Source: Crambe crambe (Eukaryota > Porifera > Demospongiae > Poecilosclerida > Crambeidae). Taken from it: a stretch of DNA of 64,000 nucleotides. This document shows positions 1 through 64,000 of this stretch, piece after piece. Every line of letters starts with the position of its first letter. Position 1 is the stretch's first letter. The translations under genes were made by a program, and so were the position numbers. The notes below the pieces were generated by a model. It made no database searches. It saw only the letters and a list, made by a program, of their open reading frames with translations, and had not been told where the DNA came from. The DNA lies in assembly GCA_963924555.1 (NCBI GenBank), contig OZ004592.1, positions 5,456,001-5,520,000 of the forward strand, written 5' to 3'.

Positions 1-1997
1 ATCGTCTGATTTGATATGCAAGAGAAATTAGACTCAATTTCAATGTTATGTCCATCCTTCACATATGCAGTTAATGTAGCCCCTACTTCATTCCCAAAAT
101 CGTCAAGTACTTGTACACCCAGTTCGATGAATTCCCCTGGAATCGCTTTCAAATGTTCATTCTTCGGTATCAGCTTAGTTCCCTCTGTTGCTATTTGATA
201 TTTGTCTTCTTTTTCGATCCCCATAATACCAGGGGGTTGGAAAATATCTGTGGTGTTTAAAGCCTGGTAGCTCCCTGCTGGTGTGCTCACCACTTGACAG
301 GGAATGACTGAGGTGGCGTAAATAGAGTTTCCTATGTTTGACCTTGCACTGTTCCCTTCGAAAATAAGAGTCGCAGTCCAGTTGGTGGTTGGTATGATTG
401 TAGAATTTTCCTTAGTATCGTATTGGAGAAAGCAACTCCGAGAAACAGTAAAATCTTTATCATCCACCAAATATGAATAGATAGCTCCACCCTTATCAAT
501 TGCAGTGTTATTCGAAAAAGTATATCTTTGACCTGCACCAACTAGCATAGATCCTGTTCCTATCAGTAATAGTGCTCCACCTTGGATCCCTTGGTTTCCT
601 GTGAAGGTTGCATTCGAATATGTAAAGTCAGCAACCCCATTAACTATCACTATAGCAGATCCATAGTTACCTTCAAATAGGACGAATGTCTCGAATACAA
701 CACTAACCAAGCTTGAGTATAGCGTGCCAGATCCAAATGATTTTTGTTTTCGTTTGTTATCTGAATATGTCTGTATCGAGTTATTGATAAACAAACAGTT
801 AATGAATCGTGGCTCTGGTAGATAAGCTGATTTAATTCTACTGAAGATATTTGGTGCAATGTCAATGGCTGATCCAGTGTGAGCAGAGTTGTTTGTCCAG
901 TTGCAGTTGTCGAATTGTATGGAGTTATTGTTGGGAATCTCTGAACGACTGGAAAAGAAGTAAGCTCCCCCACCAAGTTTTGCGCAGTTTGAGTCAAATG
1001 TGACTCTTACTAGGCTTATCTTGTGGTTTATTGCTTGCCCTATAAAATTTTCAAAAGACAGGTACACACCTCCACCACTTTGAGCTTTATTGGGACAGCC
1101 GTTATTGATGAATTCCGTGTCCTCAATCAGCACTTCATTGTCCCTGCCTCCTCCCTCAATTTCAGCTGAGAGGCCAGCTCCGAGAAAAGCAGAATTACTT
1201 ATAAAAGAGCAAACCTTCAAGATTACCTTCACCTCTGTTGCACTCAAAATGATGGTCATGCCTCCACCTCTGCCACTCCCACTTATGGGGACACCTTGAG
1301 GTGTAGAAAAGATGAAGTTGTATTCAGAACCATTTGCTGCATTCTGTGTGAAGTTGCAGTTTTCAAATGTGATTTCAGATGGCTTTATTTTATTACCTTT
1401 GACATAGAGTCCCACTCCATTCCCCCCATTGTCAAGGTTACCATCATCTTGCAGTGTGTTATTTATAAAGCTGGAGTTTATCACTTGCCATTGCATGTAG
1501 CCTTTTCCCTCCACATGATCGAATTGTATTCCACTTCCATTGCTGTGAGCTACAGTGATTCTGTGTATGGTGATCCAATCACAGTCCTTGAAGAAGACAG
1601 CAGCTCTTACTAGTTTGTGTGTAGTTTGCATGCTTGCTCCACAGCTCATGATGTCAATATCTTTAATGGTGATATTAGCCACTGACAAAAAGTTAATGCC
1701 TGATTTTCTTGAGTTGCATACAATTTGTGATCCCTCACCTAAAATGGCCATAGACTGAATGTTCTCAAATGTGACAATCCCATTAAGATGGAGAGAATGC
1801 ACTCTAATGAAGATCGTCACATCACTGCTTGCAAGAGTTGTCATATTATTCGAAATTTCTTTCAAAGAAAGAGGCTCACAGGTTGAGATGCTGGGTTCGC
1901 AACCTATTGTAAAAGTTACAGGGTCGTTAGGAGCACTTTGTTTCCCACAGACAATAACTGTTAGAGAAAGTGCCGCCACCAGTAGACTTAATGCCAT
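1..1997 (-). CDS. Beta-helix/polytopic membrane protein, copy A (3' end outside window)
   Basis: The minus-strand frame is open from an ATG at 1997 to the window edge (665 codons), so the signal peptide and most of the ectodomain are present and the neck and membrane domain are missing. The N-terminus begins MALSLLVAALSLTVIVCG, a clear signal peptide. It is followed by Asn/Gly-rich repeats with GGG-Y/F turns (such as GGGVYLSF and GGGAYFFSS) typical of right-handed beta-helix proteins, with many N-glycosylation sites. The first ~200 codons differ from the other copies, but the stretch at about 640-1300 is almost identical to copies D and E, so the gene looks mosaic. Function is unknown; I infer a secreted or surface ectodomain. 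The start is supported by its alignment with the start of copy B. Confidence 0.85.
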   Translation of the reverse strand, partial: MALSLLVAALSLTVIVCGKQSAPNDPVTFTIGCEPSISTCEPLSLKEISNNMTTLASSDVTIFIRVHSLHLNGIVTFENIQSMAILGEGSQIVCNSRKSGINFLSVANITIKDIDIMSCGASMQTTHKLVRAAVFFKDCDWITIHRITVAHSNGSGIQFDHVEGKGYMQWQVINSSFINNTLQDDGNLDNGGNGVGLYVKGNKIKPSEITFENCNFTQNAANGSEYNFIFSTPQGVPISGSGRGGGMTIILSATEVKVILKVCSFISNSAFLGAGLSAEIEGGGRDNEVLIEDTEFINNGCPNKAQSGGGVYLSFENFIGQAINHKISLVRVTFDSNCAKLGGGAYFFSSRSEIPNNNSIQFDNCNWTNNSAHTGSAIDIAPNIFSRIKSAYLPEPRFINCLFINNSIQTYSDNKRKQKSFGSGTLYSSLVSVVFETFVLFEGNYGSAIVIVNGVADFTYSNATFTGNQGIQGGALLLIGTGSMLVGAGQRYTFSNNTAIDKGGAIYSYLVDDKDFTVSRSCFLQYDTKENSTIIPTTNWTATLIFEGNSARSNIGNSIYATSVIPCQVVSTPAGSYQALNTTDIFQPPGIMGIEKEDKYQIATEGTKLIPKNEHLKAIPGEFIELGVQVLDDFGNEVGATLTAYVKDGHNIEIESNFSCISNQT

Positions 1998-2506
1998 GGT
2001 TGTTATCAGCTCTATAGCTAGCAACTGTAGTACTGTAAGAAGTGGTTATCACAGTGGGATTATAGCTTTTACTAAACAGTGTTGGAGCAGAGATGGTTGT
2101 AGCTAGCTAGCTATTGTGAGGTTTAGCTGTTATTGAAAACTAACACGAGGAAAGGTAAATGTGTGTTCCACATGGAGTTGGGAAGGAAGATTCGTGTCAT
2201 CAAGTTACTATCTCGTGTAAAGATACAATGGTTTTAAGTTTATTAACTTCAGGAAAATTATGGAGAACTATTATTTTGAAAGGAAATGTTTATTCAGAAA
2301 GTGAAAGTGAAATGAGGACTGATATGCAAAGATGAAGTTGGATTTGGGAACGTCACTGAGTCACTTTTAAGTTAATTTGCACAACAAGTGTGATAATATA
2401 CCATATTATACGTACATGTATTCACACTGATCTTTAAAAGTTTTGATTAGAAACACAATAACTATATGCTATACTGTGTTGTACACTTCTTGACTTCCGT
2501 AACTAA
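1998..2506. other. Intergenic region between copies A and B
   Basis: This is the upstream flank of copy A and the downstream flank of copy B, both transcribed toward lower coordinates. It is AT-rich with repeated TAGCTAGC words around 2098-2113. I see no further ORF, RNA gene or strong repeat. Confidence 0.5.
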
Positions 2507-5500
2507 CTATGACATAGTGATCGTGGATTTTTCACTATTCTCAAAAAAGCTGGTATCTTCTCTACCCACAAGCCTGTATGGGAGACTCTCTTCTATGGTT
2601 GCATTACTCTCACTTGCTGTGGAAGTCTTACGGTAGATCTTCTTCAAGATAATCCTCCCTCCTAATGGATCCTCCTTTGTACCCTTGCACACTGTCTTCC
2701 CCAGAATACAGACTATTGTATACAGTGTGATGTAGATGAGTGGCAGGTATATTAGGATCAGTTGAATTGCTCCTGTGGTGTTGATGCTGGCTCTAATTTC
2801 ATCAATACTTTGGCTCCTGTAAACTCTTACTTGGTAGTAGTGGACAGCGTTAAAGCCATTGATAACTATCAAGTTAGCTAGCAACAACCCATCCAAGATA
2901 TTGTGCCAGCGCTTTTGATAAGGCTGAAATAAGCTGTGTATGGTTAGTATTCCCACTAGTAGAGCCTGTACTATGCTGAAGAATGCATAATAGCTAGAGA
3001 CTGCAGCATATACGACTACAGCTGTCCAGCGATAGAAGAAATAGATACCAGCAAAGAACCTGAAGTCGTCTTTGAAGCTTCCTTGAAATGAGTCTAGCAG
3101 TGGCTTTAGAATGCCTATGCGGTTGAAACAGCGCACTATGCTGAGATCTTCCAGCTTGAAGAATGCAAACACGCGATTGAAAAGTGGATACACCAGGAGG
3201 ACCAGAGGAGGGATGACTCCAATGGTCAGCAGGATGAAGAAAGCTGGTAGCGCATATCGAAGGTGTTCATTGCTAAAGTACTCTACATTCCCATTGAACC
3301 AGACCCTGTGTAACGAGGTACCTTGAACTGTCAAATTTTGTCTGAGGGTTAACTTTTGGCGATAGAGAATGCTGAAAGATACTTTAATGCATTGTCCATA
3401 GCAAAGCACCAGGAAAGCTGAGAGTCCATGAATGACAGAGTTTCTGAGTGAAGTGATGGAATAGTAGCGTCCAAGGCATCGTGCTGCACAGTATCTCATG
3501 AAGAAGATGACACCCAGCACCAGCAACAAGGAGTAGGCAATCGTGATGTACTTGAATGACAACATGTCAAGAACAGAAGCATTTTCCCAGATACAAAAAG
3601 AGAGAGGTTCGATATTGAAGAAATCGAGATTGAAAAAACCATAAATCACCTTGTACACAGTACTTAACACAGTTATAGGTGGAGAGAAGGTAATGATGCT
3701 ACTTGTATTGATGAGAAGAGTGTCAAGAAGCTGGCTGAAGAGTACGAAACCGTTGACAGCTCCCGTGGTGAAACTGATGTTCAGAACCAGAACGAGAAGA
3801 AAAAGAACCGTGACTGGAACCAGCTCAGAGAGAATGTAGAAGAGCCATCCAATCTTACAGGAGTAAGGTTTGGTCTCATTGCAGTTCATGTTGGGGGAGT
3901 GATAATAATTGGTGAAGTTCTCTCTACACTCACCACAAAGCACTCCTTTCCTTTTCTTTCCACACATGGCCTCATCCAAGTCTGCTCCATCACTTGGAAG
4001 TCTCACTTGGTTCGTAGTCGTGAAGTCTGTCCCATTATAGTTGCAAAATTGCTCTGGGCATATTGAAGTGGCAAGTTGTTTTGAGTTTCGGTTATGATCA
4101 GTGAGGTTAACATATCCTGCCCAGAACCCAGGCATTAGATATGCTGTGTAACCTTGACAATCTAGTGTGCCAATATATGCATTGATATCACAAATGCACT
4201 TTTCTTGATCCAGTGTGTATCCTGGAGGACAGTGGAGGAGATCAACTGGAAGACCCAATGAATGCTTGCGGGAACCTAATGTTTGTAAAACAAGTTCTCC
4301 AGTTTCACCTTCCTTTCCAGTAAATTGAATAGTTTGATTGGGTATGCTGGAATATCTGGAGTCAACCATTATATTCCCCTTTCTCATATATGCAGTGAAT
4401 TTGGCTCCTACTTTATTCCCAAAATCATCAAGAATCTCCACCCCTAGCTCTATTGCTTTTCCTGGAATTGCTTTCAAGTGTTCAGAATTACTTGGAATCA
4501 GTATTGCTACTTCTGTTGATATATCGTTTGTATCATTACTGATCCCCACAATACCAGGTGCTTGGAAAATGTCAGTTACTTTCATAGCCTTAAAAATTCG
4601 ATTTGACGTGCTCACAACCTGGCATGGAATAACTGTAGTGGCGTAAATAGAGTTACCGATTTGCGATTTTGCATTATTTCCTTCAAAAGTAAGAGTTGCT
4701 GTCCAGTTGCTAGTAGGCAAGATTACGCGAGATTTATTTTCTTTACTCTTGTATTGAAGAAAACAGCTCCGAGAAACAATGACATCACTATCATCCACTA
4801 AACGAGAAAAGATGGCTCCACCTTTATCAATTGCTGTATTATTCACAAACTTGTACTCTTGGCCTGCACCGACTAGCATAGATGTTGTTCCTATCAACTG
4901 CATGGCTCCACCTTGAAGTCCCTGGTTTCTGATGAAGGTTGCATTCGAATATGCAAAGTTAGCAACCCCATTTACAATCATTATAGCAGAACCATAGTTA
5001 TCTTCAAATAAGACAGATGACTCAAATACAATACTGACTAGACTTGAGTATAAAGTACCAGATTCGTATGTTTTTTGGACTTGATGAACTGAAAGATTAT
5101 TACTTACTTGAATAGAGTTATTGATAAATGAACAGTTTCTGAATCGTGGTTTTGGTAAGTTACCACGTGATTCAGTTCTATAGAATATATCAGGTGTAAC
5201 ATAAACTGCAGACCCTATGCTGGCAGAGTTTTTCATCCATGAAGAGTCAGTAAATTGCATGATATTATTGTTAGGCATTTGTAATGGACTTGAAAAGAAG
5301 TAGATTCCTCCACCATACCCTGCACAGTTGTAATCAAATGTGACCCTTACCAGACTTATTGTGTGATTAGTTGCTTTCGTTAATCTTTCGAAGGATAGGT
5401 ACGCACCTCCACCACCTTGAGTTTCACTTGGACAGCCATTGGTGGCGAATACCGTGTCTTCAATTAACACTTCATAGTAGCTGCTCCTATTGCCTCCCTT

Positions 5501-6349
5501 TATTTGTGCCGAGAGCCCACCTCCTAGATAAGCAGAATTTTGTGTAAAAGAGCAACCCTTCAAGATTACCTTCACCTGTGCTCGGCCAGCAAGCAAAGTG
5601 ATACCCATCCCTCCACCTCTCCCATTCCCGTTTTTAGGCAAGCCCCCAGGTGTGGAGAAGAGAAAGTTGTATGCAATACCATTGGCTTTATTCTGTGTGA
5701 AATTGCAGTTTTCAAATATGATTTTAGACATGCCCACTGAATTTTTGACATATAATCTCACTCCATTACCACCATCAATCCAACCATATCTTTCTTGTAT
5801 GAGGCTTTGTAGTGTGTTATTCACAAAGCTGGAGTCAGTAACACGTAAATATCCTTGGGCATGATCAAAATGGAGTCCACTTCCATTGCTGTGAGCAACT
5901 GTGAGACACTGTATAGTTATTTGACTATAATTGCTGAAATAGATGGCACTTTGCACATTTTTATTACCAATATTCACCACTGTTCCACAGTTCACAATTT
6001 TAATATCCTCTATGGTGATGTGAGACACTGAGAGAAAGCTAAGACCAGATTGACTGGAATTGCAGGTGATCTGTGAGCCCTCACCTAAAATAGCCACGGA
6101 TGGAATGTTCTCAAATGTAGCTGTACTAGTGAGAGTGATGGATTCTGCTTTGATAGAGATAATAACACCTCGTGGCATGCTGGCATTGATCGAAATTGCA
6201 ATATCTTCCAAAGAAGAAGATTTGCAGGTAGAAATGCTGGGGTCACAGTCTACTGTGAACATGAGGTTAGTAGCATTATCTTCTGTCCCATACACAGCTG
6301 TAAGAGCAAGTGCTAGCAAATGGAGAACTGCTATGACCATTCTTCTCAT
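2507..6349 (-). CDS. Beta-helix/polytopic membrane protein, copy B (complete, intronless)
   Basis: Single-exon ORF of 1280 aa. The signal peptide (about 1-21) is followed by a Cys-containing N-terminal segment. A repeat ectodomain spans about 90-560, with glycine turns such as GRGGGMGITLL, LGGGLSAQIKGG, GGGGAYLSF, YGGGIYFFSS and KGGAIFS, as in pectin-lyase-like beta-helices. A second extracellular segment leads to a Cys-rich neck (about 705-830: CPPGYTLDQEKCICD, then CGKKRKGVLCGECREN). About eight or nine hydrophobic helices span 833-1216. The cytoplasmic tail contains SLPYRLVGREDTSFFENSEK, conserved in all copies. The architecture suggests a cell-surface receptor, adhesion protein or channel; no function can be assigned. 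The membrane half is nearly identical to D, E and F, while the ectodomain is much more diverged. Confidence 0.92.
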   Translation of the reverse strand: MRRMVIAVLHLLALALTAVYGTEDNATNLMFTVDCDPSISTCKSSSLEDIAISINASMPRGVIISIKAESITLTSTATFENIPSVAILGEGSQITCNSSQSGLSFLSVSHITIEDIKIVNCGTVVNIGNKNVQSAIYFSNYSQITIQCLTVAHSNGSGLHFDHAQGYLRVTDSSFVNNTLQSLIQERYGWIDGGNGVRLYVKNSVGMSKIIFENCNFTQNKANGIAYNFLFSTPGGLPKNGNGRGGGMGITLLAGRAQVKVILKGCSFTQNSAYLGGGLSAQIKGGNRSSYYEVLIEDTVFATNGCPSETQGGGGAYLSFERLTKATNHTISLVRVTFDYNCAGYGGGIYFFSSPLQMPNNNIMQFTDSSWMKNSASIGSAVYVTPDIFYRTESRGNLPKPRFRNCSFINNSIQVSNNLSVHQVQKTYESGTLYSSLVSIVFESSVLFEDNYGSAIMIVNGVANFAYSNATFIRNQGLQGGAMQLIGTTSMLVGAGQEYKFVNNTAIDKGGAIFSRLVDDSDVIVSRSCFLQYKSKENKSRVILPTSNWTATLTFEGNNAKSQIGNSIYATTVIPCQVVSTSNRIFKAMKVTDIFQAPGIVGISNDTNDISTEVAILIPSNSEHLKAIPGKAIELGVEILDDFGNKVGAKFTAYMRKGNIMVDSRYSSIPNQTIQFTGKEGETGELVLQTLGSRKHSLGLPVDLLHCPPGYTLDQEKCICDINAYIGTLDCQGYTAYLMPGFWAGYVNLTDHNRNSKQLATSICPEQFCNYNGTDFTTTNQVRLPSDGADLDEAMCGKKRKGVLCGECRENFTNYYHSPNMNCNETKPYSCKIGWLFYILSELVPVTVLFLLVLVLNISFTTGAVNGFVLFSQLLDTLLINTSSIITFSPPITVLSTVYKVIYGFFNLDFFNIEPLSFCIWENASVLDMLSFKYITIAYSLLLVLGVIFFMRYCAARCLGRYYSITSLRNSVIHGLSAFLVLCYGQCIKVSFSILYRQKLTLRQNLTVQGTSLHRVWFNGNVEYFSNEHLRYALPAFFILLTIGVIPPLVLLVYPLFNRVFAFFKLEDLSIVRCFNRIGILKPLLDSFQGSFKDDFRFFAGIYFFYRWTAVVVYAAVSSYYAFFSIVQALLVGILTIHSLFQPYQKRWHNILDGLLLANLIVINGFNAVHYYQVRVYRSQSIDEIRASINTTGAIQLILIYLPLIYITLYTIVCILGKTVCKGTKEDPLGGRIILKKIYRKTSTASESNATIEESLPYRLVGREDTSFFENSEKSTITMS

Positions 6350-6868
6350 TATGATATTATAGCTGGCTAGTAGCTAGCTATAGCAACTGTGTGACAGCTG
6401 AACTATCTATATTACTGTTTCTGCTCATGGAACCTAGTCTATGGTTATAGGTCTAGCAATATTTATATACAGAATTATAGGAAGCATGAATGATTTACAA
6501 TTGCAGGCTAGAAACACAGGAATTGCTTTTCCTTGGGAATATTAGAAATTCAGCTCCAACTAGTTAGTCAGCAAACTCAATCATTAAGTTTTGTAACTCT
6601 GGAGCTACCTAGTGTAATTAAACCATTGTGCTTAGCTATAGCTTTGGGAATTGTGAAGTAGAAACTTTGGAACTATACATGTAGCTAATTTTGCTGAATA
6701 CTTTTTTTTTCCATTGTAACTCTGTAGCTACCGATTGTATCATTATGTGACAATGAATCAGTAATAAAGAGAATTGAAGATCATGAGAGATAATGATTCA
6801 GTTATGGAGACGATTAAAAAAATGTAATGATGAGGTTCCAAATGAAAAAAAAAACCTGATCAGCTTAG
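6350..6868. other. Intergenic region upstream of copy B
   Basis: AT-rich sequence holding the presumed promoter of copy B (TAGCTAGTAGCTAGC just before the ATG). I find no ORF or RNA gene. Its right edge meets a purine-rich minisatellite that also occurs in a CCDC186 intron. Confidence 0.45.
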
Positions 6869-6960
6869 CTAGGAGGAGGGAGGGGAGGGAGGGAGAAGGG
6901 AAGGGGGAGGGGACAGGAGAGGAGGGGAGGGAGGGAGAAGGGAAAGGGGAGGGGACAGAG
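6869..6960. repeat. Purine-rich minisatellite, short copy
   Basis: GGGAGGGAGAAGGGAAGGGG-type repeats, the same family as the larger array at 29,936-30,232 in the CCDC186 intron. It sits beside a copy of CCDC186 exon 8 exactly as in the parent gene, so it came with the duplicated segment. Confidence 0.7.
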
Positions 6961-6973
6961 GATTGTTTCTGAC

Positions 6974-7074
6974 CTGATACTGTTGAATCATTTGAAGTCG
7001 GCTCTGATCTGCTCTCCTTCCTCTCTGGCCTGCTTCAACTTCCTGGTTGTCACTTCCAACTGCGACTTCACATT
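6974..7074 (-). pseudogene. CCDC186 exon 8 copy (frameshifted)
   Basis: Near-identical to the genuine exon at 30,243-30,347 but with a 4-bp loss (CATTTGAAGTCGG against CATTTGCTTCAAGTCGG), giving 101 instead of 105 bp and a shifted frame. It retains the flanking splice-site sequences. It is debris of the duplicated host gene, not an independent gene. Confidence 0.85.
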
Positions 7075-7194
7075 CTGCAGCCATGCATAGACACAAAACA
7101 GGTCAGATAATCATCACTTCCACACACACCCCGGTACAACTAAGCTTATTCTGGAAAAAAGGCTGGTCGTTACAATTCCCTCTGTTACTCTTGT

Positions 7195-7266
7195 GGATTG
7201 CAGAAATCTCAGTGCAGTCAGTTGACTCAGGACTTTTCAGAAGAAGTGAGTTCTCTGAATATCAAA
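7195..7266 (+). pseudogene. Inverted CCDC186 exon 7 fragment
   Basis: ATTGCAG followed by the first half of exon 7 (the KSLCSQLTQD region), here on the plus strand although every other copy is on the minus strand. It runs straight into the 5' part of receptor pseudogene C, joining at a CAATTATATCAGG segment that matches the signal-peptide region of copy F. The locus was therefore rearranged at this point as well as inside gene C. Confidence 0.7.
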
Positions 7267-10200
7267 CTGAATCAATTATATCAGGCGCAAGAAACAGGCA
7301 GTAGCAACCTCAAGTTCACGATAGACTGATCCTGCTAGGATTCAAACCTGCGATTCTTCTTCTTTGGAGACTATTGCAACAACTCCAGTGGAGCACTAGA
7401 TGTTACTATTTCTATCAGAGTGGCTTCTCTTAGTGTCAAAGGGTTGGCGACATTCAGGGACATTAAGTCGATAGTCATTCTTGGCGAAAACTTGCAACTA
7501 GTCTGTGACTCAAAAGGATCATCAGCACTCAGGTTTTTATCAGTGGAAAATGTCACTCTACAAGACATTGAAGTCATAAACTGTGGCACATTAGGGACTC
7601 CTAACAGTTCATATTCAGTGCAAACTGCCATTTACTTCAAAGACTACGACCAAATCACCATACGAGAGATCACTGTAGCTCAGAGCAACGGGTGTGGAAT
7701 CCATTTCGAACACACTAGAGGACACGTACATGTGATTAATTCTAATTTTATCAACAACACATTGCGAGAAGAAAAGAGAGGAGGAAATGGAGTGAGAGTT
7801 AATGTGACAGAGTCAGCAGATGCATCTGAAATCACTTTTGAGAACTGTAATTTCACACAGAATGTAGCAAACTATATTGAATACCACTTTATCTTCTCTA
7901 CTCTGGAAGGTGTACCTATCAGTGGGAGGGGCAGAGGTGGAGGGATGATTATCACTTTGAGAACCGGTGCAACAGAGGTGAAGGTAATCTTGAAGAGTTG
8001 CTCTTTTATACGTAATTCTGCTTTTGTTGGAGCTGGCCTCTCAGCTGAAATTGAGGGAGAAGGCAAGGACAATGAAGTGCCCATTGATCACTATCAAGTT
8101 AGCTAGCAATAACCCATCCAAGATATTGTGCCAGCGCTTTTGATAAGGCTGAAATAAGCTGTGTACGGTTAGTATTCCTACTAGGAAAACCTGTACTGCA
8201 TTGAAGAATGCACTGTAGCTAGAGACTGCAGCATATACGACTACAGCTGTCCAGCGATAGAAGAAATAGATACCAGCAAAGAACCTGAAGTCGTCTTTGA
8301 AGCTTCCTTGAAATGAGTCTAGCAGTGGCTTGAGCATGCCTATGCGGTTGAAGCAGCACACTATGCAGAGATTTTCCAGCTTGAAGAATGCAAACACGCG
8401 ATTGAAAAGTGGATACACCAGGAGGACCAGAGGAGGGACTGCTCCAATGGTCAGCAGGATGAAGAAAGCTGGTAGTGCATATCGAAGATGCTCATTGCTA
8501 AAATACTCCACATTCCCACTGAACCAGACCCTGCGTGGTGGAGTACCTCGAGAAGTTGAATTTTGTATTCTGGTTCTCAATGTTTTGCCATATAGAATGC
8601 TGAAAGACACTTTAATGCATTGTCCATAGCAGAGCACCAGGAAAGCTGAGAGTCCGTGAATGACAGAGTTTCTGAGTGAAGTGATGGAATAGTAGCGTCC
8701 AAGGCATCGTGCTGCAAAGTACCTCATGAAGAAGATGACACCCAGCACCAGCAACAAGGAGTAGGCAATTGTGATGTACTTGAATGACAGCATATCAAGA
8801 ACAGAAGCATTTTCCCAGATACAGAAAGAGAGAGGTTCGATATTGAAGAAATCAAGATTGAAAAAACCATAAATCACCTTGTACACAGTACTTAACACAG
8901 TTATAGGTGGAGAGAAAACAATGATCCCACTTGCTTCAATTAAAAGAGAGTCAAGAAGCTGGCTGAAGAGTATGAAACCGTTGACAGCTCCCGGGTGAAA
9001 CTGATGTTCAGAACCAGAACGAAAAAGAAGAGAACTGTAACTGGAACCAGCTCAGAGAGAATATAGAAGAGCCATCCAATCTTACAGGAGTAAGGTTTGG
9101 TCTCATTGCAGTTCAAGTTGGGGGAGTGGTAATAAACGGTGAAGTTCTCTCTACACTCACCACAAAGCACTCCTTTCCTCTTCTTCCCACACATGGCTTC
9201 GTCCAAGTCTGCTCCATCTCTTGGAAGTCTCACTTTGTTCAACTCCTTAGTAGTAAGATCAGTGCCATTATAGTTGCAAAATCCCTCTGGACATATTGAA
9301 GTGACCAGCTCTTTAGAGTTATGGCCATCATCAGTAGCATAAACATAGCCAGCCCAAAATCCAGGAGTAAGAAAAGCTGTATAATCTTGACAGTCTTGCA
9401 TGCCAACATAGGCGTAGGCATCACACATGCAACTTTCTTGTTCCAGTTTATACCCTGGAGGACAGTGGAGGAGATGGACAGACAGATTTAGTGAGTATTT
9501 CCTAGATCCCGATGTTTGTAGGACAAGTTCTCCAGTGTTGCCTTCCTTTCCACAAATTTTGATTGTTTGATTCCGGACCCAAGAAGAATTGGAGTCAACT
9601 TTTATGTCACCACATGCCACAAATGTAGTCAACGTGGCCCCTACTTCGTTCCTGAAATCATCAAGAATTCTCACCCTAACTCTATTTGTTTTCCTAGGAT
9701 TGCTTTCAAGAGGCTATTTTTTAGAATTAGCTTAGTTCCTTCAGTTGCTATTTCATTCCTATCGTCTTTATGAATCCCCATAATCCCAGGGGGTTGGAAA
9801 ATGTCTGATATGTTAACAGTCTGATACCCTGCTGGTGAGCTCACCACTTGACAAGGAATGACAGAGGTGGCGTAAATAGAGTTACCTATGTTTGACCTTG
9901 CACTGTTCCCTTCGAATGTGAGAGTCACAGTCCAGTTGGTGGTTGGAAAGATATGTGGTGTTCTTCATTTCGTTTGCTTCTGTATATGAGAAAACAACTC
10001 CGAGAAACGGTAAAGTCTTTATCATCCACTAAATATGAGTAGATTGCTCCACCTTTATCAGTAGCTGTGTTGTTTACAAACATGTATTCTTGCCTGCACC
10101 GACTAGCATGGATGCCGTTCCTACCAATTGTATGGCTCCTCCTTGAACTCCAGTATTTCCAATGAAGGTTGCATTCAAATATACAAAGTCGGCAATCCCA

Positions 10201-11040
10201 TTTACGATCACTATAGCCGAACCAAAGTTGTTGATGAATGTGACAGATGACTCGAATGCAACACTGACCAAACTTAGGTATAAAGTACCAGTTCCAAATG
10301 ATTCTAAATTTTGTGAATTTTCACTTAGTATAGTGTTATCGATAAATGAACAGTTTATGAACCGTGGTTTGGGTAAATAACCAAGTTCATTTCTACTGAA
10401 GATATTTGGTGTAATATCTATGGCTGATCCAGTGTGAGCAAAGTTATTTTTCCAAGTGCAGTTGTCGAATTGTATGGAGTTATTGTTGGGCATCTCGGAC
10501 CGATTTGAAAAGAAGTAGGCTCCCCCGCCTACTTTTGCACAGTTTGAGTCAAATGTGACTCTTACTAGGCTTATCTTGTGGTTTGTTGTTTGCCCTACAA
10601 TTCCAAAAGACAAGGACACACCTCCACCACTTTGAGCTTCACTTGGACAGCCGTTATCGATGAATTCCGTGTCCTCAATCAGCTTCACTGCTATCCACTA
10701 CTACCAAGTAAGAGTTTACCGGAGCCAAAATATTGATGAGGTTACAGCTAACATCAACACCACAGGAGCAATTCAACTGATCTTGATATACCTGCCACTT
10801 GTCTACATCACACTGTATGCAATAGTCTGTATTCTGGGGAAGACAGTGTGCAAAGGTAGAAAGAAGGATCCATCTGGAGGGTGTTTTGCCTTGAAGGAGA
10901 TCAGCAAGAAGATCTACCATAAGAGTTTCTCTGAAGAGAGCCTCCCTTACAGGCTCGTCGGTAGAGAAGATACCAGCTTTTTTGAGAACACTGAAAACTC
11001 CAAGGACATTATTGCACACTGCATTATTGACACTTACTGA
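7267..11040 (+). pseudogene. Beta-helix/polytopic membrane protein, copy C (broken by internal inversion and frameshifts)
   Basis: The 5' third (7267-8080) reads on the plus strand like D and E but lacks the initiator region and carries an early frameshift (GACTGATCC for GATTGTGATCC). The middle part (8081-10,683) is the same gene in reverse orientation. The 3' end (10,684-11,040) returns to the plus strand and encodes the last helix and tail. Inside the inverted part there are single-base losses at about 8,990 (CTCCCGGGTGAAAC), 9,945 and 10,095, so several partial ORFs replace one frame. The parental gene was clearly full-length. The locus cannot make the normal protein. Confidence 0.9.
8081..10683 (-). 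other. Inverted internal segment of copy C
   Basis: On the plus strand, copies D and E read GAAGTG-CTGATTGAGG and ATCAATGG-CTTCACTGC. In copy C these joints read GAAGTGC-CCATTGATC and CCTCAATCAGC-TTCACTGC. This is what a simple inversion of the segment between them produces. The breakpoints carry a short inverted match (GCTGATTGA and GCCATTGAT). No target duplication or foreign DNA is visible at either joint. Confidence 0.9.
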
Positions 11041-11126
11041 ATATTTATTTACTAGATAATAATATTATGTGTGCCTTTTTTATAATACAACCCTGTCAGT
11101 TGATATGACCTAATTTTGTAACTCAC

Positions 11127-11194
11127 ATTTTCCTCCACATTTCCCGGACTTCTGCCCTTTGCTTCTTCACCAGAACCTCTTGCTTCTCATTTTC
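11127..11194 (-). pseudogene. CCDC186 exon 6 copy
   Basis: Matches the genuine exon at 32,498-32,575 (ENEKQEVLVKKQRAEVLK on the minus strand) but is shorter and lacks a proper acceptor (TTTTCCTACAC for TTTTCCTGCAC). It lies downstream of copy C, in the same relative place as exon 6 to gene F. Confidence 0.8.
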
Positions 11195-11227
11195 CTACAC
11201 ATAATATAATGACATAGAGCTATTTAA

Positions 11228-11400
11228 AACAAGTGGATTACTCACCCAGTAATCTTGAGAGCTACGATTCTTTACAATATAATTGTGTTAACTATTCAGT
11301 AAATTTTCAGTAATCTTGAGAGCTAGGATTTTCAGTAATCTTGAGAGCTAGGATTCTGTACAAAATCAAAGATAAATTCAGTAAAGTAATCTTGAGTAGT
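11228..11400. repeat. AGTAATCTTGAGAGCTAGGATT tandem repeat (short array)
   Basis: Several copies of AGTAATCTTGAGAGCTAGGA separated by TTCAGTAAA-type spacers. The same satellite follows exon 6 or its copies at about 17,110, 26,000 and 33,250, with the longest array at 33,255-33,590. Confidence 0.75.
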
Positions 11401-11645
11401 TGTTCTGCCTACCGGTATGGATATGGGATGGTCTCAATTCAGAGGGAAAATGTCCTTATTCCTTTTTCAGAGTTTGTATAACGTAGTATCTCATGGTAAT
11501 TTCTTCCTCAATGCATAGAATTAATCCATCAGTTTTGTATATAAAAACTCACATACATAGCTTTGCAGTGATTACCACTAGTTATAGCCCGTTGCCATGG
11601 TAACAGACCGATTTACATGGATTTATAAATGTGATACAGTGCATA
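11401..11645. other. Spacer with no recognised gene
   Basis: AT-rich spacer between the satellite and the exon 16 debris. It contains a shortened version of a sequence also seen downstream of copies D and E (TCAGAGGGAAAATGTCCTTATT). No gene is supported. Confidence 0.4.
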
Positions 11646-11922
11646 AGGGAGAGTTCGTAGTTCACCTCTGGAAGCTTGTAAGCACACCCCCAGCAAACAC
11701 AGTTCCCATGACCCCACCTTTCTTGGACTGCTGGAGCCTGTTCTCATCAAAAAAAGGTGGGACCAAAGCTCCACTCTGTTCCCTCATGATACATGCGTGG
11801 CTTTATTTTGTCTTACCATTTGTCAATGCTGCTGAATCAAGTCGGCTCTGATCTGCTCTCCTTCCTCTCTGGCCTGTTTCAACCTCTTGGTCGTCACTTC
11901 CAAACTGTGACTTAACATTCTG
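11646..11922 (-). pseudogene. CCDC186 exon 16 - exon 12 - exon 8 debris fused together
   Basis: A piece of exon 16 (11,646-11,790; minus-strand SFDENK region and ELSLEM region) is followed by a scrap resembling the 3' part of exon 12 and then exon 8 (about 11,830-11,922). In the intact gene these exons are separated by several kilobases, so internal deletions joined them. The same fused arrangement occurs upstream of copy E (18,577-18,915), so the fusion predates that duplication. Confidence 0.8.
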
Positions 11923-12185
11923 CAGCCATGCACAGATAGGAGACGGATCACATCACTTCCACACCCTACATATCTGCCTGATACCTCTAGTTAATTATAC
12001 CTGTGACCCTTTACCAATCTAACTTACAATGGTAGAGATGTATGGTCACACTTTTCTGTCATGTAGCATAAACTTTTGTTGCTTCAACACACACATTGTT
12101 TGGGTGTAAAATTTGACATATTGAAACCATGAAAATTTCCAAAAATAAAGTAGTACCATAACCTGATGTAGCTACAATGAGATAC

Positions 12186-12298
12186 CTTGTGTGCTTCGGT
12201 CTCTGACTTCAGCTTATTCTGGGCCCACTTCAAGTTTGATGTTCAGAGAGCTCCTTCTCCTTTAACAAGTCCTGAGTCAACTGACTGCACTGAGATTT
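12186..12298 (-). pseudogene. CCDC186 exon 7 copy
   Basis: Copy of the genuine exon at 30,619-30,738 with small deletions (AGAGAGCTCCTTCTCC lacks several bases), upstream of gene D in the same position and orientation as exon 7 relative to gene F. Confidence 0.85.
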
Positions 12299-12695
12299 CT
12301 GCAATACTGTAACAGAGACAATATGAAGTGTATTGTAATAGTGTCAGGCCAACAGGAAAATGGCTGGCCAAACACTAATGTCCAGACAAAACTCCTGTTT
12401 GGCCAGTCATGGCCTGTGACACTGTTTGAAATCAGTGGAAATTCAGTGCAGAATGTCTAACCATTGTTGAATTGTCCAGCTAAAGTAGGTCAATTATGAA
12501 ATGTTATCAGTTGTTATGCAACCAAACCGGAAGTCAATTGGGCCCCATCATTAAATTTAATTTTTACCAGAAATGTCAATTCTTGCCGTTGGTGCGTTCG
12601 TTCATCATAATGAATCACAAATGTTTGATGTATGACTCTCAGCCTTGATTTGGCTGTGTTACGATACATTCATTCATTTTTTATTTCAGGGTAGC

Positions 12696-12838
12696 TATCC
12701 CTAATGAAAGAGGCCCGGGCCTTGATGAAAGAGGCCTGATAAAAGAGGGCCTGATAAAAGAAGCAATGAAAGAGGCCCTGATGGATGAGGGAGGCCCAGA
12801 TGAAAAAGGCCCCAATGAAAGAGAAATAGGTCCTGATA
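12696..12838. repeat. GATGAAAGAGGCCC minisatellite upstream of gene D
   Basis: Degenerate ~15-bp repeats around GATGAAAGAGGCCCT, 190-330 bp before the start codon of D. Related arrays precede E and F at similar distance. One frame reads as ERGPD-like repeats, but its length varies and I do not consider it a protein. Confidence 0.75.
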
Positions 12839-13003
12839 ACATTGATAACATTGTATGCTAAACTAACTATTACTGTTTTTAGTTGGGAAAAGATATGCTT
12901 ATTTAAGGAAATGCTCAATTTCATCATAAGTACGTTTTTGTTATTGGGACTCAAGAAGTGTATTGATATGAAAATAACAAGTCATCAAAAATGATAAACA
13001 AAA

Positions 13004-13030
13004 GTCATCGATTCTGAATGCAGTAGTTCA
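13004..13030 (+). promoter_or_regulatory. Conserved proximal upstream block of gene D
   Basis: TCATCGATTCTGAATGCAGT lies directly before the ATG. The same block precedes E (about 21,885-21,926) and F (about 31,061-31,101), including AGTAGTT(C/T)A next to the start. It may be a core promoter or 5' UTR element; this is inferred from conservation among paralogues only. Confidence 0.45.
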
Positions 13031-16000
13031 ATGGCTGAAGTTGGCAGACTAATGCTGATCTACTGCTTACTGGCACTTGCCATAATATTCACATTTGCAG
13101 AAGAGACCGGCAGTAGTAGCAATCTTAAGTTCACAATAGATTGTGATCCTGCTAGGATTCAAACCTGCAATTCTTCTTCTTTGGAGACTATTGCAACTTC
13201 CATCAACTCCAGTGGAGCATTAGATGTCACTATTTCTATCAGAGTGGCTTCTCTTAGTGTCAAAGGGTTGGCAACATTCAGTGACATTCTGTCGATAGTC
13301 ATTCTTGGAGAAAACTCACAACTAGTCTGTGACTCGAAAAGATTATCAGCACTCAGGTTTTTGTCAGTGGAAAACGTCACTCTTCAAGACATTGAAGTCA
13401 TAAACTGTGGCACATTAGTGAGGGGAGGGAGTCCCAACAGTACATATTTAGTGCAAACTGCCATTTACTTCGAAAACTATGACCAAATTACCATACAAGA
13501 GATCTCTGTAGCTCAGAGCAATGGGTGTGGAATCCATTTCGAACACACTAGAGGACACGTACATGTGATTAATTCTAATTTTGCCAACAACACATTACGA
13601 GAGGAAACTGACAACAAGAGAGGAGGAAATGGAGTGAGAGTTAATGTGAGAGGGTCAGTAACTACATCTGAAATCATTTTTGAGAACTGTAATTTCACAC
13701 AGAATGTTGCAAACGGTATCGAATACGACTTTATCTTCTCTACTCTGGAAGGTGTACCTATCAGTGGGAGGGGCAGAGGTGGAGGGATGATCGTCACTTT
13801 GAGAACCGGTGCAACAGAGGTGAAGGTAATTTTGAGGAGTTGCTCTTTTACACGTAATTCTGCTTTTCTCGGAGCTGGCCTCTCAGCTGAAATTGAGGGA
13901 GGAGGCAAGGACAATGAAGTGCTGATTGAGGACACGGAATTCATCGATAACGGCTGTCCAAGTGAAGCTCAAAGTGGCGGAGGTGTGTACTTGTCTTTTG
14001 AAAATTTAGGGCAAGCAACAAACCACATGATAAGTCTAGCAAGAGTCACATTTGACTCAAACTGCGCAAAAGTAGGCGGGGGAGCTTACTTCTTTTCAAG
14101 TCGGTCAGAGATGCCCAACAATAACTCCATACAATTTGACAACTGCACCTGGACAAACAACTCTGCTCACACTGGATCAGCCATTGATATCACACCTAAT
14201 ATCTTCAGTAGAAATGAACTTGGTTATTTACCCAAACCACGATTCATAAACTGTTCATTTATCGAAAACACTATACTAAGTGAAAATTCACAAAACCAAA
14301 AATCATTTGGAACTGGTACTTTATACTTAAGTTTGGTCAGTGTTGCATTTGAGTCATCTGTCATGTTCATCAACAACTTTGGTTCGGCTATAGTGATCGT
14401 AAATGGGATTGCCGACTTTGTATATTCGAATGCAATCTTCATTGGAAACACTGGAGTTCAAGGAGGAGCCATACAGTTGGTAGGAACGGCATCCATGGTA
14501 GTCGGTGCAGGCCAAGAATACATGTTTGCAAACAACACAGCTACTGATAAAGGTGGAGCAATCTACTCCTATTTAGTGGACGATAAAGACTTTACCGTTT
14601 CTCGGAGTTGTTTTCTCCGATATAGAAGCAAACAAAATGAAGAACACCGCATGACCTTTCCAACCACCAACTGGACTGCGACTCTCACATTCGAAGGGAA
14701 CAGTGCAAGGTCAAACATAGGTAACTCTATTTATGCCACCTCAGTCATTCCTTGTCAAGTAGTGAGCTCACCAGCAGGGTATCAGACTGTTAACATATCA
14801 GACATTTTCCAACCCCCTGGTATTATGGGGATCCGTAAAGATGATAGGAATGAAATAGCAACTGAAGGAACTAAGCTAATTCTAAGGAATAGCCTCTTGA
14901 AAGCAATCCCAGGAAAACAAATTGAGTTAGGGGTGAGAATTCTTGATGATTTCAGGAACGAAGTAGGGGCCACGTTGACTGCATTTGTGGCACATGGTGA
15001 CATAAAAGTTGACTCCATTTCTTCTTGTGTTTGGAATCAAACAATCAAAATTCATGGAAAGGAAGGCAACACTGGAGAACTTGTCCTACAAACATTAGGA
15101 TCTAGGAAACGCTCACTAAATCTGTCGGTTCATCTCCTCCACTGTCCTCCGGGGTATAAACTGGAACAAGAAAGTTGCATGTGTGATGCCTATGCCTATG
15201 TTGGCATGCAAGACTGTCAAGATTATACAGCTTTTCTTGCTCCTGGATTTTGGGCTGGCTATGTTAATGCTACTGATGACTCTAAAGAGCTGGTCACTTC
15301 AATATGCCCGGAAGGATTTTGCAACTATAATGACACTGATCTTGCTACTAAGGAGTTGAACAAAGTGAGGCTTCCAAGAGATAGAGCAGACTTGGATGAG
15401 GCTATGTGTGGGAAGAAGAGGAAAGGAGTGCTTTGTGGTGAGTGTAGAGAGAACTTTACCGTTTATTATCACTCTCCCAACTTGAACTGCAACGAGATCA
15501 AACCTTACTCCTGTAAGATTGGATGGCTCTTCTATATTCTCTCTGAGCTGGTTCCAGTTACAGTTCTCTTCTTTCTCGTTCTGGTTCTGAACATCAGTTT
15601 CACCACAGGAGCTGTCAACGGTTTCATACTCTTCAGCCAGCTTCTTGACACTCTTTTAATTGAAGCAAGTGGGATCATTGTTTTCTCTCCACCTATAACT
15701 GTGTTAAGTACTGTGTACAAGGTGATTTATGGTTTTTTCAATCTTGATTTCTTCAATATCGAACCTCTCTCTTTCTGTATCTGGGAAAATGCTTCTGTTC
15801 TTGATATGCTGTCATTCAAGTACATCACAATTGCCTACTCCTTGTTGCTGGTGCTGGGTGTCATCTTCTTCATGAGATACTGTGCAGCACGATGCCTTGG
15901 ACGCTACTATTCCATCACTTCACTCAGAAACTCTGTCATTCATGGACTCTCAGCTTTCCTGGTGCTCTGCTATGGACAGTGCATTAAAGTGTCTTTCAGC

Positions 16001-16885
16001 ATTCTCTATAGCCAAACATTGAGCACCAGAATACAAAATTCAACTTCTCAAGGTACTCCACCACGCAGGGTCTGGTTCAGTGGGAATGTGGAGTATTTTA
16101 ACAACGAACATCTTCGATATGCAATACCGGCTTTTTTCATCCTGCTAACCATTGGAGCAGTCCCTCCTCTGGTCCTCCTGGTGTATCCACTTTTCAATCG
16201 CTTTTTTGCATTCTTCAAGCTGGAAAATCTCCGCATAGTGCGCTGTTTCAACCGCATAGGCATGCTCAAGCCACTGCTAGACTCATTTCAAGGAAGCTTC
16301 AAAGATGACTTCAGGTTCTTTGCGGGTATCTATTTCCTCTATCGCTGGACAGCTGTAGTCGTATATGCTTCAGTCTCTAGCTACAATGCATTCTTCAATG
16401 CAGTACAGGTTTTCCTAGTAGGAATACTAACCGTACACGGCCTATTTCAGCCTTATCAAAAACGCTGGCACAATATCTTGGATGGGTTGTTGCTAGCTAA
16501 CTTGATAGTTATCAATGGCTTCACTGCTATCCACTACTACCAAGTAAGAGTTTACCGGAGCCGAAATATTGATGAGGTTACAGCTAACATCAACACCACA
16601 GGAGCCATTCAACTGATCTTGATATACCTGCCACTCATCTACATCACACTGTATGCAATAGTCTGTATTCTGGGGAAGACAGTGTGCAAAGGTAGAAAGA
16701 AGGATCCATCTGGAAGGAGTTTTGCCTTGAAGGAGATCAGCAAGAAGATCTACCATAAGAGTTTCTCAGCAAGTGAGAGTGATGCTAATACCGAAGAGAG
16801 CCTCCCTTACAGGCTCGTCGGTAGAGAAGATACCAGCTTTTTTGAGAACACTGAAAACTCAAAGGACATTGTTGATACTAACTGA
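13031..16885 (+). CDS. Beta-helix/polytopic membrane protein, copy D (complete, intronless)
   Basis: Single-exon ORF of 1284 aa. The signal peptide (MLIYCLLALAIIFTFAEE) is followed by the conserved FTIDCDPARIQTC start of the mature protein. The glycine-turn repeat ectodomain includes GRGGGMIVTL, SGGGVYLSFENL, VGGGAYFFSS and KGGAIYSYL. The Cys-rich neck contains CPPGYKLEQESCMCD and GVLCGECREN. A polytopic membrane domain of eight or nine helices and a charged tail follow. Many NxS/T sites are consistent with a glycosylated surface protein. It is flanked by CCDC186 exon debris (exon 7 copy upstream, exon 6 copy downstream), the same frame in which gene F sits inside the living CCDC186 intron. 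The start agrees with E and F. Confidence 0.93.
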   Translation: MAEVGRLMLIYCLLALAIIFTFAEETGSSSNLKFTIDCDPARIQTCNSSSLETIATSINSSGALDVTISIRVASLSVKGLATFSDILSIVILGENSQLVCDSKRLSALRFLSVENVTLQDIEVINCGTLVRGGSPNSTYLVQTAIYFENYDQITIQEISVAQSNGCGIHFEHTRGHVHVINSNFANNTLREETDNKRGGNGVRVNVRGSVTTSEIIFENCNFTQNVANGIEYDFIFSTLEGVPISGRGRGGGMIVTLRTGATEVKVILRSCSFTRNSAFLGAGLSAEIEGGGKDNEVLIEDTEFIDNGCPSEAQSGGGVYLSFENLGQATNHMISLARVTFDSNCAKVGGGAYFFSSRSEMPNNNSIQFDNCTWTNNSAHTGSAIDITPNIFSRNELGYLPKPRFINCSFIENTILSENSQNQKSFGTGTLYLSLVSVAFESSVMFINNFGSAIVIVNGIADFVYSNAIFIGNTGVQGGAIQLVGTASMVVGAGQEYMFANNTATDKGGAIYSYLVDDKDFTVSRSCFLRYRSKQNEEHRMTFPTTNWTATLTFEGNSARSNIGNSIYATSVIPCQVVSSPAGYQTVNISDIFQPPGIMGIRKDDRNEIATEGTKLILRNSLLKAIPGKQIELGVRILDDFRNEVGATLTAFVAHGDIKVDSISSCVWNQTIKIHGKEGNTGELVLQTLGSRKRSLNLSVHLLHCPPGYKLEQESCMCDAYAYVGMQDCQDYTAFLAPGFWAGYVNATDDSKELVTSICPEGFCNYNDTDLATKELNKVRLPRDRADLDEAMCGKKRKGVLCGECRENFTVYYHSPNLNCNEIKPYSCKIGWLFYILSELVPVTVLFFLVLVLNISFTTGAVNGFILFSQLLDTLLIEASGIIVFSPPITVLSTVYKVIYGFFNLDFFNIEPLSFCIWENASVLDMLSFKYITIAYSLLLVLGVIFFMRYCAARCLGRYYSITSLRNSVIHGLSAFLVLCYGQCIKVSFSILYSQTLSTRIQNSTSQGTPPRRVWFSGNVEYFNNEHLRYAIPAFFILLTIGAVPPLVLLVYPLFNRFFAFFKLENLRIVRCFNRIGMLKPLLDSFQGSFKDDFRFFAGIYFLYRWTAVVVYASVSSYNAFFNAVQVFLVGILTVHGLFQPYQKRWHNILDGLLLANLIVINGFTAIHYYQVRVYRSRNIDEVTANINTTGAIQLILIYLPLIYITLYAIVCILGKTVCKGRKKDPSGRSFALKEISKKIYHKSFSASESDANTEESLPYRLVGREDTSFFENTENSKDIVDTN

Positions 16886-16973
16886 ATATTATTTAATAAT
16901 TGTGTGCCTTTTTTTTTCCAACTATTCATAATACAACCCTGTCAGTTGACATGACCTAATTTTTGTAATTCAC

Positions 16974-17051
16974 ATTTTTCTCCATGTTTCCCTGTAGTTT
17001 TAGAACTTCTGCCCTTTGCTTCTTCACCAGAACCTCTTGCTTCTCATTTTC
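16974..17051 (-). pseudogene. CCDC186 exon 6 copy
   Basis: Nearly full copy of the genuine 78-bp exon 6, with the acceptor (TTTTCCTGCACA) preserved, downstream of gene D. The AATCTTGAG satellite follows at about 17,110-17,180. Confidence 0.85.
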
Positions 17052-17224
17052 CTGCACATATTATATAATGACATAGAGCTATTTAAATCAAGTAGATTAC
17101 TTAGTAAAACCACCCAGTAATCTTGAGAGCTAGAATTCTGCACAATATAATCTCCAGTAAACTATCAGTAATCTTGAAAACTACAAAATCATAAACTTGA
17201 GTGGCTATTGTATATGTTTCATAA

Positions 17225-17519
17225 TGATGGATAAAAAGATAGTCTCAGTTCAGAAGGAAAATGTCCTTATTCTTTATCCAGAGCTTTGCATAAAGTAGTA
17301 TAGCACAGTGTTAGTCTCGCAAGCCAGACCCCTTACTGGTATACCCAACCCACTAGCAGTGTCTCAAGGTAGCTAATTTCTTCCTCAATGCATGGAATTA
17401 GTCCATCAGTTTTGTATGTAAAAAAATCTATAGCTTTACAGTAATCATCCTAGTTATGGCCCACCCCATGATTTATAGCTCTATAGAATCATCCCAGTTA
17501 TGGCCCACCTGCATGGTGA
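17225..17519. other. Duplicated 3' flank without gene
   Basis: Non-coding spacer also found downstream of copy E (about 26,110-26,400), including CCAGACCCCTTACTGGTATA. It contains no supported gene and marks the duplicated unit. Confidence 0.5.
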
Positions 17520-18150
17520 AATCTTTACTAGAACCAGCTCAGAAAAAAAAGCCATCCAGGTTTGGTCTCGTTGCAGCTTAAGTTGGGTGAGTGAAAATAA
17601 ATAGTGAAGTTCTCTCTACACTCACCACAAAGCACACCTTTCCTTTTCTTCCCACACATAGCTTCATCCAAGTCTGCTCCATCTCTTGGAAGTCTCACTT
17701 GGTTCTCAGTCATGAAGTTGATGCCATTATAGTTGCAAAATTGCTCTGGGCATATTGAAGTAGCAAGTTGTTTTGAGTTTTGGTTATGATGATATCCTGC
17801 CCAGAGCCCAGGCATTAGATATGCTGAGTGTGCCAATATATGCATTGATGTCACAAATGCATTTTTCTTGATCCAGTGTGTATCCTGGAGGACAGTGGAG
17901 GAGATGAGCTGGAAGACTCAATGAGTGTTTGCGGGAACCTAATTTTTGTAAAACAAGTTCTCCAGTTTCACCTTCCTTTCCAGTAAATTAAATAGTTGGA
18001 TTGGGTACGCTGGAATATCTAGCCTCTTCCCACAGACAATTCCACGCGCAATTATCGCCTGGGGAAGAGGTTAGGAATATCTGGAGTCAACCATTATATC
18101 CCCCTTTTCATTATATGCAGTGAATTTAGCTCCTTTACTGAATAATTTTT
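17520..18150 (-). pseudogene. Receptor-family fragment (neck region, copy B type)
   Basis: Minus-strand relic covering the Cys-rich neck and the segment before it (LPRDGADLDEAMCGKKRKG, GVLCGECRENF), closest to copy B rather than D or E. Internal deletions and a 53-bp insertion at 18,021 disrupt the frame. Most of the ectodomain and all the helices are gone. The equivalent relic lies downstream of copy E at 26,400-26,945. Confidence 0.85.
18021..18073. mobile_element. 53-bp micro-insertion with 9-bp target duplication
   Basis: GGAATATCT occurs on both sides (18,012-18,020 and 18,074-18,082) of a 53-bp segment whose ends are inverted (AGCCTCTTCCC and GGGGAAGAGGTTA). The paralogous relic at about 26,909 has a single GGAATATCT and no insert, giving the empty site. 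It is a tiny non-autonomous element; its family is not known. Confidence 0.75.
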
Positions 18151-18239
18151 TTTTCAGTATCATCACATGTGAATCGGTAATAAAGAGAATTGAAGATAAT
18201 GATTTCAGTTATGGAGACAATAAAAAAAATGTAATGATG

Positions 18240-18294
18240 CTGCAACTGAGCAGATATTCTCTGGATCTCTCGACCTAGTGTGTCAATGTTTTCC
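18240..18294 (-). pseudogene. CCDC186 last-exon (exon 17) copy
   Basis: Copy of the terminal coding exon (DTLGREIQRISAQLQ on the minus strand) with a damaged acceptor (TTTTCCTATAAG for TTTTCCTGCAAG). The genuine exon is at 27,136-27,213. Confidence 0.85.
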
Positions 18295-18576
18295 TATAAG
18301 TAGCTATTAAATAGCTATGGTAAGAACAAGACCACTCATTTAGCTATTTTGTCCTTGAAGGTTGCTCTGGATAGGACACTCAGAAAGAGGGGCAAACCTC
18401 ACAACGACCATCCTAATGGTGTTTTCTTAGTCAAGAGTTTTCTCTGTAAGATGCCATGTATGTCCTTACTACATGCATAATATTATTCCTACCCACCACT
18501 TCTCAAATGTCTCTCTTCACACTAAGTATGCACTTGGGTTCTCATCCATACGTACCTTTAATGTGATATTCTTTAA

Positions 18577-18915
18577 TAGTTATCGTCCAACACAGACTGC
18601 ATCTTCTTGTTCATCTCAAGGGAGAGTTCATAGTTCACCTCTGGAAGCTTGTAAGCACGCCCCCAGCAAACACAGTTCCCATGACCCCACCTTTCTTGGA
18701 CTGCCGGAGCCTGTTCTCGTCAAAAAAAGGTGGGACCAAAGCTCCACTCTGTTCCCTCATGATACATGTGTAGCCTTATTTTACCAGCTTTTGTCTTTCC
18801 ATCAAGTTTGTCAATGCTGCTGAATCATTTGTTCCAAGTCGGCTCTGATCTGCTCTCCTTCCTCTCTGGCCTGCTTCAACTTCTTGGTCGTCACTTCCAA
18901 CTGGGACTTCACATT
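18577..18915 (-). pseudogene. CCDC186 exon 16 - exon 12 - exon 8 debris
   Basis: Exon 16 (18,577-18,768) is joined to a scrap of exon 12 (TTTTACCAGCTTTTGTC, about 18,780-18,815) and to exon 8 (18,822-18,915). It has the same internal joins as the debris before gene D, so both descend from one rearranged unit. Confidence 0.85.
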
Positions 18916-19194
18916 CTGCAGCCATGCACAGACAGGAGACAGGTCACATCACTTCCACACCCTACATATCTGCCTGATACCTCTAGTTAATCATAGCTGT
19001 GACCCTTTACCAATCTAACTTACAATGGTAGAGATGTATGGTCACACTTTTCTGTCATGTAGCAACAAAATATGCACTGTATAAAGCTGGTGTATAATTT
19101 TTGTGGTTTTGATAAATTAAAACCATAATTATACCCCATGAAATTTCCCAAAATAAAGTAGTACACTTTAACCTGATGTAGCTACAATGAGATA

Positions 19195-19307
19195 CTTTGT
19201 GTGCTTCGGTCTCTGACTTCAGCTTATTCTGGGCCCACTTCTCAGAGAGCTCACTTCTTCCTTCTCCTTTAACAAGTCTCGAGTCAACTGACTGCACTGA
19301 GATTTCT
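19195..19307 (-). pseudogene. CCDC186 exon 7 copy
   Basis: Copy of the genuine exon 7 with a few small deletions, upstream of gene E. Confidence 0.85.
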
Positions 19308-19518
19308 ACAATACAGATGGCAAGTTTAACAGAGACAATATGAAGTGTATTGTAATACTGTCAGGCCAACAAGAAAATGGCTGGCCAAACACTAATGTCC
19401 AGACAAAACTCCTGTTTGGCCAGCCATGGCCTGTGACACTATTACAATACATATAAAAGGTGCTTGAAATCAGTGGAAATTCAGTGCAGAATGTCTAACC
19501 ATTATTGAATTGTCCATA

Positions 19519-21371
19519 GTCAGGTCCCTTTAATATGGCAGTTTTTGTACTTGATCGTGACAGAGTGGATAAAAGCATGATATTGGGTTTGCTGATTCCC
19601 TGGGTATATATAACAAATCCAGAAGGGTAGCCACCAGAATATTCAACCCTCATAAAAAAATATGACTACTTCATTTTTTGTAACCAAAATCAACGGTTTG
19701 TGCGAAAATATATATTTTCGCGCATAGTAGATTTCCATTGCATAATCGCGAAAATATAAGCATAGCGATTTTCTAAAATAGAGTCTGCTTTAACCACATG
19801 GCCTAAAGCATGGGGATTGGACCAAATGTATAGTTTGTGGTAAAGCTGGAAACCCAAGTTCTTGAGAAGTCAAACATTGTAACAGCTCTATTCCAAACCA
19901 AGAAGCTTGTATTTTTTTTGCAGTGATGAGTCTGGTCGATTGCACCAGTGTTCCACCATGGATTTAGATCAACTGAAATGCAAGACGTGTCACTCTTATC
20001 CAAAATTTCAGGAGGTGACCTGATAGCAATCGAAGCTAAATACCATCTCAACTGTCTCGTGGCATACAGAGAGCTCCTGGTGATATCAGTAACTGAAGAG
20101 AAAGTACTGCAAGCACGGGTGTTCATGGAGCTGGTATCTTACATTGAAGGTCAATGTAGACAGTGGAACTTTCATTTTTAAGCTCTCTGAATTGCATTTG
20201 CTTTACGACAGTCATCTGCACGAATTGGAGATCCAAAAAACTATTAATAAAACGTGGCAGGAGGCACTGCTACGGCTGGTACGGCCATGGCTGTACCACC
20301 ATTCAGAGTTTTTTTTGTTTATTTTGTGTGTGTACATGCATGTGTGTGTATGTAATTTGAATAATAACAATGAGTACATGGTATTGCCTAGATCATATCA
20401 GATTGAAATTGAATCAATAACATGAAGGGTTTTGCATGGCCGTACATCAAAGTTAACAAAAATAGGGAATTTTTCAATGGAAAAAGTTTTGTTTTACTAG
20501 TAAATTCCCTCCCAAGTGTCAAAATGACTCTGTACCCACACTTCTCAAATCTCTTGTTTCTAGCTATGCTAATCAATGGGCAAAATATGATGCAACTGAA
20601 TCCCAGGTTTGCCTAACAATATCTCAGTTGATCTACTTCCATGCTAAAAATAAATGCAATGAAATACCAAAAACACAGCACTTCAAGGATCGTGAACCCC
20701 CTTCCTATTTACCTGTGTCTACAAGTCCATACCATGAACTTGTGTTCTCTATGACAAGAGTAGCACACGTAGTCATGTAAATGAGCTCAGACAGGAGACT
20801 ATGGAAATATTCCTCCTACCACAGCAATTTTAGCTGTAGCTACAATGTATAAACTATGACTATTTTTCTATGCAGGCTGCTTTATTGCAACACTGTAACT
20901 GGTCATTATATCAGTGTAGCATTTGGGTCACAGCTCTTCAAAAGGAGGAATTATATGGCTGGAAAATGGTGGAAAATTCCTGGAAGCCAATATAGACACT
21001 GCAGCAATGGCAAGTAGAGAACTGTTGAAGTGTGGCTGTAAAGCTCAGCCTCTCTGCTCTAGAAGGTGCAGATCCAAAGCAGCTTGGTTCCCATGCACTG
21101 GGCTTTGCCAATGTGGTGGATTATGTGAAACTTGCTAACATTGAAAAAATTATATTTCGCGTTTTTAAATTGTGCGCATTAAAATGTACTATGTGCGAAA
21201 ATATATATATTCGCGCAAACCGTTTCTTAGTTATAATTGTCATATTTTTTAAGAGGGTTGAATATTCTGGTGGCTATCCTTCTGGATTTGTTATATGTAT
21301 CCTAGGGAATCACCAAATCCAATTCATGCTTTTATCCACTCTGTCACGATTATATCCCTAATTGACCTGAC
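19519..21371. mobile_element. DNA transposon, 1853 bp, long terminal inverted repeats, TA target duplication
   Basis: The ends are GTCAGGTC and GACCTGAC, flanked by TA on both sides. The inverted similarity extends over roughly 230 bp with gaps: ATCGTGACAGAGTGGATAAA on the left recurs inverted on the right, as do CCAGAATATTCAACCCTC and the TATATATTTTCGCGC block. The paralogous site upstream of gene D (about 12,478) is empty (CCAGCTAAAGTAGG). The internal sequence keeps a decayed coding region. I cannot assign the superfamily with certainty; the TA duplication fits several. Confidence 0.85.
19948..20300 (+). pseudogene. Decayed transposon-borne ORF
   Basis: It reads SLLSKISGGDLIAIEAKYHL, then NCLVAYRE, then ELVSYIEG, and after a frameshift near 20,150 continues FKLSELHLLYDSHLHEL. 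The pattern (sGD-IAiEAKYH--CL) is one I recall from repeated, uncharacterised proteins in sponge and cnidarian genomes, consistent with an element-encoded protein. Most of the original ORF is missing. It lies inside the long-TIR element. Confidence 0.5.
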
Positions 21372-21599
21372 TAAAGTAGGTCAATTATGAAATGTTATCA
21401 ATCATTACACAACCAAACCGGAAATCAATTGGGCCCCATTAAATTTAATTTTATTAGAAATGTCAATTCTTCATTGCCTTAGGTGCGTTCGTTTATTATA
21501 ATGAATCACAAATATTTGATGTATATGACTCTCAGCCTTGATTTGGCTGTGTTACAATACATTCATTCATTTTTAACACTTTATTTCAGGGAAGCCATC

Positions 21600-21745
21600 C
21601 CTAATGAAAGAGGCCCTGATGAAAGGGCCCTGATGAAAGAGGGCCTGATAAAAGAGGCAATGAAAGAGGCCCTGATGGATGAAAGAGGCCTTGGTGAAAG
21701 AGGCCCAGATGAAAGAGGCCCCAATGAAGGAGAAATAGGCCCTGA
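21600..21745. repeat. GATGAAAGAGGCCC minisatellite upstream of gene E
   Basis: About nine degenerate repeats of GATGAAAGAGGCCCT, 180-330 bp before the ATG of E. This is the longest of the three arrays. It produces an ERGPD-rich open frame that I regard as incidental. Confidence 0.8.
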
Positions 21746-21926
21746 TAATGTTAAACTAACTATTACTGTTTTTGTTATGCTTATTTAAGGAAATGCTCAA
21801 TTTCGTCGTAAGCACATCCAGCAGTTTTTGTTATTGGGACTCAATTAGAAGTGTATTGATATGAAAAATAACAAGTCATCAAAAATGATCAATTCTGAAT
21901 GCAGTCCAGTAGTTTAGTTCATAGCA

Positions 21927-24900
21927 ATGGCTGAAGTTGGCAGACTGATGCTGATCTACTGCTTGTTGGCACTTGCCATAATATTCACATTTGCAGAAGA
22001 GACCGGCAGTAGTAGCAACCTCAAGTTCACAATAGATTGTGATCCTGCAAGGATTGCAACCTGCGATTCTTCTTCTTTGGAGACTATTGCAACTTCCATC
22101 AACTCTAGTGGAGCATTAGATGTCACTATTTCTATCAGAGTGGCTTCTCTTAGTGTCAAAGGGTTGGCAACATTCAGGGACATTCAGTCGATAGTCATTC
22201 TTGGCGAAAACTCGCAACTAGTCTGTGACTCAAAAGGATCATCAGCACTCAGGTTTTTGTCAGTGGAAAACATCACTCTTCAAGACATTGAAGTCATAAA
22301 CTGTGGCACATTAGTGAGAGGAGGGAGTCCCAACAGTACATATTCAGTGCAAACTGCCATTTACTTCAGAGACTACGACCAAATCACCATACGAGAGATC
22401 TCTGTAGCTCAGAGCAACGGGTGCGGAATCCATTTCGAACACACTAGAGGACACGTACATGTGATTAATTCTAATTTTGTCAATAACACATTGCGAGAAG
22501 AAAAGAGAGGAGGAAATGGAGTGAGAGTTAATGTGAGAGAGTCTGCAAATGCGTCTGAAATCACTTTTGAGAACTGTAATTTCACACAGAATGTGGCAAA
22601 CGGTATTAAATACGACTTTATCTTCTCTACATTGGAAGGCGTACCCATCAGTGGGAGGGGCAGAGGTGGAGGGATGATCGTCACTTTGAGAACCGGTGCA
22701 ACAGAGGTGAAGGTAATCTTGAAGGGTTGCTCTTTTATAAGTAATTCTGCTTTTCTCGGAGCTGGCCTCTCAGCTGAAATTGAGGGAGGAGGCAGGGACA
22801 ATGAAGTGCTGATTGAGGACACGGAATTCATTGATAACGGCTGTCCAAGTGAAGCTCAAAGTGGTGGAGGTGTGTACCTGTCTTTTGAAAATTTAGGACA
22901 AACAACAAACCACAAGATAAGCCTAATAAGAGTCGTATTTGACTCAAACTGCGCAAAAGTAGGCGGGGGAGCTTACTTCTTTTCCAGTCGGTCCGAGATG
23001 CCCAACAATAACTCCATACAATTTGACTACTGCACATGGATAAATAACTCTGCTCACACTGGATCAGCCATTGATATCACACCAAATATCTTCAGTAGAA
23101 ATGAACTTGGTTATTTACCCAAACCACGATTCATAAACTGTTCGTTTATTGAAAACACTATATTAAGTGAAAACCAAGAATCATTTGGAACTGGTACTTT
23201 ATATTTAAGTTTGGTCAGTGTTACATTCGAGTCATCTGTCATGTTCATCAACAACTTTGGTTCTGCTATAGTGATTGTAAATGGGATTGCCGACTTTGTA
23301 TATTCGAATGCAACCTTCATTGGAAACACTGGAGTTCAAGGAGGAGCCATAGAGTTGGTAGGAACGGCATCCATGCTAGTCGGTGCAGGCCAAGAATACA
23401 TGTTTGTAAACAACACGGCTGCTGATAAAGGTGGAGCAATTTACTCATATTTAGTGGACGATAAAGACTTTACTGTTTCTCGGAGTTGTTTCCTCCAGTA
23501 TAGAAGCAAACAAAATAAAGAACACCGCATAACCTTTCCAACCACCAACTGGACTGCGACTCTCACATTCAAAGGGAACAGTGCAAGGTCAAATATAGGT
23601 AACTCTATTTATGCCACCTCTGTCATTCCCTGTCAAGTGGTGAGCTCACCAGCAGGGAAGCATCAGACTGTTAACATATCAGACATTTTCCAACCCCCTG
23701 GAATCATGGGGATCCGTAAAGATGATAGGAATGAAATAGCAACTGAAGGAACTAAGCTAATTCTAAGGAATAGCCTCTTGAAAGCAATCCCAGGAAAACA
23801 AATCGAGTTAGGGGTGAGAATTCTTGATGATTTCAGGAACGAAGTAGGGGCCACGTTGACTGCATTTGTGGCACATGGTGACATAAAGGTTGACTCTATT
23901 TCTTCTTGCATTCGGAATCAAACAATCAAAATTCATGGAAAGGAAGGTAACACTGGAGAACTTGTCCTACAAACATTAGGATCTAGGAAACGCTCACTAA
24001 ATCTGTCGGTCCATCTCCTCCACTGTCCTCCGGGGTATAAACTGGAACAAGAAAGTTGCATGTGTGATGCCTACGCCTATGTTGGCATGCAAGACTGTCA
24101 AGATTACACAGCTTTTCTTACTCCTGGATTTTGGGCTGGCTATGTTAATGCTACTGATGACTCTAAAGAGCTGGTCACTTCGATATGCCCGAAAGGATTT
24201 TGCAAATATGATGATACTGATCTTGTTACCAAGGAGTTGAACAGAGTGGGGCTTCCAAGAGATAGAGCAGACTTGGATGAGGCTATGTGTGGGAAGAAGA
24301 GGAAAGGAGTGCTTTGTGGTGAGTGTAGAGAGAACTTCACCGTTTATTACCACTCTCCCAACTTGAACTGCAACAAGATCAAACCTTACTCCTGTAAGAT
24401 TGGATGGCTCTTCTATATTCTCTCTGAGCTGGTTCCAGTTACGGTTCTCTTCTTTCTTGTTCTGGTTCTGAACATCAGTTTCACCACGGGAGCTGTCAAC
24501 GGTTTCATACTCTTCAGCCAGCTTCTCGACACTCTTTCAATTGAAGCAAGTGGGATCATTGTTTTCTCTCCACCTATAACTGTGTTAAGTACTGTGTACA
24601 AGGTGATTTATGGTTTTTTCAGTCTCAATTTCTTCAATATTGAACCTCTCTCCTTCTGTATCTGGGAAAATGCTTCTGTTCTTGATATGCTGTCATTCAA
24701 GTACATCACAATTGCCTACTCCTTGTTGCTGGTGCTGGGTGTCATCTTCTTCATGAGGTACTGTGCAGCACGATGCCTTGGACGCTACTATTCCATCACT
24801 TCACTCAGAAACTCTGTCATTCATGGACTCTCAGCTTTCCTGGTGCTCTGCTATGGACAATGCATTAAAGTATCTTTCAGCATTCTCTATGGCAAAACTT

Positions 24901-25760
24901 TGAGCACCAGAATACAAAATTCAACTTCTCAAAGTACTCCACCACGCAGGGTCTGGTTCAGTGGGAATGTGGAGTATTTTAGCAATGAACATCTTCCATA
25001 TGCACTACCGGCTTTCTTCATCCTGCTGACCATTGGAGCAGTCCCTCCCCTAGTCCTCCTGGTGTATCCACTATTCAATCGCGTGTTTGCATTCTTCAAG
25101 CTGGAAAATCTCCGCATAGTGCGCTGTTTCAACCGCATAGGCATGCTCAAGCCACTGCTAGACTCATTTCAAGGAAGCTTCAAAGACGACTTCAGGTTCT
25201 TTGCTGGTATCTATTTCTTCTATCGCTGGACGGCTGTAGTCATATATGCTTCAGTCTCTAGCTACAATGCATTCTTCAATGCAGTACAGGCTTTCCTAGT
25301 AGGAATACTAACCGTACACAGCCTATTTCAGCCTTATCAAAAGCGCTGGCACAATATCTTGGATGGGTTGTTGCTAGCTAACTTGATAGTTATCAATGGC
25401 TTCACTGCTATCCACTACTACCAAGTAAGAGTTTACAGGAGCCGAAATATTGATGAGGTTACAGCTAACATCAACATCACAGGAGCCATTCAACTGATCT
25501 TTATATATCTACCTCTTGTCTACATCACACTGTATGCAATAGTCTGTATTCTGGGGAAGACAGTGTGCAAGGTTACAAAGGAGGATTCATCTGGAAGGGG
25601 TTTTGCCTTGGAGATCAGCAAGAAGATCTACCATAAGAGTTTCTCAGCAAGTGAGAGTGATGCCAATTCCGAAGAGAGCCTCCCTTACAGGCTCGTTGGT
25701 AGAGAAGATACCAGCTTTTTTGAAAACACTGAAAACTCAAAGGACATTATCGACACTTAG
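21927..25760 (+). CDS. Beta-helix/polytopic membrane protein, copy E (complete, intronless)
   Basis: Single-exon ORF of 1277 aa, closely similar to D along its whole length: signal peptide, FTIDCDPARIATC mature start, glycine-turn repeats, Cys-rich neck, eight or nine helices and the tail (SLPYRLVGREDTSFFENTE). It differs from D by scattered substitutions and a few codon indels, such as loss of a short stretch near ENTILSENQESF and SPAGKHQ for SPAGYQ. Its upstream region carries a transposon absent from D. Function is unknown. It probably is, or recently was, functional because the frame is intact. Confidence 0.93.
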   Translation: MAEVGRLMLIYCLLALAIIFTFAEETGSSSNLKFTIDCDPARIATCDSSSLETIATSINSSGALDVTISIRVASLSVKGLATFRDIQSIVILGENSQLVCDSKGSSALRFLSVENITLQDIEVINCGTLVRGGSPNSTYSVQTAIYFRDYDQITIREISVAQSNGCGIHFEHTRGHVHVINSNFVNNTLREEKRGGNGVRVNVRESANASEITFENCNFTQNVANGIKYDFIFSTLEGVPISGRGRGGGMIVTLRTGATEVKVILKGCSFISNSAFLGAGLSAEIEGGGRDNEVLIEDTEFIDNGCPSEAQSGGGVYLSFENLGQTTNHKISLIRVVFDSNCAKVGGGAYFFSSRSEMPNNNSIQFDYCTWINNSAHTGSAIDITPNIFSRNELGYLPKPRFINCSFIENTILSENQESFGTGTLYLSLVSVTFESSVMFINNFGSAIVIVNGIADFVYSNATFIGNTGVQGGAIELVGTASMLVGAGQEYMFVNNTAADKGGAIYSYLVDDKDFTVSRSCFLQYRSKQNKEHRITFPTTNWTATLTFKGNSARSNIGNSIYATSVIPCQVVSSPAGKHQTVNISDIFQPPGIMGIRKDDRNEIATEGTKLILRNSLLKAIPGKQIELGVRILDDFRNEVGATLTAFVAHGDIKVDSISSCIRNQTIKIHGKEGNTGELVLQTLGSRKRSLNLSVHLLHCPPGYKLEQESCMCDAYAYVGMQDCQDYTAFLTPGFWAGYVNATDDSKELVTSICPKGFCKYDDTDLVTKELNRVGLPRDRADLDEAMCGKKRKGVLCGECRENFTVYYHSPNLNCNKIKPYSCKIGWLFYILSELVPVTVLFFLVLVLNISFTTGAVNGFILFSQLLDTLSIEASGIIVFSPPITVLSTVYKVIYGFFSLNFFNIEPLSFCIWENASVLDMLSFKYITIAYSLLLVLGVIFFMRYCAARCLGRYYSITSLRNSVIHGLSAFLVLCYGQCIKVSFSILYGKTLSTRIQNSTSQSTPPRRVWFSGNVEYFSNEHLPYALPAFFILLTIGAVPPLVLLVYPLFNRVFAFFKLENLRIVRCFNRIGMLKPLLDSFQGSFKDDFRFFAGIYFFYRWTAVVIYASVSSYNAFFNAVQAFLVGILTVHSLFQPYQKRWHNILDGLLLANLIVINGFTAIHYYQVRVYRSRNIDEVTANINITGAIQLIFIYLPLVYITLYAIVCILGKTVCKVTKEDSSGRGFALEISKKIYHKSFSASESDANSEESLPYRLVGREDTSFFENTENSKDIIDT

Positions 25761-25861
25761 CTAGCTGATGAATACTTATTTACATAATAATTGTGTGCCT
25801 TTTTTCCAACTATTCATAATACAACCCTGTCAGTTGACATGACCTAATTTTTGTAATTCAC

Positions 25862-25939
25862 ATTTTTCTCCATGTTTCCCTGTAGTTTGAGAACTTCTGC
25901 CCTTTGCTTCTTCACCAGAACCTCTTGCTTCTCATTTTC
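25862..25939 (-). pseudogene. CCDC186 exon 6 copy
   Basis: Full-length copy of exon 6 with its acceptor preserved, downstream of gene E. It lies outside the living CCDC186 transcription unit, which ends at 27,136. Confidence 0.85.
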
Positions 25940-26399
25940 CTGCACATAATGACATAGCTAGAGCTGTTTAAATCAAGTGGATTACTTAGTAAAACCACCC
26001 AGTAATCTTGAGAGCTAGAATTCTGTACAATATAGCTAATCATGTTAACTATCCAGTAAACTATCAGTAATCTTGAAAACTACGAAATCATAAACTTGAG
26101 TGGCTATTGTGCCTGTTTCATAATGATGGATAAAAAGATAGCTATGGGATCGTCTCAGTTCAGAAGGAAAATGCTTATCCAGAGTTTTGCATAATGTAGC
26201 ACAGTGCTAATCTCGCAAGCCAGACCCCTTACTGGTATACCCAACCCACTAGCACAATGTGACAATGTCTCAAGGTGTGGAATCAGTCCATCAGTTTTGT
26301 ATGCAAAAAAAATCTCTCGTGTACATAGCTTCACAGTATCATCACTAGTTATGGCCCACCCCATGATTTATAGCTCTATAGAATACCAGTTATGGCCCA

Positions 26400-26945
26400 C
26401 CTGCATGGTGAAATCTTTACTAGAACCAGCTCAGAAAAATAATAAAAGAGCCATCCAGAGCTATAAGGTTTGGTCTCGTCACAGCTTAAGTTGGGTGAGT
26501 GATAGTAAGTGAAGATCTCTCTACACTCACCACAAAGCACACCTTTCTTTTCTTCCAACACATGGCCTCATCCCACAAGTCTGCTCCATCTCTTGGAAGT
26601 CTCACTTGGTTCACAGTCGTGAAGTTGGTGCCATTAGCTATAGTTGCAAAATTGCTCTGGGCAATTGAAGTGGCAAGTTGTTTCAAGTTTTGGTCATGGT
26701 CACATATCCTGCCCAGAACCCAGGCATTAGATATGCTGTAGTCTTATCAATCTGATGTCACAAATGCATTTTTCTTGATCCAGTGTGTATCCTGGAGGAC
26801 AGTGGAGGAGATGAACTGGACGACTCAGTGAATGTTTGCGGGAACCTAATGTTTGTTCTCCGATTTCATCTTCCTATCAAATAGTTCAATTGGGTACATT
26901 ACACTGGAATATCTGGAGTCAACCATTATATTCCCCCTTCTCAAA
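26400..26945 (-). pseudogene. Receptor-family fragment (neck region, copy B type)
   Basis: Eroded minus-strand relic of the neck and preceding region (VRLPRDGADLWDEAMC, GVLCGECREIF), with frameshifts. It is paralogous to 17,520-18,150 but lacks the 53-bp insertion. It lies about 200 bp beyond the 3' end of CCDC186. Confidence 0.85.
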
Positions 26946-27135
26946 TAGCTAATTTTTAGTGTAACTCTGTAACTACCTATTTTAAAGCATCATTATAGAT
27001 AACCACATGTAGTATTCTGTGAAAATTGAAGATATGGAGGGATAATGATTCAGTTATGGAGACAATTTAAAAAAATGTAATGATGAGATTCCTGCAATGA
27101 AAAAAACAAAAACAAAAAAAAACCAAGCAGCTTAG

Positions 27136-28885
27136 CTATCTCTTAGAGCTTTCATATGCTTGCAACTGAGCAGATATTCTCTGGATCTCTCGACCTAGTG
27201 TGTCAATGTTTTCCTGCAAGTAATAACTATGGTGAGAACAAGACCACTCACACATATAGCTAGAGCTAATAGTCCTTAAAGGATGCTCTGGATAGGACAC
27301 TCAAACAGAGAACAAATCTCAGAATAAAGGCAACTAGCTACTTTCAAGATCTAAAATGGACCATCCTAATGGTGTTCTTAGTCAAGAGTTTTCTCTGTAA
27401 GATGCCATGCACGTCCTTCCTACATGCATACCCACCATTTCTCAAATGCCATTTTTCTCTTCATACCACTTTGAGCCCAAGAATGTACTTGGATTCCCAT
27501 CCATACCTTTAATGTGATATTCTTTAACAGTGTGTCTTCCAACACAGACTGCATCTTCTTGTTCATCTCAAGGGAGAGTTCGTAGTTCACCTCTGGAAGC
27601 TTGTAAGCACGCCCAGCAAACACAGTTCCCATAACCCCTCCTTTCTTGGACTGCCGGAGCTTATTCTCGTCAAAAGAAGGTGGGGCCAAAGCTCCACTCT
27701 GTTCCCTCATGATATAGTCCTGAATTATTCTTTGAAGAAGAAGAAGAAGAAGAAGAAGAAGAAGAAGAAGAAGAAGAAGAGAAGTAAACATTATGAGAGT
27801 AGTTATGTACCATGAATCAATACCTGGATTTTTTCTGGCTATCTTCTGTTAGCTGTGTTATATGCTCTTCAAAAAACTCCATTTTCTCTTCTTGCCGAAC
27901 AATTTCTTTCTTCAACAGACACATCTTTTCCACTAGCATCATTTTCTCTGGGTCCATATAGTTGAATTTGTTCATTTCGGGGCTTGAGGTGGCAGCAGTT
28001 CTCTGAGATAAAGTGAGTAGTTTAATTAAGGTGGGCATTATTTAGAATCGTTGTTCCCAATAATGATAATGATCACAGAATGAAAAATATATAGCTCACC
28101 TCATCATCTGAGAGGGGGATAGTTGCTGCAACCCCTACACTTAAGCGGTTCTCATCACTGGCGTTCCCGGCACCAGGTGAAGACAGATCATGTGACTGGT
28201 GAGAGTTGGGACCAGGAGCTGAGGTCACCGTGATTCCTTCCAGGGAGGATTGGGATGAAGCATGTGATATTGGAAGGGTTGCAGGAGGCTCTCTCTCTGA
28301 GGATATGGATGCCTCAAGGTTCTCCACTCGCCTATTATAGACATAAAAATGTAGTGTAGGTCTTCACTTCCATGGAAACAGAAAAGAGGTACTTTTTTTT
28401 CCACATATAATTTATGTAATAGATCATTATGTGTGTATGAGCACAAAGTGGCTGCTAACTTCCAGCTGTGTTGTACATACAAACATACCTGTTACTACTC
28501 TGCAGTTGGCGCTGTAGGTCCTTGATAACATTTGTATTTTTCTTTTTCACTGCTTTCACCAGCTCCCTCTCATCCTCCAGGGCCATTGATAACTGCTCAA
28601 CTAGAATTGAAACAACCACACTCACTGCTACATACATACACAATATTGCAGAACCTTATTTTACCAGCTTTTGTCTTTCCATCAAGTTTGTCAAGGAGTT
28701 CTGACAACTCTGATTGATTTTTCTCTTCCAATCTCCTCAAATCATCCTGTAGCTGTGTTCCTGTTTCGTGACTCTCGGTGAGTTTGGCAGTTAGTGTGTC
28801 CCTTTCAGAGATCAGACTTGTCACCTTAAGAAGAGGAAAGGTGTACTTAATAAAATAATCTATCTTGAATACTATATTAATAACC

Positions 28886-28940
<55 letters not shown>

Positions 28941-29505
28941 CAGCTACCTTGGTTTCCCAATCAGACCTCTCTGCAGTCAATTCAGCATTGGAAGAAGAAA
29001 GCTTTGCCGAGAACGCCAGCAGTTCAGACTCCCTCTCCTTTCGCTTCTCCAGCTCTTTTTCCATGTGCTGGTGGGACTTCTGAAGCTGTGTAAACACCTC
29101 ACGAAGCTGGGAAAACTTGACCCGTTCTCTGTCATTGGGGAGGAGGGGGGACTTAGACTTGTAGCTATTGCATGACACATCAATGCATATACATACCATA
29201 ATATCATAGTAGGAAATTATCATGGATTTAGTAGGAATTTTTCGTGGATTTTGAAAACATGCTTCAATTATATAAACCACAAAATTTTTTTTCATGTTGT
29301 ATAACTATGGTAATACAATGCCTTACTTATCAAAGCCTTGTGTGTGCTGGTCCAACTCGGACATCTCAGCACTCAGTTTCTTGTTTTCTTGCTTCAGTTT
29401 AGCAGCCGATGTTCTCAACCCTTCCAACTCTGCAATTAGCTCTGATATACGACCAGTCATTTCAGATATCTGCAGAATTGCAACAACAGAAAATTTCTGT
29501 TGGAA

Positions 29506-29542
<37 letters not shown>

Positions 29543-32500
29543 CTTGCTCCTTACTTTCTGTTTGTGCTGGAGTACTTCTTCTTGAGATATGTTGTGAGCA
29601 GTCTTTGTGAGTTCTAGCTCCTTAACAGTGAGTTCATGGAGCTCATGCTGATCTGCTATTTCTTGTTCCTGTTGCTTCAGCTCCTCCTCTGTCTTCTTCA
29701 ACTTGATGTCCAGTGTGTTTGAGCGCATGTCTTCAGATTCCTACAAGTATATAAAACTTGCTATCATATAATGAGAAATCTCGTTCATGGTGTTAATGCA
29801 CTAAAACAAGGGAATCTTCACACCCCCATGGAAATGTTACCCCACGGAAATTCATGCCATATGCATATGTATCTCCTACAATCTTAACATTTGGGATTGA
29901 GTCCTCGACTACATAAACTAACACAACTGGGGGTCCAGAGAGGAGGGGAGGGAGAAGGGAAGGGGATGGGGGAGGAGGAGGACAGGAGAGGAGGGGAGGG
30001 AGAAGGAAAGGGGATGGGGGAGGAGGAGGACAGGAGAGGAGGGGAGGGAGAAGGGAAGGGGATGGGGGAGGAGGAGAACAGGAGAGGAGGGGAGGGAGAA
30101 GGGAAGGGGATGGGGGAGGAGGAGGACAGGGGGAGAAGGGAATGGGAGGGGACAGTGGAGGAGGGGAGGAAGAAGGGAAGGGAAGGGGATGGGGGAGGAG
30201 GGGGACAGGAGAGGAGGGGAGGGGACAGGGGATTGTTTTAACCTGATACTGCTGAATCATTTGCTTCAAGTCGGCTCTGATCTGCTCTCCTTCCTCTCTG
30301 GCCTGCTTCAACTTCTTAGTCGTCACTTCCAACTGCGACTTCACATTCTGCAGCCATGCACAGACAGGAGACAGATCACATCACTTCCACACACTACATA
30401 TCTGCTAGTTGATTATAGCTGTGACCCTTTACCAATCTAACCTACAATGTACAGCTGCCACGTAGCATAAACTTTCGTTGCTTCAACAAACACATTGTTG
30501 GTATAAAGCTAGTGTAAAATTTTGTGGTTTTGCCATATAGCTAAATTTACTCCATTTACTCCATGATCTTCCCCAAAATAAAGTAGTACTATAACCTAAT
30601 GTAGCTACAATGAGATACCTTGTGTGCTTCGGTCTCTGACTTCAGCTTATTCTGGGCCCACTTCAGTTTGATGTTCAGAGAGCTCACTTCTTCCTTCTCC
30701 TTTGACAAGTCCTGAGTCAGCTGACTGCACAGAGATTTCTGCAATACACATGGCAAGTGTAACAGAGGAAACTAGGGAAACTAGGGCGGCTAGGGCTAGG
30801 GCTAGGCCATTTTCCTGCTGTCCTGACACTATTACAATAGAAAGATGTGTGTATAAAAGTAGGGCAGCCCTAATGAAAGAGGCCCTGATGGATGAAAGAG
30901 GCCTTGATGAAAGAGCGGGCCCCAATGAAAGAGAAATAGGCCCTGATAACATTGTATGTTAAATACTGTAATTTTATTGCTTCAATCATAAGCACAGCAG
31001 TCCCAAGATTCATACCTAATGTAACTGGTTATTGGGACTCAAGAAGTGAAAAATAAAAGTCATCGATTCTGAATACAGTCCAAGTAGTTCAGCTCGTAGC
31101 AATGGCTGAAACTGGCAGACTAATGCTGATCTATTGTTTACTAGCAATTATATCAGGCACATTCGCAGAAGAGACCGGCAGTAGCAACCTCAAGTTCCCA
31201 CCTATAACTGTGTTAAGTACGGTGTACAAGGTGATTTATGGTTTTTTCAATCTTGATTTCTTCAATATCGAACCTCTCTCTTTCTGTATCTGGGAAAATG
31301 CTTCTGTTCTTGATATGCTGTCATTCAAGTACATCACAGTTGCCTACTCCTTGTTGCTGGTGCTGGGTGTCATCTTCTTCATGAGGTACTGTGCAGCACG
31401 ATGCCTTGGACGCTACTATTCCATCACTTCACTCAGAAACTCTGTCATTCATGGACTCTCAGCTTTCCTGGTGCTCTGCTATGGACAATGCATTAAAGTG
31501 TCTTTCAGCATTCTCTATGGCCTAACATTGAGAACCAGAATACAAAATTCAACATCTCAAGGTACTCCACCACGCAGGGTCTGGTTCAGTGGGAATGTGG
31601 AGTACTTTAGCAACGAACATCTTCGATATGCACTACCAGCTTTCTTCATCCTGCTGACCATTGGAGCAGTCCCTCCTCTGGTCCTCCTGGTGTATCCACT
31701 TTTCAATCGCGTGTTTGCATTCTTCAAGCTGGAAAATCTCCGTATAGTGCGCTGTTTCAACCACATAGGCATGCTCAAGCCACTGCTAGACTCATTTCAA
31801 GGAAGCTTCAAAGACGACTTCAGGTTCTTTGCTGGTATCTATTTCTTCTATCGCTGGACGGCTGTAGTCGTATATGCTTCAGTCTCTAGCTACGATGCAT
31901 TCTTCAATGCGGTACAGGCTTTCCTAGTAGGAATACTAACCGTACACAGCCTATTTCAGCCTTATCAAAAGCGCTGGCACAATATCTTGGATGGGTTGTT
32001 GCTAGCTAACTTGATAGTTATCAATGGCTTCACTGCTATCCACTACTACCAAGTAAGAGTTTACAGGAGCCGAAATATTGACGAGGTTACAGCTAACATC
32101 AACACCACAGGAGCCATTCAACTGATCTTGATATACCTGCCACTTGTCTACATCACACTGTATGCAATAGTCTGTATTCTGGGGAAGACAGTGTGCAAAG
32201 GTAGAAAGAAGGATCCATCTGGAAGGAGTTTTGCCTTGAAGGAGATCAGCAAGAAGATCTACCATAAGAGTTTCTCAGCAAATGAGAGTGATGCCAATTC
32301 CGAAGAGAGCCTCCCTTACAGGCTCATTGGTAGAGAAGATACCAGCTTTTTTGAAAACACTGAAAAACTCAAAGGACATTATCGACACTTAGCTAGCTGA
32401 TGAATACTTATTTACATAATAATTGTGTGTGCCTTTTTTCCCAACTATTCATAATACAACCCTGTCAGTTGACATGACTTAATTTTGTATTACTCACATT

Positions 32501-35500
32501 TTTTTCCATGTTTCCCTGTAGTTTGAGAACTTCTGCCCTTTGCTTCTTCACCAGAACCTCTTGTTTCTCATTTTCCTGCACATAATGACATAGGGCTATT
32601 TAAGGGTGGTGGCACATCCCACCCACACATGGTTGCTAAGGGGTCATATCTCCAAAACTACTTGCACCATAGACTTTAAACTGCACATGGCTATAAAGCA
32701 ACTTAGTAATACTACACACACAAAAAAAGAAGAAGAAAGGTCAAATCCTACAGGTGCTATGAACAGTTTTCTAATCCAAACTATAAAGCACTACTTCTCA
32801 CCAACCAAAGCTTCTTAGTAGCCCTCTCTACAAAATTACAGAAGGATTTGTTGGTATCTTCTTTACTTTTTGACTTCCCAAAAGTGAGTATTTAAGTTTC
32901 TGGGCTAAATCGAGAAGCAAAATAGATATCAACAAACCCTTTTGTAATTTTGTAGAGAGTGGTGCTAGAAATCAGCCAGTGAAGTTTGGTAGGCCAAAAA
33001 TCAGCCACTTAATTCCAGCGGTCAGTGAGAAGCAATGCTTTTTATCTCCAAAGAGTAAAACGACTCATAGCACCTGTACGAATTAACCTTTTTCTTCATT
33101 TTTAGTGTGTGCATTAGTGATATACTACTTTATAACTATGTGCAATTTGAAGTCCATAGCTATAGTAATTTTGGAGTTATGTAAGAAAGACTAAAATTTA
33201 ATTGTTAGCACGTGCGTTGCTATGTGCTACCACCCTTAAATCAAGCAGATTACTTAGCAGTAATCTTGAGAGCTGTATAATATAACTATTCAGTAAACTA
33301 CCAGTAATCTTGAGAGCTATAGGATTCTGTACAATATAAAGTATCAGTAATCTTGAGAGCTAGGATTTTGTACATACTATTCAGTAAACTATCAGTAATC
33401 TTGAGAGCTAGGATTTTGTACGATATACTATTCAGTAAACTATCAGTAATCTTGAGAGCTAGGATTCTGTACAATGTAATCATGTTAACTATTCAGCAAA
33501 CTGTCAGTAATCTTGAGAGGTAGGATTCTAACTATTCAGTAAACTATCAGTAATCCTGAGAGCTAAAATCAAAGTCAGTAATCTTGAGTAACTATTCTGC
33601 CTATGTTTCATTTTGATGGATAAAAGTTCAGAGGGAAAATCTCCTTATTCCTTATTCAGAGTTTATAGTATAGCACAGTGTCTCGAGGTAATTTCTTCCT
33701 CGATGTAGTCTATCAGTTTTGAATGTAAAAACTCACCTTCACGGTTATCATCACAAGTTATAGCCCACCCACATGATGAAAATATTTTAAGTATTTCACC
33801 TTAGTGAGTTCTTTTACTCTCTTCTCCTTCTCTGTGACCTGGTCTATCAGATTCCTCCGTTCTTCCTGCAAGACGGCCAACTTTTTAATCACTCCACCTT
33901 TCTCCTTGATAGCGTCATCACATAGTTTGGTGACCTGTGGGCAAAACTCGACAAATTTCACCTCACACAGACAAATTAAGTCTTGGGGGGGGGGGGGGGG
34001 GGTATATTTCCTTTTTAAGTAACAATATTTATCGGAATGGCACTGTGTGTGTAGCTGGCATCTTTGTTACCCATTATTATTTTACCTGGTCAATCTTTAA
34101 CTTGAGTTCCTTCTCCAACTTCTGTGTCCCGTCCGCTGCCTTTTCTCGCTCTAACTCCAAGTCTTCAATCTTCTCCAGGTGAGTCAAGCACTTCATTTCC
34201 AACTAAACGAAAGCAAAAAAAGGTCATACAATCCCTAAACCATCAAGTATCTCTGCTAGGAGGCTGGTTTACAGGTTGTTTTTTTTTTTGGTTTTTTTTT
34301 TGTTATAAAGCCTTTACAAGTTAGATGCCTGAGTACCCTTTATATGTATAACTACTGTGACCTAGACTTGTGTCCAGGAGACTTGTGACCTAGACTTGTG
34401 TCCAGGAGACTTGTGACCTAGACTTGTGTCCAGGCTTGGATAGAGGTTAACTGTAACCTAGACCTGTATTCAGAGGTCCATCCAATATACTATTCTGGTT
34501 AACTGCAACAAACCACTGAGCACAAACCACAAATTGAAAAGGGAAAAAATTCTTTGCTTCTAACAACCATTTAATAACTATGCCTTGCAAAGAGGGAAGA
34601 TTTAACCCTACATTATCATGGAAGAGTACTGTGCTCACCTCTTTGGCTACCTCTTGAAAAGATACTTCCTATGATAGAGCAGAGAGTGAATCAAAGAAAG
34701 CCAACAGTAACACTAAACAATACACACATACCTTCTCTTTCCCAATGGCTAACTGCATCACTAACTCAGCCTTTTCCTTCTTCAACTGCTCTATTTTTGC
34801 CAGCAGGTCTTCTGAACAGCTGCAATAATGTATAGTATCACATGAGCAGAATACAATGAGTATTAGTACATACAATACATAATACATTACTTATTCTATC
34901 ATGTTGAACAGCTGCGAAATTGCAATGAATTTCCATCATGGTACACCTCTGCTTGTCTAGGGTTTTGTCCTGACATATTTGATACTTCTACGGAAACCAT
35001 ACAAGGGGGCTTTTGGGAAAGATAAGGGAGAGGGGGAGGGGGGAAATGATCGGTCCATAAGAAAAACTGACCTGATAAATGGGACTGACCTGACAAACGG
35101 GATTGACCTGATAAGATGGGACTGACCTGACAAATGGGATTGGCCTGAAGCATAATGAAATTTTTGTGGGAAAAATTTGTGGTTTAAAATTTTAAATCAT
35201 GAAAATTTTGCCCACCACAAAAAAAGCACTACATTAAAATATCCACCAATATACTTACATGTGGTCCTCACTACTCTCTCCACACTCTCCTGTTGCTTCT
35301 TTCTCGTTAATACCAGCCACACACACAGACAAAACAGCCCCCTTTGGCTGCACTACACCATTAGTAGTAACCCCTTCATTTCTGGCTGTAACCTCTTCAT
35401 GACTGTTGTTTGGTATTGCTAAATCAGTTCTGTCCTGTGGTGACCTGTCATTTAGCTCCTCCATAGATTGTTGATGAGTTACCAGTAGAGTTCTACTGGG

Positions 35501-36079
35501 GCTGGTATCGCTACCCCCAGGCATATTATCATTACTCTCATCATCATGCTGTAAAGAAGTGGAGTCCGGATGCTTCTGTTCAGGGATCGTGCTTTCCTTC
35601 ACATCGAATAACACATCTTCCTCATCATCATTGTCTTCATACGAGTCCCCTTGTGGGTGTGTCCTGCTTATATCCTGTGGGTGTGTCCTGTATGGGTGCT
35701 GGTGAATTTCTTGAGGTTGGCTGATAGGGCTGTTGTCCTCAAGATGCATTTGGTGAGTAATCCTTGCATCACTGAGTTCAGATATCGTGGCTGTCTGACC
35801 CTCTTGATCATCTTCTATGGTCAATACACTTAGATTCGGTTGATTTTTAGAGGTATGATCACATTTGGATCTCGTTCTTTTCTCTTCAGATAACTCTTTA
35901 ATGGAAGATTGATTGCTTAGTGATGTAGACAGAGGTTCCTCAGAGGAAGGTGAGCCCTTTTCACAGTTCAGACTCAACTGCTCCTTTTCTTTGTTCTTGG
36001 AGAGATCTTCAGACGAATCAACCTTTGGTTCTCTTTCCTCAGAACCATCCCTTGTAAGGTTACTACCGAGATCCTCCAT
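27136..36079 (-). CDS. CCDC186: CCDC186 orthologue (Golgi coiled-coil protein), 17 exons
   Basis: Exons from 5' to 3': 36079-35259, 34819-34732, 34668-34639, 34202-34086, 33934-33800, 32575-32498, 30738-30619, 30347-30243, 29740-29555, 29469-29327, 29128-28948, 28824-28665, 28600-28489, 28331-28100, 28002-27824, 27729-27507, 27213-27136. All joins are GT-AG and in frame, giving 995 aa (I recall the human protein as roughly 900 aa). An acidic, Ser-rich N-terminal region precedes heptad coiled coil. The C-terminus EFFEEHITQLTEDSQKKSR, then SVLEDTLLKNITLKENIDTL, is the part I recognise as CCDC186. In worms and mammals the protein acts at the trans-Golgi in dense-core vesicle maturation with the EARP complex. 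Receptor gene F lies in the intron between exons 6 and 7 on the opposite strand. Confidence 0.88.
27734..27781. repeat. (GAA)n microsatellite at a CCDC186 acceptor
   Basis: About 16 GAA units. On the transcribed (minus) strand this is (TTC)n and serves as the polypyrimidine tract ending five bases before exon 16. Confidence 0.9.
28885..28941. repeat. (AAC)n microsatellite in a CCDC186 intron
   Basis: About 19 AAC units directly downstream (in gene sense) of exon 11, ending a few bases from its donor site. Confidence 0.9.
29506..29540. repeat. (TC)n microsatellite in a CCDC186 intron
   Basis: About 17 TC units, close to the donor of exon 9. Confidence 0.85.
29936..30232. repeat. Purine-rich minisatellite (units of ~45 bp) in CCDC186 intron 8
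   Basis: Six or so repeats built from GGAGAGGAGGGGAGGGAGAA and GGGGATGGGGGAGGAGGAGG. Runs of three or more G separated by one to four bases could form G-quadruplexes on the plus strand. The RNA of CCDC186 would be C-rich here. Confidence 0.85.
30866..30946. repeat. GATGAAAGAGGCC minisatellite upstream of gene F
   Basis: Shortest of the three arrays (about five units), 155-235 bp before the ATG of F. Confidence 0.75.
31102..32400 (+). CDS. Membrane-domain-only member of the receptor family, copy F, nested in a CCDC186 intron
   Basis: ORF of 432 aa. The first 31 codons are the family signal peptide and mature start (MAETGRLMLIYCLLAI, then EETGSSNLKF). The frame then jumps directly to PPITVLSTVYKVIYGFF, which in D is near residue 895. 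About 2.5 kb, including the whole beta-helix ectodomain, the neck and the first helices, is deleted without loss of frame. The remaining helices and tail are nearly identical to D and E. One extra A near 32,365 shifts the last residues (EKLKGHYRHLAS instead of ENSKDII). It could encode a short membrane protein or be a pseudogene that happens to stay open. It lies in the intron between CCDC186 exons 6 and 7, opposite strand. Confidence 0.8.
   Translation: MAETGRLMLIYCLLAIISGTFAEETGSSNLKFPPITVLSTVYKVIYGFFNLDFFNIEPLSFCIWENASVLDMLSFKYITVAYSLLLVLGVIFFMRYCAARCLGRYYSITSLRNSVIHGLSAFLVLCYGQCIKVSFSILYGLTLRTRIQNSTSQGTPPRRVWFSGNVEYFSNEHLRYALPAFFILLTIGAVPPLVLLVYPLFNRVFAFFKLENLRIVRCFNHIGMLKPLLDSFQGSFKDDFRFFAGIYFFYRWTAVVVYASVSSYDAFFNAVQAFLVGILTVHSLFQPYQKRWHNILDGLLLANLIVINGFTAIHYYQVRVYRSRNIDEVTANINTTGAIQLILIYLPLVYITLYAIVCILGKTVCKGRKKDPSGRSFALKEISKKIYHKSFSANESDANSEESLPYRLIGREDTSFFENTEKLKGHYRHLAS
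32604..33235. mobile_element. 632-bp foldback element with TTAA target duplication
   Basis: TTAA flanks both ends (32,600-32,603 and 33,236-33,239). The ends are inverted repeats: GGGTGGTGGCACAT and, reversed, GGGTGGTAGCACAT. Inverted similarity extends about 200 bp inward (ACAGGTGCTATGA recurs on both arms). The paralogous flanks of C, D and E have one uninterrupted TTTAAATCAAG or equivalent. TTAA duplication is the mark of piggyBac-type transposases, so this is probably a piggyBac-mobilised MITE. It has no ORF and lies in the CCDC186 intron between exons 5 and 6. Confidence 0.85.
33255..33590. repeat. AGTAATCTTGAGAGCTAGGATT satellite, main array
   Basis: About seven units of 45-60 bp, each with TCAGTAATCTTGAGAGCTAG, then GATTCTGTAC and a CTATTCAGTAAACTA spacer. 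It is intronic in CCDC186, next to the copy of this repeat that travels with every exon 6 duplicate. Confidence 0.85.
33985..34002. repeat. Poly-G tract (18 G)
   Basis: Uninterrupted run of 18 G on the plus strand in a CCDC186 intron. The length may be inaccurate because homopolymers are error-prone. Confidence 0.8.
34369..34436. repeat. Short tandem repeat (about 29-bp unit)
   Basis: Three units of GTGACCTAGACTTGTGTCCA followed by GGAGACTT, in the intron between CCDC186 exons 3 and 4. Confidence 0.8.
35070..35150. repeat. Short tandem repeat (about 18-20 bp unit)
   Basis: Four units of GACCTGA(T/C)AAA(T/C)GGGA(C/T)T in CCDC186 intron 1. Confidence 0.8.
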
Positions 36080-36305
36080 CGAAAATCAGGGCCTCTTGGA
36101 ACAAAGCTATTATTTAAAGCTCTTGTACATAACTGGTACGGTGTCGTCATAGTGAACGCGCGTGCCACTAGATCTAGGATCGATCTAGCTAGCTAATGAC
36201 GTCAGCAAAACAGAGATCTTTGATGTACATATCATGAGTCAGCAACAAGCTTCATTTTTATACAGTAGATTTATAAGCGAGCTATTTGCTGTCGGTTAGA
36301 GGACT
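36080..36305. promoter_or_regulatory. Divergent promoter region of CCDC186 and Argonaute, with CRE palindrome
   Basis: Only 226 bp separate the two start codons on opposite strands. A perfect TGACGTCA (36,197-36,204), the classical CREB/ATF site, lies near the middle. No TATA box is obvious. A shared bidirectional promoter is the simplest reading; transcript start sites are not known. Confidence 0.6.
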
Positions 36306-39300
36306 ATGAGTTCGAGTCATGCCGGAGAAGGGCCCGGTCAAAGAAGGGCCCAAGGCAGAGGGAGAGGACGTGGGCGGGGCCGGGGCCGGGGAAGAGGTGC
36401 CCCATCATCAGGTCAGGGTGGCAATCAAAGGCGTTCACATATGCCAGGAAGATCACAGAATGAAGATCCAATAAGTTTAGACCCTGCTGCTACCACTACC
36501 AGTTCTCCCTCGCCTAGGTCTGGCTCTGGTTCTTCCATGTCTGATACTGGTACCAGTTCTTCTGCAATTCCTGCAATTCCCTCGCCTAGGTCGGGTTCAG
36601 CATCCCTGGGCCCATCTACAACTCAACAAAGAAAGTCCCACCAACAGTCTTCAACTGGTGCACAGCTTCAAGGAAAAGTCCCACCAAATCAGCAAACTTC
36701 TGAAGGCCCCCCAAAATTGACCAGACAACCCCCCACGCTAGGTGGGCAAGAGCAGTCAGCCACAAGACTCTATACAAAAGAGCAGCCTCCATCTACTGCC
36801 ACTCCTTCCAAACCAGCTGAACAGGGAGGGCCAGTAAACTTTCATGGCAAGCAACAGCCCCCAAATCGACCAGGCTTTGGAACTAAGGGGCGGGAAATTG
36901 CATTGTATACCAACTTCTTTCCCATTCGTCTCCCTCAAAACATGGATGTGTATCACTATGACATCACCATCAGTCCCAAGAAATCGCCAAAGCCCGGGAA
37001 ATTGCCAAAGTGGCTCTCCAGACGGGTGAGTGAAATAGAATAAGCTGTTTATTTACATTTATAAAACCAACAGTACATGTATGCACATGTGTACTATTTA
37101 TACAGTGTACATGTATGCACATGTGTACCATAGGGAGTGAGATCAATTATAGTTGGCACGTGTCATGACCCCTGAGGTGTAACACAATGTGCTGACATGT
37201 GACTGGATTATATAACTGCAGTAAACTACAAACTGGGAAGCTGAGATTTTGCTGTGTTGTATAATTATTTCCCAGGTGTTCGCTGAGTTACAGGAGCGGC
37301 ACCTTAAAAGAGTCATAGGAGCATACGATGGGAGCAAAAGTGTTTATTTCGCCAGAAGACCCTTCGTTGAAGAGTCCTGTCAGTATTCCCTTTGCTTCTC
37401 CCCAGATTTGGATGACAAAGAAAGAGAGTTCATAGTAACCTTGAAGCTAGCAACACGGCTAAGCATTGATGTCGATCGTTTGGAGAGCACCTTGAAAGAC
37501 ACAAGTGAGTCGATGCCTGTTATCCAAGCTCTGGACGTGATTCTTCGTCACCTTCCATCTCTGCGAATGGAGCCCATAGGACGATCGTTTTTCTGCAAAC
37601 CCAGTTCGTCATTCCCATTGGGATCAGGGAGAGAAGTATGGTCTGGATACTATCAGTCTGTCCGACCTGTAATGGGGTGGAAGATGATGTTGAATATCGA
37701 CACTGCCTCCACTGCTTTTTACTCAGAGCAAAGTGTGTACGATTTTATGTGTACTATTTTGAGACGGTGTTCACCTCGAGATGCTACTAAACCTCTCTCT
37801 GATGCAGACAGGAGTAAATTTAGTCTTAAGGAACTGACAGACAGTGAAAGAAACCAGTTCAGTCGTGAAATTAAAGGACTGAAGATTGTTGTTTCTCATC
37901 TTCCATATCCACGCAAGTACAAAATTGTTGACGTAACTCGTCTTTCAGTGAGGAAACAGACTTTTCCACTTGATGATGGCTCTCAATGTACTGTGGAGAA
38001 TTACTTCAAAGAGAAGTACCCAGACTCTCATATTGAGCATCCATTGTTGCCCTGTCTTCATGTTGGGCAAAAATCTCGCAATGTCTACCTGCCGATAGAT
38101 GTCTGCACTATTGTTGGGGGTCAGAGATGTGTGAAGAAACTTACGGACATACAGACATCCAATATGATCCGCCACACAGCCAAACCGGCAAATGAACGCA
38201 AACGATTGATAAATGATGCAGTTAGGGGAGCAGACTTTGAAGGAGATTCTGTTATCCAAGAGTTTAAGATTGGAGTGGATACGAGAATGATGGAGGTTCA
38301 AGGCCGGTTGTTGGACCCTCCTAGATTGGAATACAGTGGTGGTCGACCGTTGGAGCCACAGCCTGGTAAAGGGGCGTGGGAAATGAAGAATGGTGCTAAG
38401 TTTTATCATGGAGCAAGACTAGAAAGGTGGGCTGTTCTGGTGTGTTCTTCCTGTAAGGAGGAAGAGTGTGAGAGGTTTATCAGCATGCTTATAGATATTG
38501 GCAATAAGATGGGGATGACAATACATGATCCTTCACACGTTCAATATCTTCAAAGAAGGTCATCTGTAGAAAAGGAGTTTCGAAAAATTGTCAAGGATTT
38601 GGACTTGATTGTAGCTATTGTCAACAGGGATGGATATGACTACCGTGTGGTGAAACGTCTGGGTGACCCAGTAGGAGGGGTAGCAGTCACAACTCAATGC
38701 GTGCTGTCTGATACTGTGCAGAGGAAATGCAATCCGGCCACTATCAGCAACTTGTGCTTGAAGATCAATGCTCGAATGGGAGGCATGAATAGCATCATCG
38801 ATTTGGGGACTCGTCCTAAAGTCATTCAAGGCATGCCTGTGATTATCTTTGGTGCCGATGTGACTCACCCACGATCTGATGATACTACTTCTCCCTCCAT
38901 TGCATCTGTTGTGGCCAGTGTTGACTTGGAGGGTGGGCGATACAGGGCCCTCCATCACAATCAGAAACACCGTCAAGAAATAATTGCTGATCTTAAAGAT
39001 ATGACGAAGGAACACCTCAAGGCATTTCGTATTTGTACCAAGAAAAAGCCAGTAAAGATTATTTTTTATCGTGATGGAGTGAGCGAGGGTCAATTTGATG
39101 CTGTTCGTTTTGAGGAAATAGCTGCTCTTCAGAAAGCCTGCCGTGAATTGGAGGGAGGTTATCAACCAAAAATCACATTCATAGTGGTCCAGAAACGTCA
39201 TCACACTCGCTTCTTCCCAAAAGACGGAAAAGATGCAGGAAAGGGTAAAAATGTGCCTCCGGGTACCATAGTGGATCGTGAGATCACACACCCAACTCAG

Positions 39301-39589
39301 CACGACTTTTATCTGTGTTCCCATGCTGCTATCCAGGGAACCAGCAGACCATGCCACTACCATGTCCTGTGGGATGATAGCGATTTCAGTGCCAATGACC
39401 TCCAGACATTCTCCTACCAACTCTGCCACATGTTTTGGAGGTGTAATCGGAGTGTGTCGTACCCTGCACCCACCTACTATGCTCACAGAGACGCTGCTCA
39501 TGCTCGCATGCTCCTGCAAGCCCATGGAGAAAGTTCAAGGTACATTACACAAATTCATGATTCAGTTGCTAAATCCGCCCTTCATAAGC

Positions 39590-39620
<31 letters not shown>

Positions 39621-39723
39621 TAGTGAGGGAAGCAGTATTCGATCAGATGAAATGTCACGAGAAGACATGAATTCTGCAATTGAGATCCACTCAGACAGGA
39701 AAAAAGGAATGTATTTCATGTGA
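36306..39723 (+). CDS. Argonaute (AGO clade), slicer-competent
   Basis: Exons 36306-37025, 37276-39539 and 39624-39723 give 1027 aa. Domains in order: a Gly/Arg-repeat N-terminus (seven GR units), a Ser/Pro/Gln-rich linker, then N, PAZ, MID and PIWI domains. The MID pocket keeps TQC and LCLKIN, matching the 5'-phosphate-binding Gln and Lys of human AGO2. The PIWI tetrad is complete: D in FGADVTHP, E in RQEIIADL, D in FYRDGVSEGQ, H in YYAHRDAAH. It should bind miRNA/siRNA and cleave targets. The C-terminus ends in MYFM, like MYFA of AGO proteins, once the last 84-nt intron is removed. It belongs to the AGO rather than the PIWI clade because of the RDGVSEGQ and CHYHVLWDD signatures. Confidence 0.95.
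39540..39623 (+). other. 84-nt in-frame terminal intron of Argonaute containing (TTA)n
   Basis: GTACAT at 39,540 and TTTAG at 39,621-39,623 frame an intron of 84 nt (28 codons) without a stop. Splicing restores SSSEGSSIRSDE, matching the AEGSHTSGQ region of animal AGO proteins. Retention would add 28 residues including about ten leucines from the (TTA)n repeat (about 39,594-39,620). Confidence 0.75.
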
Positions 39724-40160
39724 ACCCGAAGATATTTCATTATCATGTTTAGTGCTTTATTGCATGCATTATAATTATGCCAGATGCAGTGTGCACGTGC
39801 AAGTCATTTGATCTAATTAAGTATATGCGCGCGGCGGGTAAATAAAATTCCAAATTCCTAAGCTGGACCCAAGCTTTGGTTTTAGCCTGAAGGTTAGTCA
39901 AGGCTCAAATCAAGACACTTCATTGCCTGCGGCGCTAAACAGAAGATTCTAAGACCTTTGAGGTAAGTATGCTGGTAGAGTGTTGACTGTTGGTTAAAAG
40001 TACTCCATTTTTATATAGGAAGCGAAAGGCAGACCAGCTGAGGTGTGCTGATTTATAATGATATTTATAGCTAGCACCACGAACTAACAGTAGTCTATTT
40101 CAACCTCTGTAGGTCAAATGAATTCAAATCTACCCAACTACAAGGAAATCAAATTTTATA
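39724..40160 (+). other. Argonaute 3' flank and NSD 5' leader with a leader intron
   Basis: AATAAA at about 39,840 may serve Argonaute polyadenylation. A likely NSD leader exon ends at 39,962 (CCTTTGAG followed by GTAAGTATG). A leader intron ends at CTCTGTAG near 40,112, and the second leader segment runs to the ATG at 40,161. These are splice-consensus inferences without transcript evidence. Confidence 0.5.
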
Positions 40161-42789
40161 ATGAGCAAGCCTAAGACAGAAATCTCTATTTCTTCCCAAT
40201 CTGCCAGTCTTCCCTCCCACACTTTACCCACTTATCGCATTGGAGATCTTGTATGGTGCCAAGAAGCAAGAAATAATAAACTATGGTGGCCTGCCATGGT
40301 GACCTATGACCCCCACCTGGGCATCTTTTTCCGTATATCGAAACAGAAGTGCTTGCAATACCACGTTCAATATTTTGGCATATCGGCCATAAGAGGTTGG
40401 GTAGCCTCTAAGTCATGTGTGCCTTATAGTAACGTTGAAGAAAAGCCTTTTAACGAAAAGGGCCTGTCAAAGAAGGTGAAGGCTGAGTATGAAGTAGCAA
40501 TACAGGAGGTGACAGAAGCCGGAAATCTTGACCTCAAGCAGAGGAAGCTGAAGTTTATATTCAGTTTTAGTCCTTCGTGCAAGGGAAGTAAAAAAAGCAA
40601 GCAGAATTCATCATCGAAGAGTGTGAATGATGCTCCACAGAAAGAAAAGGCCAGCAGTCAGGTTTCCAAGTCGATGGGAGATGTTAAAACTGAGGACGTG
40701 AGGAAAATACAGACTTCCAGAAGGTCTAGTAAGAGCATGTCTGAAATTGATACTGCTGGTGCAAGTGCAAGCACAAATTCCTTACCTGGTAGAAGGAGTT
40801 CAAGGCTCTCGGTGGGAGGTGCTTCCAAGTCCAAACCATCCGAGAAAGTGAGACCAAATGTTCCACAACACAAGGGTGGAGGCAACAACAGCAACAGAGG
40901 GACTCCAAACAAGACAACAATTGAAGGAGATTCGTCCACGTATGCTGGGGGCGTGTGTCTCAGCAAACGCACAAACGGCCTATGGGATTCCAGTAAGGAT
41001 AAGAGTGATACTGATGCTTCCCACCCTTCCTTACACTCTCAACACTACACAAAGCCGTGCACTAGGAGGCGAGCATCTGTAACCAATTCTCTGGATTGTG
41101 AAGAGTGCATCGAGTACATCAACAAATCCGATGGGAAGGAAATGAAGTGCACTTCACAGCCGGAAGTGCTGAAAGGAGTAGACATGGAAGCGTGTTCCAA
41201 GCCCATTTTCATGTACATGCAAAAAGAGTATAGCGATACAGAGACCTTTGTGTCTTCTTCTAAAAGAGCTGTCTCTCCCCGACTCAACCGCAACCCTTTA
41301 ACAAAGGGAGCATCCACCAAGAATGTGTCCACTGATCTCATCTCGGGTCGACCAAAGCGATCTTGTGATCTTGTTACGCAGTCCAGCAGTTCTGGGGGAA
41401 GCTGTGGGGAGTACAGATCTTCCTCTAGACGTTCAGTTCCCCCCTCTCTTACATCGTCCGAGAGTGATCATGACACCGGGAGGAAGACCCAACCCCTTTC
41501 TGCCAACAGAAAGAGGAAAAGGAGAGTCCTCAGCTCATCTTCGGCGTCGTCGTCATCTGTCTTGCTGCCTTCACCGCTCATAGAAACACATTCTGTACAA
41601 GAAATGGGTGCTCTTACATTGGAGGAAGTTCCGTCCAACAGGAAACGAAAGCAGCGAAATGCCTCTTCGTCAAGTGCTGGAAATATTTCGTCTTCCAAAG
41701 TTCCAGTTGATGAAATACCTTCTGAGAGTGAGGATGTTGTTTTACCTGTAAAAAGAATACGGAGGGCCAACACACGCTATTCAGAACAAGCTTCCCCAAA
41801 CTATCCAAGCATGAAAGGAATTCCATCCTCCTCCAAAAAAGGCATCCCCCTGAACTTAAGCTTGTCCTGTGAGACTCCCACTTCATCCACCCTCACCGAT
41901 AGCTGCAGTGAGATATCTGCTTCTAGCCGCACGTCTTCAATGCAGGCCCTTCCCACTTTTTCTTCTGATGCTGACGGAGAATCTGATCACCCTACCCCGA
42001 CTAGCAGTAGTAAAGCGAAGAAGAAACCCAGGCTAAGTACCACTGCAAGCATGCCCATGGAGTCCAAACTGAGGACTTGTTCGATATGCGACTGTGAAGA
42101 TACGGACTTGTTGACGTGCATAGGAGTATGTATGAACTCATTCCACCTGGATTGCTTGGGGATAATGGAGCGACCCACTTCCAGTTTCCTGTGTGACGAG
42201 TGTTTGATATCCACGGGCAACTGTTTCGTCTGTGGGAAGCTCCACGGCGGTGAACTCAGGAAGTGCAGTAAGCCTAAATGCTCCAAGCTCTATCACCTCG
42301 ACTGCATAAAGGACAACAAACTCTTCCAGTTTGGAAAGTCTTCTTGCTTTACCTGTCCTCTTCATACCTGCGCCAAATGCTCCAGCATTGGTGTATCGGC
42401 TGTCAACTCCTCTACTCTTCTCCAATGCATCAAATGTCCATTTGCTCTCCACAAACCAGACTGTCTGGTCGCTGGTTGTGAGCCAATCAATAGCACCCAC
42501 ATGGTGTGCTACCAGCATGTAGTGGTGTCAAAAAATGCCAAACTCTACTCCCACGTCAACTTGAATACGTGTTTGGAGTGCGGGTCGCTTGGGTCTCTCT
42601 ACTGCTGTGACATGTGCTCTGCCGCCTACCACTTGGAGTGTTTGGATGAAGAGTCGCGTCCCGACAATGATGCCAGCCACTGGAGGTGTCCGAACTGTGC
42701 CGTTCACGATCTGCCAACATATGGCTCCCTCGTCATCACCAAATTTGGAGTGTGGAGGTAAGTGCAGTTTGTGAAGTACGTTAATAGTC

Positions 42790-42840
<51 letters not shown>

Positions 42841-45800
42841 TGGTCTTTCCTATACATTCATGTAGAGAAACAAACTAACATTACCTTCCTCTTTAGTGTA
42901 TATGTCTGTGGGGCTACACGATTCTTTCCATTTCATTGAGTGTGGTTGCATTCTGTGTGTGTGTGGTATTGATACAGTGACAGCAATAATAGAGACTTGA
43001 GGGTAAAATAAGCATGGGTTGTCATTGCAGTACATGTGTGCATGTACTATGAGCCATGGTAACTGTTTAAACACAGCAGTTTCAGTTCTTGGCCGAATGT
43101 CTAGCCTACAGGTGTCTACTTTCAATATTATGGTATGGAACATTTCAATCAGATTAATTACAGGGTTAAACCCTTATCGCAAAAACCACAGCTATGCCAC
43201 ATCCACATCAAATGTGCCACATCAGCACCATAAAGATTTATCTGACTGCCAAACTGTAGGTGGTGGCCCAGTCAAGTGGTTCATCCTGATGATATTCCAG
43301 ATAACATCCTGCCCAAGAAGCCAGGAGACTGTATGTTTGTGGTCCGCTTCTGTGGGTCACGTGACTTCTGCTGGACTTATCATGGCAGGACCCTTCCTTA
43401 TATGGGCGGTGCCACTGAGCTGGATGGACTCAAGGGACAGAAGAAGTCCAAGCTTCCTGATAATTACCTCAAAGGTGTGCTGTATTTAGAATTTTTCAGT
43501 AAAGGGTCATAATTGCTTCTTTTTTTATAGCCTGTGAAGAAGCTAAAGATATATACAAAACAAAGCAAGTTGTCCGTGAAGCAAAGGAGGCTGCCCGCCA
43601 AAATAGCAAATTCTATACCAAAATCAAGGTAATACATTTCTAAAGGAGGACTGGCACTTGTTGAATCCCTCTTACTCACGTATTTGGTTGGTTACCTTTT
43701 TTTTTTTTAGACCAACAAATATTTGGTGCCACGTCCACCCCAGAACTTGGAGTCATTGGATTTCCTCCCTTGCCAGTGCACTCCTGAGCATCCGTGTAAC
43801 GAAGACTCCACCTGCGTCAATAGAGCCATTCACATAGAGTGCAACCCCAAAAACTGCCCTGTCGGTGAAAAATGCCAAAATCGACGCATGCAGATGTGCC
43901 AGAATGCCAAAACCGAGCCGTTTCTAACCGCCAATCGAGGCTGGGGTTTGAAAGCTGCTGCTGATCTTTCAACAGGTGACTTTGTGATAGAATATGTCGG
44001 AGAAGTCTTGGATAAAGAGATGTGTCAGGAACGTCTGAAAAAGGCCCATGCTCAGAATAACAATAATTTCTACATGCTGACTCTGGATGCTGGCCTTGTG
44101 ATCGATGCTGGCAGGAAATCCAACCATGCACGCTTCATAAACCACAGCTGTGGTCCCAACTGCGAGACACAAAAATGGAGGGTGAGAGGTGAGCCTCGGA
44201 TTGGGATATTTGCTCGAGAAAACATCCCTGAAGGCACAGAATTGACCTTTGACTATCATCTGGATTCACTTGGCAATGAGAAGAAAAGGTGTTACTGTGG
44301 GAGCAAAAACTGCAGTGGGTTCTTGGGTCTGAGGTCAAATAAAACCGTGCTGGAGGAAGAGCCCAAGAAGCTTAAAGTGAAGAAAAAGAAAAAACTAAAA
44401 CTTCGGCAGCCTATTAAGAAGGAGTTGGCAGACGAAGAAGAAGAGGATAGGCATGATGATGATTGTTTCATCTGCAAAGATGGTGGCGAACTTCTTTTAT
44501 GTGATCGGAAATCGTGCAGCAAGGCCTACCACTTGGAATGCATCAGCCGAAAAGTTGTGCCCCCTAAATCCAAGAAGTGGGAGTGTCCGTGGCATTTTTG
44601 CAGTCGTTGCCAGAAGACTTCCATTGCTTTCTGCTCCACATGTCCAGTTTCTTACTGCAGCAAGCACTCAAAAAACAAGCTCTCGAGTCTGTCGGGCAGC
44701 AGTAGTGACTTGGTGTGTCAAAGTTGTGCTGAGCAAAGCGAATACGATCTGTCTGCCGAGTCTCAGGCTTCAGATGTTGATGAACAGAGGAAAGAAGAAG
44801 TATCTGATGAAGTATCTGAGGATGTAGACATTGAGTCTGAAGTGATGGAGACATCCGATGTGGCATTGTCATCAAAACCCAAATCCTCGAAACAGGGAAA
44901 GTTGGCTTCCACTAAGAAGACGAAGCAGCACAAACAACTCAAATCAGTAGACCGTCAATTATCACCTGGTACTGCTGAGTCGACGTCTGGTCCATTCCAG
45001 AATGGACCTGTTAGCTCCTCGCTAGAACCAGTGGCCAGCAACCATTTTGGGCCCAAGAAAGTTTCTCCACAACCATCTGTACTGCTCCCACAAAATTCTG
45101 CAACTGAAAACCAACCAAGGACAAGCTTGGCTGCTCTTCTTAGCCCCAAACCAACTGGACATCAGAATCCAAGTCTTACACATCCTGGCACGATGGGGAC
45201 TTCTAAATCACTTCGATCCCCTGATCCTAGTAGTAGCCGCAAGTCTTCTGAACCTTGCCAGTCTCCACCTTTAAACACTCCAGAGTCACATGCTAAATCT
45301 CCCTCGGTGTCTAACCTCCCCTCTAATAATTTGGACCCATACAGGGGGACTAACCCTTACTTTGCTAACAATTCGTACCCAGGGAGGTATCCTGATTCCC
45401 AAAGTACATACAGAACTGCTCTAAATCGCTCACCTCTCGTTCGCCATCCACAAAATCATACCCAGTCTTCTGCTCTCGGACACAATTATACGAATCCTGT
45501 CTCCGAGTCTCATTCCGCTCAGCTTCCTGAGGGATTTGCAGCAGCTGCTATGCCTCCACCGGCGTTCCAACAGGGTCAACAACCTCCCCCAGCTTGTAAT
45601 AGCCTCCTCAACCCTGTCTGGTTCATGCCCAGAAGCAATATAGTGAATGGGTTAGATGCTGGTGCAAGCGGTTTCGGATTTCCCACCTATCCTCCTGCCT
45701 TCTTAGGTCATGGTGGACCGATAGGCTTTCCCTATCCAAGTTATTTTGGTGAACAGGTCCCAAACGTCGACTCTTTCAACTTTGGCTTACATCAAACCCC

Positions 45801-45936
45801 GTCTTCCTCTGCCTCGTCATCTTCACCACCTGTTGTCCCTACATCATCGGCCTTCCCCACATCTTCAGCTTTCCCCACAATATTTCCACCCCCTCACCCT
45901 CAAAATAACTTCCTTGCTGCTTGGAAGTACTGTTGA
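40161..45936 (+). CDS. NSD: NSD-family histone H3K36 methyltransferase, 4 coding exons
   Basis: Exons 40161-42757, 43260-43474, 43531-43628 and 43711-45936 are all in frame and give 1711 aa. Order: PWWP1 (IGDLVWCQEARNNKLWWPAM), a long Ser/Arg/Lys-rich linker, a PHD cluster (CSICDCEDTDLLTC onward, then CFVCGKLHGG, CAKCSS, CLECGSLGSLYCC). PWWP2 is split by the first intron (FGVWR joined to WWPSQVVHPDDIP). Then come AWS (CQCTPEHPC to CQNRRMQ), SET (YVGEVLDKE, FINHSCGPNCETQKW, ELTFDYHLDSLG) and post-SET (CYCGSKNCSGFLG). A PHD plus C5HCH (CFICKDGGELLLCDRKSC, then CPWHFCSRCQ) follows, with a Pro/Ser-rich tail. This is the NSD1/2/3 architecture: two PWWPs flanking PHDs, SET, then a last PHD. It is expected to dimethylate H3K36 in the nucleus. 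All SET cofactor and catalytic motifs are present. Confidence 0.93.
42794..42838. repeat. (GA)n microsatellite in NSD intron 1
   Basis: About 22 GA units, 36 bp after the donor of coding exon 1. Confidence 0.9.
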
Positions 45937-46336
45937 GTCTCTTTTTCATGCAATCGTTTTATCATACATCATACATCGTTGATACAGTTATTTTACAATA
46001 GCTCTTTTTCTCGTACATTCAGTTTTCATTTTATTCCTTCATGCATATTCCCCCCAGCTCTTTTACAGTAATATTCACCTTTAGCCTTCTAATCAGCTGA
46101 CAATCAATACCTTTTCTATATTATTATAATTTTTGTTTTTGCTGTTTTTCCTCTATTCAGTATCACTGTAGTCTTCACAGACAATACTTGTAGCTGCACA
46201 CTTTATTCCATACATGTAACACATAATAAATATACATCAGTTTCTAATGGTAACGAAATATAATGATTGCAAACGATAATAATTATTGATAATTATGTCA
46301 ACAATGAATTTGTAGTGCCTTGTGTGGTGGTGGATT
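45937..46336. other. Convergent 3' region of NSD and the sulfotransferase
   Basis: 400 bp between the two stop codons on opposite strands, AT-rich. AATAAA at about 46,226 could serve NSD. Nothing else is recognised. Confidence 0.5.
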
Positions 46337-47398
46337 CTACCATGAGTTGATGGAGTATCTCTTGAAGAATTGGTGGTCATGAATCAGCTTCTCGACTGCG
46401 TGTTGTCCCTCTTTGGTCCAGTGAATAACATTTCTGGATCTATGGGGTACATGAAATGCAGCGTCACTACACATCTTCAAATATCTCTTCGAGCACTTCA
46501 CACCCAGAAAGGAGCAGATTGCCTTCATGGTCCTATTTGTGCTTTGGATAAAGTCTGCATGATGGACTTCAAGTGTTTCCAACTTGTGCACACTGATCAA
46601 CTCATCCACAGCTGTTGCTTCTAAATTCAGTGCATCCGTAGCTTGTTTTAAGTGACGTTTGTTATTGATTTGATTATCGGGAGTGAAATTTGCCTTTCTC
46701 CCTTTGTCTTCAGAGAAACGGTAGAGAAGCCTCGTGGCTATCATGTCATATGGATTTCTGATAACATGCAAGGCTTTGACAGGGACTTGAACAGTGTGCG
46801 AGAGATCACCAAGAGCCTTGATGAAGTCACTAGGCAGGTTTTGATAGGTACGCGATGTTATTCCAGCACTCTTATCACCGATAACTCTCAGCTTTCTGAA
46901 TCTTCCATGCCAAGAAGCAGAGGATTTCATCTTCAGATTATACCCTTTCTTATTGAATGTGCTCTTTGAGCTTCTCCAACCTTGCTTCGATTGGACTATG
47001 CTGTTCTGGTAAAGTACATTGTACAAGACTGTCCTGTTCAACAATTGTCCGTACGTCATTGATTTGACTAGTTTTGCAAACAGATTGTATTCATGTGCCA
47101 AAATGATATCTGAATGTGCATCAAGACAACTGGCAATAATACTGTGACCACTTCTTGCATATCCAACAAAGAACAGGAAAGTTTCGACTTGATTTATGGC
47201 TGACTCGTTCAAAATAGGAAGATAGTTTTTTATGAACTGTATAGGCTTGTGCTTCTTAATATGACTAGAATAGCGTTGTGAAGGAAGATTCTTGTAGCTA
47301 TGGAGGTCCAGTAACAGAGTGTATCCCAACAGAAAAACGATGGTGATGAGAGATAAAGTGAATATTCTGCCGAGGGTACAGCGAGCCATTGTTTGCAC
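46337..47398 (-). CDS. Type II membrane sulfotransferase (Golgi type), single exon
   Basis: 353 aa. A short cytoplasmic N-terminus is followed by one signal-anchor helix (about 11-30, FTLSLITIVFLLGYTLLL), then a luminal catalytic domain. The 5'-phosphosulfate loop is FVGYARSGHSIIAS (about residue 77-90) and the 3'-phosphate motif is HVIRNPYDMIATR (about 212-224), both needed to bind PAPS. NxS/T sites support a luminal location. The acceptor (glycan or other) cannot be told; it resembles uncharacterised marine invertebrate sulfotransferases more than the cytosolic SULT family. The second Met (MARC, three codons in) is an alternative start. Confidence 0.85.
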   Translation of the reverse strand: MQTMARCTLGRIFTLSLITIVFLLGYTLLLDLHSYKNLPSQRYSSHIKKHKPIQFIKNYLPILNESAINQVETFLFFVGYARSGHSIIASCLDAHSDIILAHEYNLFAKLVKSMTYGQLLNRTVLYNVLYQNSIVQSKQGWRSSKSTFNKKGYNLKMKSSASWHGRFRKLRVIGDKSAGITSRTYQNLPSDFIKALGDLSHTVQVPVKALHVIRNPYDMIATRLLYRFSEDKGRKANFTPDNQINNKRHLKQATDALNLEATAVDELISVHKLETLEVHHADFIQSTNRTMKAICSFLGVKCSKRYLKMCSDAAFHVPHRSRNVIHWTKEGQHAVEKLIHDHQFFKRYSINSW

Positions 47399-47509
47399 GT
47401 GTCCTATGGTAAAGGGTCGCTATCAATTGTTTCCAATTGATGCGCACCGTAACCAGCTGGCCCGGCAGCTCAGGTAAAGGGTGACAAAAGGAAGACAGTG
47501 CAGGCAGTT
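47399..47509. promoter_or_regulatory. Divergent promoter region of the sulfotransferase and ARMH3
   Basis: Only 111 bp separate the two start codons, so the core promoters must overlap or be shared. It contains an inverted CAATTG-TTTCC-CAATTG motif (about 47,424-47,440). No TATA box was seen. Confidence 0.5.
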
Positions 47510-53666
<6,157 letters not shown>

Positions 53667-53934
53667 TAATCGGCTACTGGCTAGCTAGTTACATGGAGAG
53701 CAATTTTATATTCAATGTGTCTGTAAAGTACAGCTAGCTATTATGGCTTCTAACATGATTTTTTTCAATTACAATTCCGTATGCCATCAGCGAATAGGTA
53801 ATCCAGTTACTGCCAATTGTTGACTCAAACAAGTTGTTATTCTTATACTGTTGTTATTTTAAATAGTTAGTAAATGAGTCTTGGTGATCAAAGTGTTACT
53901 AGCTACTATTATCAAAAAGCAGTATGCAAGTCCT

Positions 53935-54977
53935 TTATGCTACTGTTTCATAATATGGTTCTTCTTCTGTTTTATTCTTCATCTTATTAGGTTGTAGTTC
54001 AAGAGCTGTATCGTAATGATTAGGATCATCCTTTGATTCTAAGTTTTCCCTTGGAAAAACTAAACCATAGGCAGGATTATTCTTGCAATCATTGTCTTTC
54101 AGTGAATGTCTTCTCCTTTTCACGACAAGTATGCACATGACTGAAGTAGTGGCAATAGCAACTACTAATGCTGATCCCACAACTGCTGCTATTATTACAA
54201 TGGTAGTACTGAAGCTCATATTCATGTTGAGTCCAGTAATGGTTAGGGTAGGAACAGGCTGTGAAGTAGCATTATCTGGTCCATTTTCATGGGAGGCTAG
54301 CTGGAAAGACATTACTTTAGGAGTGACTATGGTGCTGGGAGGTGTGCTCTGTGATTCTGAGGAAGTGATTATGGTGGTGCTGGGAAGCTCTGTAACGATT
54401 GACACGGAGTTTGTTGGCTCTACTGCAGCACAGTTGAGATCAGCCTTTTCATCAGTGGTGTAACACACTACTATTATAGCATAAGGGCAAACAGAGCCTA
54501 ATAAACTCTGCTTTATGCAATTACTTGGGCTGTTCTCTGCTCCATCGCAATCTATTCCTGTAGTACTAGCATCAGGAGACTCCACTCCTGTTCTTTGTTC
54601 ATTGACTGCACCTGCAAAATTAAAAGAGTAGAAAACAGCTGGATAAAATTTTTGAATGCAAGAAGCTTTAGTAGCTAGCAAAAGAGTTAGGGGTAGCTGA
54701 ACATACCTTTACTGGAATAGTTTAGCGATCTGCAGACAACTTTTGCATCGGACATAGTCCAGTTAGTGTCGCAGAGGTTCTTCCATCTATTATCCTCGCA
54801 TACTTGCACTCTACCTTCTATGGTTCCACAAGTTGAGTTAGCTCGCACCCCATCAGCATCCAGTCGGACAGAGCCGTTCTGACTGGACTGACACACACTA
54901 CTAATGTCATCTTTTTTCATTTCTACCGTGCAGTAACCGGTAAACAGTCCTAAGACGATAAGACCCAATGCAGCCAT
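53935..54977 (-). CDS. Single-SRCR type I membrane receptor, copy 1, two exons
   Basis: Exons 54977-54707 and 54611-53935 (95-bp GT-AG intron) give 315 aa. A signal peptide (MAALGLIVLGLFTGYCTV) is followed by one scavenger-receptor Cys-rich domain split by the intron: GRVQVCEDNRWKNLCD, then DAKVVCRSLNYSSKG, then CDGAENSPSNC in exon 2. A Ser/Thr/Pro-rich stalk, a transmembrane helix (TIVIIAAVVGSALVVAIATT), a basic stop (KRRR) and a 65-residue cytoplasmic tail ending EEPYYETVA follow. Tyr-containing motifs (NPAYG, NHYDTA, EEPYYET) could be phosphorylation or endocytic signals. SRCR proteins are abundant in sponges and often bind ligands or microbes; the ligand is not known here. The gene lies on the opposite strand, tail to tail with ARMH3. 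Confidence 0.88.
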
Positions 54978-55199
54978 TTTTCTATTTTATCGTTATCTAG
55001 ACTAATAAAGGTGCATCCACCAACTGTAGGAATTATTATACAGAGCCTTCTTCTTTGGATTCGGAGAAGCCTCCGGGATTCCCCCTTACTTATGCTATTG
55101 TACTGACGAAAAGGCTAGGATCTCTAGCACAATCTGAATCAAAGAACACGCCCAGTATATTGGATACACTGCACCATAGATATAAGAGGTTTTACGGGA

Positions 55200-56270
55200 T
55201 TGGAAACGCCCAATGAACTGCACAACCGTGGCGCGTTGACAGATGCGCACGCGCATGCAGTCAAGGAACAGGCCCTCCCTCCAGTTGCCTCTGCCAAGTG
55301 CCTAGGATATTGGTGGTCCTGGGACCTGTCAGCAAACAAGTCAATCGACACTGCAATTGGACGGGCAAGAAGTAGCTTCTTCGCATTTGGAGCAATGGGT
55401 GGTTTCCAGGGAAAGCTAAATCCTCTCTCTGGTAGAGCCATCTTCGAAACTTGTGTCGTCCCAGTCCTGCTATTTGGGAGTGAAAACTGGTACTTGACTG
55501 AATCTCTATTGGATAAGCTTGAATCTTTCCAAGCTGAGATCGGCCGTCGAATCTTGAAACTGCCCCGACATCACTCTGGCAGGGCTACTAGACTCGCTCT
55601 GGAGTGGCCCTCAATGACAGCACGCATACTACAGCGGAAACTCCTCTTCATCCAACGTGCATCCACAAATGAAGAGTCCCTCGGTCATCTATTTCTCACT
55701 CATCTCATGGGAGACACACCCAGTGAAGTTCCACTTCAGATTGTAGAGGGGTCCCAGTTTCTTGAATCTCGTCTGGGTTTGGATGGTTTGGTGAAGAAGA
55801 CCCTAGGGATGATGTGTTCTACAGCTGAGCTGAAGAGTGAAGTGACTAATAGAGACATGGAACTGCTACTATCATCCTGTCAAGAGCACACGAGTACCAG
55901 AATAGCAGCTGCGGTTGCTAAGGAGTCTAGCTGGATAAAACTCTGGGACGCAGCCCTGGATAGAGGCACAGCCGGCACCACTGCCTTACAGAACCTGTAT
56001 AGGGAGCTGACCAGGCCCTCATATGGTTCCAGCCCTTGCCCTCGATGTGATGTGTCAGATTTGGAGGGCAATTCGTACTTTGAACACTATATCACAACTC
56101 ACTCCTCCCTCATGAATGTGGACAGGATCCTCTCTGCTCTGTCATCATCAGAACCTGACTTATCACTTGTTATAAATCATTTTTATGTTACACCTGAGTA
56201 GCCTCCCTCACTCACTTGACATTCTTTTTTCCCCGTTTATTTTGCATATGCCCTTTGGGCTTTACATTGC

Positions 56271-56304
<34 letters not shown>
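55200..56304 (+). pseudogene. 5'-truncated non-LTR retrotransposon (reverse transcriptase C-terminal part)
   Basis: Open frame to 56,201 (333 codons from a chance ATG). It reads KCLGYWWSWDLSANKSIDTA, then VVPVLLFGSENWYLTESLLD and GRRILKLPRHHSGRATRLAL, then a CPRCD-x-H finger near the C-terminus. This is the part downstream of the catalytic domain in LINE-type elements. The YxDD active site is absent because of 5' truncation. The 3' end is a (GATT)n tail (56,269-56,304), as in CR1/L2-like elements. It inserted just inside the left end of the 2.3-kb element. Confidence 0.75.
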
Positions 56305-57323
56305 AATTATATTAATCGTTGTGAAAAGAGATCAATATTCACTCCTTTCAAGGCAGTTAAAGTGATATTCTGCCCCTACAGCTCACAGAATAGTACAAGT
56401 AAGCTAAGGGGAAGGTATTGAAGAAGTGAAGAGTCAGAGAGTTGAAGTTGGAGAGTCTGAGGAAGGAAGTTATTAATTATTCATAACTTTTTTCCTTGTA
56501 ATTATAACTATGAGTACCTATCATTGCTCATTATACATTAATTTTATGTGATTGATTTGAAAGAAAGGCCAGAATGACTTTTGGTATTAAAATTAGACAT
56601 AAATTCATCATTATTATAGCTAGATAATTTTGCCCCAAAGTTATCCGCCAGTTTCTGCTCAGTTCTCCCTCATCAGCATTATTGCAATACTTCCAGCTTT
56701 TGGCTGTTGGAGTTTGACACCATCCACCTCAAGAATTCGGCTCAGTCAGCTGTCCTGTGGACCCTATGGATATTAGGGGGGAAATATAGTAAGCTTGCCA
56801 TCTCCATAGGATGACTATTGTATAGAAAACGAATGCACCAATTCCATTTACTGTTCTATCCTTTCCCTGAAATAACTAATACAGTTTCAATATTGTTAAT
56901 CTATTTCTTGGGAGAGGGATTACAGTTTTAACACCACTTGCAAATGCTAGAGACAATATATGTCAGCTAATACAAAAACCAACATTACTATTCCATGTAG
57001 CTAAAGTTTACATGCCTTTTGATCAGAAAATGGGCAACAGCAATTGATTCCATCAAGCGTGAGAGGGATTACAGTCCCATTAACCACTACAGTAGTATTT
57101 GTAGGAATAAACTTGAAAATCTGAGCTGAAATTTATTTCATACAGTAAATCTATGCCCTAGTGTATTATAGTATCATTGGCATAAGTCTTACCTCACGGA
57201 TCTTGTCAGAACAGCAACTTTGACAAAAGTGCTATGTCATTCAGCTGTCAACGCGCCTCGGTTGTTAGTTGCTAACGAGAGCACGTGATCCGTTTCCAAT
57301 CCCGCGCGTAAACATCTTACATA

Positions 57324-57475
57324 CAGTGGATTGCAGGTTGCTTGACACTAGTACTTCAGCCAGCAAGGTCACATGGACCAATCAGATTCATGCTGACATC
57401 ATTGCCTGCAAATCTGATTGGTCCATGTGACCTCCGTGGCTGAAGTACTAGTGTCAAGCAACCTGCAATCCACTG
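57324..57475. mobile_element. 152-bp foldback MITE with TA target duplication
   Basis: CAGTGGATTGCAGGTTGC at the left is mirrored at the right. Arms of about 65 bp (including ACTAGTACTTCAGCC and GGTCACATGGACCAATCAGA) enclose a loop of roughly 20 bp. TA lies on both sides. It sits in the right inverted end of the larger element. RNA of this segment would form a long hairpin. Confidence 0.85.
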
Positions 57476-57535
57476 TATATCTATGACTGCACTGCTAATA
57501 TCACGCATGCGCAAGTGACCTACCAATTGAAATAG

Positions 57536-57854
57536 CTCTTTTTTTTTCCGTCTAGAGAGGGGGGGAGAGTTGGGAGGCGATGTAGCCATAAACAGGCGTT
57601 GCCACGCCACAGGGCGATGGCTAGTCTACCAAAGAGGTGCTTGGAAGAGTTGGAGGAATCTGTAGTACCCACTCTGTCTACGATGGCCTTGCCATGCCAA
57701 TGGAGCGAACAGTTTGAATTGTGTCGTCAGTGGTAGCAGAAACAATGCAGTTTCATAGTTCATATTTCAATGCAAATAGTTCATAGTTCATATTTCAATG
57801 CAAATAGCATTGAAATAGCATTGAAACTGTGGGATCGAAACAGCATTGAAATAG
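57536..57854 (-). mobile_element. LINE 3'-end insertion with 10-bp target duplication
   Basis: ATTGAAATAG occurs at 57,526-57,535 and 57,845-57,854, and the paralogous site near 61,793-61,803 has it once. On the minus strand the insert ends in CTCTCTAGACGG plus an A-run, like the neighbouring minus-strand LINE fragment. It also contains short repeats of CATATTTCAATGCAAATAG. Confidence 0.6.
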
Positions 57855-57880
57855 CCGCCATGCGCACTCGTGTCCCACAA

Positions 57881-58380
57881 TTTTTTATTTTTTATTTTTT
57901 ATTTTTTAAATAATGGAATTCGATTATACACAGACAAACAAACAAGTCCAAGTCATGGCACTCCGTCTAGAGAGGGGGGGATTGTGTCTTTGTCACAATC
58001 CCCCGTCAATTGTGTCGTCAGTTGTGTCACAATTGTGTCGTCAATTGTGTCACAATTGTGTCGTCAGCAAGGCCCCCTAATGTTTCTGCTACCAGAGGAA
58101 TGAAGTGCAAGCCTGCCGAGCGGCAAGCTGATAAAGAGGATGCTAGCTTGCGGTTCACTCCCACCTGAAGGGCATGGCCTGGGGTGAAGGAGGCTTCATT
58201 TAGAGTCTGCTGCTGCAGGGGGCTGATTACATGGACATCCAGAGCTGCAGGACGGCCCACTTTCCAATTGGGTAGAAGGATATCAGCTGGGCGAGAGAGG
58301 GAGCTGGCAAGGAGGCCAGGGGTCTCCTTGGAAGGGGCCAAGGCTGCAGACGTAGACTGGGCTGCAGAGAAGACCACAAT
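57881..58380 (-). pseudogene. LINE fragment with C-terminal ORF part (58,027-58,386)
   Basis: The minus-strand frame reads LSRPADILLPNWKVGRPAAL, then DVHVISPLQQQTL, FTPGHALQVGVNRKLASSL and GLHFIPLVAETLGG. I recognise this as the extreme C-terminal domain found in many invertebrate and fish non-LTR retrotransposon ORFs (RPAD-LPNW-GR-AA-DV-V-SPLQ). The 3' tail is an A-rich repeat (57,881-57,910). CCACAAT at 57,875-57,881 and 58,374-58,380 could be the target duplication. A short tandem repeat of GTGTCGTCAATTGTGTCACA lies at 58,010-58,070. Confidence 0.6.
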
Positions 58381-58386
58381 ACGCAT

Positions 58387-58608
58387 GCGCAGTGAAAGTT
58401 CCGTTCCGTCATAAGCCCCGTTAAAGAAAATTTGTCGGGGGAATGGTAAGTCTTAGGTTTGTGCTTATTATCTAGTTTTGTGAGTAGAATCATCCTTCTT
58501 TTATAGAATGAGTGGCATTAGATGCATGTTACTGCATTAATGGTGAAGATATAAACAAATTACTTAGAGCACTCATGGGAGGAAGGAAGCATCGGCTATG
58601 TACGGCTA
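58387..58608. other. Spacer between duplicated segments
   Basis: It begins with a copy of the ACGCATGCGCAGTGAAAGTT-CCGTTCCG repeat and has no gene I can support. Confidence 0.4.
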
Positions 58609-58678
58609 TGTTGGGTAATTGACATGATTAGCATAATATATAATATACACACATATGTTGTTGTTGTTGTTTTTTTTA

Positions 58679-60305
58679 TTTTTTTTCCCATGCTTTTGAT
58701 TTTTTGTCCACTCATCTCTCAAAGACTTTCCCCCTTGAACTTTACAGGTAGAAATAAATAAACAACAAACTCCCTTTTTACTTTTAGCTACAATCCATTT
58801 TTGAAAGTATAACAATAATCATAATCATTATGGGGATTCTCTTTGATCTTTTTGCTTGTTTTGGATGCTAGCAAAACTGTAGGAGTCATACACAGGATTT
58901 TGTGTTATCAGAAGAGATGTAAGATTCGGCTGGCTTATAGCTGGAAGACATTATGGAATGGTACATAATTACAGTTCTATATCCTTGATATGCAAGCCAC
59001 ATACTCATTAGTAAATCAGACACAATACAGTGGAACCTCTGATGAAGGACACTCTGAAAGAGGATAAAACCTCTCAACAAAGGACAGCCTAAAAGTACAT
59101 ACATACCTTTTGTATATACACTCTATACGAGATAACCACCTAAAGAGGACAACCTCTCTACAAAGGACAAAAGGCTAGGTCCCAACTATCTGGATGTTCC
59201 ACTATAATTAGTAACTTTTATGCATAGTTGTTGGGCATGTTATTAAATTGCTTATTTTACTCCAAGCTCTTATAAGTGTTCTCAAGTTTTTCACGACATC
59301 AGAAGCTTTGCTCTTGCCGAATTACAACATCTTCATAGTGGCAGATGAGGTCTGTGTAGGATTAAATATGTGTACAAAGCTTCAATTACATTTGTATTGA
59401 TCAGATTTTGAAGATATTGAATCTCTTCATTACATATGGAGACACTTTCCTCCCTAATCCAGCAACTTATGATGAACTCTACTATGAATTGATCAGAGTC
59501 AGCAAAGTTTTCGATGATCTCTATACCATTGGTATGTTTATACTCTAGCATAGCACTGATATGGTTATTACATGTGAGATGAGTAGGTCTGAGATACACC
59601 TCTCCTGGCAATGCGTACACTGAAGCTGCAACTCATTTTGTGACCAATGTGGTGAACATACGTTCTATTGCTACACATTTCAAGCCAAAGATTGATGCCT
59701 GGGTGGCTACTAACCAAGTCATCTCAATAACACCAGAACAGGTATATTAAATGGAATACATAGCTACTATGTTGGCTATGGCTGTAGTAACATGAATGCA
59801 TGTTTATTTTTTCCATGGAAGTAGTATACTTTCAGCTACTACTGACCCCAAAGATGATCATTTGAAGGTTCTTGAAGTCTTTGGCTATGGCTATAATGAT
59901 AGCATGTTTATTTTCTTTGTGAAAGTATATTTCAGCTTTCAGCCACTACTGACCCCAATTAGCCAATACAATTATTTAAAGGTTCTTGAAGTCGTTAGGA
60001 GTAACTACGACACTCTTACCCTCAAGCTGCAAGACAGTCTTGATCATTTTGAGAAGTATGCAGAAAAAGCAAAGGAAAGCAGTTTCTTCACCCAGCTTGT
60101 AAGTCCATGCAGGCATGCGGCCCAAGTTAACCCCACCTAATAATCTACACATACCACATAGCTATTATCTTGAATGTTAGTATTTATTCAGGTGTTATTA
60201 TAACTATGCCACTAGGTTCGATCAGTGGTGTTTGAAGTCAGGAACAATGTAACTTTATCCAGTCTCCAACAAATGAGTGTACTCAATGAACTTTCAGTTT
60301 CTTAG
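58679..60305 (+). pseudogene. Partial ARMH3 copy (exons 18-24)
   Basis: Exon equivalents: 18 (acceptor and first codons deleted, ends about 58,747), 19 at 58872-58960, 20 at 59267-59349, 21 at 59405-59531, 22 at 59587-59741, 23 at 59982-60098, 24 at 60216-60305. Exons 19-24 keep open frames and splice sites, but there is no promoter, no exon 1-17 and exon 18 lacks its acceptor. An independent protein is unlikely. It could be used only by read-through from the upstream gene. The pogo-like MITE is at 59,028-59,204. Confidence 0.85.
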
Positions 60306-60526
60306 TAATCGGCTACTGGCTAGCTAGTTACATGGAGAGCAATTTTATATTCAATGTGTCTGTAAAGTACAGCTAGCTATTATGGCTTCTAACATGATTT
60401 TTTTCAATTACAATTCCGTATGCCATCAGCGAATAGGTAATCCAGCCACTGCCAATTGTTGACTCAAACAAGTTGTTATTCTTATACTGTTATTTTAAAT
60501 AGTTAGTAAATGAGTCTGCAAGTCCT

Positions 60527-61566
60527 TTATGCTACTATTTCATAATATGGTTCTTCTTCTGTGTTATTCTTCATCTTACTAGGTTGTAGTTCAAGAGCTG
60601 TATCGTAATGATTAGGATCATCCTTTGATTCTAAGTTTTCCCTTGGAAAAACTAAACCATAGGCAGGATTATTCTTGCAATCATTGTCTTTCAGTGAATG
60701 TCTTCTCCTTTTCACGACAAGTATGCACATGACTGAAGTAGTGGCAATAGCAACTACTAATGCTGATCCCACAACTGCTGCTATTATTACAATGGTAGTA
60801 CTGAAGCTCATATCTATGTTGAGTCCAGTAATGGTTAGGGTAGGAACAGGCTGTGAAGTAGCATTATCTGGTCCATTTTCATGGGAGGCTAGCTGGAAAG
60901 ACGTTACTTTAGGAGTGACTGTGGTGCTGGGAGGTGTGCTCTGTGATTCTGAGGAAGTGATTATGGTGGTGCTGGGAAGCTCTGTAACGATTGACACGGA
61001 GTTTGTTGGCTCTACTGCAGCACAGTTGAGATCAGCCTTTTCGTCAGTGGTGAAACACACTACTATTGTAGCATAAGGGCAAACAGAGCCTAATAAACTC
61101 TGCTTTATGCAATCACTTGTGCTGTTCTCTGCTCCATCGCAATCTATTCCTGTAGTGCTAGCATCAGGAGACTCCACTCCTGTTCTTAGTTCATTGACTG
61201 CACCTGCAAAATTAAAAGAGTAGATAACAGCTGGATAAAATTTTTGAATGCAAGAAGCTTTAGTAGCTAGCAAAAGAGTTAGGGGTAGCTGAACATACCT
61301 TTACTGGAATAGTGTAGCGATCTGCAAACAACTTTTGCATCGGACATAGTCCAGTTAGTGTCGCAGAGGTTCTTCCATCTATTATCCTCGCATACTTGCA
61401 CTCTACCTTCTATGGTTCCACAAGTTGAGTTAGCTCGCACCCCATCAGCATCCAGTCGGACAGAGCCGTTCTGACTGGACTGACACACACTACTGTCATC
61501 TTTTTTCATTTCTACCATGCAGTAACCGGTAAACAGTCCTAAGACGATAAGACCCAATGCAGCCAT
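60527..61566 (-). CDS. Single-SRCR type I membrane receptor, copy 2, two exons
   Basis: Exons 61566-61299 and 61203-60527 (95-bp intron) give 314 aa with an intact frame. Same layout as copy 1: signal peptide, one SRCR domain, Ser/Thr-rich stalk, transmembrane helix, tail with EEPYYEIVA. It differs by about a dozen residues (one codon lost in KKDDSSVC, NELRTG for NEQRTG, CFTTDE for CYTTDE, tail YYEIVA for YYETVA). Substitutions are spread over the SRCR domain, stalk and tail. Its upstream flank is shared with copy 1 for about 190 bp. Confidence 0.87.
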
Positions 61567-61770
61567 TTTTCTATTTTATCGTTATCTAATAATTGAGGTG
61601 CATCCACCAACTGTAGGAATTATTATACAGAGCCTTCTTCTTTGGATTTGGAGAAGCCTCCGGGATTCCCCCTTACTTATGCTATTGTACTGATGAAAAG
61701 GCTAAGGTCTCTAGCACAATCTGAATCAAAGAACACGCCCAGTATATTGGATACACTGCACTGCTAATAT

Positions 61771-63300
61771 CACGCATGCGCAAGTGACCTACCAATTGAA
61801 ATAGCCGCCATGCGCACTCGTGTCCCACAATTTTTGTGGTCAATGAATATCATTATTTTTAAACAATACGCATGCGCAGTGAAAGTTCCGTTCCGTGAAA
61901 TAGGGTCCCGGAACCGTTCCGTTCCGTAGAGGTCACTTTTCCAGGTAAAGCCATTATGAACTGAGCAGCAGCTAAACAAGGGTCACAAATAAAACATCTC
62001 CTCTTTGCTGAAGCTCACAACAAATCTGGAAGTTTTTCAAGACATACATAATGATAAAAAGAATTGTATTGACAAAAGGTACAAAGAATTGTATTGACAA
62101 AAGGTAGATGTGCATGTCTCTCTTTAGTTTGAGTTGGTGCTACTTTTTCCCTAGGACTAGACCTACATAAATAAACACGTGCAAAATATTTCATCTTTAA
62201 GGACTGTTAAAAATCTGCAATGGAACCTAAACAGTCACAGGTAGTAGTTAACCAGTGTTTGACTCACCAACAGATACTTGCTTGATACAGTTGGCCTGAT
62301 ATAGTACCCCCGTCCTGTTATCTGTCATCAATACCTAGTACCTATGGCCATTATAAATAATTTAGGTTAGTGGCACTTCACAGCCCTTCTACATATGAAC
62401 TAGATCTCAAATGTTTGGCTGGGGACTATCAAACCACTCTCAAGCCCATTTATATGAGTGACCATTGGAAGGAGAAGGGGTCGACAGAGATATGGATGGC
62501 TCAAGTTGTTATTATTGCAAATATAGGAATATAGGACTGCTACTAAATAGTAGTGGCCACCTATGGGCCTTCTAACTCTTGTTAGAGAGAGGAATAAAGT
62601 AGAATCTTAGAAATTAATCCTTGATTTTTGCTGACCTCGTAACGCATCCAGAGAATTGAGCACCAACTAGCTTCCTAGAAATCTTGTTACAGCTCCCAAA
62701 GGGCTCCAACTCAGTATCCTTTTAAAATCAAGAACAGGCCTGTCAACATGGAGGTGGCTTAATTAGCCACGAGGTATTTTATGTGACATCACTTGGGTTG
62801 TTAGGCGCGCCCGTTACCACGCGCGCATGCGCAGTGAAAGTTTCGTTCCGTGAAATAGGGTCCCGGAACCGTTCCGTTCCGTTCCGTTCCGTTCCGTAGA
62901 ATAGTGAATACTACTATCCTTTTTCGTTGCCACTGTGCAGAGACTTGTTAGGTAAGCAGTACAAGGATAACATTACCCAATGGCCATTTTAAAGTGGTTC
63001 CAGCCAATTATTCCCCCAAACAAATTTTAATTATTCTAGAATTATTCTATTATGCTACAAAGGTTTTGCTGGAATAATATGGCGGCTACACACAAGTCGA
63101 ATCATGCCACCATACCACTTCACTTCCCCCTGCCACCACTTCCTACTGCACCTCCCCCACAAGACCAAAGATACTTTCACACCCTAACCCTACCCTATAA
63201 CTATAACGAATAATGTATGATGTATAAAACACAAGTATAGCTACATGCGCTGCATGGTGCTTGAAAAATAATATTTTGGCTAGATATACAATTTCAATGA
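61771..63300. other. Repeat-bearing intergenic region
   Basis: No gene is supported. It contains two copies of a GC-rich block (GCGCAGTGAAAGTT, GAAATAGGGTCCCGGAACCG) at 61,866-61,935 and 62,820-62,905. The second ends in seven TTCCG units. A further partial copy lies at 58,384-58,420. There is also a short duplication (AAAGAATTGTATTGACAAAAGGTA, in two adjacent parts) near 62,057-62,105. Confidence 0.6.
62868..62901. repeat. (TTCCG)n pentanucleotide repeat
   Basis: Consecutive GTTCCGTTCCG units within the GC-rich repeated block; fewer units are present in the copies at 61,912 and 58,401. Confidence 0.85.
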
Positions 63301-63369
63301 GTCATACAACTCATTCACTCCACTTGCTCGCTGAATTATTGTTGTATTGTTACTGTCGTTGTTAAAAAT

Positions 63370-64000
63370 AAATGTAACAAGTTTTCCCTTGGAAAAGCTA
63401 AACCATAGGCAGGAATGTTCTTGTCTTTCCGTAAATATCTTCTCCTTTTCACGACGACAAGACTGAAGTAGTGGCAATAGCAACTACTAATGCTGATCCC
63501 ATAACTGCTGCTATTATTACAATGGTAAGTTTGAGCACTGAAGCTTGTATCTACGTTGAGTCCAGTAGTCATTCTATCAGTATGAATGGTTAGGGTAGGA
63601 ACAGGCTGCGAAATAGCTGGTCCACTTTTGTGGGAGGTTAGATGGAAAGCGGATGTTACTTTAGAAGTAACCGTGATACTGGGAGAGCCTGGAGAAATAG
63701 ACACAGTGTCTGTTGTCTGGTTAGAAATAGACACATTGTCTGTTGGCTCGTTAGCACATATATTAAGTATTGCCTTTTCATCATTGATGAAACAAAGCAC
63801 TACAATGACGTACTGGCAAACCCCAGAACCACCCAAGTCTTGTTTGGATTGGTCTGCAAACAACTTGTGCATCAGATAGAGTCCAGTTATTGTCACAGAG
63901 GTTTCCCCACATATCACCCTCGCATATTTGCACTCTACCTTCAGTGAATCCACAAGTTGAGTCAGCTAGCTACTTCAGCATCCAATCGGACACCATATCT
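63370..64000 (-). pseudogene. Third, decayed SRCR receptor copy (runs off the window)
   Basis: The minus strand matches the SRCR gene from the SRCR start (rank of Cys around 63,900: VECKYARVICG against VQVCEDNRWKNLCD, frameshifted) through the stalk (SQPVPTLTI), the helix (out of frame) and the tail (VVVKRRRYLRKD, PAYGLAFPREN). The intron and the second half of the SRCR domain are partly deleted, and frameshifts interrupt the transmembrane part. The 5' end is outside the window. Confidence 0.8.

Follow-up and report, generated by a model that had tools for sequence, protein, structure and literature searches.

A large, clustered family of beta-helix membrane proteins in the sponge Crambe crambe looks like a recognition or sensing repertoire

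Introduction

What kind of proteins are encoded by the array of long open frames at the start of a 64,000-nucleotide stretch of Crambe crambe contig OZ004592.1 (positions 5,456,001 to 5,520,000; hereafter the window)? The initial annotation described them as unassigned proteins in which the outer domain varies while the membrane module stays constant, as a recognition or adhesion receptor family would look. Here we examine the copies, their architecture, their relatives in the same genome and the history of their two halves.

Results

Gene copies and relics in the window

Three copies were found intact, each in a single stop-free frame: B (2507..6349, minus strand, 1280 aa), D (13031..16885, plus strand, 1284 aa) and E (21927..25760, plus strand, 1277 aa). 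This agrees with the two or three intact, intronless members of 1277-1284 aa expected beforehand; in 40 shuffles of positions 1-33000, stop-free runs reached at most 199 codons. The proposed array of at least six members holds as six larger copies, of which only B, D and E are complete inside the window. Copy A starts at 1997 on the minus strand, and its N-terminal part, with the signal peptide and the beta-helix ectodomain, is open to the window edge (1..1997), which truncates the gene; in the genome, C15:5454188-5457985 matches B over residues 8-1274 and lies in a stop-free frame of 1295 codons. Copy C (7285..11013, mixed strands) is a rearranged and frameshifted pseudogene, with an outer piece at 7285-8088 (plus), an inverted middle at 8081-10683 (minus) that corresponds to residues 298-1163, and a C-terminal piece at 10654-11013 (plus); one of the pieces contains 10 in-frame stops. 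Copy F (31102..32400, plus strand) has an open frame of 432 aa with the later helices and tail kept; because the signal peptide runs straight into residue 887 at the deletion junction 31197/31198, it is devoid of the ectodomain, the neck and the first two helices.

The block carrying D (12470..17949, plus strand) is 91.1% identical to the block carrying E (21360..26856, plus strand). Since flanks common to both copies lie within this one 5.5-kb duplicated block, D and E arose by DNA duplication, and a retrocopy origin of these local copies was rejected. Sequence comparison also revealed a frameshifted, neck-only relic of a B-like copy at 17540..18133 (minus strand), whose counterpart lies in E's block at 26412..26867 (minus strand). 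A contrast drawn earlier with other genes rich in introns found no support in the window, where AGO-type and NSD-type genes likewise have open frames of 737-866 codons. The genes there include Argonaute, NSD-type SET and PWWP/PHD genes, and an Rfam search of the window gave no match.

A beta-helix spike and a Cys-rich neck

In their stop-free frames, B, D and E all contain an apparent signal peptide, an ectodomain of FxxN/GGx repeats, a CPPGY...GVLCGECREN neck and a SLPYRLVGREDTSFFEN tail, as originally described. The repeats are far above shuffled expectation. The ectodomains of A, B, D and E each have 10-11 FxxN tetrapeptides (shuffle means 2.5-3.1) and 5-6 of GG[AG][ILVMY] (about 0.2 in shuffles). 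Along with their open frames, B and E are marked by matches to Beta_helix PF13229 (33.7 and 27.9 bits, cut-off 25.9), and D by a match to POMP_repeat TIGR01376 (16.8 bits, cut-off 15). Of 13 family members, six (L107, L114-L118) matched Chlam_PMP at or above its cut-off; A, D and E scored lower than that, and B was not matched. As judged from sequence and structure model, the ectodomain has a known fold, a regular right-handed parallel beta-helix (pectate-lyase-like) across the domain, spanning about residues 30-515 in D (13118..14575, plus strand). A Foldseek search with the ectodomain returned 251 matches at E <= 10 and none at E <= 0.001.

The Cys-rich neck (CPPGY ... GVLCGEC ...) covers about residues 702-826 of D (15134..15508, plus strand). 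It shares the pattern G-x-LCG-x-C with Pfam DUF7630 (PF24633), although the window copies are far below the cut-off, with a weak match in the neck of B (12.4 bits against 27). Five places in the genome, each in a stop-free frame within 1227-1306 aa, were flagged over the DUF7630 cut-off; three of them, scanned directly with hmmscan, scored 22.1-24.2 bits against the same cut-off of 27.

The membrane module and tail

Hydropathy indicated nine hydrophobic helices after the neck in D (module at 15500..16672, plus strand), in line with the eight to nine reported before, and from hydropathy, charge and sequon pattern we infer about nine helices with an N-out/C-in topology. Conserved charged residues lie near the membrane. 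Across members of 18-22% identity, the invariant residues are, neck aside, most concentrated where a predicted cytosolic loop leads into the helix that follows. No curated family model scored above its cut-off for the module, so the label "unassigned" survives for this part and lapses for the outer domain with its known fold. The structure prediction suggested earlier as a check likewise recovered a known beta-helix fold for the ectodomain; the model of the membrane module was unusable (pLDDT 32). Sequence searches of the PDB yielded no relative of the module and, overall, only two weak matches (E 0.7; E 0.26) that were taken as chance. As for GPCRs, no 7tm model matched at E up to 10 among five membrane-module sequences.

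The tail motif SLPYRLVGREDTSFFEN, at 16799..16849 (plus strand) in D, is present in five window copies, among which a single residue varies (V to I in F) and synonymous changes are found; B and D differ by five synonymous and no amino-acid changes. Its conservation, claimed for the array, applies to this window subfamily, as most tails elsewhere in the family differ. The membrane module can exist without the beta-helix, because at least one short member (L119) has no ectodomain and retains the module and an LPYRL tail. Taken together, the sequence features and structure models make it nearly certain that the architecture is a signal peptide, a right-handed beta-helix spike, a Cys-rich neck, a multi-helix module and a short tail.

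Genome-wide census

The membrane module was detected at no fewer than 383 places in the same genome, two thirds of them grouped in 30 clusters. Stop-free frames of at least 1100 aa (median 1264.5) account for 206 places and short frames of 540-660 aa for 88, the single short form read being the one that has no beta-helix. Another 49 places have clean frames of other lengths, outside 540-660 aa and short of 700 aa, and at least 15 carry in-frame stops, the cleaner match being retained where matches were merged. This is a very large, clustered, multi-copy family with intronless coding sequence and most copies open in one frame.

Divergence, conversion and selection

The outer domains of B and D are 63% identical and their membrane halves 90%, so the variable/constant contrast noted initially is real as identity. 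It goes along with synonymous divergence, which is about five-fold lower in the membrane half between B and D/E. In D, synonymous divergence from B is low along a tract covering residues 774-1251 (15350..16783, plus strand), with dS 0.15 inside and 0.60 outside (0 of 300 shuffles), which suggests a conversion-like event between B and D/E. No such tract was found in A-B (19 of 300 shuffles) or D-E (258 of 300; 432 of 2000 in a second test). In another cluster, C6, the pattern is reversed and the outer half is less diverged than the membrane half. Synonymous constraint is an unlikely cause of the low membrane-half dS, because D-E shows no contrast and C6 shows the opposite one. Since the contrast tracks synonymous divergence, it points to gene conversion or recombination and not to positive selection. 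Conversion between paralogs is very probable on these sequences, and by this route the outer and membrane halves could acquire different histories. A module swap seen as a conflict of topologies was not shown in C6. There the outer-domain group is not rejected by the membrane data (AU p 0.283), while the membrane-like grouping, chosen after identities were known, is rejected by the outer data (p 0.014). The case for separate histories in C6 therefore rests on divergence depth and not on topology.

In the window, dN/dS was 0.23-0.33 for the outer half and 0.19-0.30 for the membrane half. Among the 69 pairs with enough synonymous change, both halves were below 1 in every pair, and the outer half was the less constrained in 66. 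Judged by these ratios, purifying selection acts on both halves, and the family is thus not a relic. Positive selection on the outer domain found no dN/dS support, none of the 69 usable pairs reaching 1. Many recognition families show diversifying selection; dN/dS gave no sign of it here, which runs counter to a recognition role. Together with the reversal in C6, these ratios argue against reading the variable/constant contrast as the mark of selection for diverse recognition. Forty-codon windows in which dN exceeded dS numbered 6 of 124 in D-E, 3 of 62 in A-D, 2 of 61 in A-E, 2 of 123 in B-D, 2 of 122 in B-E and 0 of 61 in A-B; most rest on very few changes, and the clearest is in the cytosolic linker (about residues 1200-1250). 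Amino-acid identity of loops and strands is nearly equal except in A-B. In the three pairs that include A, dN/dS was 0.42-0.49 for loops and 0.20-0.25 for strands; in B-D, B-E and D-E the two were about equal.

Relatives and closest known systems

Scans of viral, prokaryote and plasmid sequences found no relative, although such short-pattern scans do not demonstrate absence; the best tblastn E-value over 70 pattern loci was 0.16. Among the best pattern matches, one looks phage-like from its frames (L017), one lies inside a gene that looks NAD-synthetase-like (L040) and one shares 19 residues with D (L049). PHROGs gave no match.

Trichomonas vaginalis strain G3 has 48 Pmp-like proteins, some of which raise adhesion (PMC6701047). 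These have in common with the window proteins the FxxN/GGx outer repeats, a membrane segment, a cytosolic tail and membership of a gene family, but they often have a single transmembrane helix and an NPx[YF] tail, and the tails can carry endocytic motifs (PMC6701047). The window proteins instead have about nine helices, a Cys-rich neck and, in the window subfamily, a YRLV tail; the window tails contain SLPYRL and no NPx[YF]. The Trichomonas proteins were seen mainly in internal compartments and not at the plasma membrane (PMC6701047), which counts against the window proteins being surface receptors.

Chlamydial Pmps (Chlam_PMP / POMP repeats) share the repeat class and the beta-helix fold, several sponge members scoring at or above the cut-off. 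They end in a C-terminal autotransporter domain (PMC6701047); no autotransporter model matched here, where the C-terminal part consists of hydrophobic helices and not of an outer-membrane beta-barrel. RbmB, AlgE4, phage tailspikes and the PfbA adhesin are right-handed beta-helix proteins that bind or cleave polysaccharides, with 6-14% identity among the matches listed, and none is known to have a membrane module. In clustered protocadherins and other tandem receptor arrays, too, gene conversion homogenises regions of neighbouring copies; these are different proteins, and there the constant part is homogenised, whereas here either half can be. The family was not found among the best-ranked literature matches listed, the full results of several searches being far longer, and the architecture is unmentioned in the term-matched passages of PMC5450542, PMC4302439, PMC4432959, PMC12716839, PMC7385117 and PMC12465263.

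Discussion

On sequence grounds, the family looks like an undescribed recognition or sensing repertoire, and recognition or adhesion is our leading guess for its function. We give about an even chance to a surface receptor for recognition or adhesion that also transduces a signal, within a clustered family subject to conversion. For the parts, a binding or recognition role of the spike falls just short of even, and signal transduction by the membrane module is somewhat more tentative. In such a receptor the spike would bind glycans or proteins on the surface of microbes, of food particles or of cells nearby. The module would relay a signal beyond mere anchoring, as suggested by the densest invariant run, which spans the predicted cytosolic loop and enters the next helix, and the tail, which differs among subfamilies, may set trafficking or coupling. 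The family would expand by tandem duplication, with deletion and inversion removing copies.

The beta-helix might merely hold cells to matrix or to each other, as part of an adhesive or structural surface protein with the module as an oversized anchor. We consider this possible but doubtful, because a single helix is enough for anchoring, invariant residues concentrate around the predicted cytosolic loop, and the short form L119 has no spike at all. The same short form, with its module and LPYRL tail, together with the conserved charged residues near the membrane in a polytopic module, would also suit an ion channel or transporter in which the outer domain tunes opening; Pfam and PDB searches returned no channel relative and the structure model was unusable, and we regard this as slightly less probable than the anchor. 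It is improbable that the proteins are tethered carbohydrate-active enzymes cutting or epimerising polysaccharides: the beta-helix is common to binders and enzymes, no lyase or hydrolase family model scored, and none of four catalytic signatures (GHG, NTD, DPH[ED], W[IV]DH) occurs within the N-terminal 700 residues of A, B, D or E, by a weak motif check in which RIK appeared once, in A.

Broken copies C and F, the window relics, the stop-carrying places and the 49 off-size frames could be taken to mean that the expansion is mostly functionless, with copies persisting through duplication and drift. The 206 long stop-free frames, dN/dS values that stay under 1 across the 69 usable pairs and the purely synonymous changes in the B-D tail motif make this very improbable. 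Least probable of all is bacterial contamination or recent bacterial gene transfer, to which the matches to Pmp-type repeat models and the lack of introns might point; Argonaute, NSD-type SET and PWWP/PHD genes share the window, the locus lies at 5.46-5.52 Mb of its contig, and short-pattern prokaryote, viral and plasmid scans gave no relatives.

To return to the receptor reading, its broadest form is a speculative one, to which we give perhaps one chance in four: an early-branching animal would possess an undescribed receptor superfamily, several hundred single-frame genes strong, that joins a beta-helix resembling bacterial adhesins to a membrane signalling module. Conversion among tandem copies would give the two halves different histories, and the whole would serve as a genome-encoded repertoire for recognising microbes or non-self cells, with no relation to those built on immunoglobulin, LRR or GPCR proteins. 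With 206 long single frames among no fewer than 383 loci, the family is on the scale of large receptor repertoires. It offers a naturally occurring example of paralogs whose halves have separate histories, and of a membrane module that has no solved relative by sequence. It bears on how simple animals without adaptive immunity distinguish self, symbiont, food and pathogen, and its members, if expressed at the surface, would be directly testable candidates for such recognition.

Results

The initial annotation described an array of at least six members, and six is a fair count. Within the window the full feature set (signal peptide, beta-helix ectodomain, Cys-rich neck and many-helix membrane module) is present only in copies B, D and E. 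B (2507-6349, minus strand, 1280 aa), D (13031-16885, plus strand, 1284 aa) and E (21927-25760, plus strand, 1277 aa) are intact single open frames. The D and E proteins are 94% identical and are carried by a 5.5-kb direct duplication of 91% identity; B and D are 72% identical. Copy A crosses the left window edge and continues in the genome as a stop-free frame of 1295 codons. Copy C (7285-11013) is a pseudogene with frameshifts and stops in its pieces; it is collinear apart from residues 298-1163 (8081-10683), which have been inverted with respect to both ends. The inversion breakpoints share short sequence only and are most simply explained by ordinary end joining. Copy F (31102-32400) lacks residues 35-886 and retains a 432-aa frame. 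Two short relics of the neck are oriented tail to tail with D and E. The spacers of the array contain similar GGGAG-rich tandem arrays (6872-6958 and 29938-30229). The genes had also been called intronless, which holds for the coding sequence. Upstream of D, a pyrimidine-rich tract with a CAG end (12671-12689) could be the acceptor of a 5' untranslated region intron, and intron absence is therefore demonstrated for coding sequence only.

Elsewhere in the window lie an Argonaute gene (37249-39723; a single 824-codon open frame with ArgoL1, PAZ, Mid and Piwi domains) and parts of an NSD-type histone methyltransferase (40161-45936; two long open frames with PWWP, PHD cluster, AWS and SET). The Argonaute, NSD-type and PWWP/PHD genes mark the DNA as eukaryotic and point towards an animal. 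A 3.2-kb segment occurring twice at about 97% identity (51962-55174 and 58609-61761) looks like a mobile element; its first copy is adjoined by an open frame (55200-56201) without a Pfam match. A further subcluster of the family is found about 164-188 kb to the left of the window (C15:5268373-5291935).

The genome (143.1 Mb, 119 contigs), in which the window occupies C15:5456001-5520000, was searched with two membrane modules of the long form and one of the short form. The long-form queries gave 150 matches and the best 150 of 151, and the short-form query 91. After merging, these represent at least 383 distinct places on 20 contigs, a lower bound since each search scores its best candidates only. 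At least 206 of the 383 places have a stop-free frame no shorter than 1100 aa (median 1264.5 aa and range 1115-2035 among the matches listed), but these counts rest on membrane-module matches, a long frame alone does not prove a beta-helix, and most frames are known by length only. Clean frames of 700-1099 aa, 540-660 aa and other lengths were found at no fewer than 25, 88 and 49 places, respectively, and in-frame stops at 15 or more, with merged matches represented by the cleaner one. Clusters, defined as three or more places with gaps of up to 30 kb, numbered 30 and held 254 of the 383 listed places, against a mean of 6.3 and a maximum of 19 in 200 trials of random placement. The biggest among listed places contains 51 (C6:1.84-2.18 Mb).

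Synonymous divergence between B and D falls from about 1.0 to 0.21 on crossing the neck from the outer to the membrane part. A segment scan delimited low-dS tracts at residues 774-1251 in B-D and 797-1251 in B-E, and separate ones at 247-386 in A-D and 247-395 in A-E (0/300 shuffles each); it found no tract in A-B (19/300) or D-E (258/300). From this low synonymous divergence, the constancy of the membrane half appears to reflect sequence exchange. Some pairs of the C16 cluster repeat the pattern, as in loci L076-L077 (dS 0.32 outer, 0.01 membrane), and the C6 cluster contains the reverse, with L097/L100/L103 against L101/L102/L104/L106 at dS 0.50-0.71 outer and 1.25-1.61 membrane. None of 2000 permutations gave so large an outer/membrane difference in L076-L077, L097-L101 or L100-L104. 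Among 81 pairs with membrane identity of at least 0.6, outer dS exceeded twice membrane dS in 25 and the converse held in nine; the remainder showed no two-fold difference. Ten duplicate or truncated loci and L119 (too short) were left out of the pair set. Outer and membrane trees of the C6 members gave no clear topology conflict.

In the window, dN/dS ranged from 0.23 to 0.33 in the outer part and from 0.19 to 0.30 in the membrane part. Across the 69 pairs with both dS values at least 0.05, which are not independent as members recur, the outer ratio was the higher in 66 (medians 0.29 and 0.18), and none reached 1.

L119 (C3:8333600-8336300), the sole short form read, encodes 576 aa with an apparent signal peptide, neck and membrane module, without beta-helix; its tail too has LPYRL. 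The longest member read, L118 (C20:4647700-4654500), is a single frame of 2035 aa with a long beta-helix (PF13229, 128.9 bits). Other long frames, known by length, lie at C10:5404371 (2031 aa) and C16:2490910 (1835 aa). Among 13 scanned members, several of which were partial sequences, Beta_helix or Chlam_PMP reached the cut-off in seven (L107, L110, L114-L118, with L117 exactly at cut-off), and neither did in L076, L099, L105, L109, L113 and L119.

Genome flagging passed the PF24633 (DUF7630) cut-off at five places (frames 1227-1306 aa) and at none in 14 control genomes. Because hmmscan gave 22.1-24.2 bits at three of the five, under the cut-off of 27, the relation, judged by these scores, is a link and not clean membership. 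Aligning 11 diverse membrane modules (18-41% identity to D, one 89%) left 15 invariant columns. The neck accounts for five of them. Another five (P1081, D1084, R1095, G1099 and R1105 in D) fall within a single stretch that begins in the predicted cytosolic loop between TM5 and TM6 and runs on into TM6, a concentration suggesting that the module may transduce.

Discussion

The outer fold and repeat class of this family are already known, and its neck has a link to a DUF; the fold of the membrane module may be new. Uncharacterised proteins with similar multi-pass modules occur in other animals and in protists. The family has repeats in common with Trichomonas Pmp proteins, some of which raise adhesion; they are seen mainly in internal compartments and can carry endocytic tails (PMC6701047). 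This likeness is best taken as an analogy and does not imply that the membrane halves are homologous.

A putatively glycosylated beta-helix spike would display many surface loops, with polymers or proteins as possible ligands. The Cys-rich neck would relay force or conformational change to the helical module, whose conserved loop may provide coupling to the cell. Tails differ from subfamily to subfamily and may govern trafficking or partners; YRLV, in the tail of the window subfamily, resembles a YxxPhi sorting signal.
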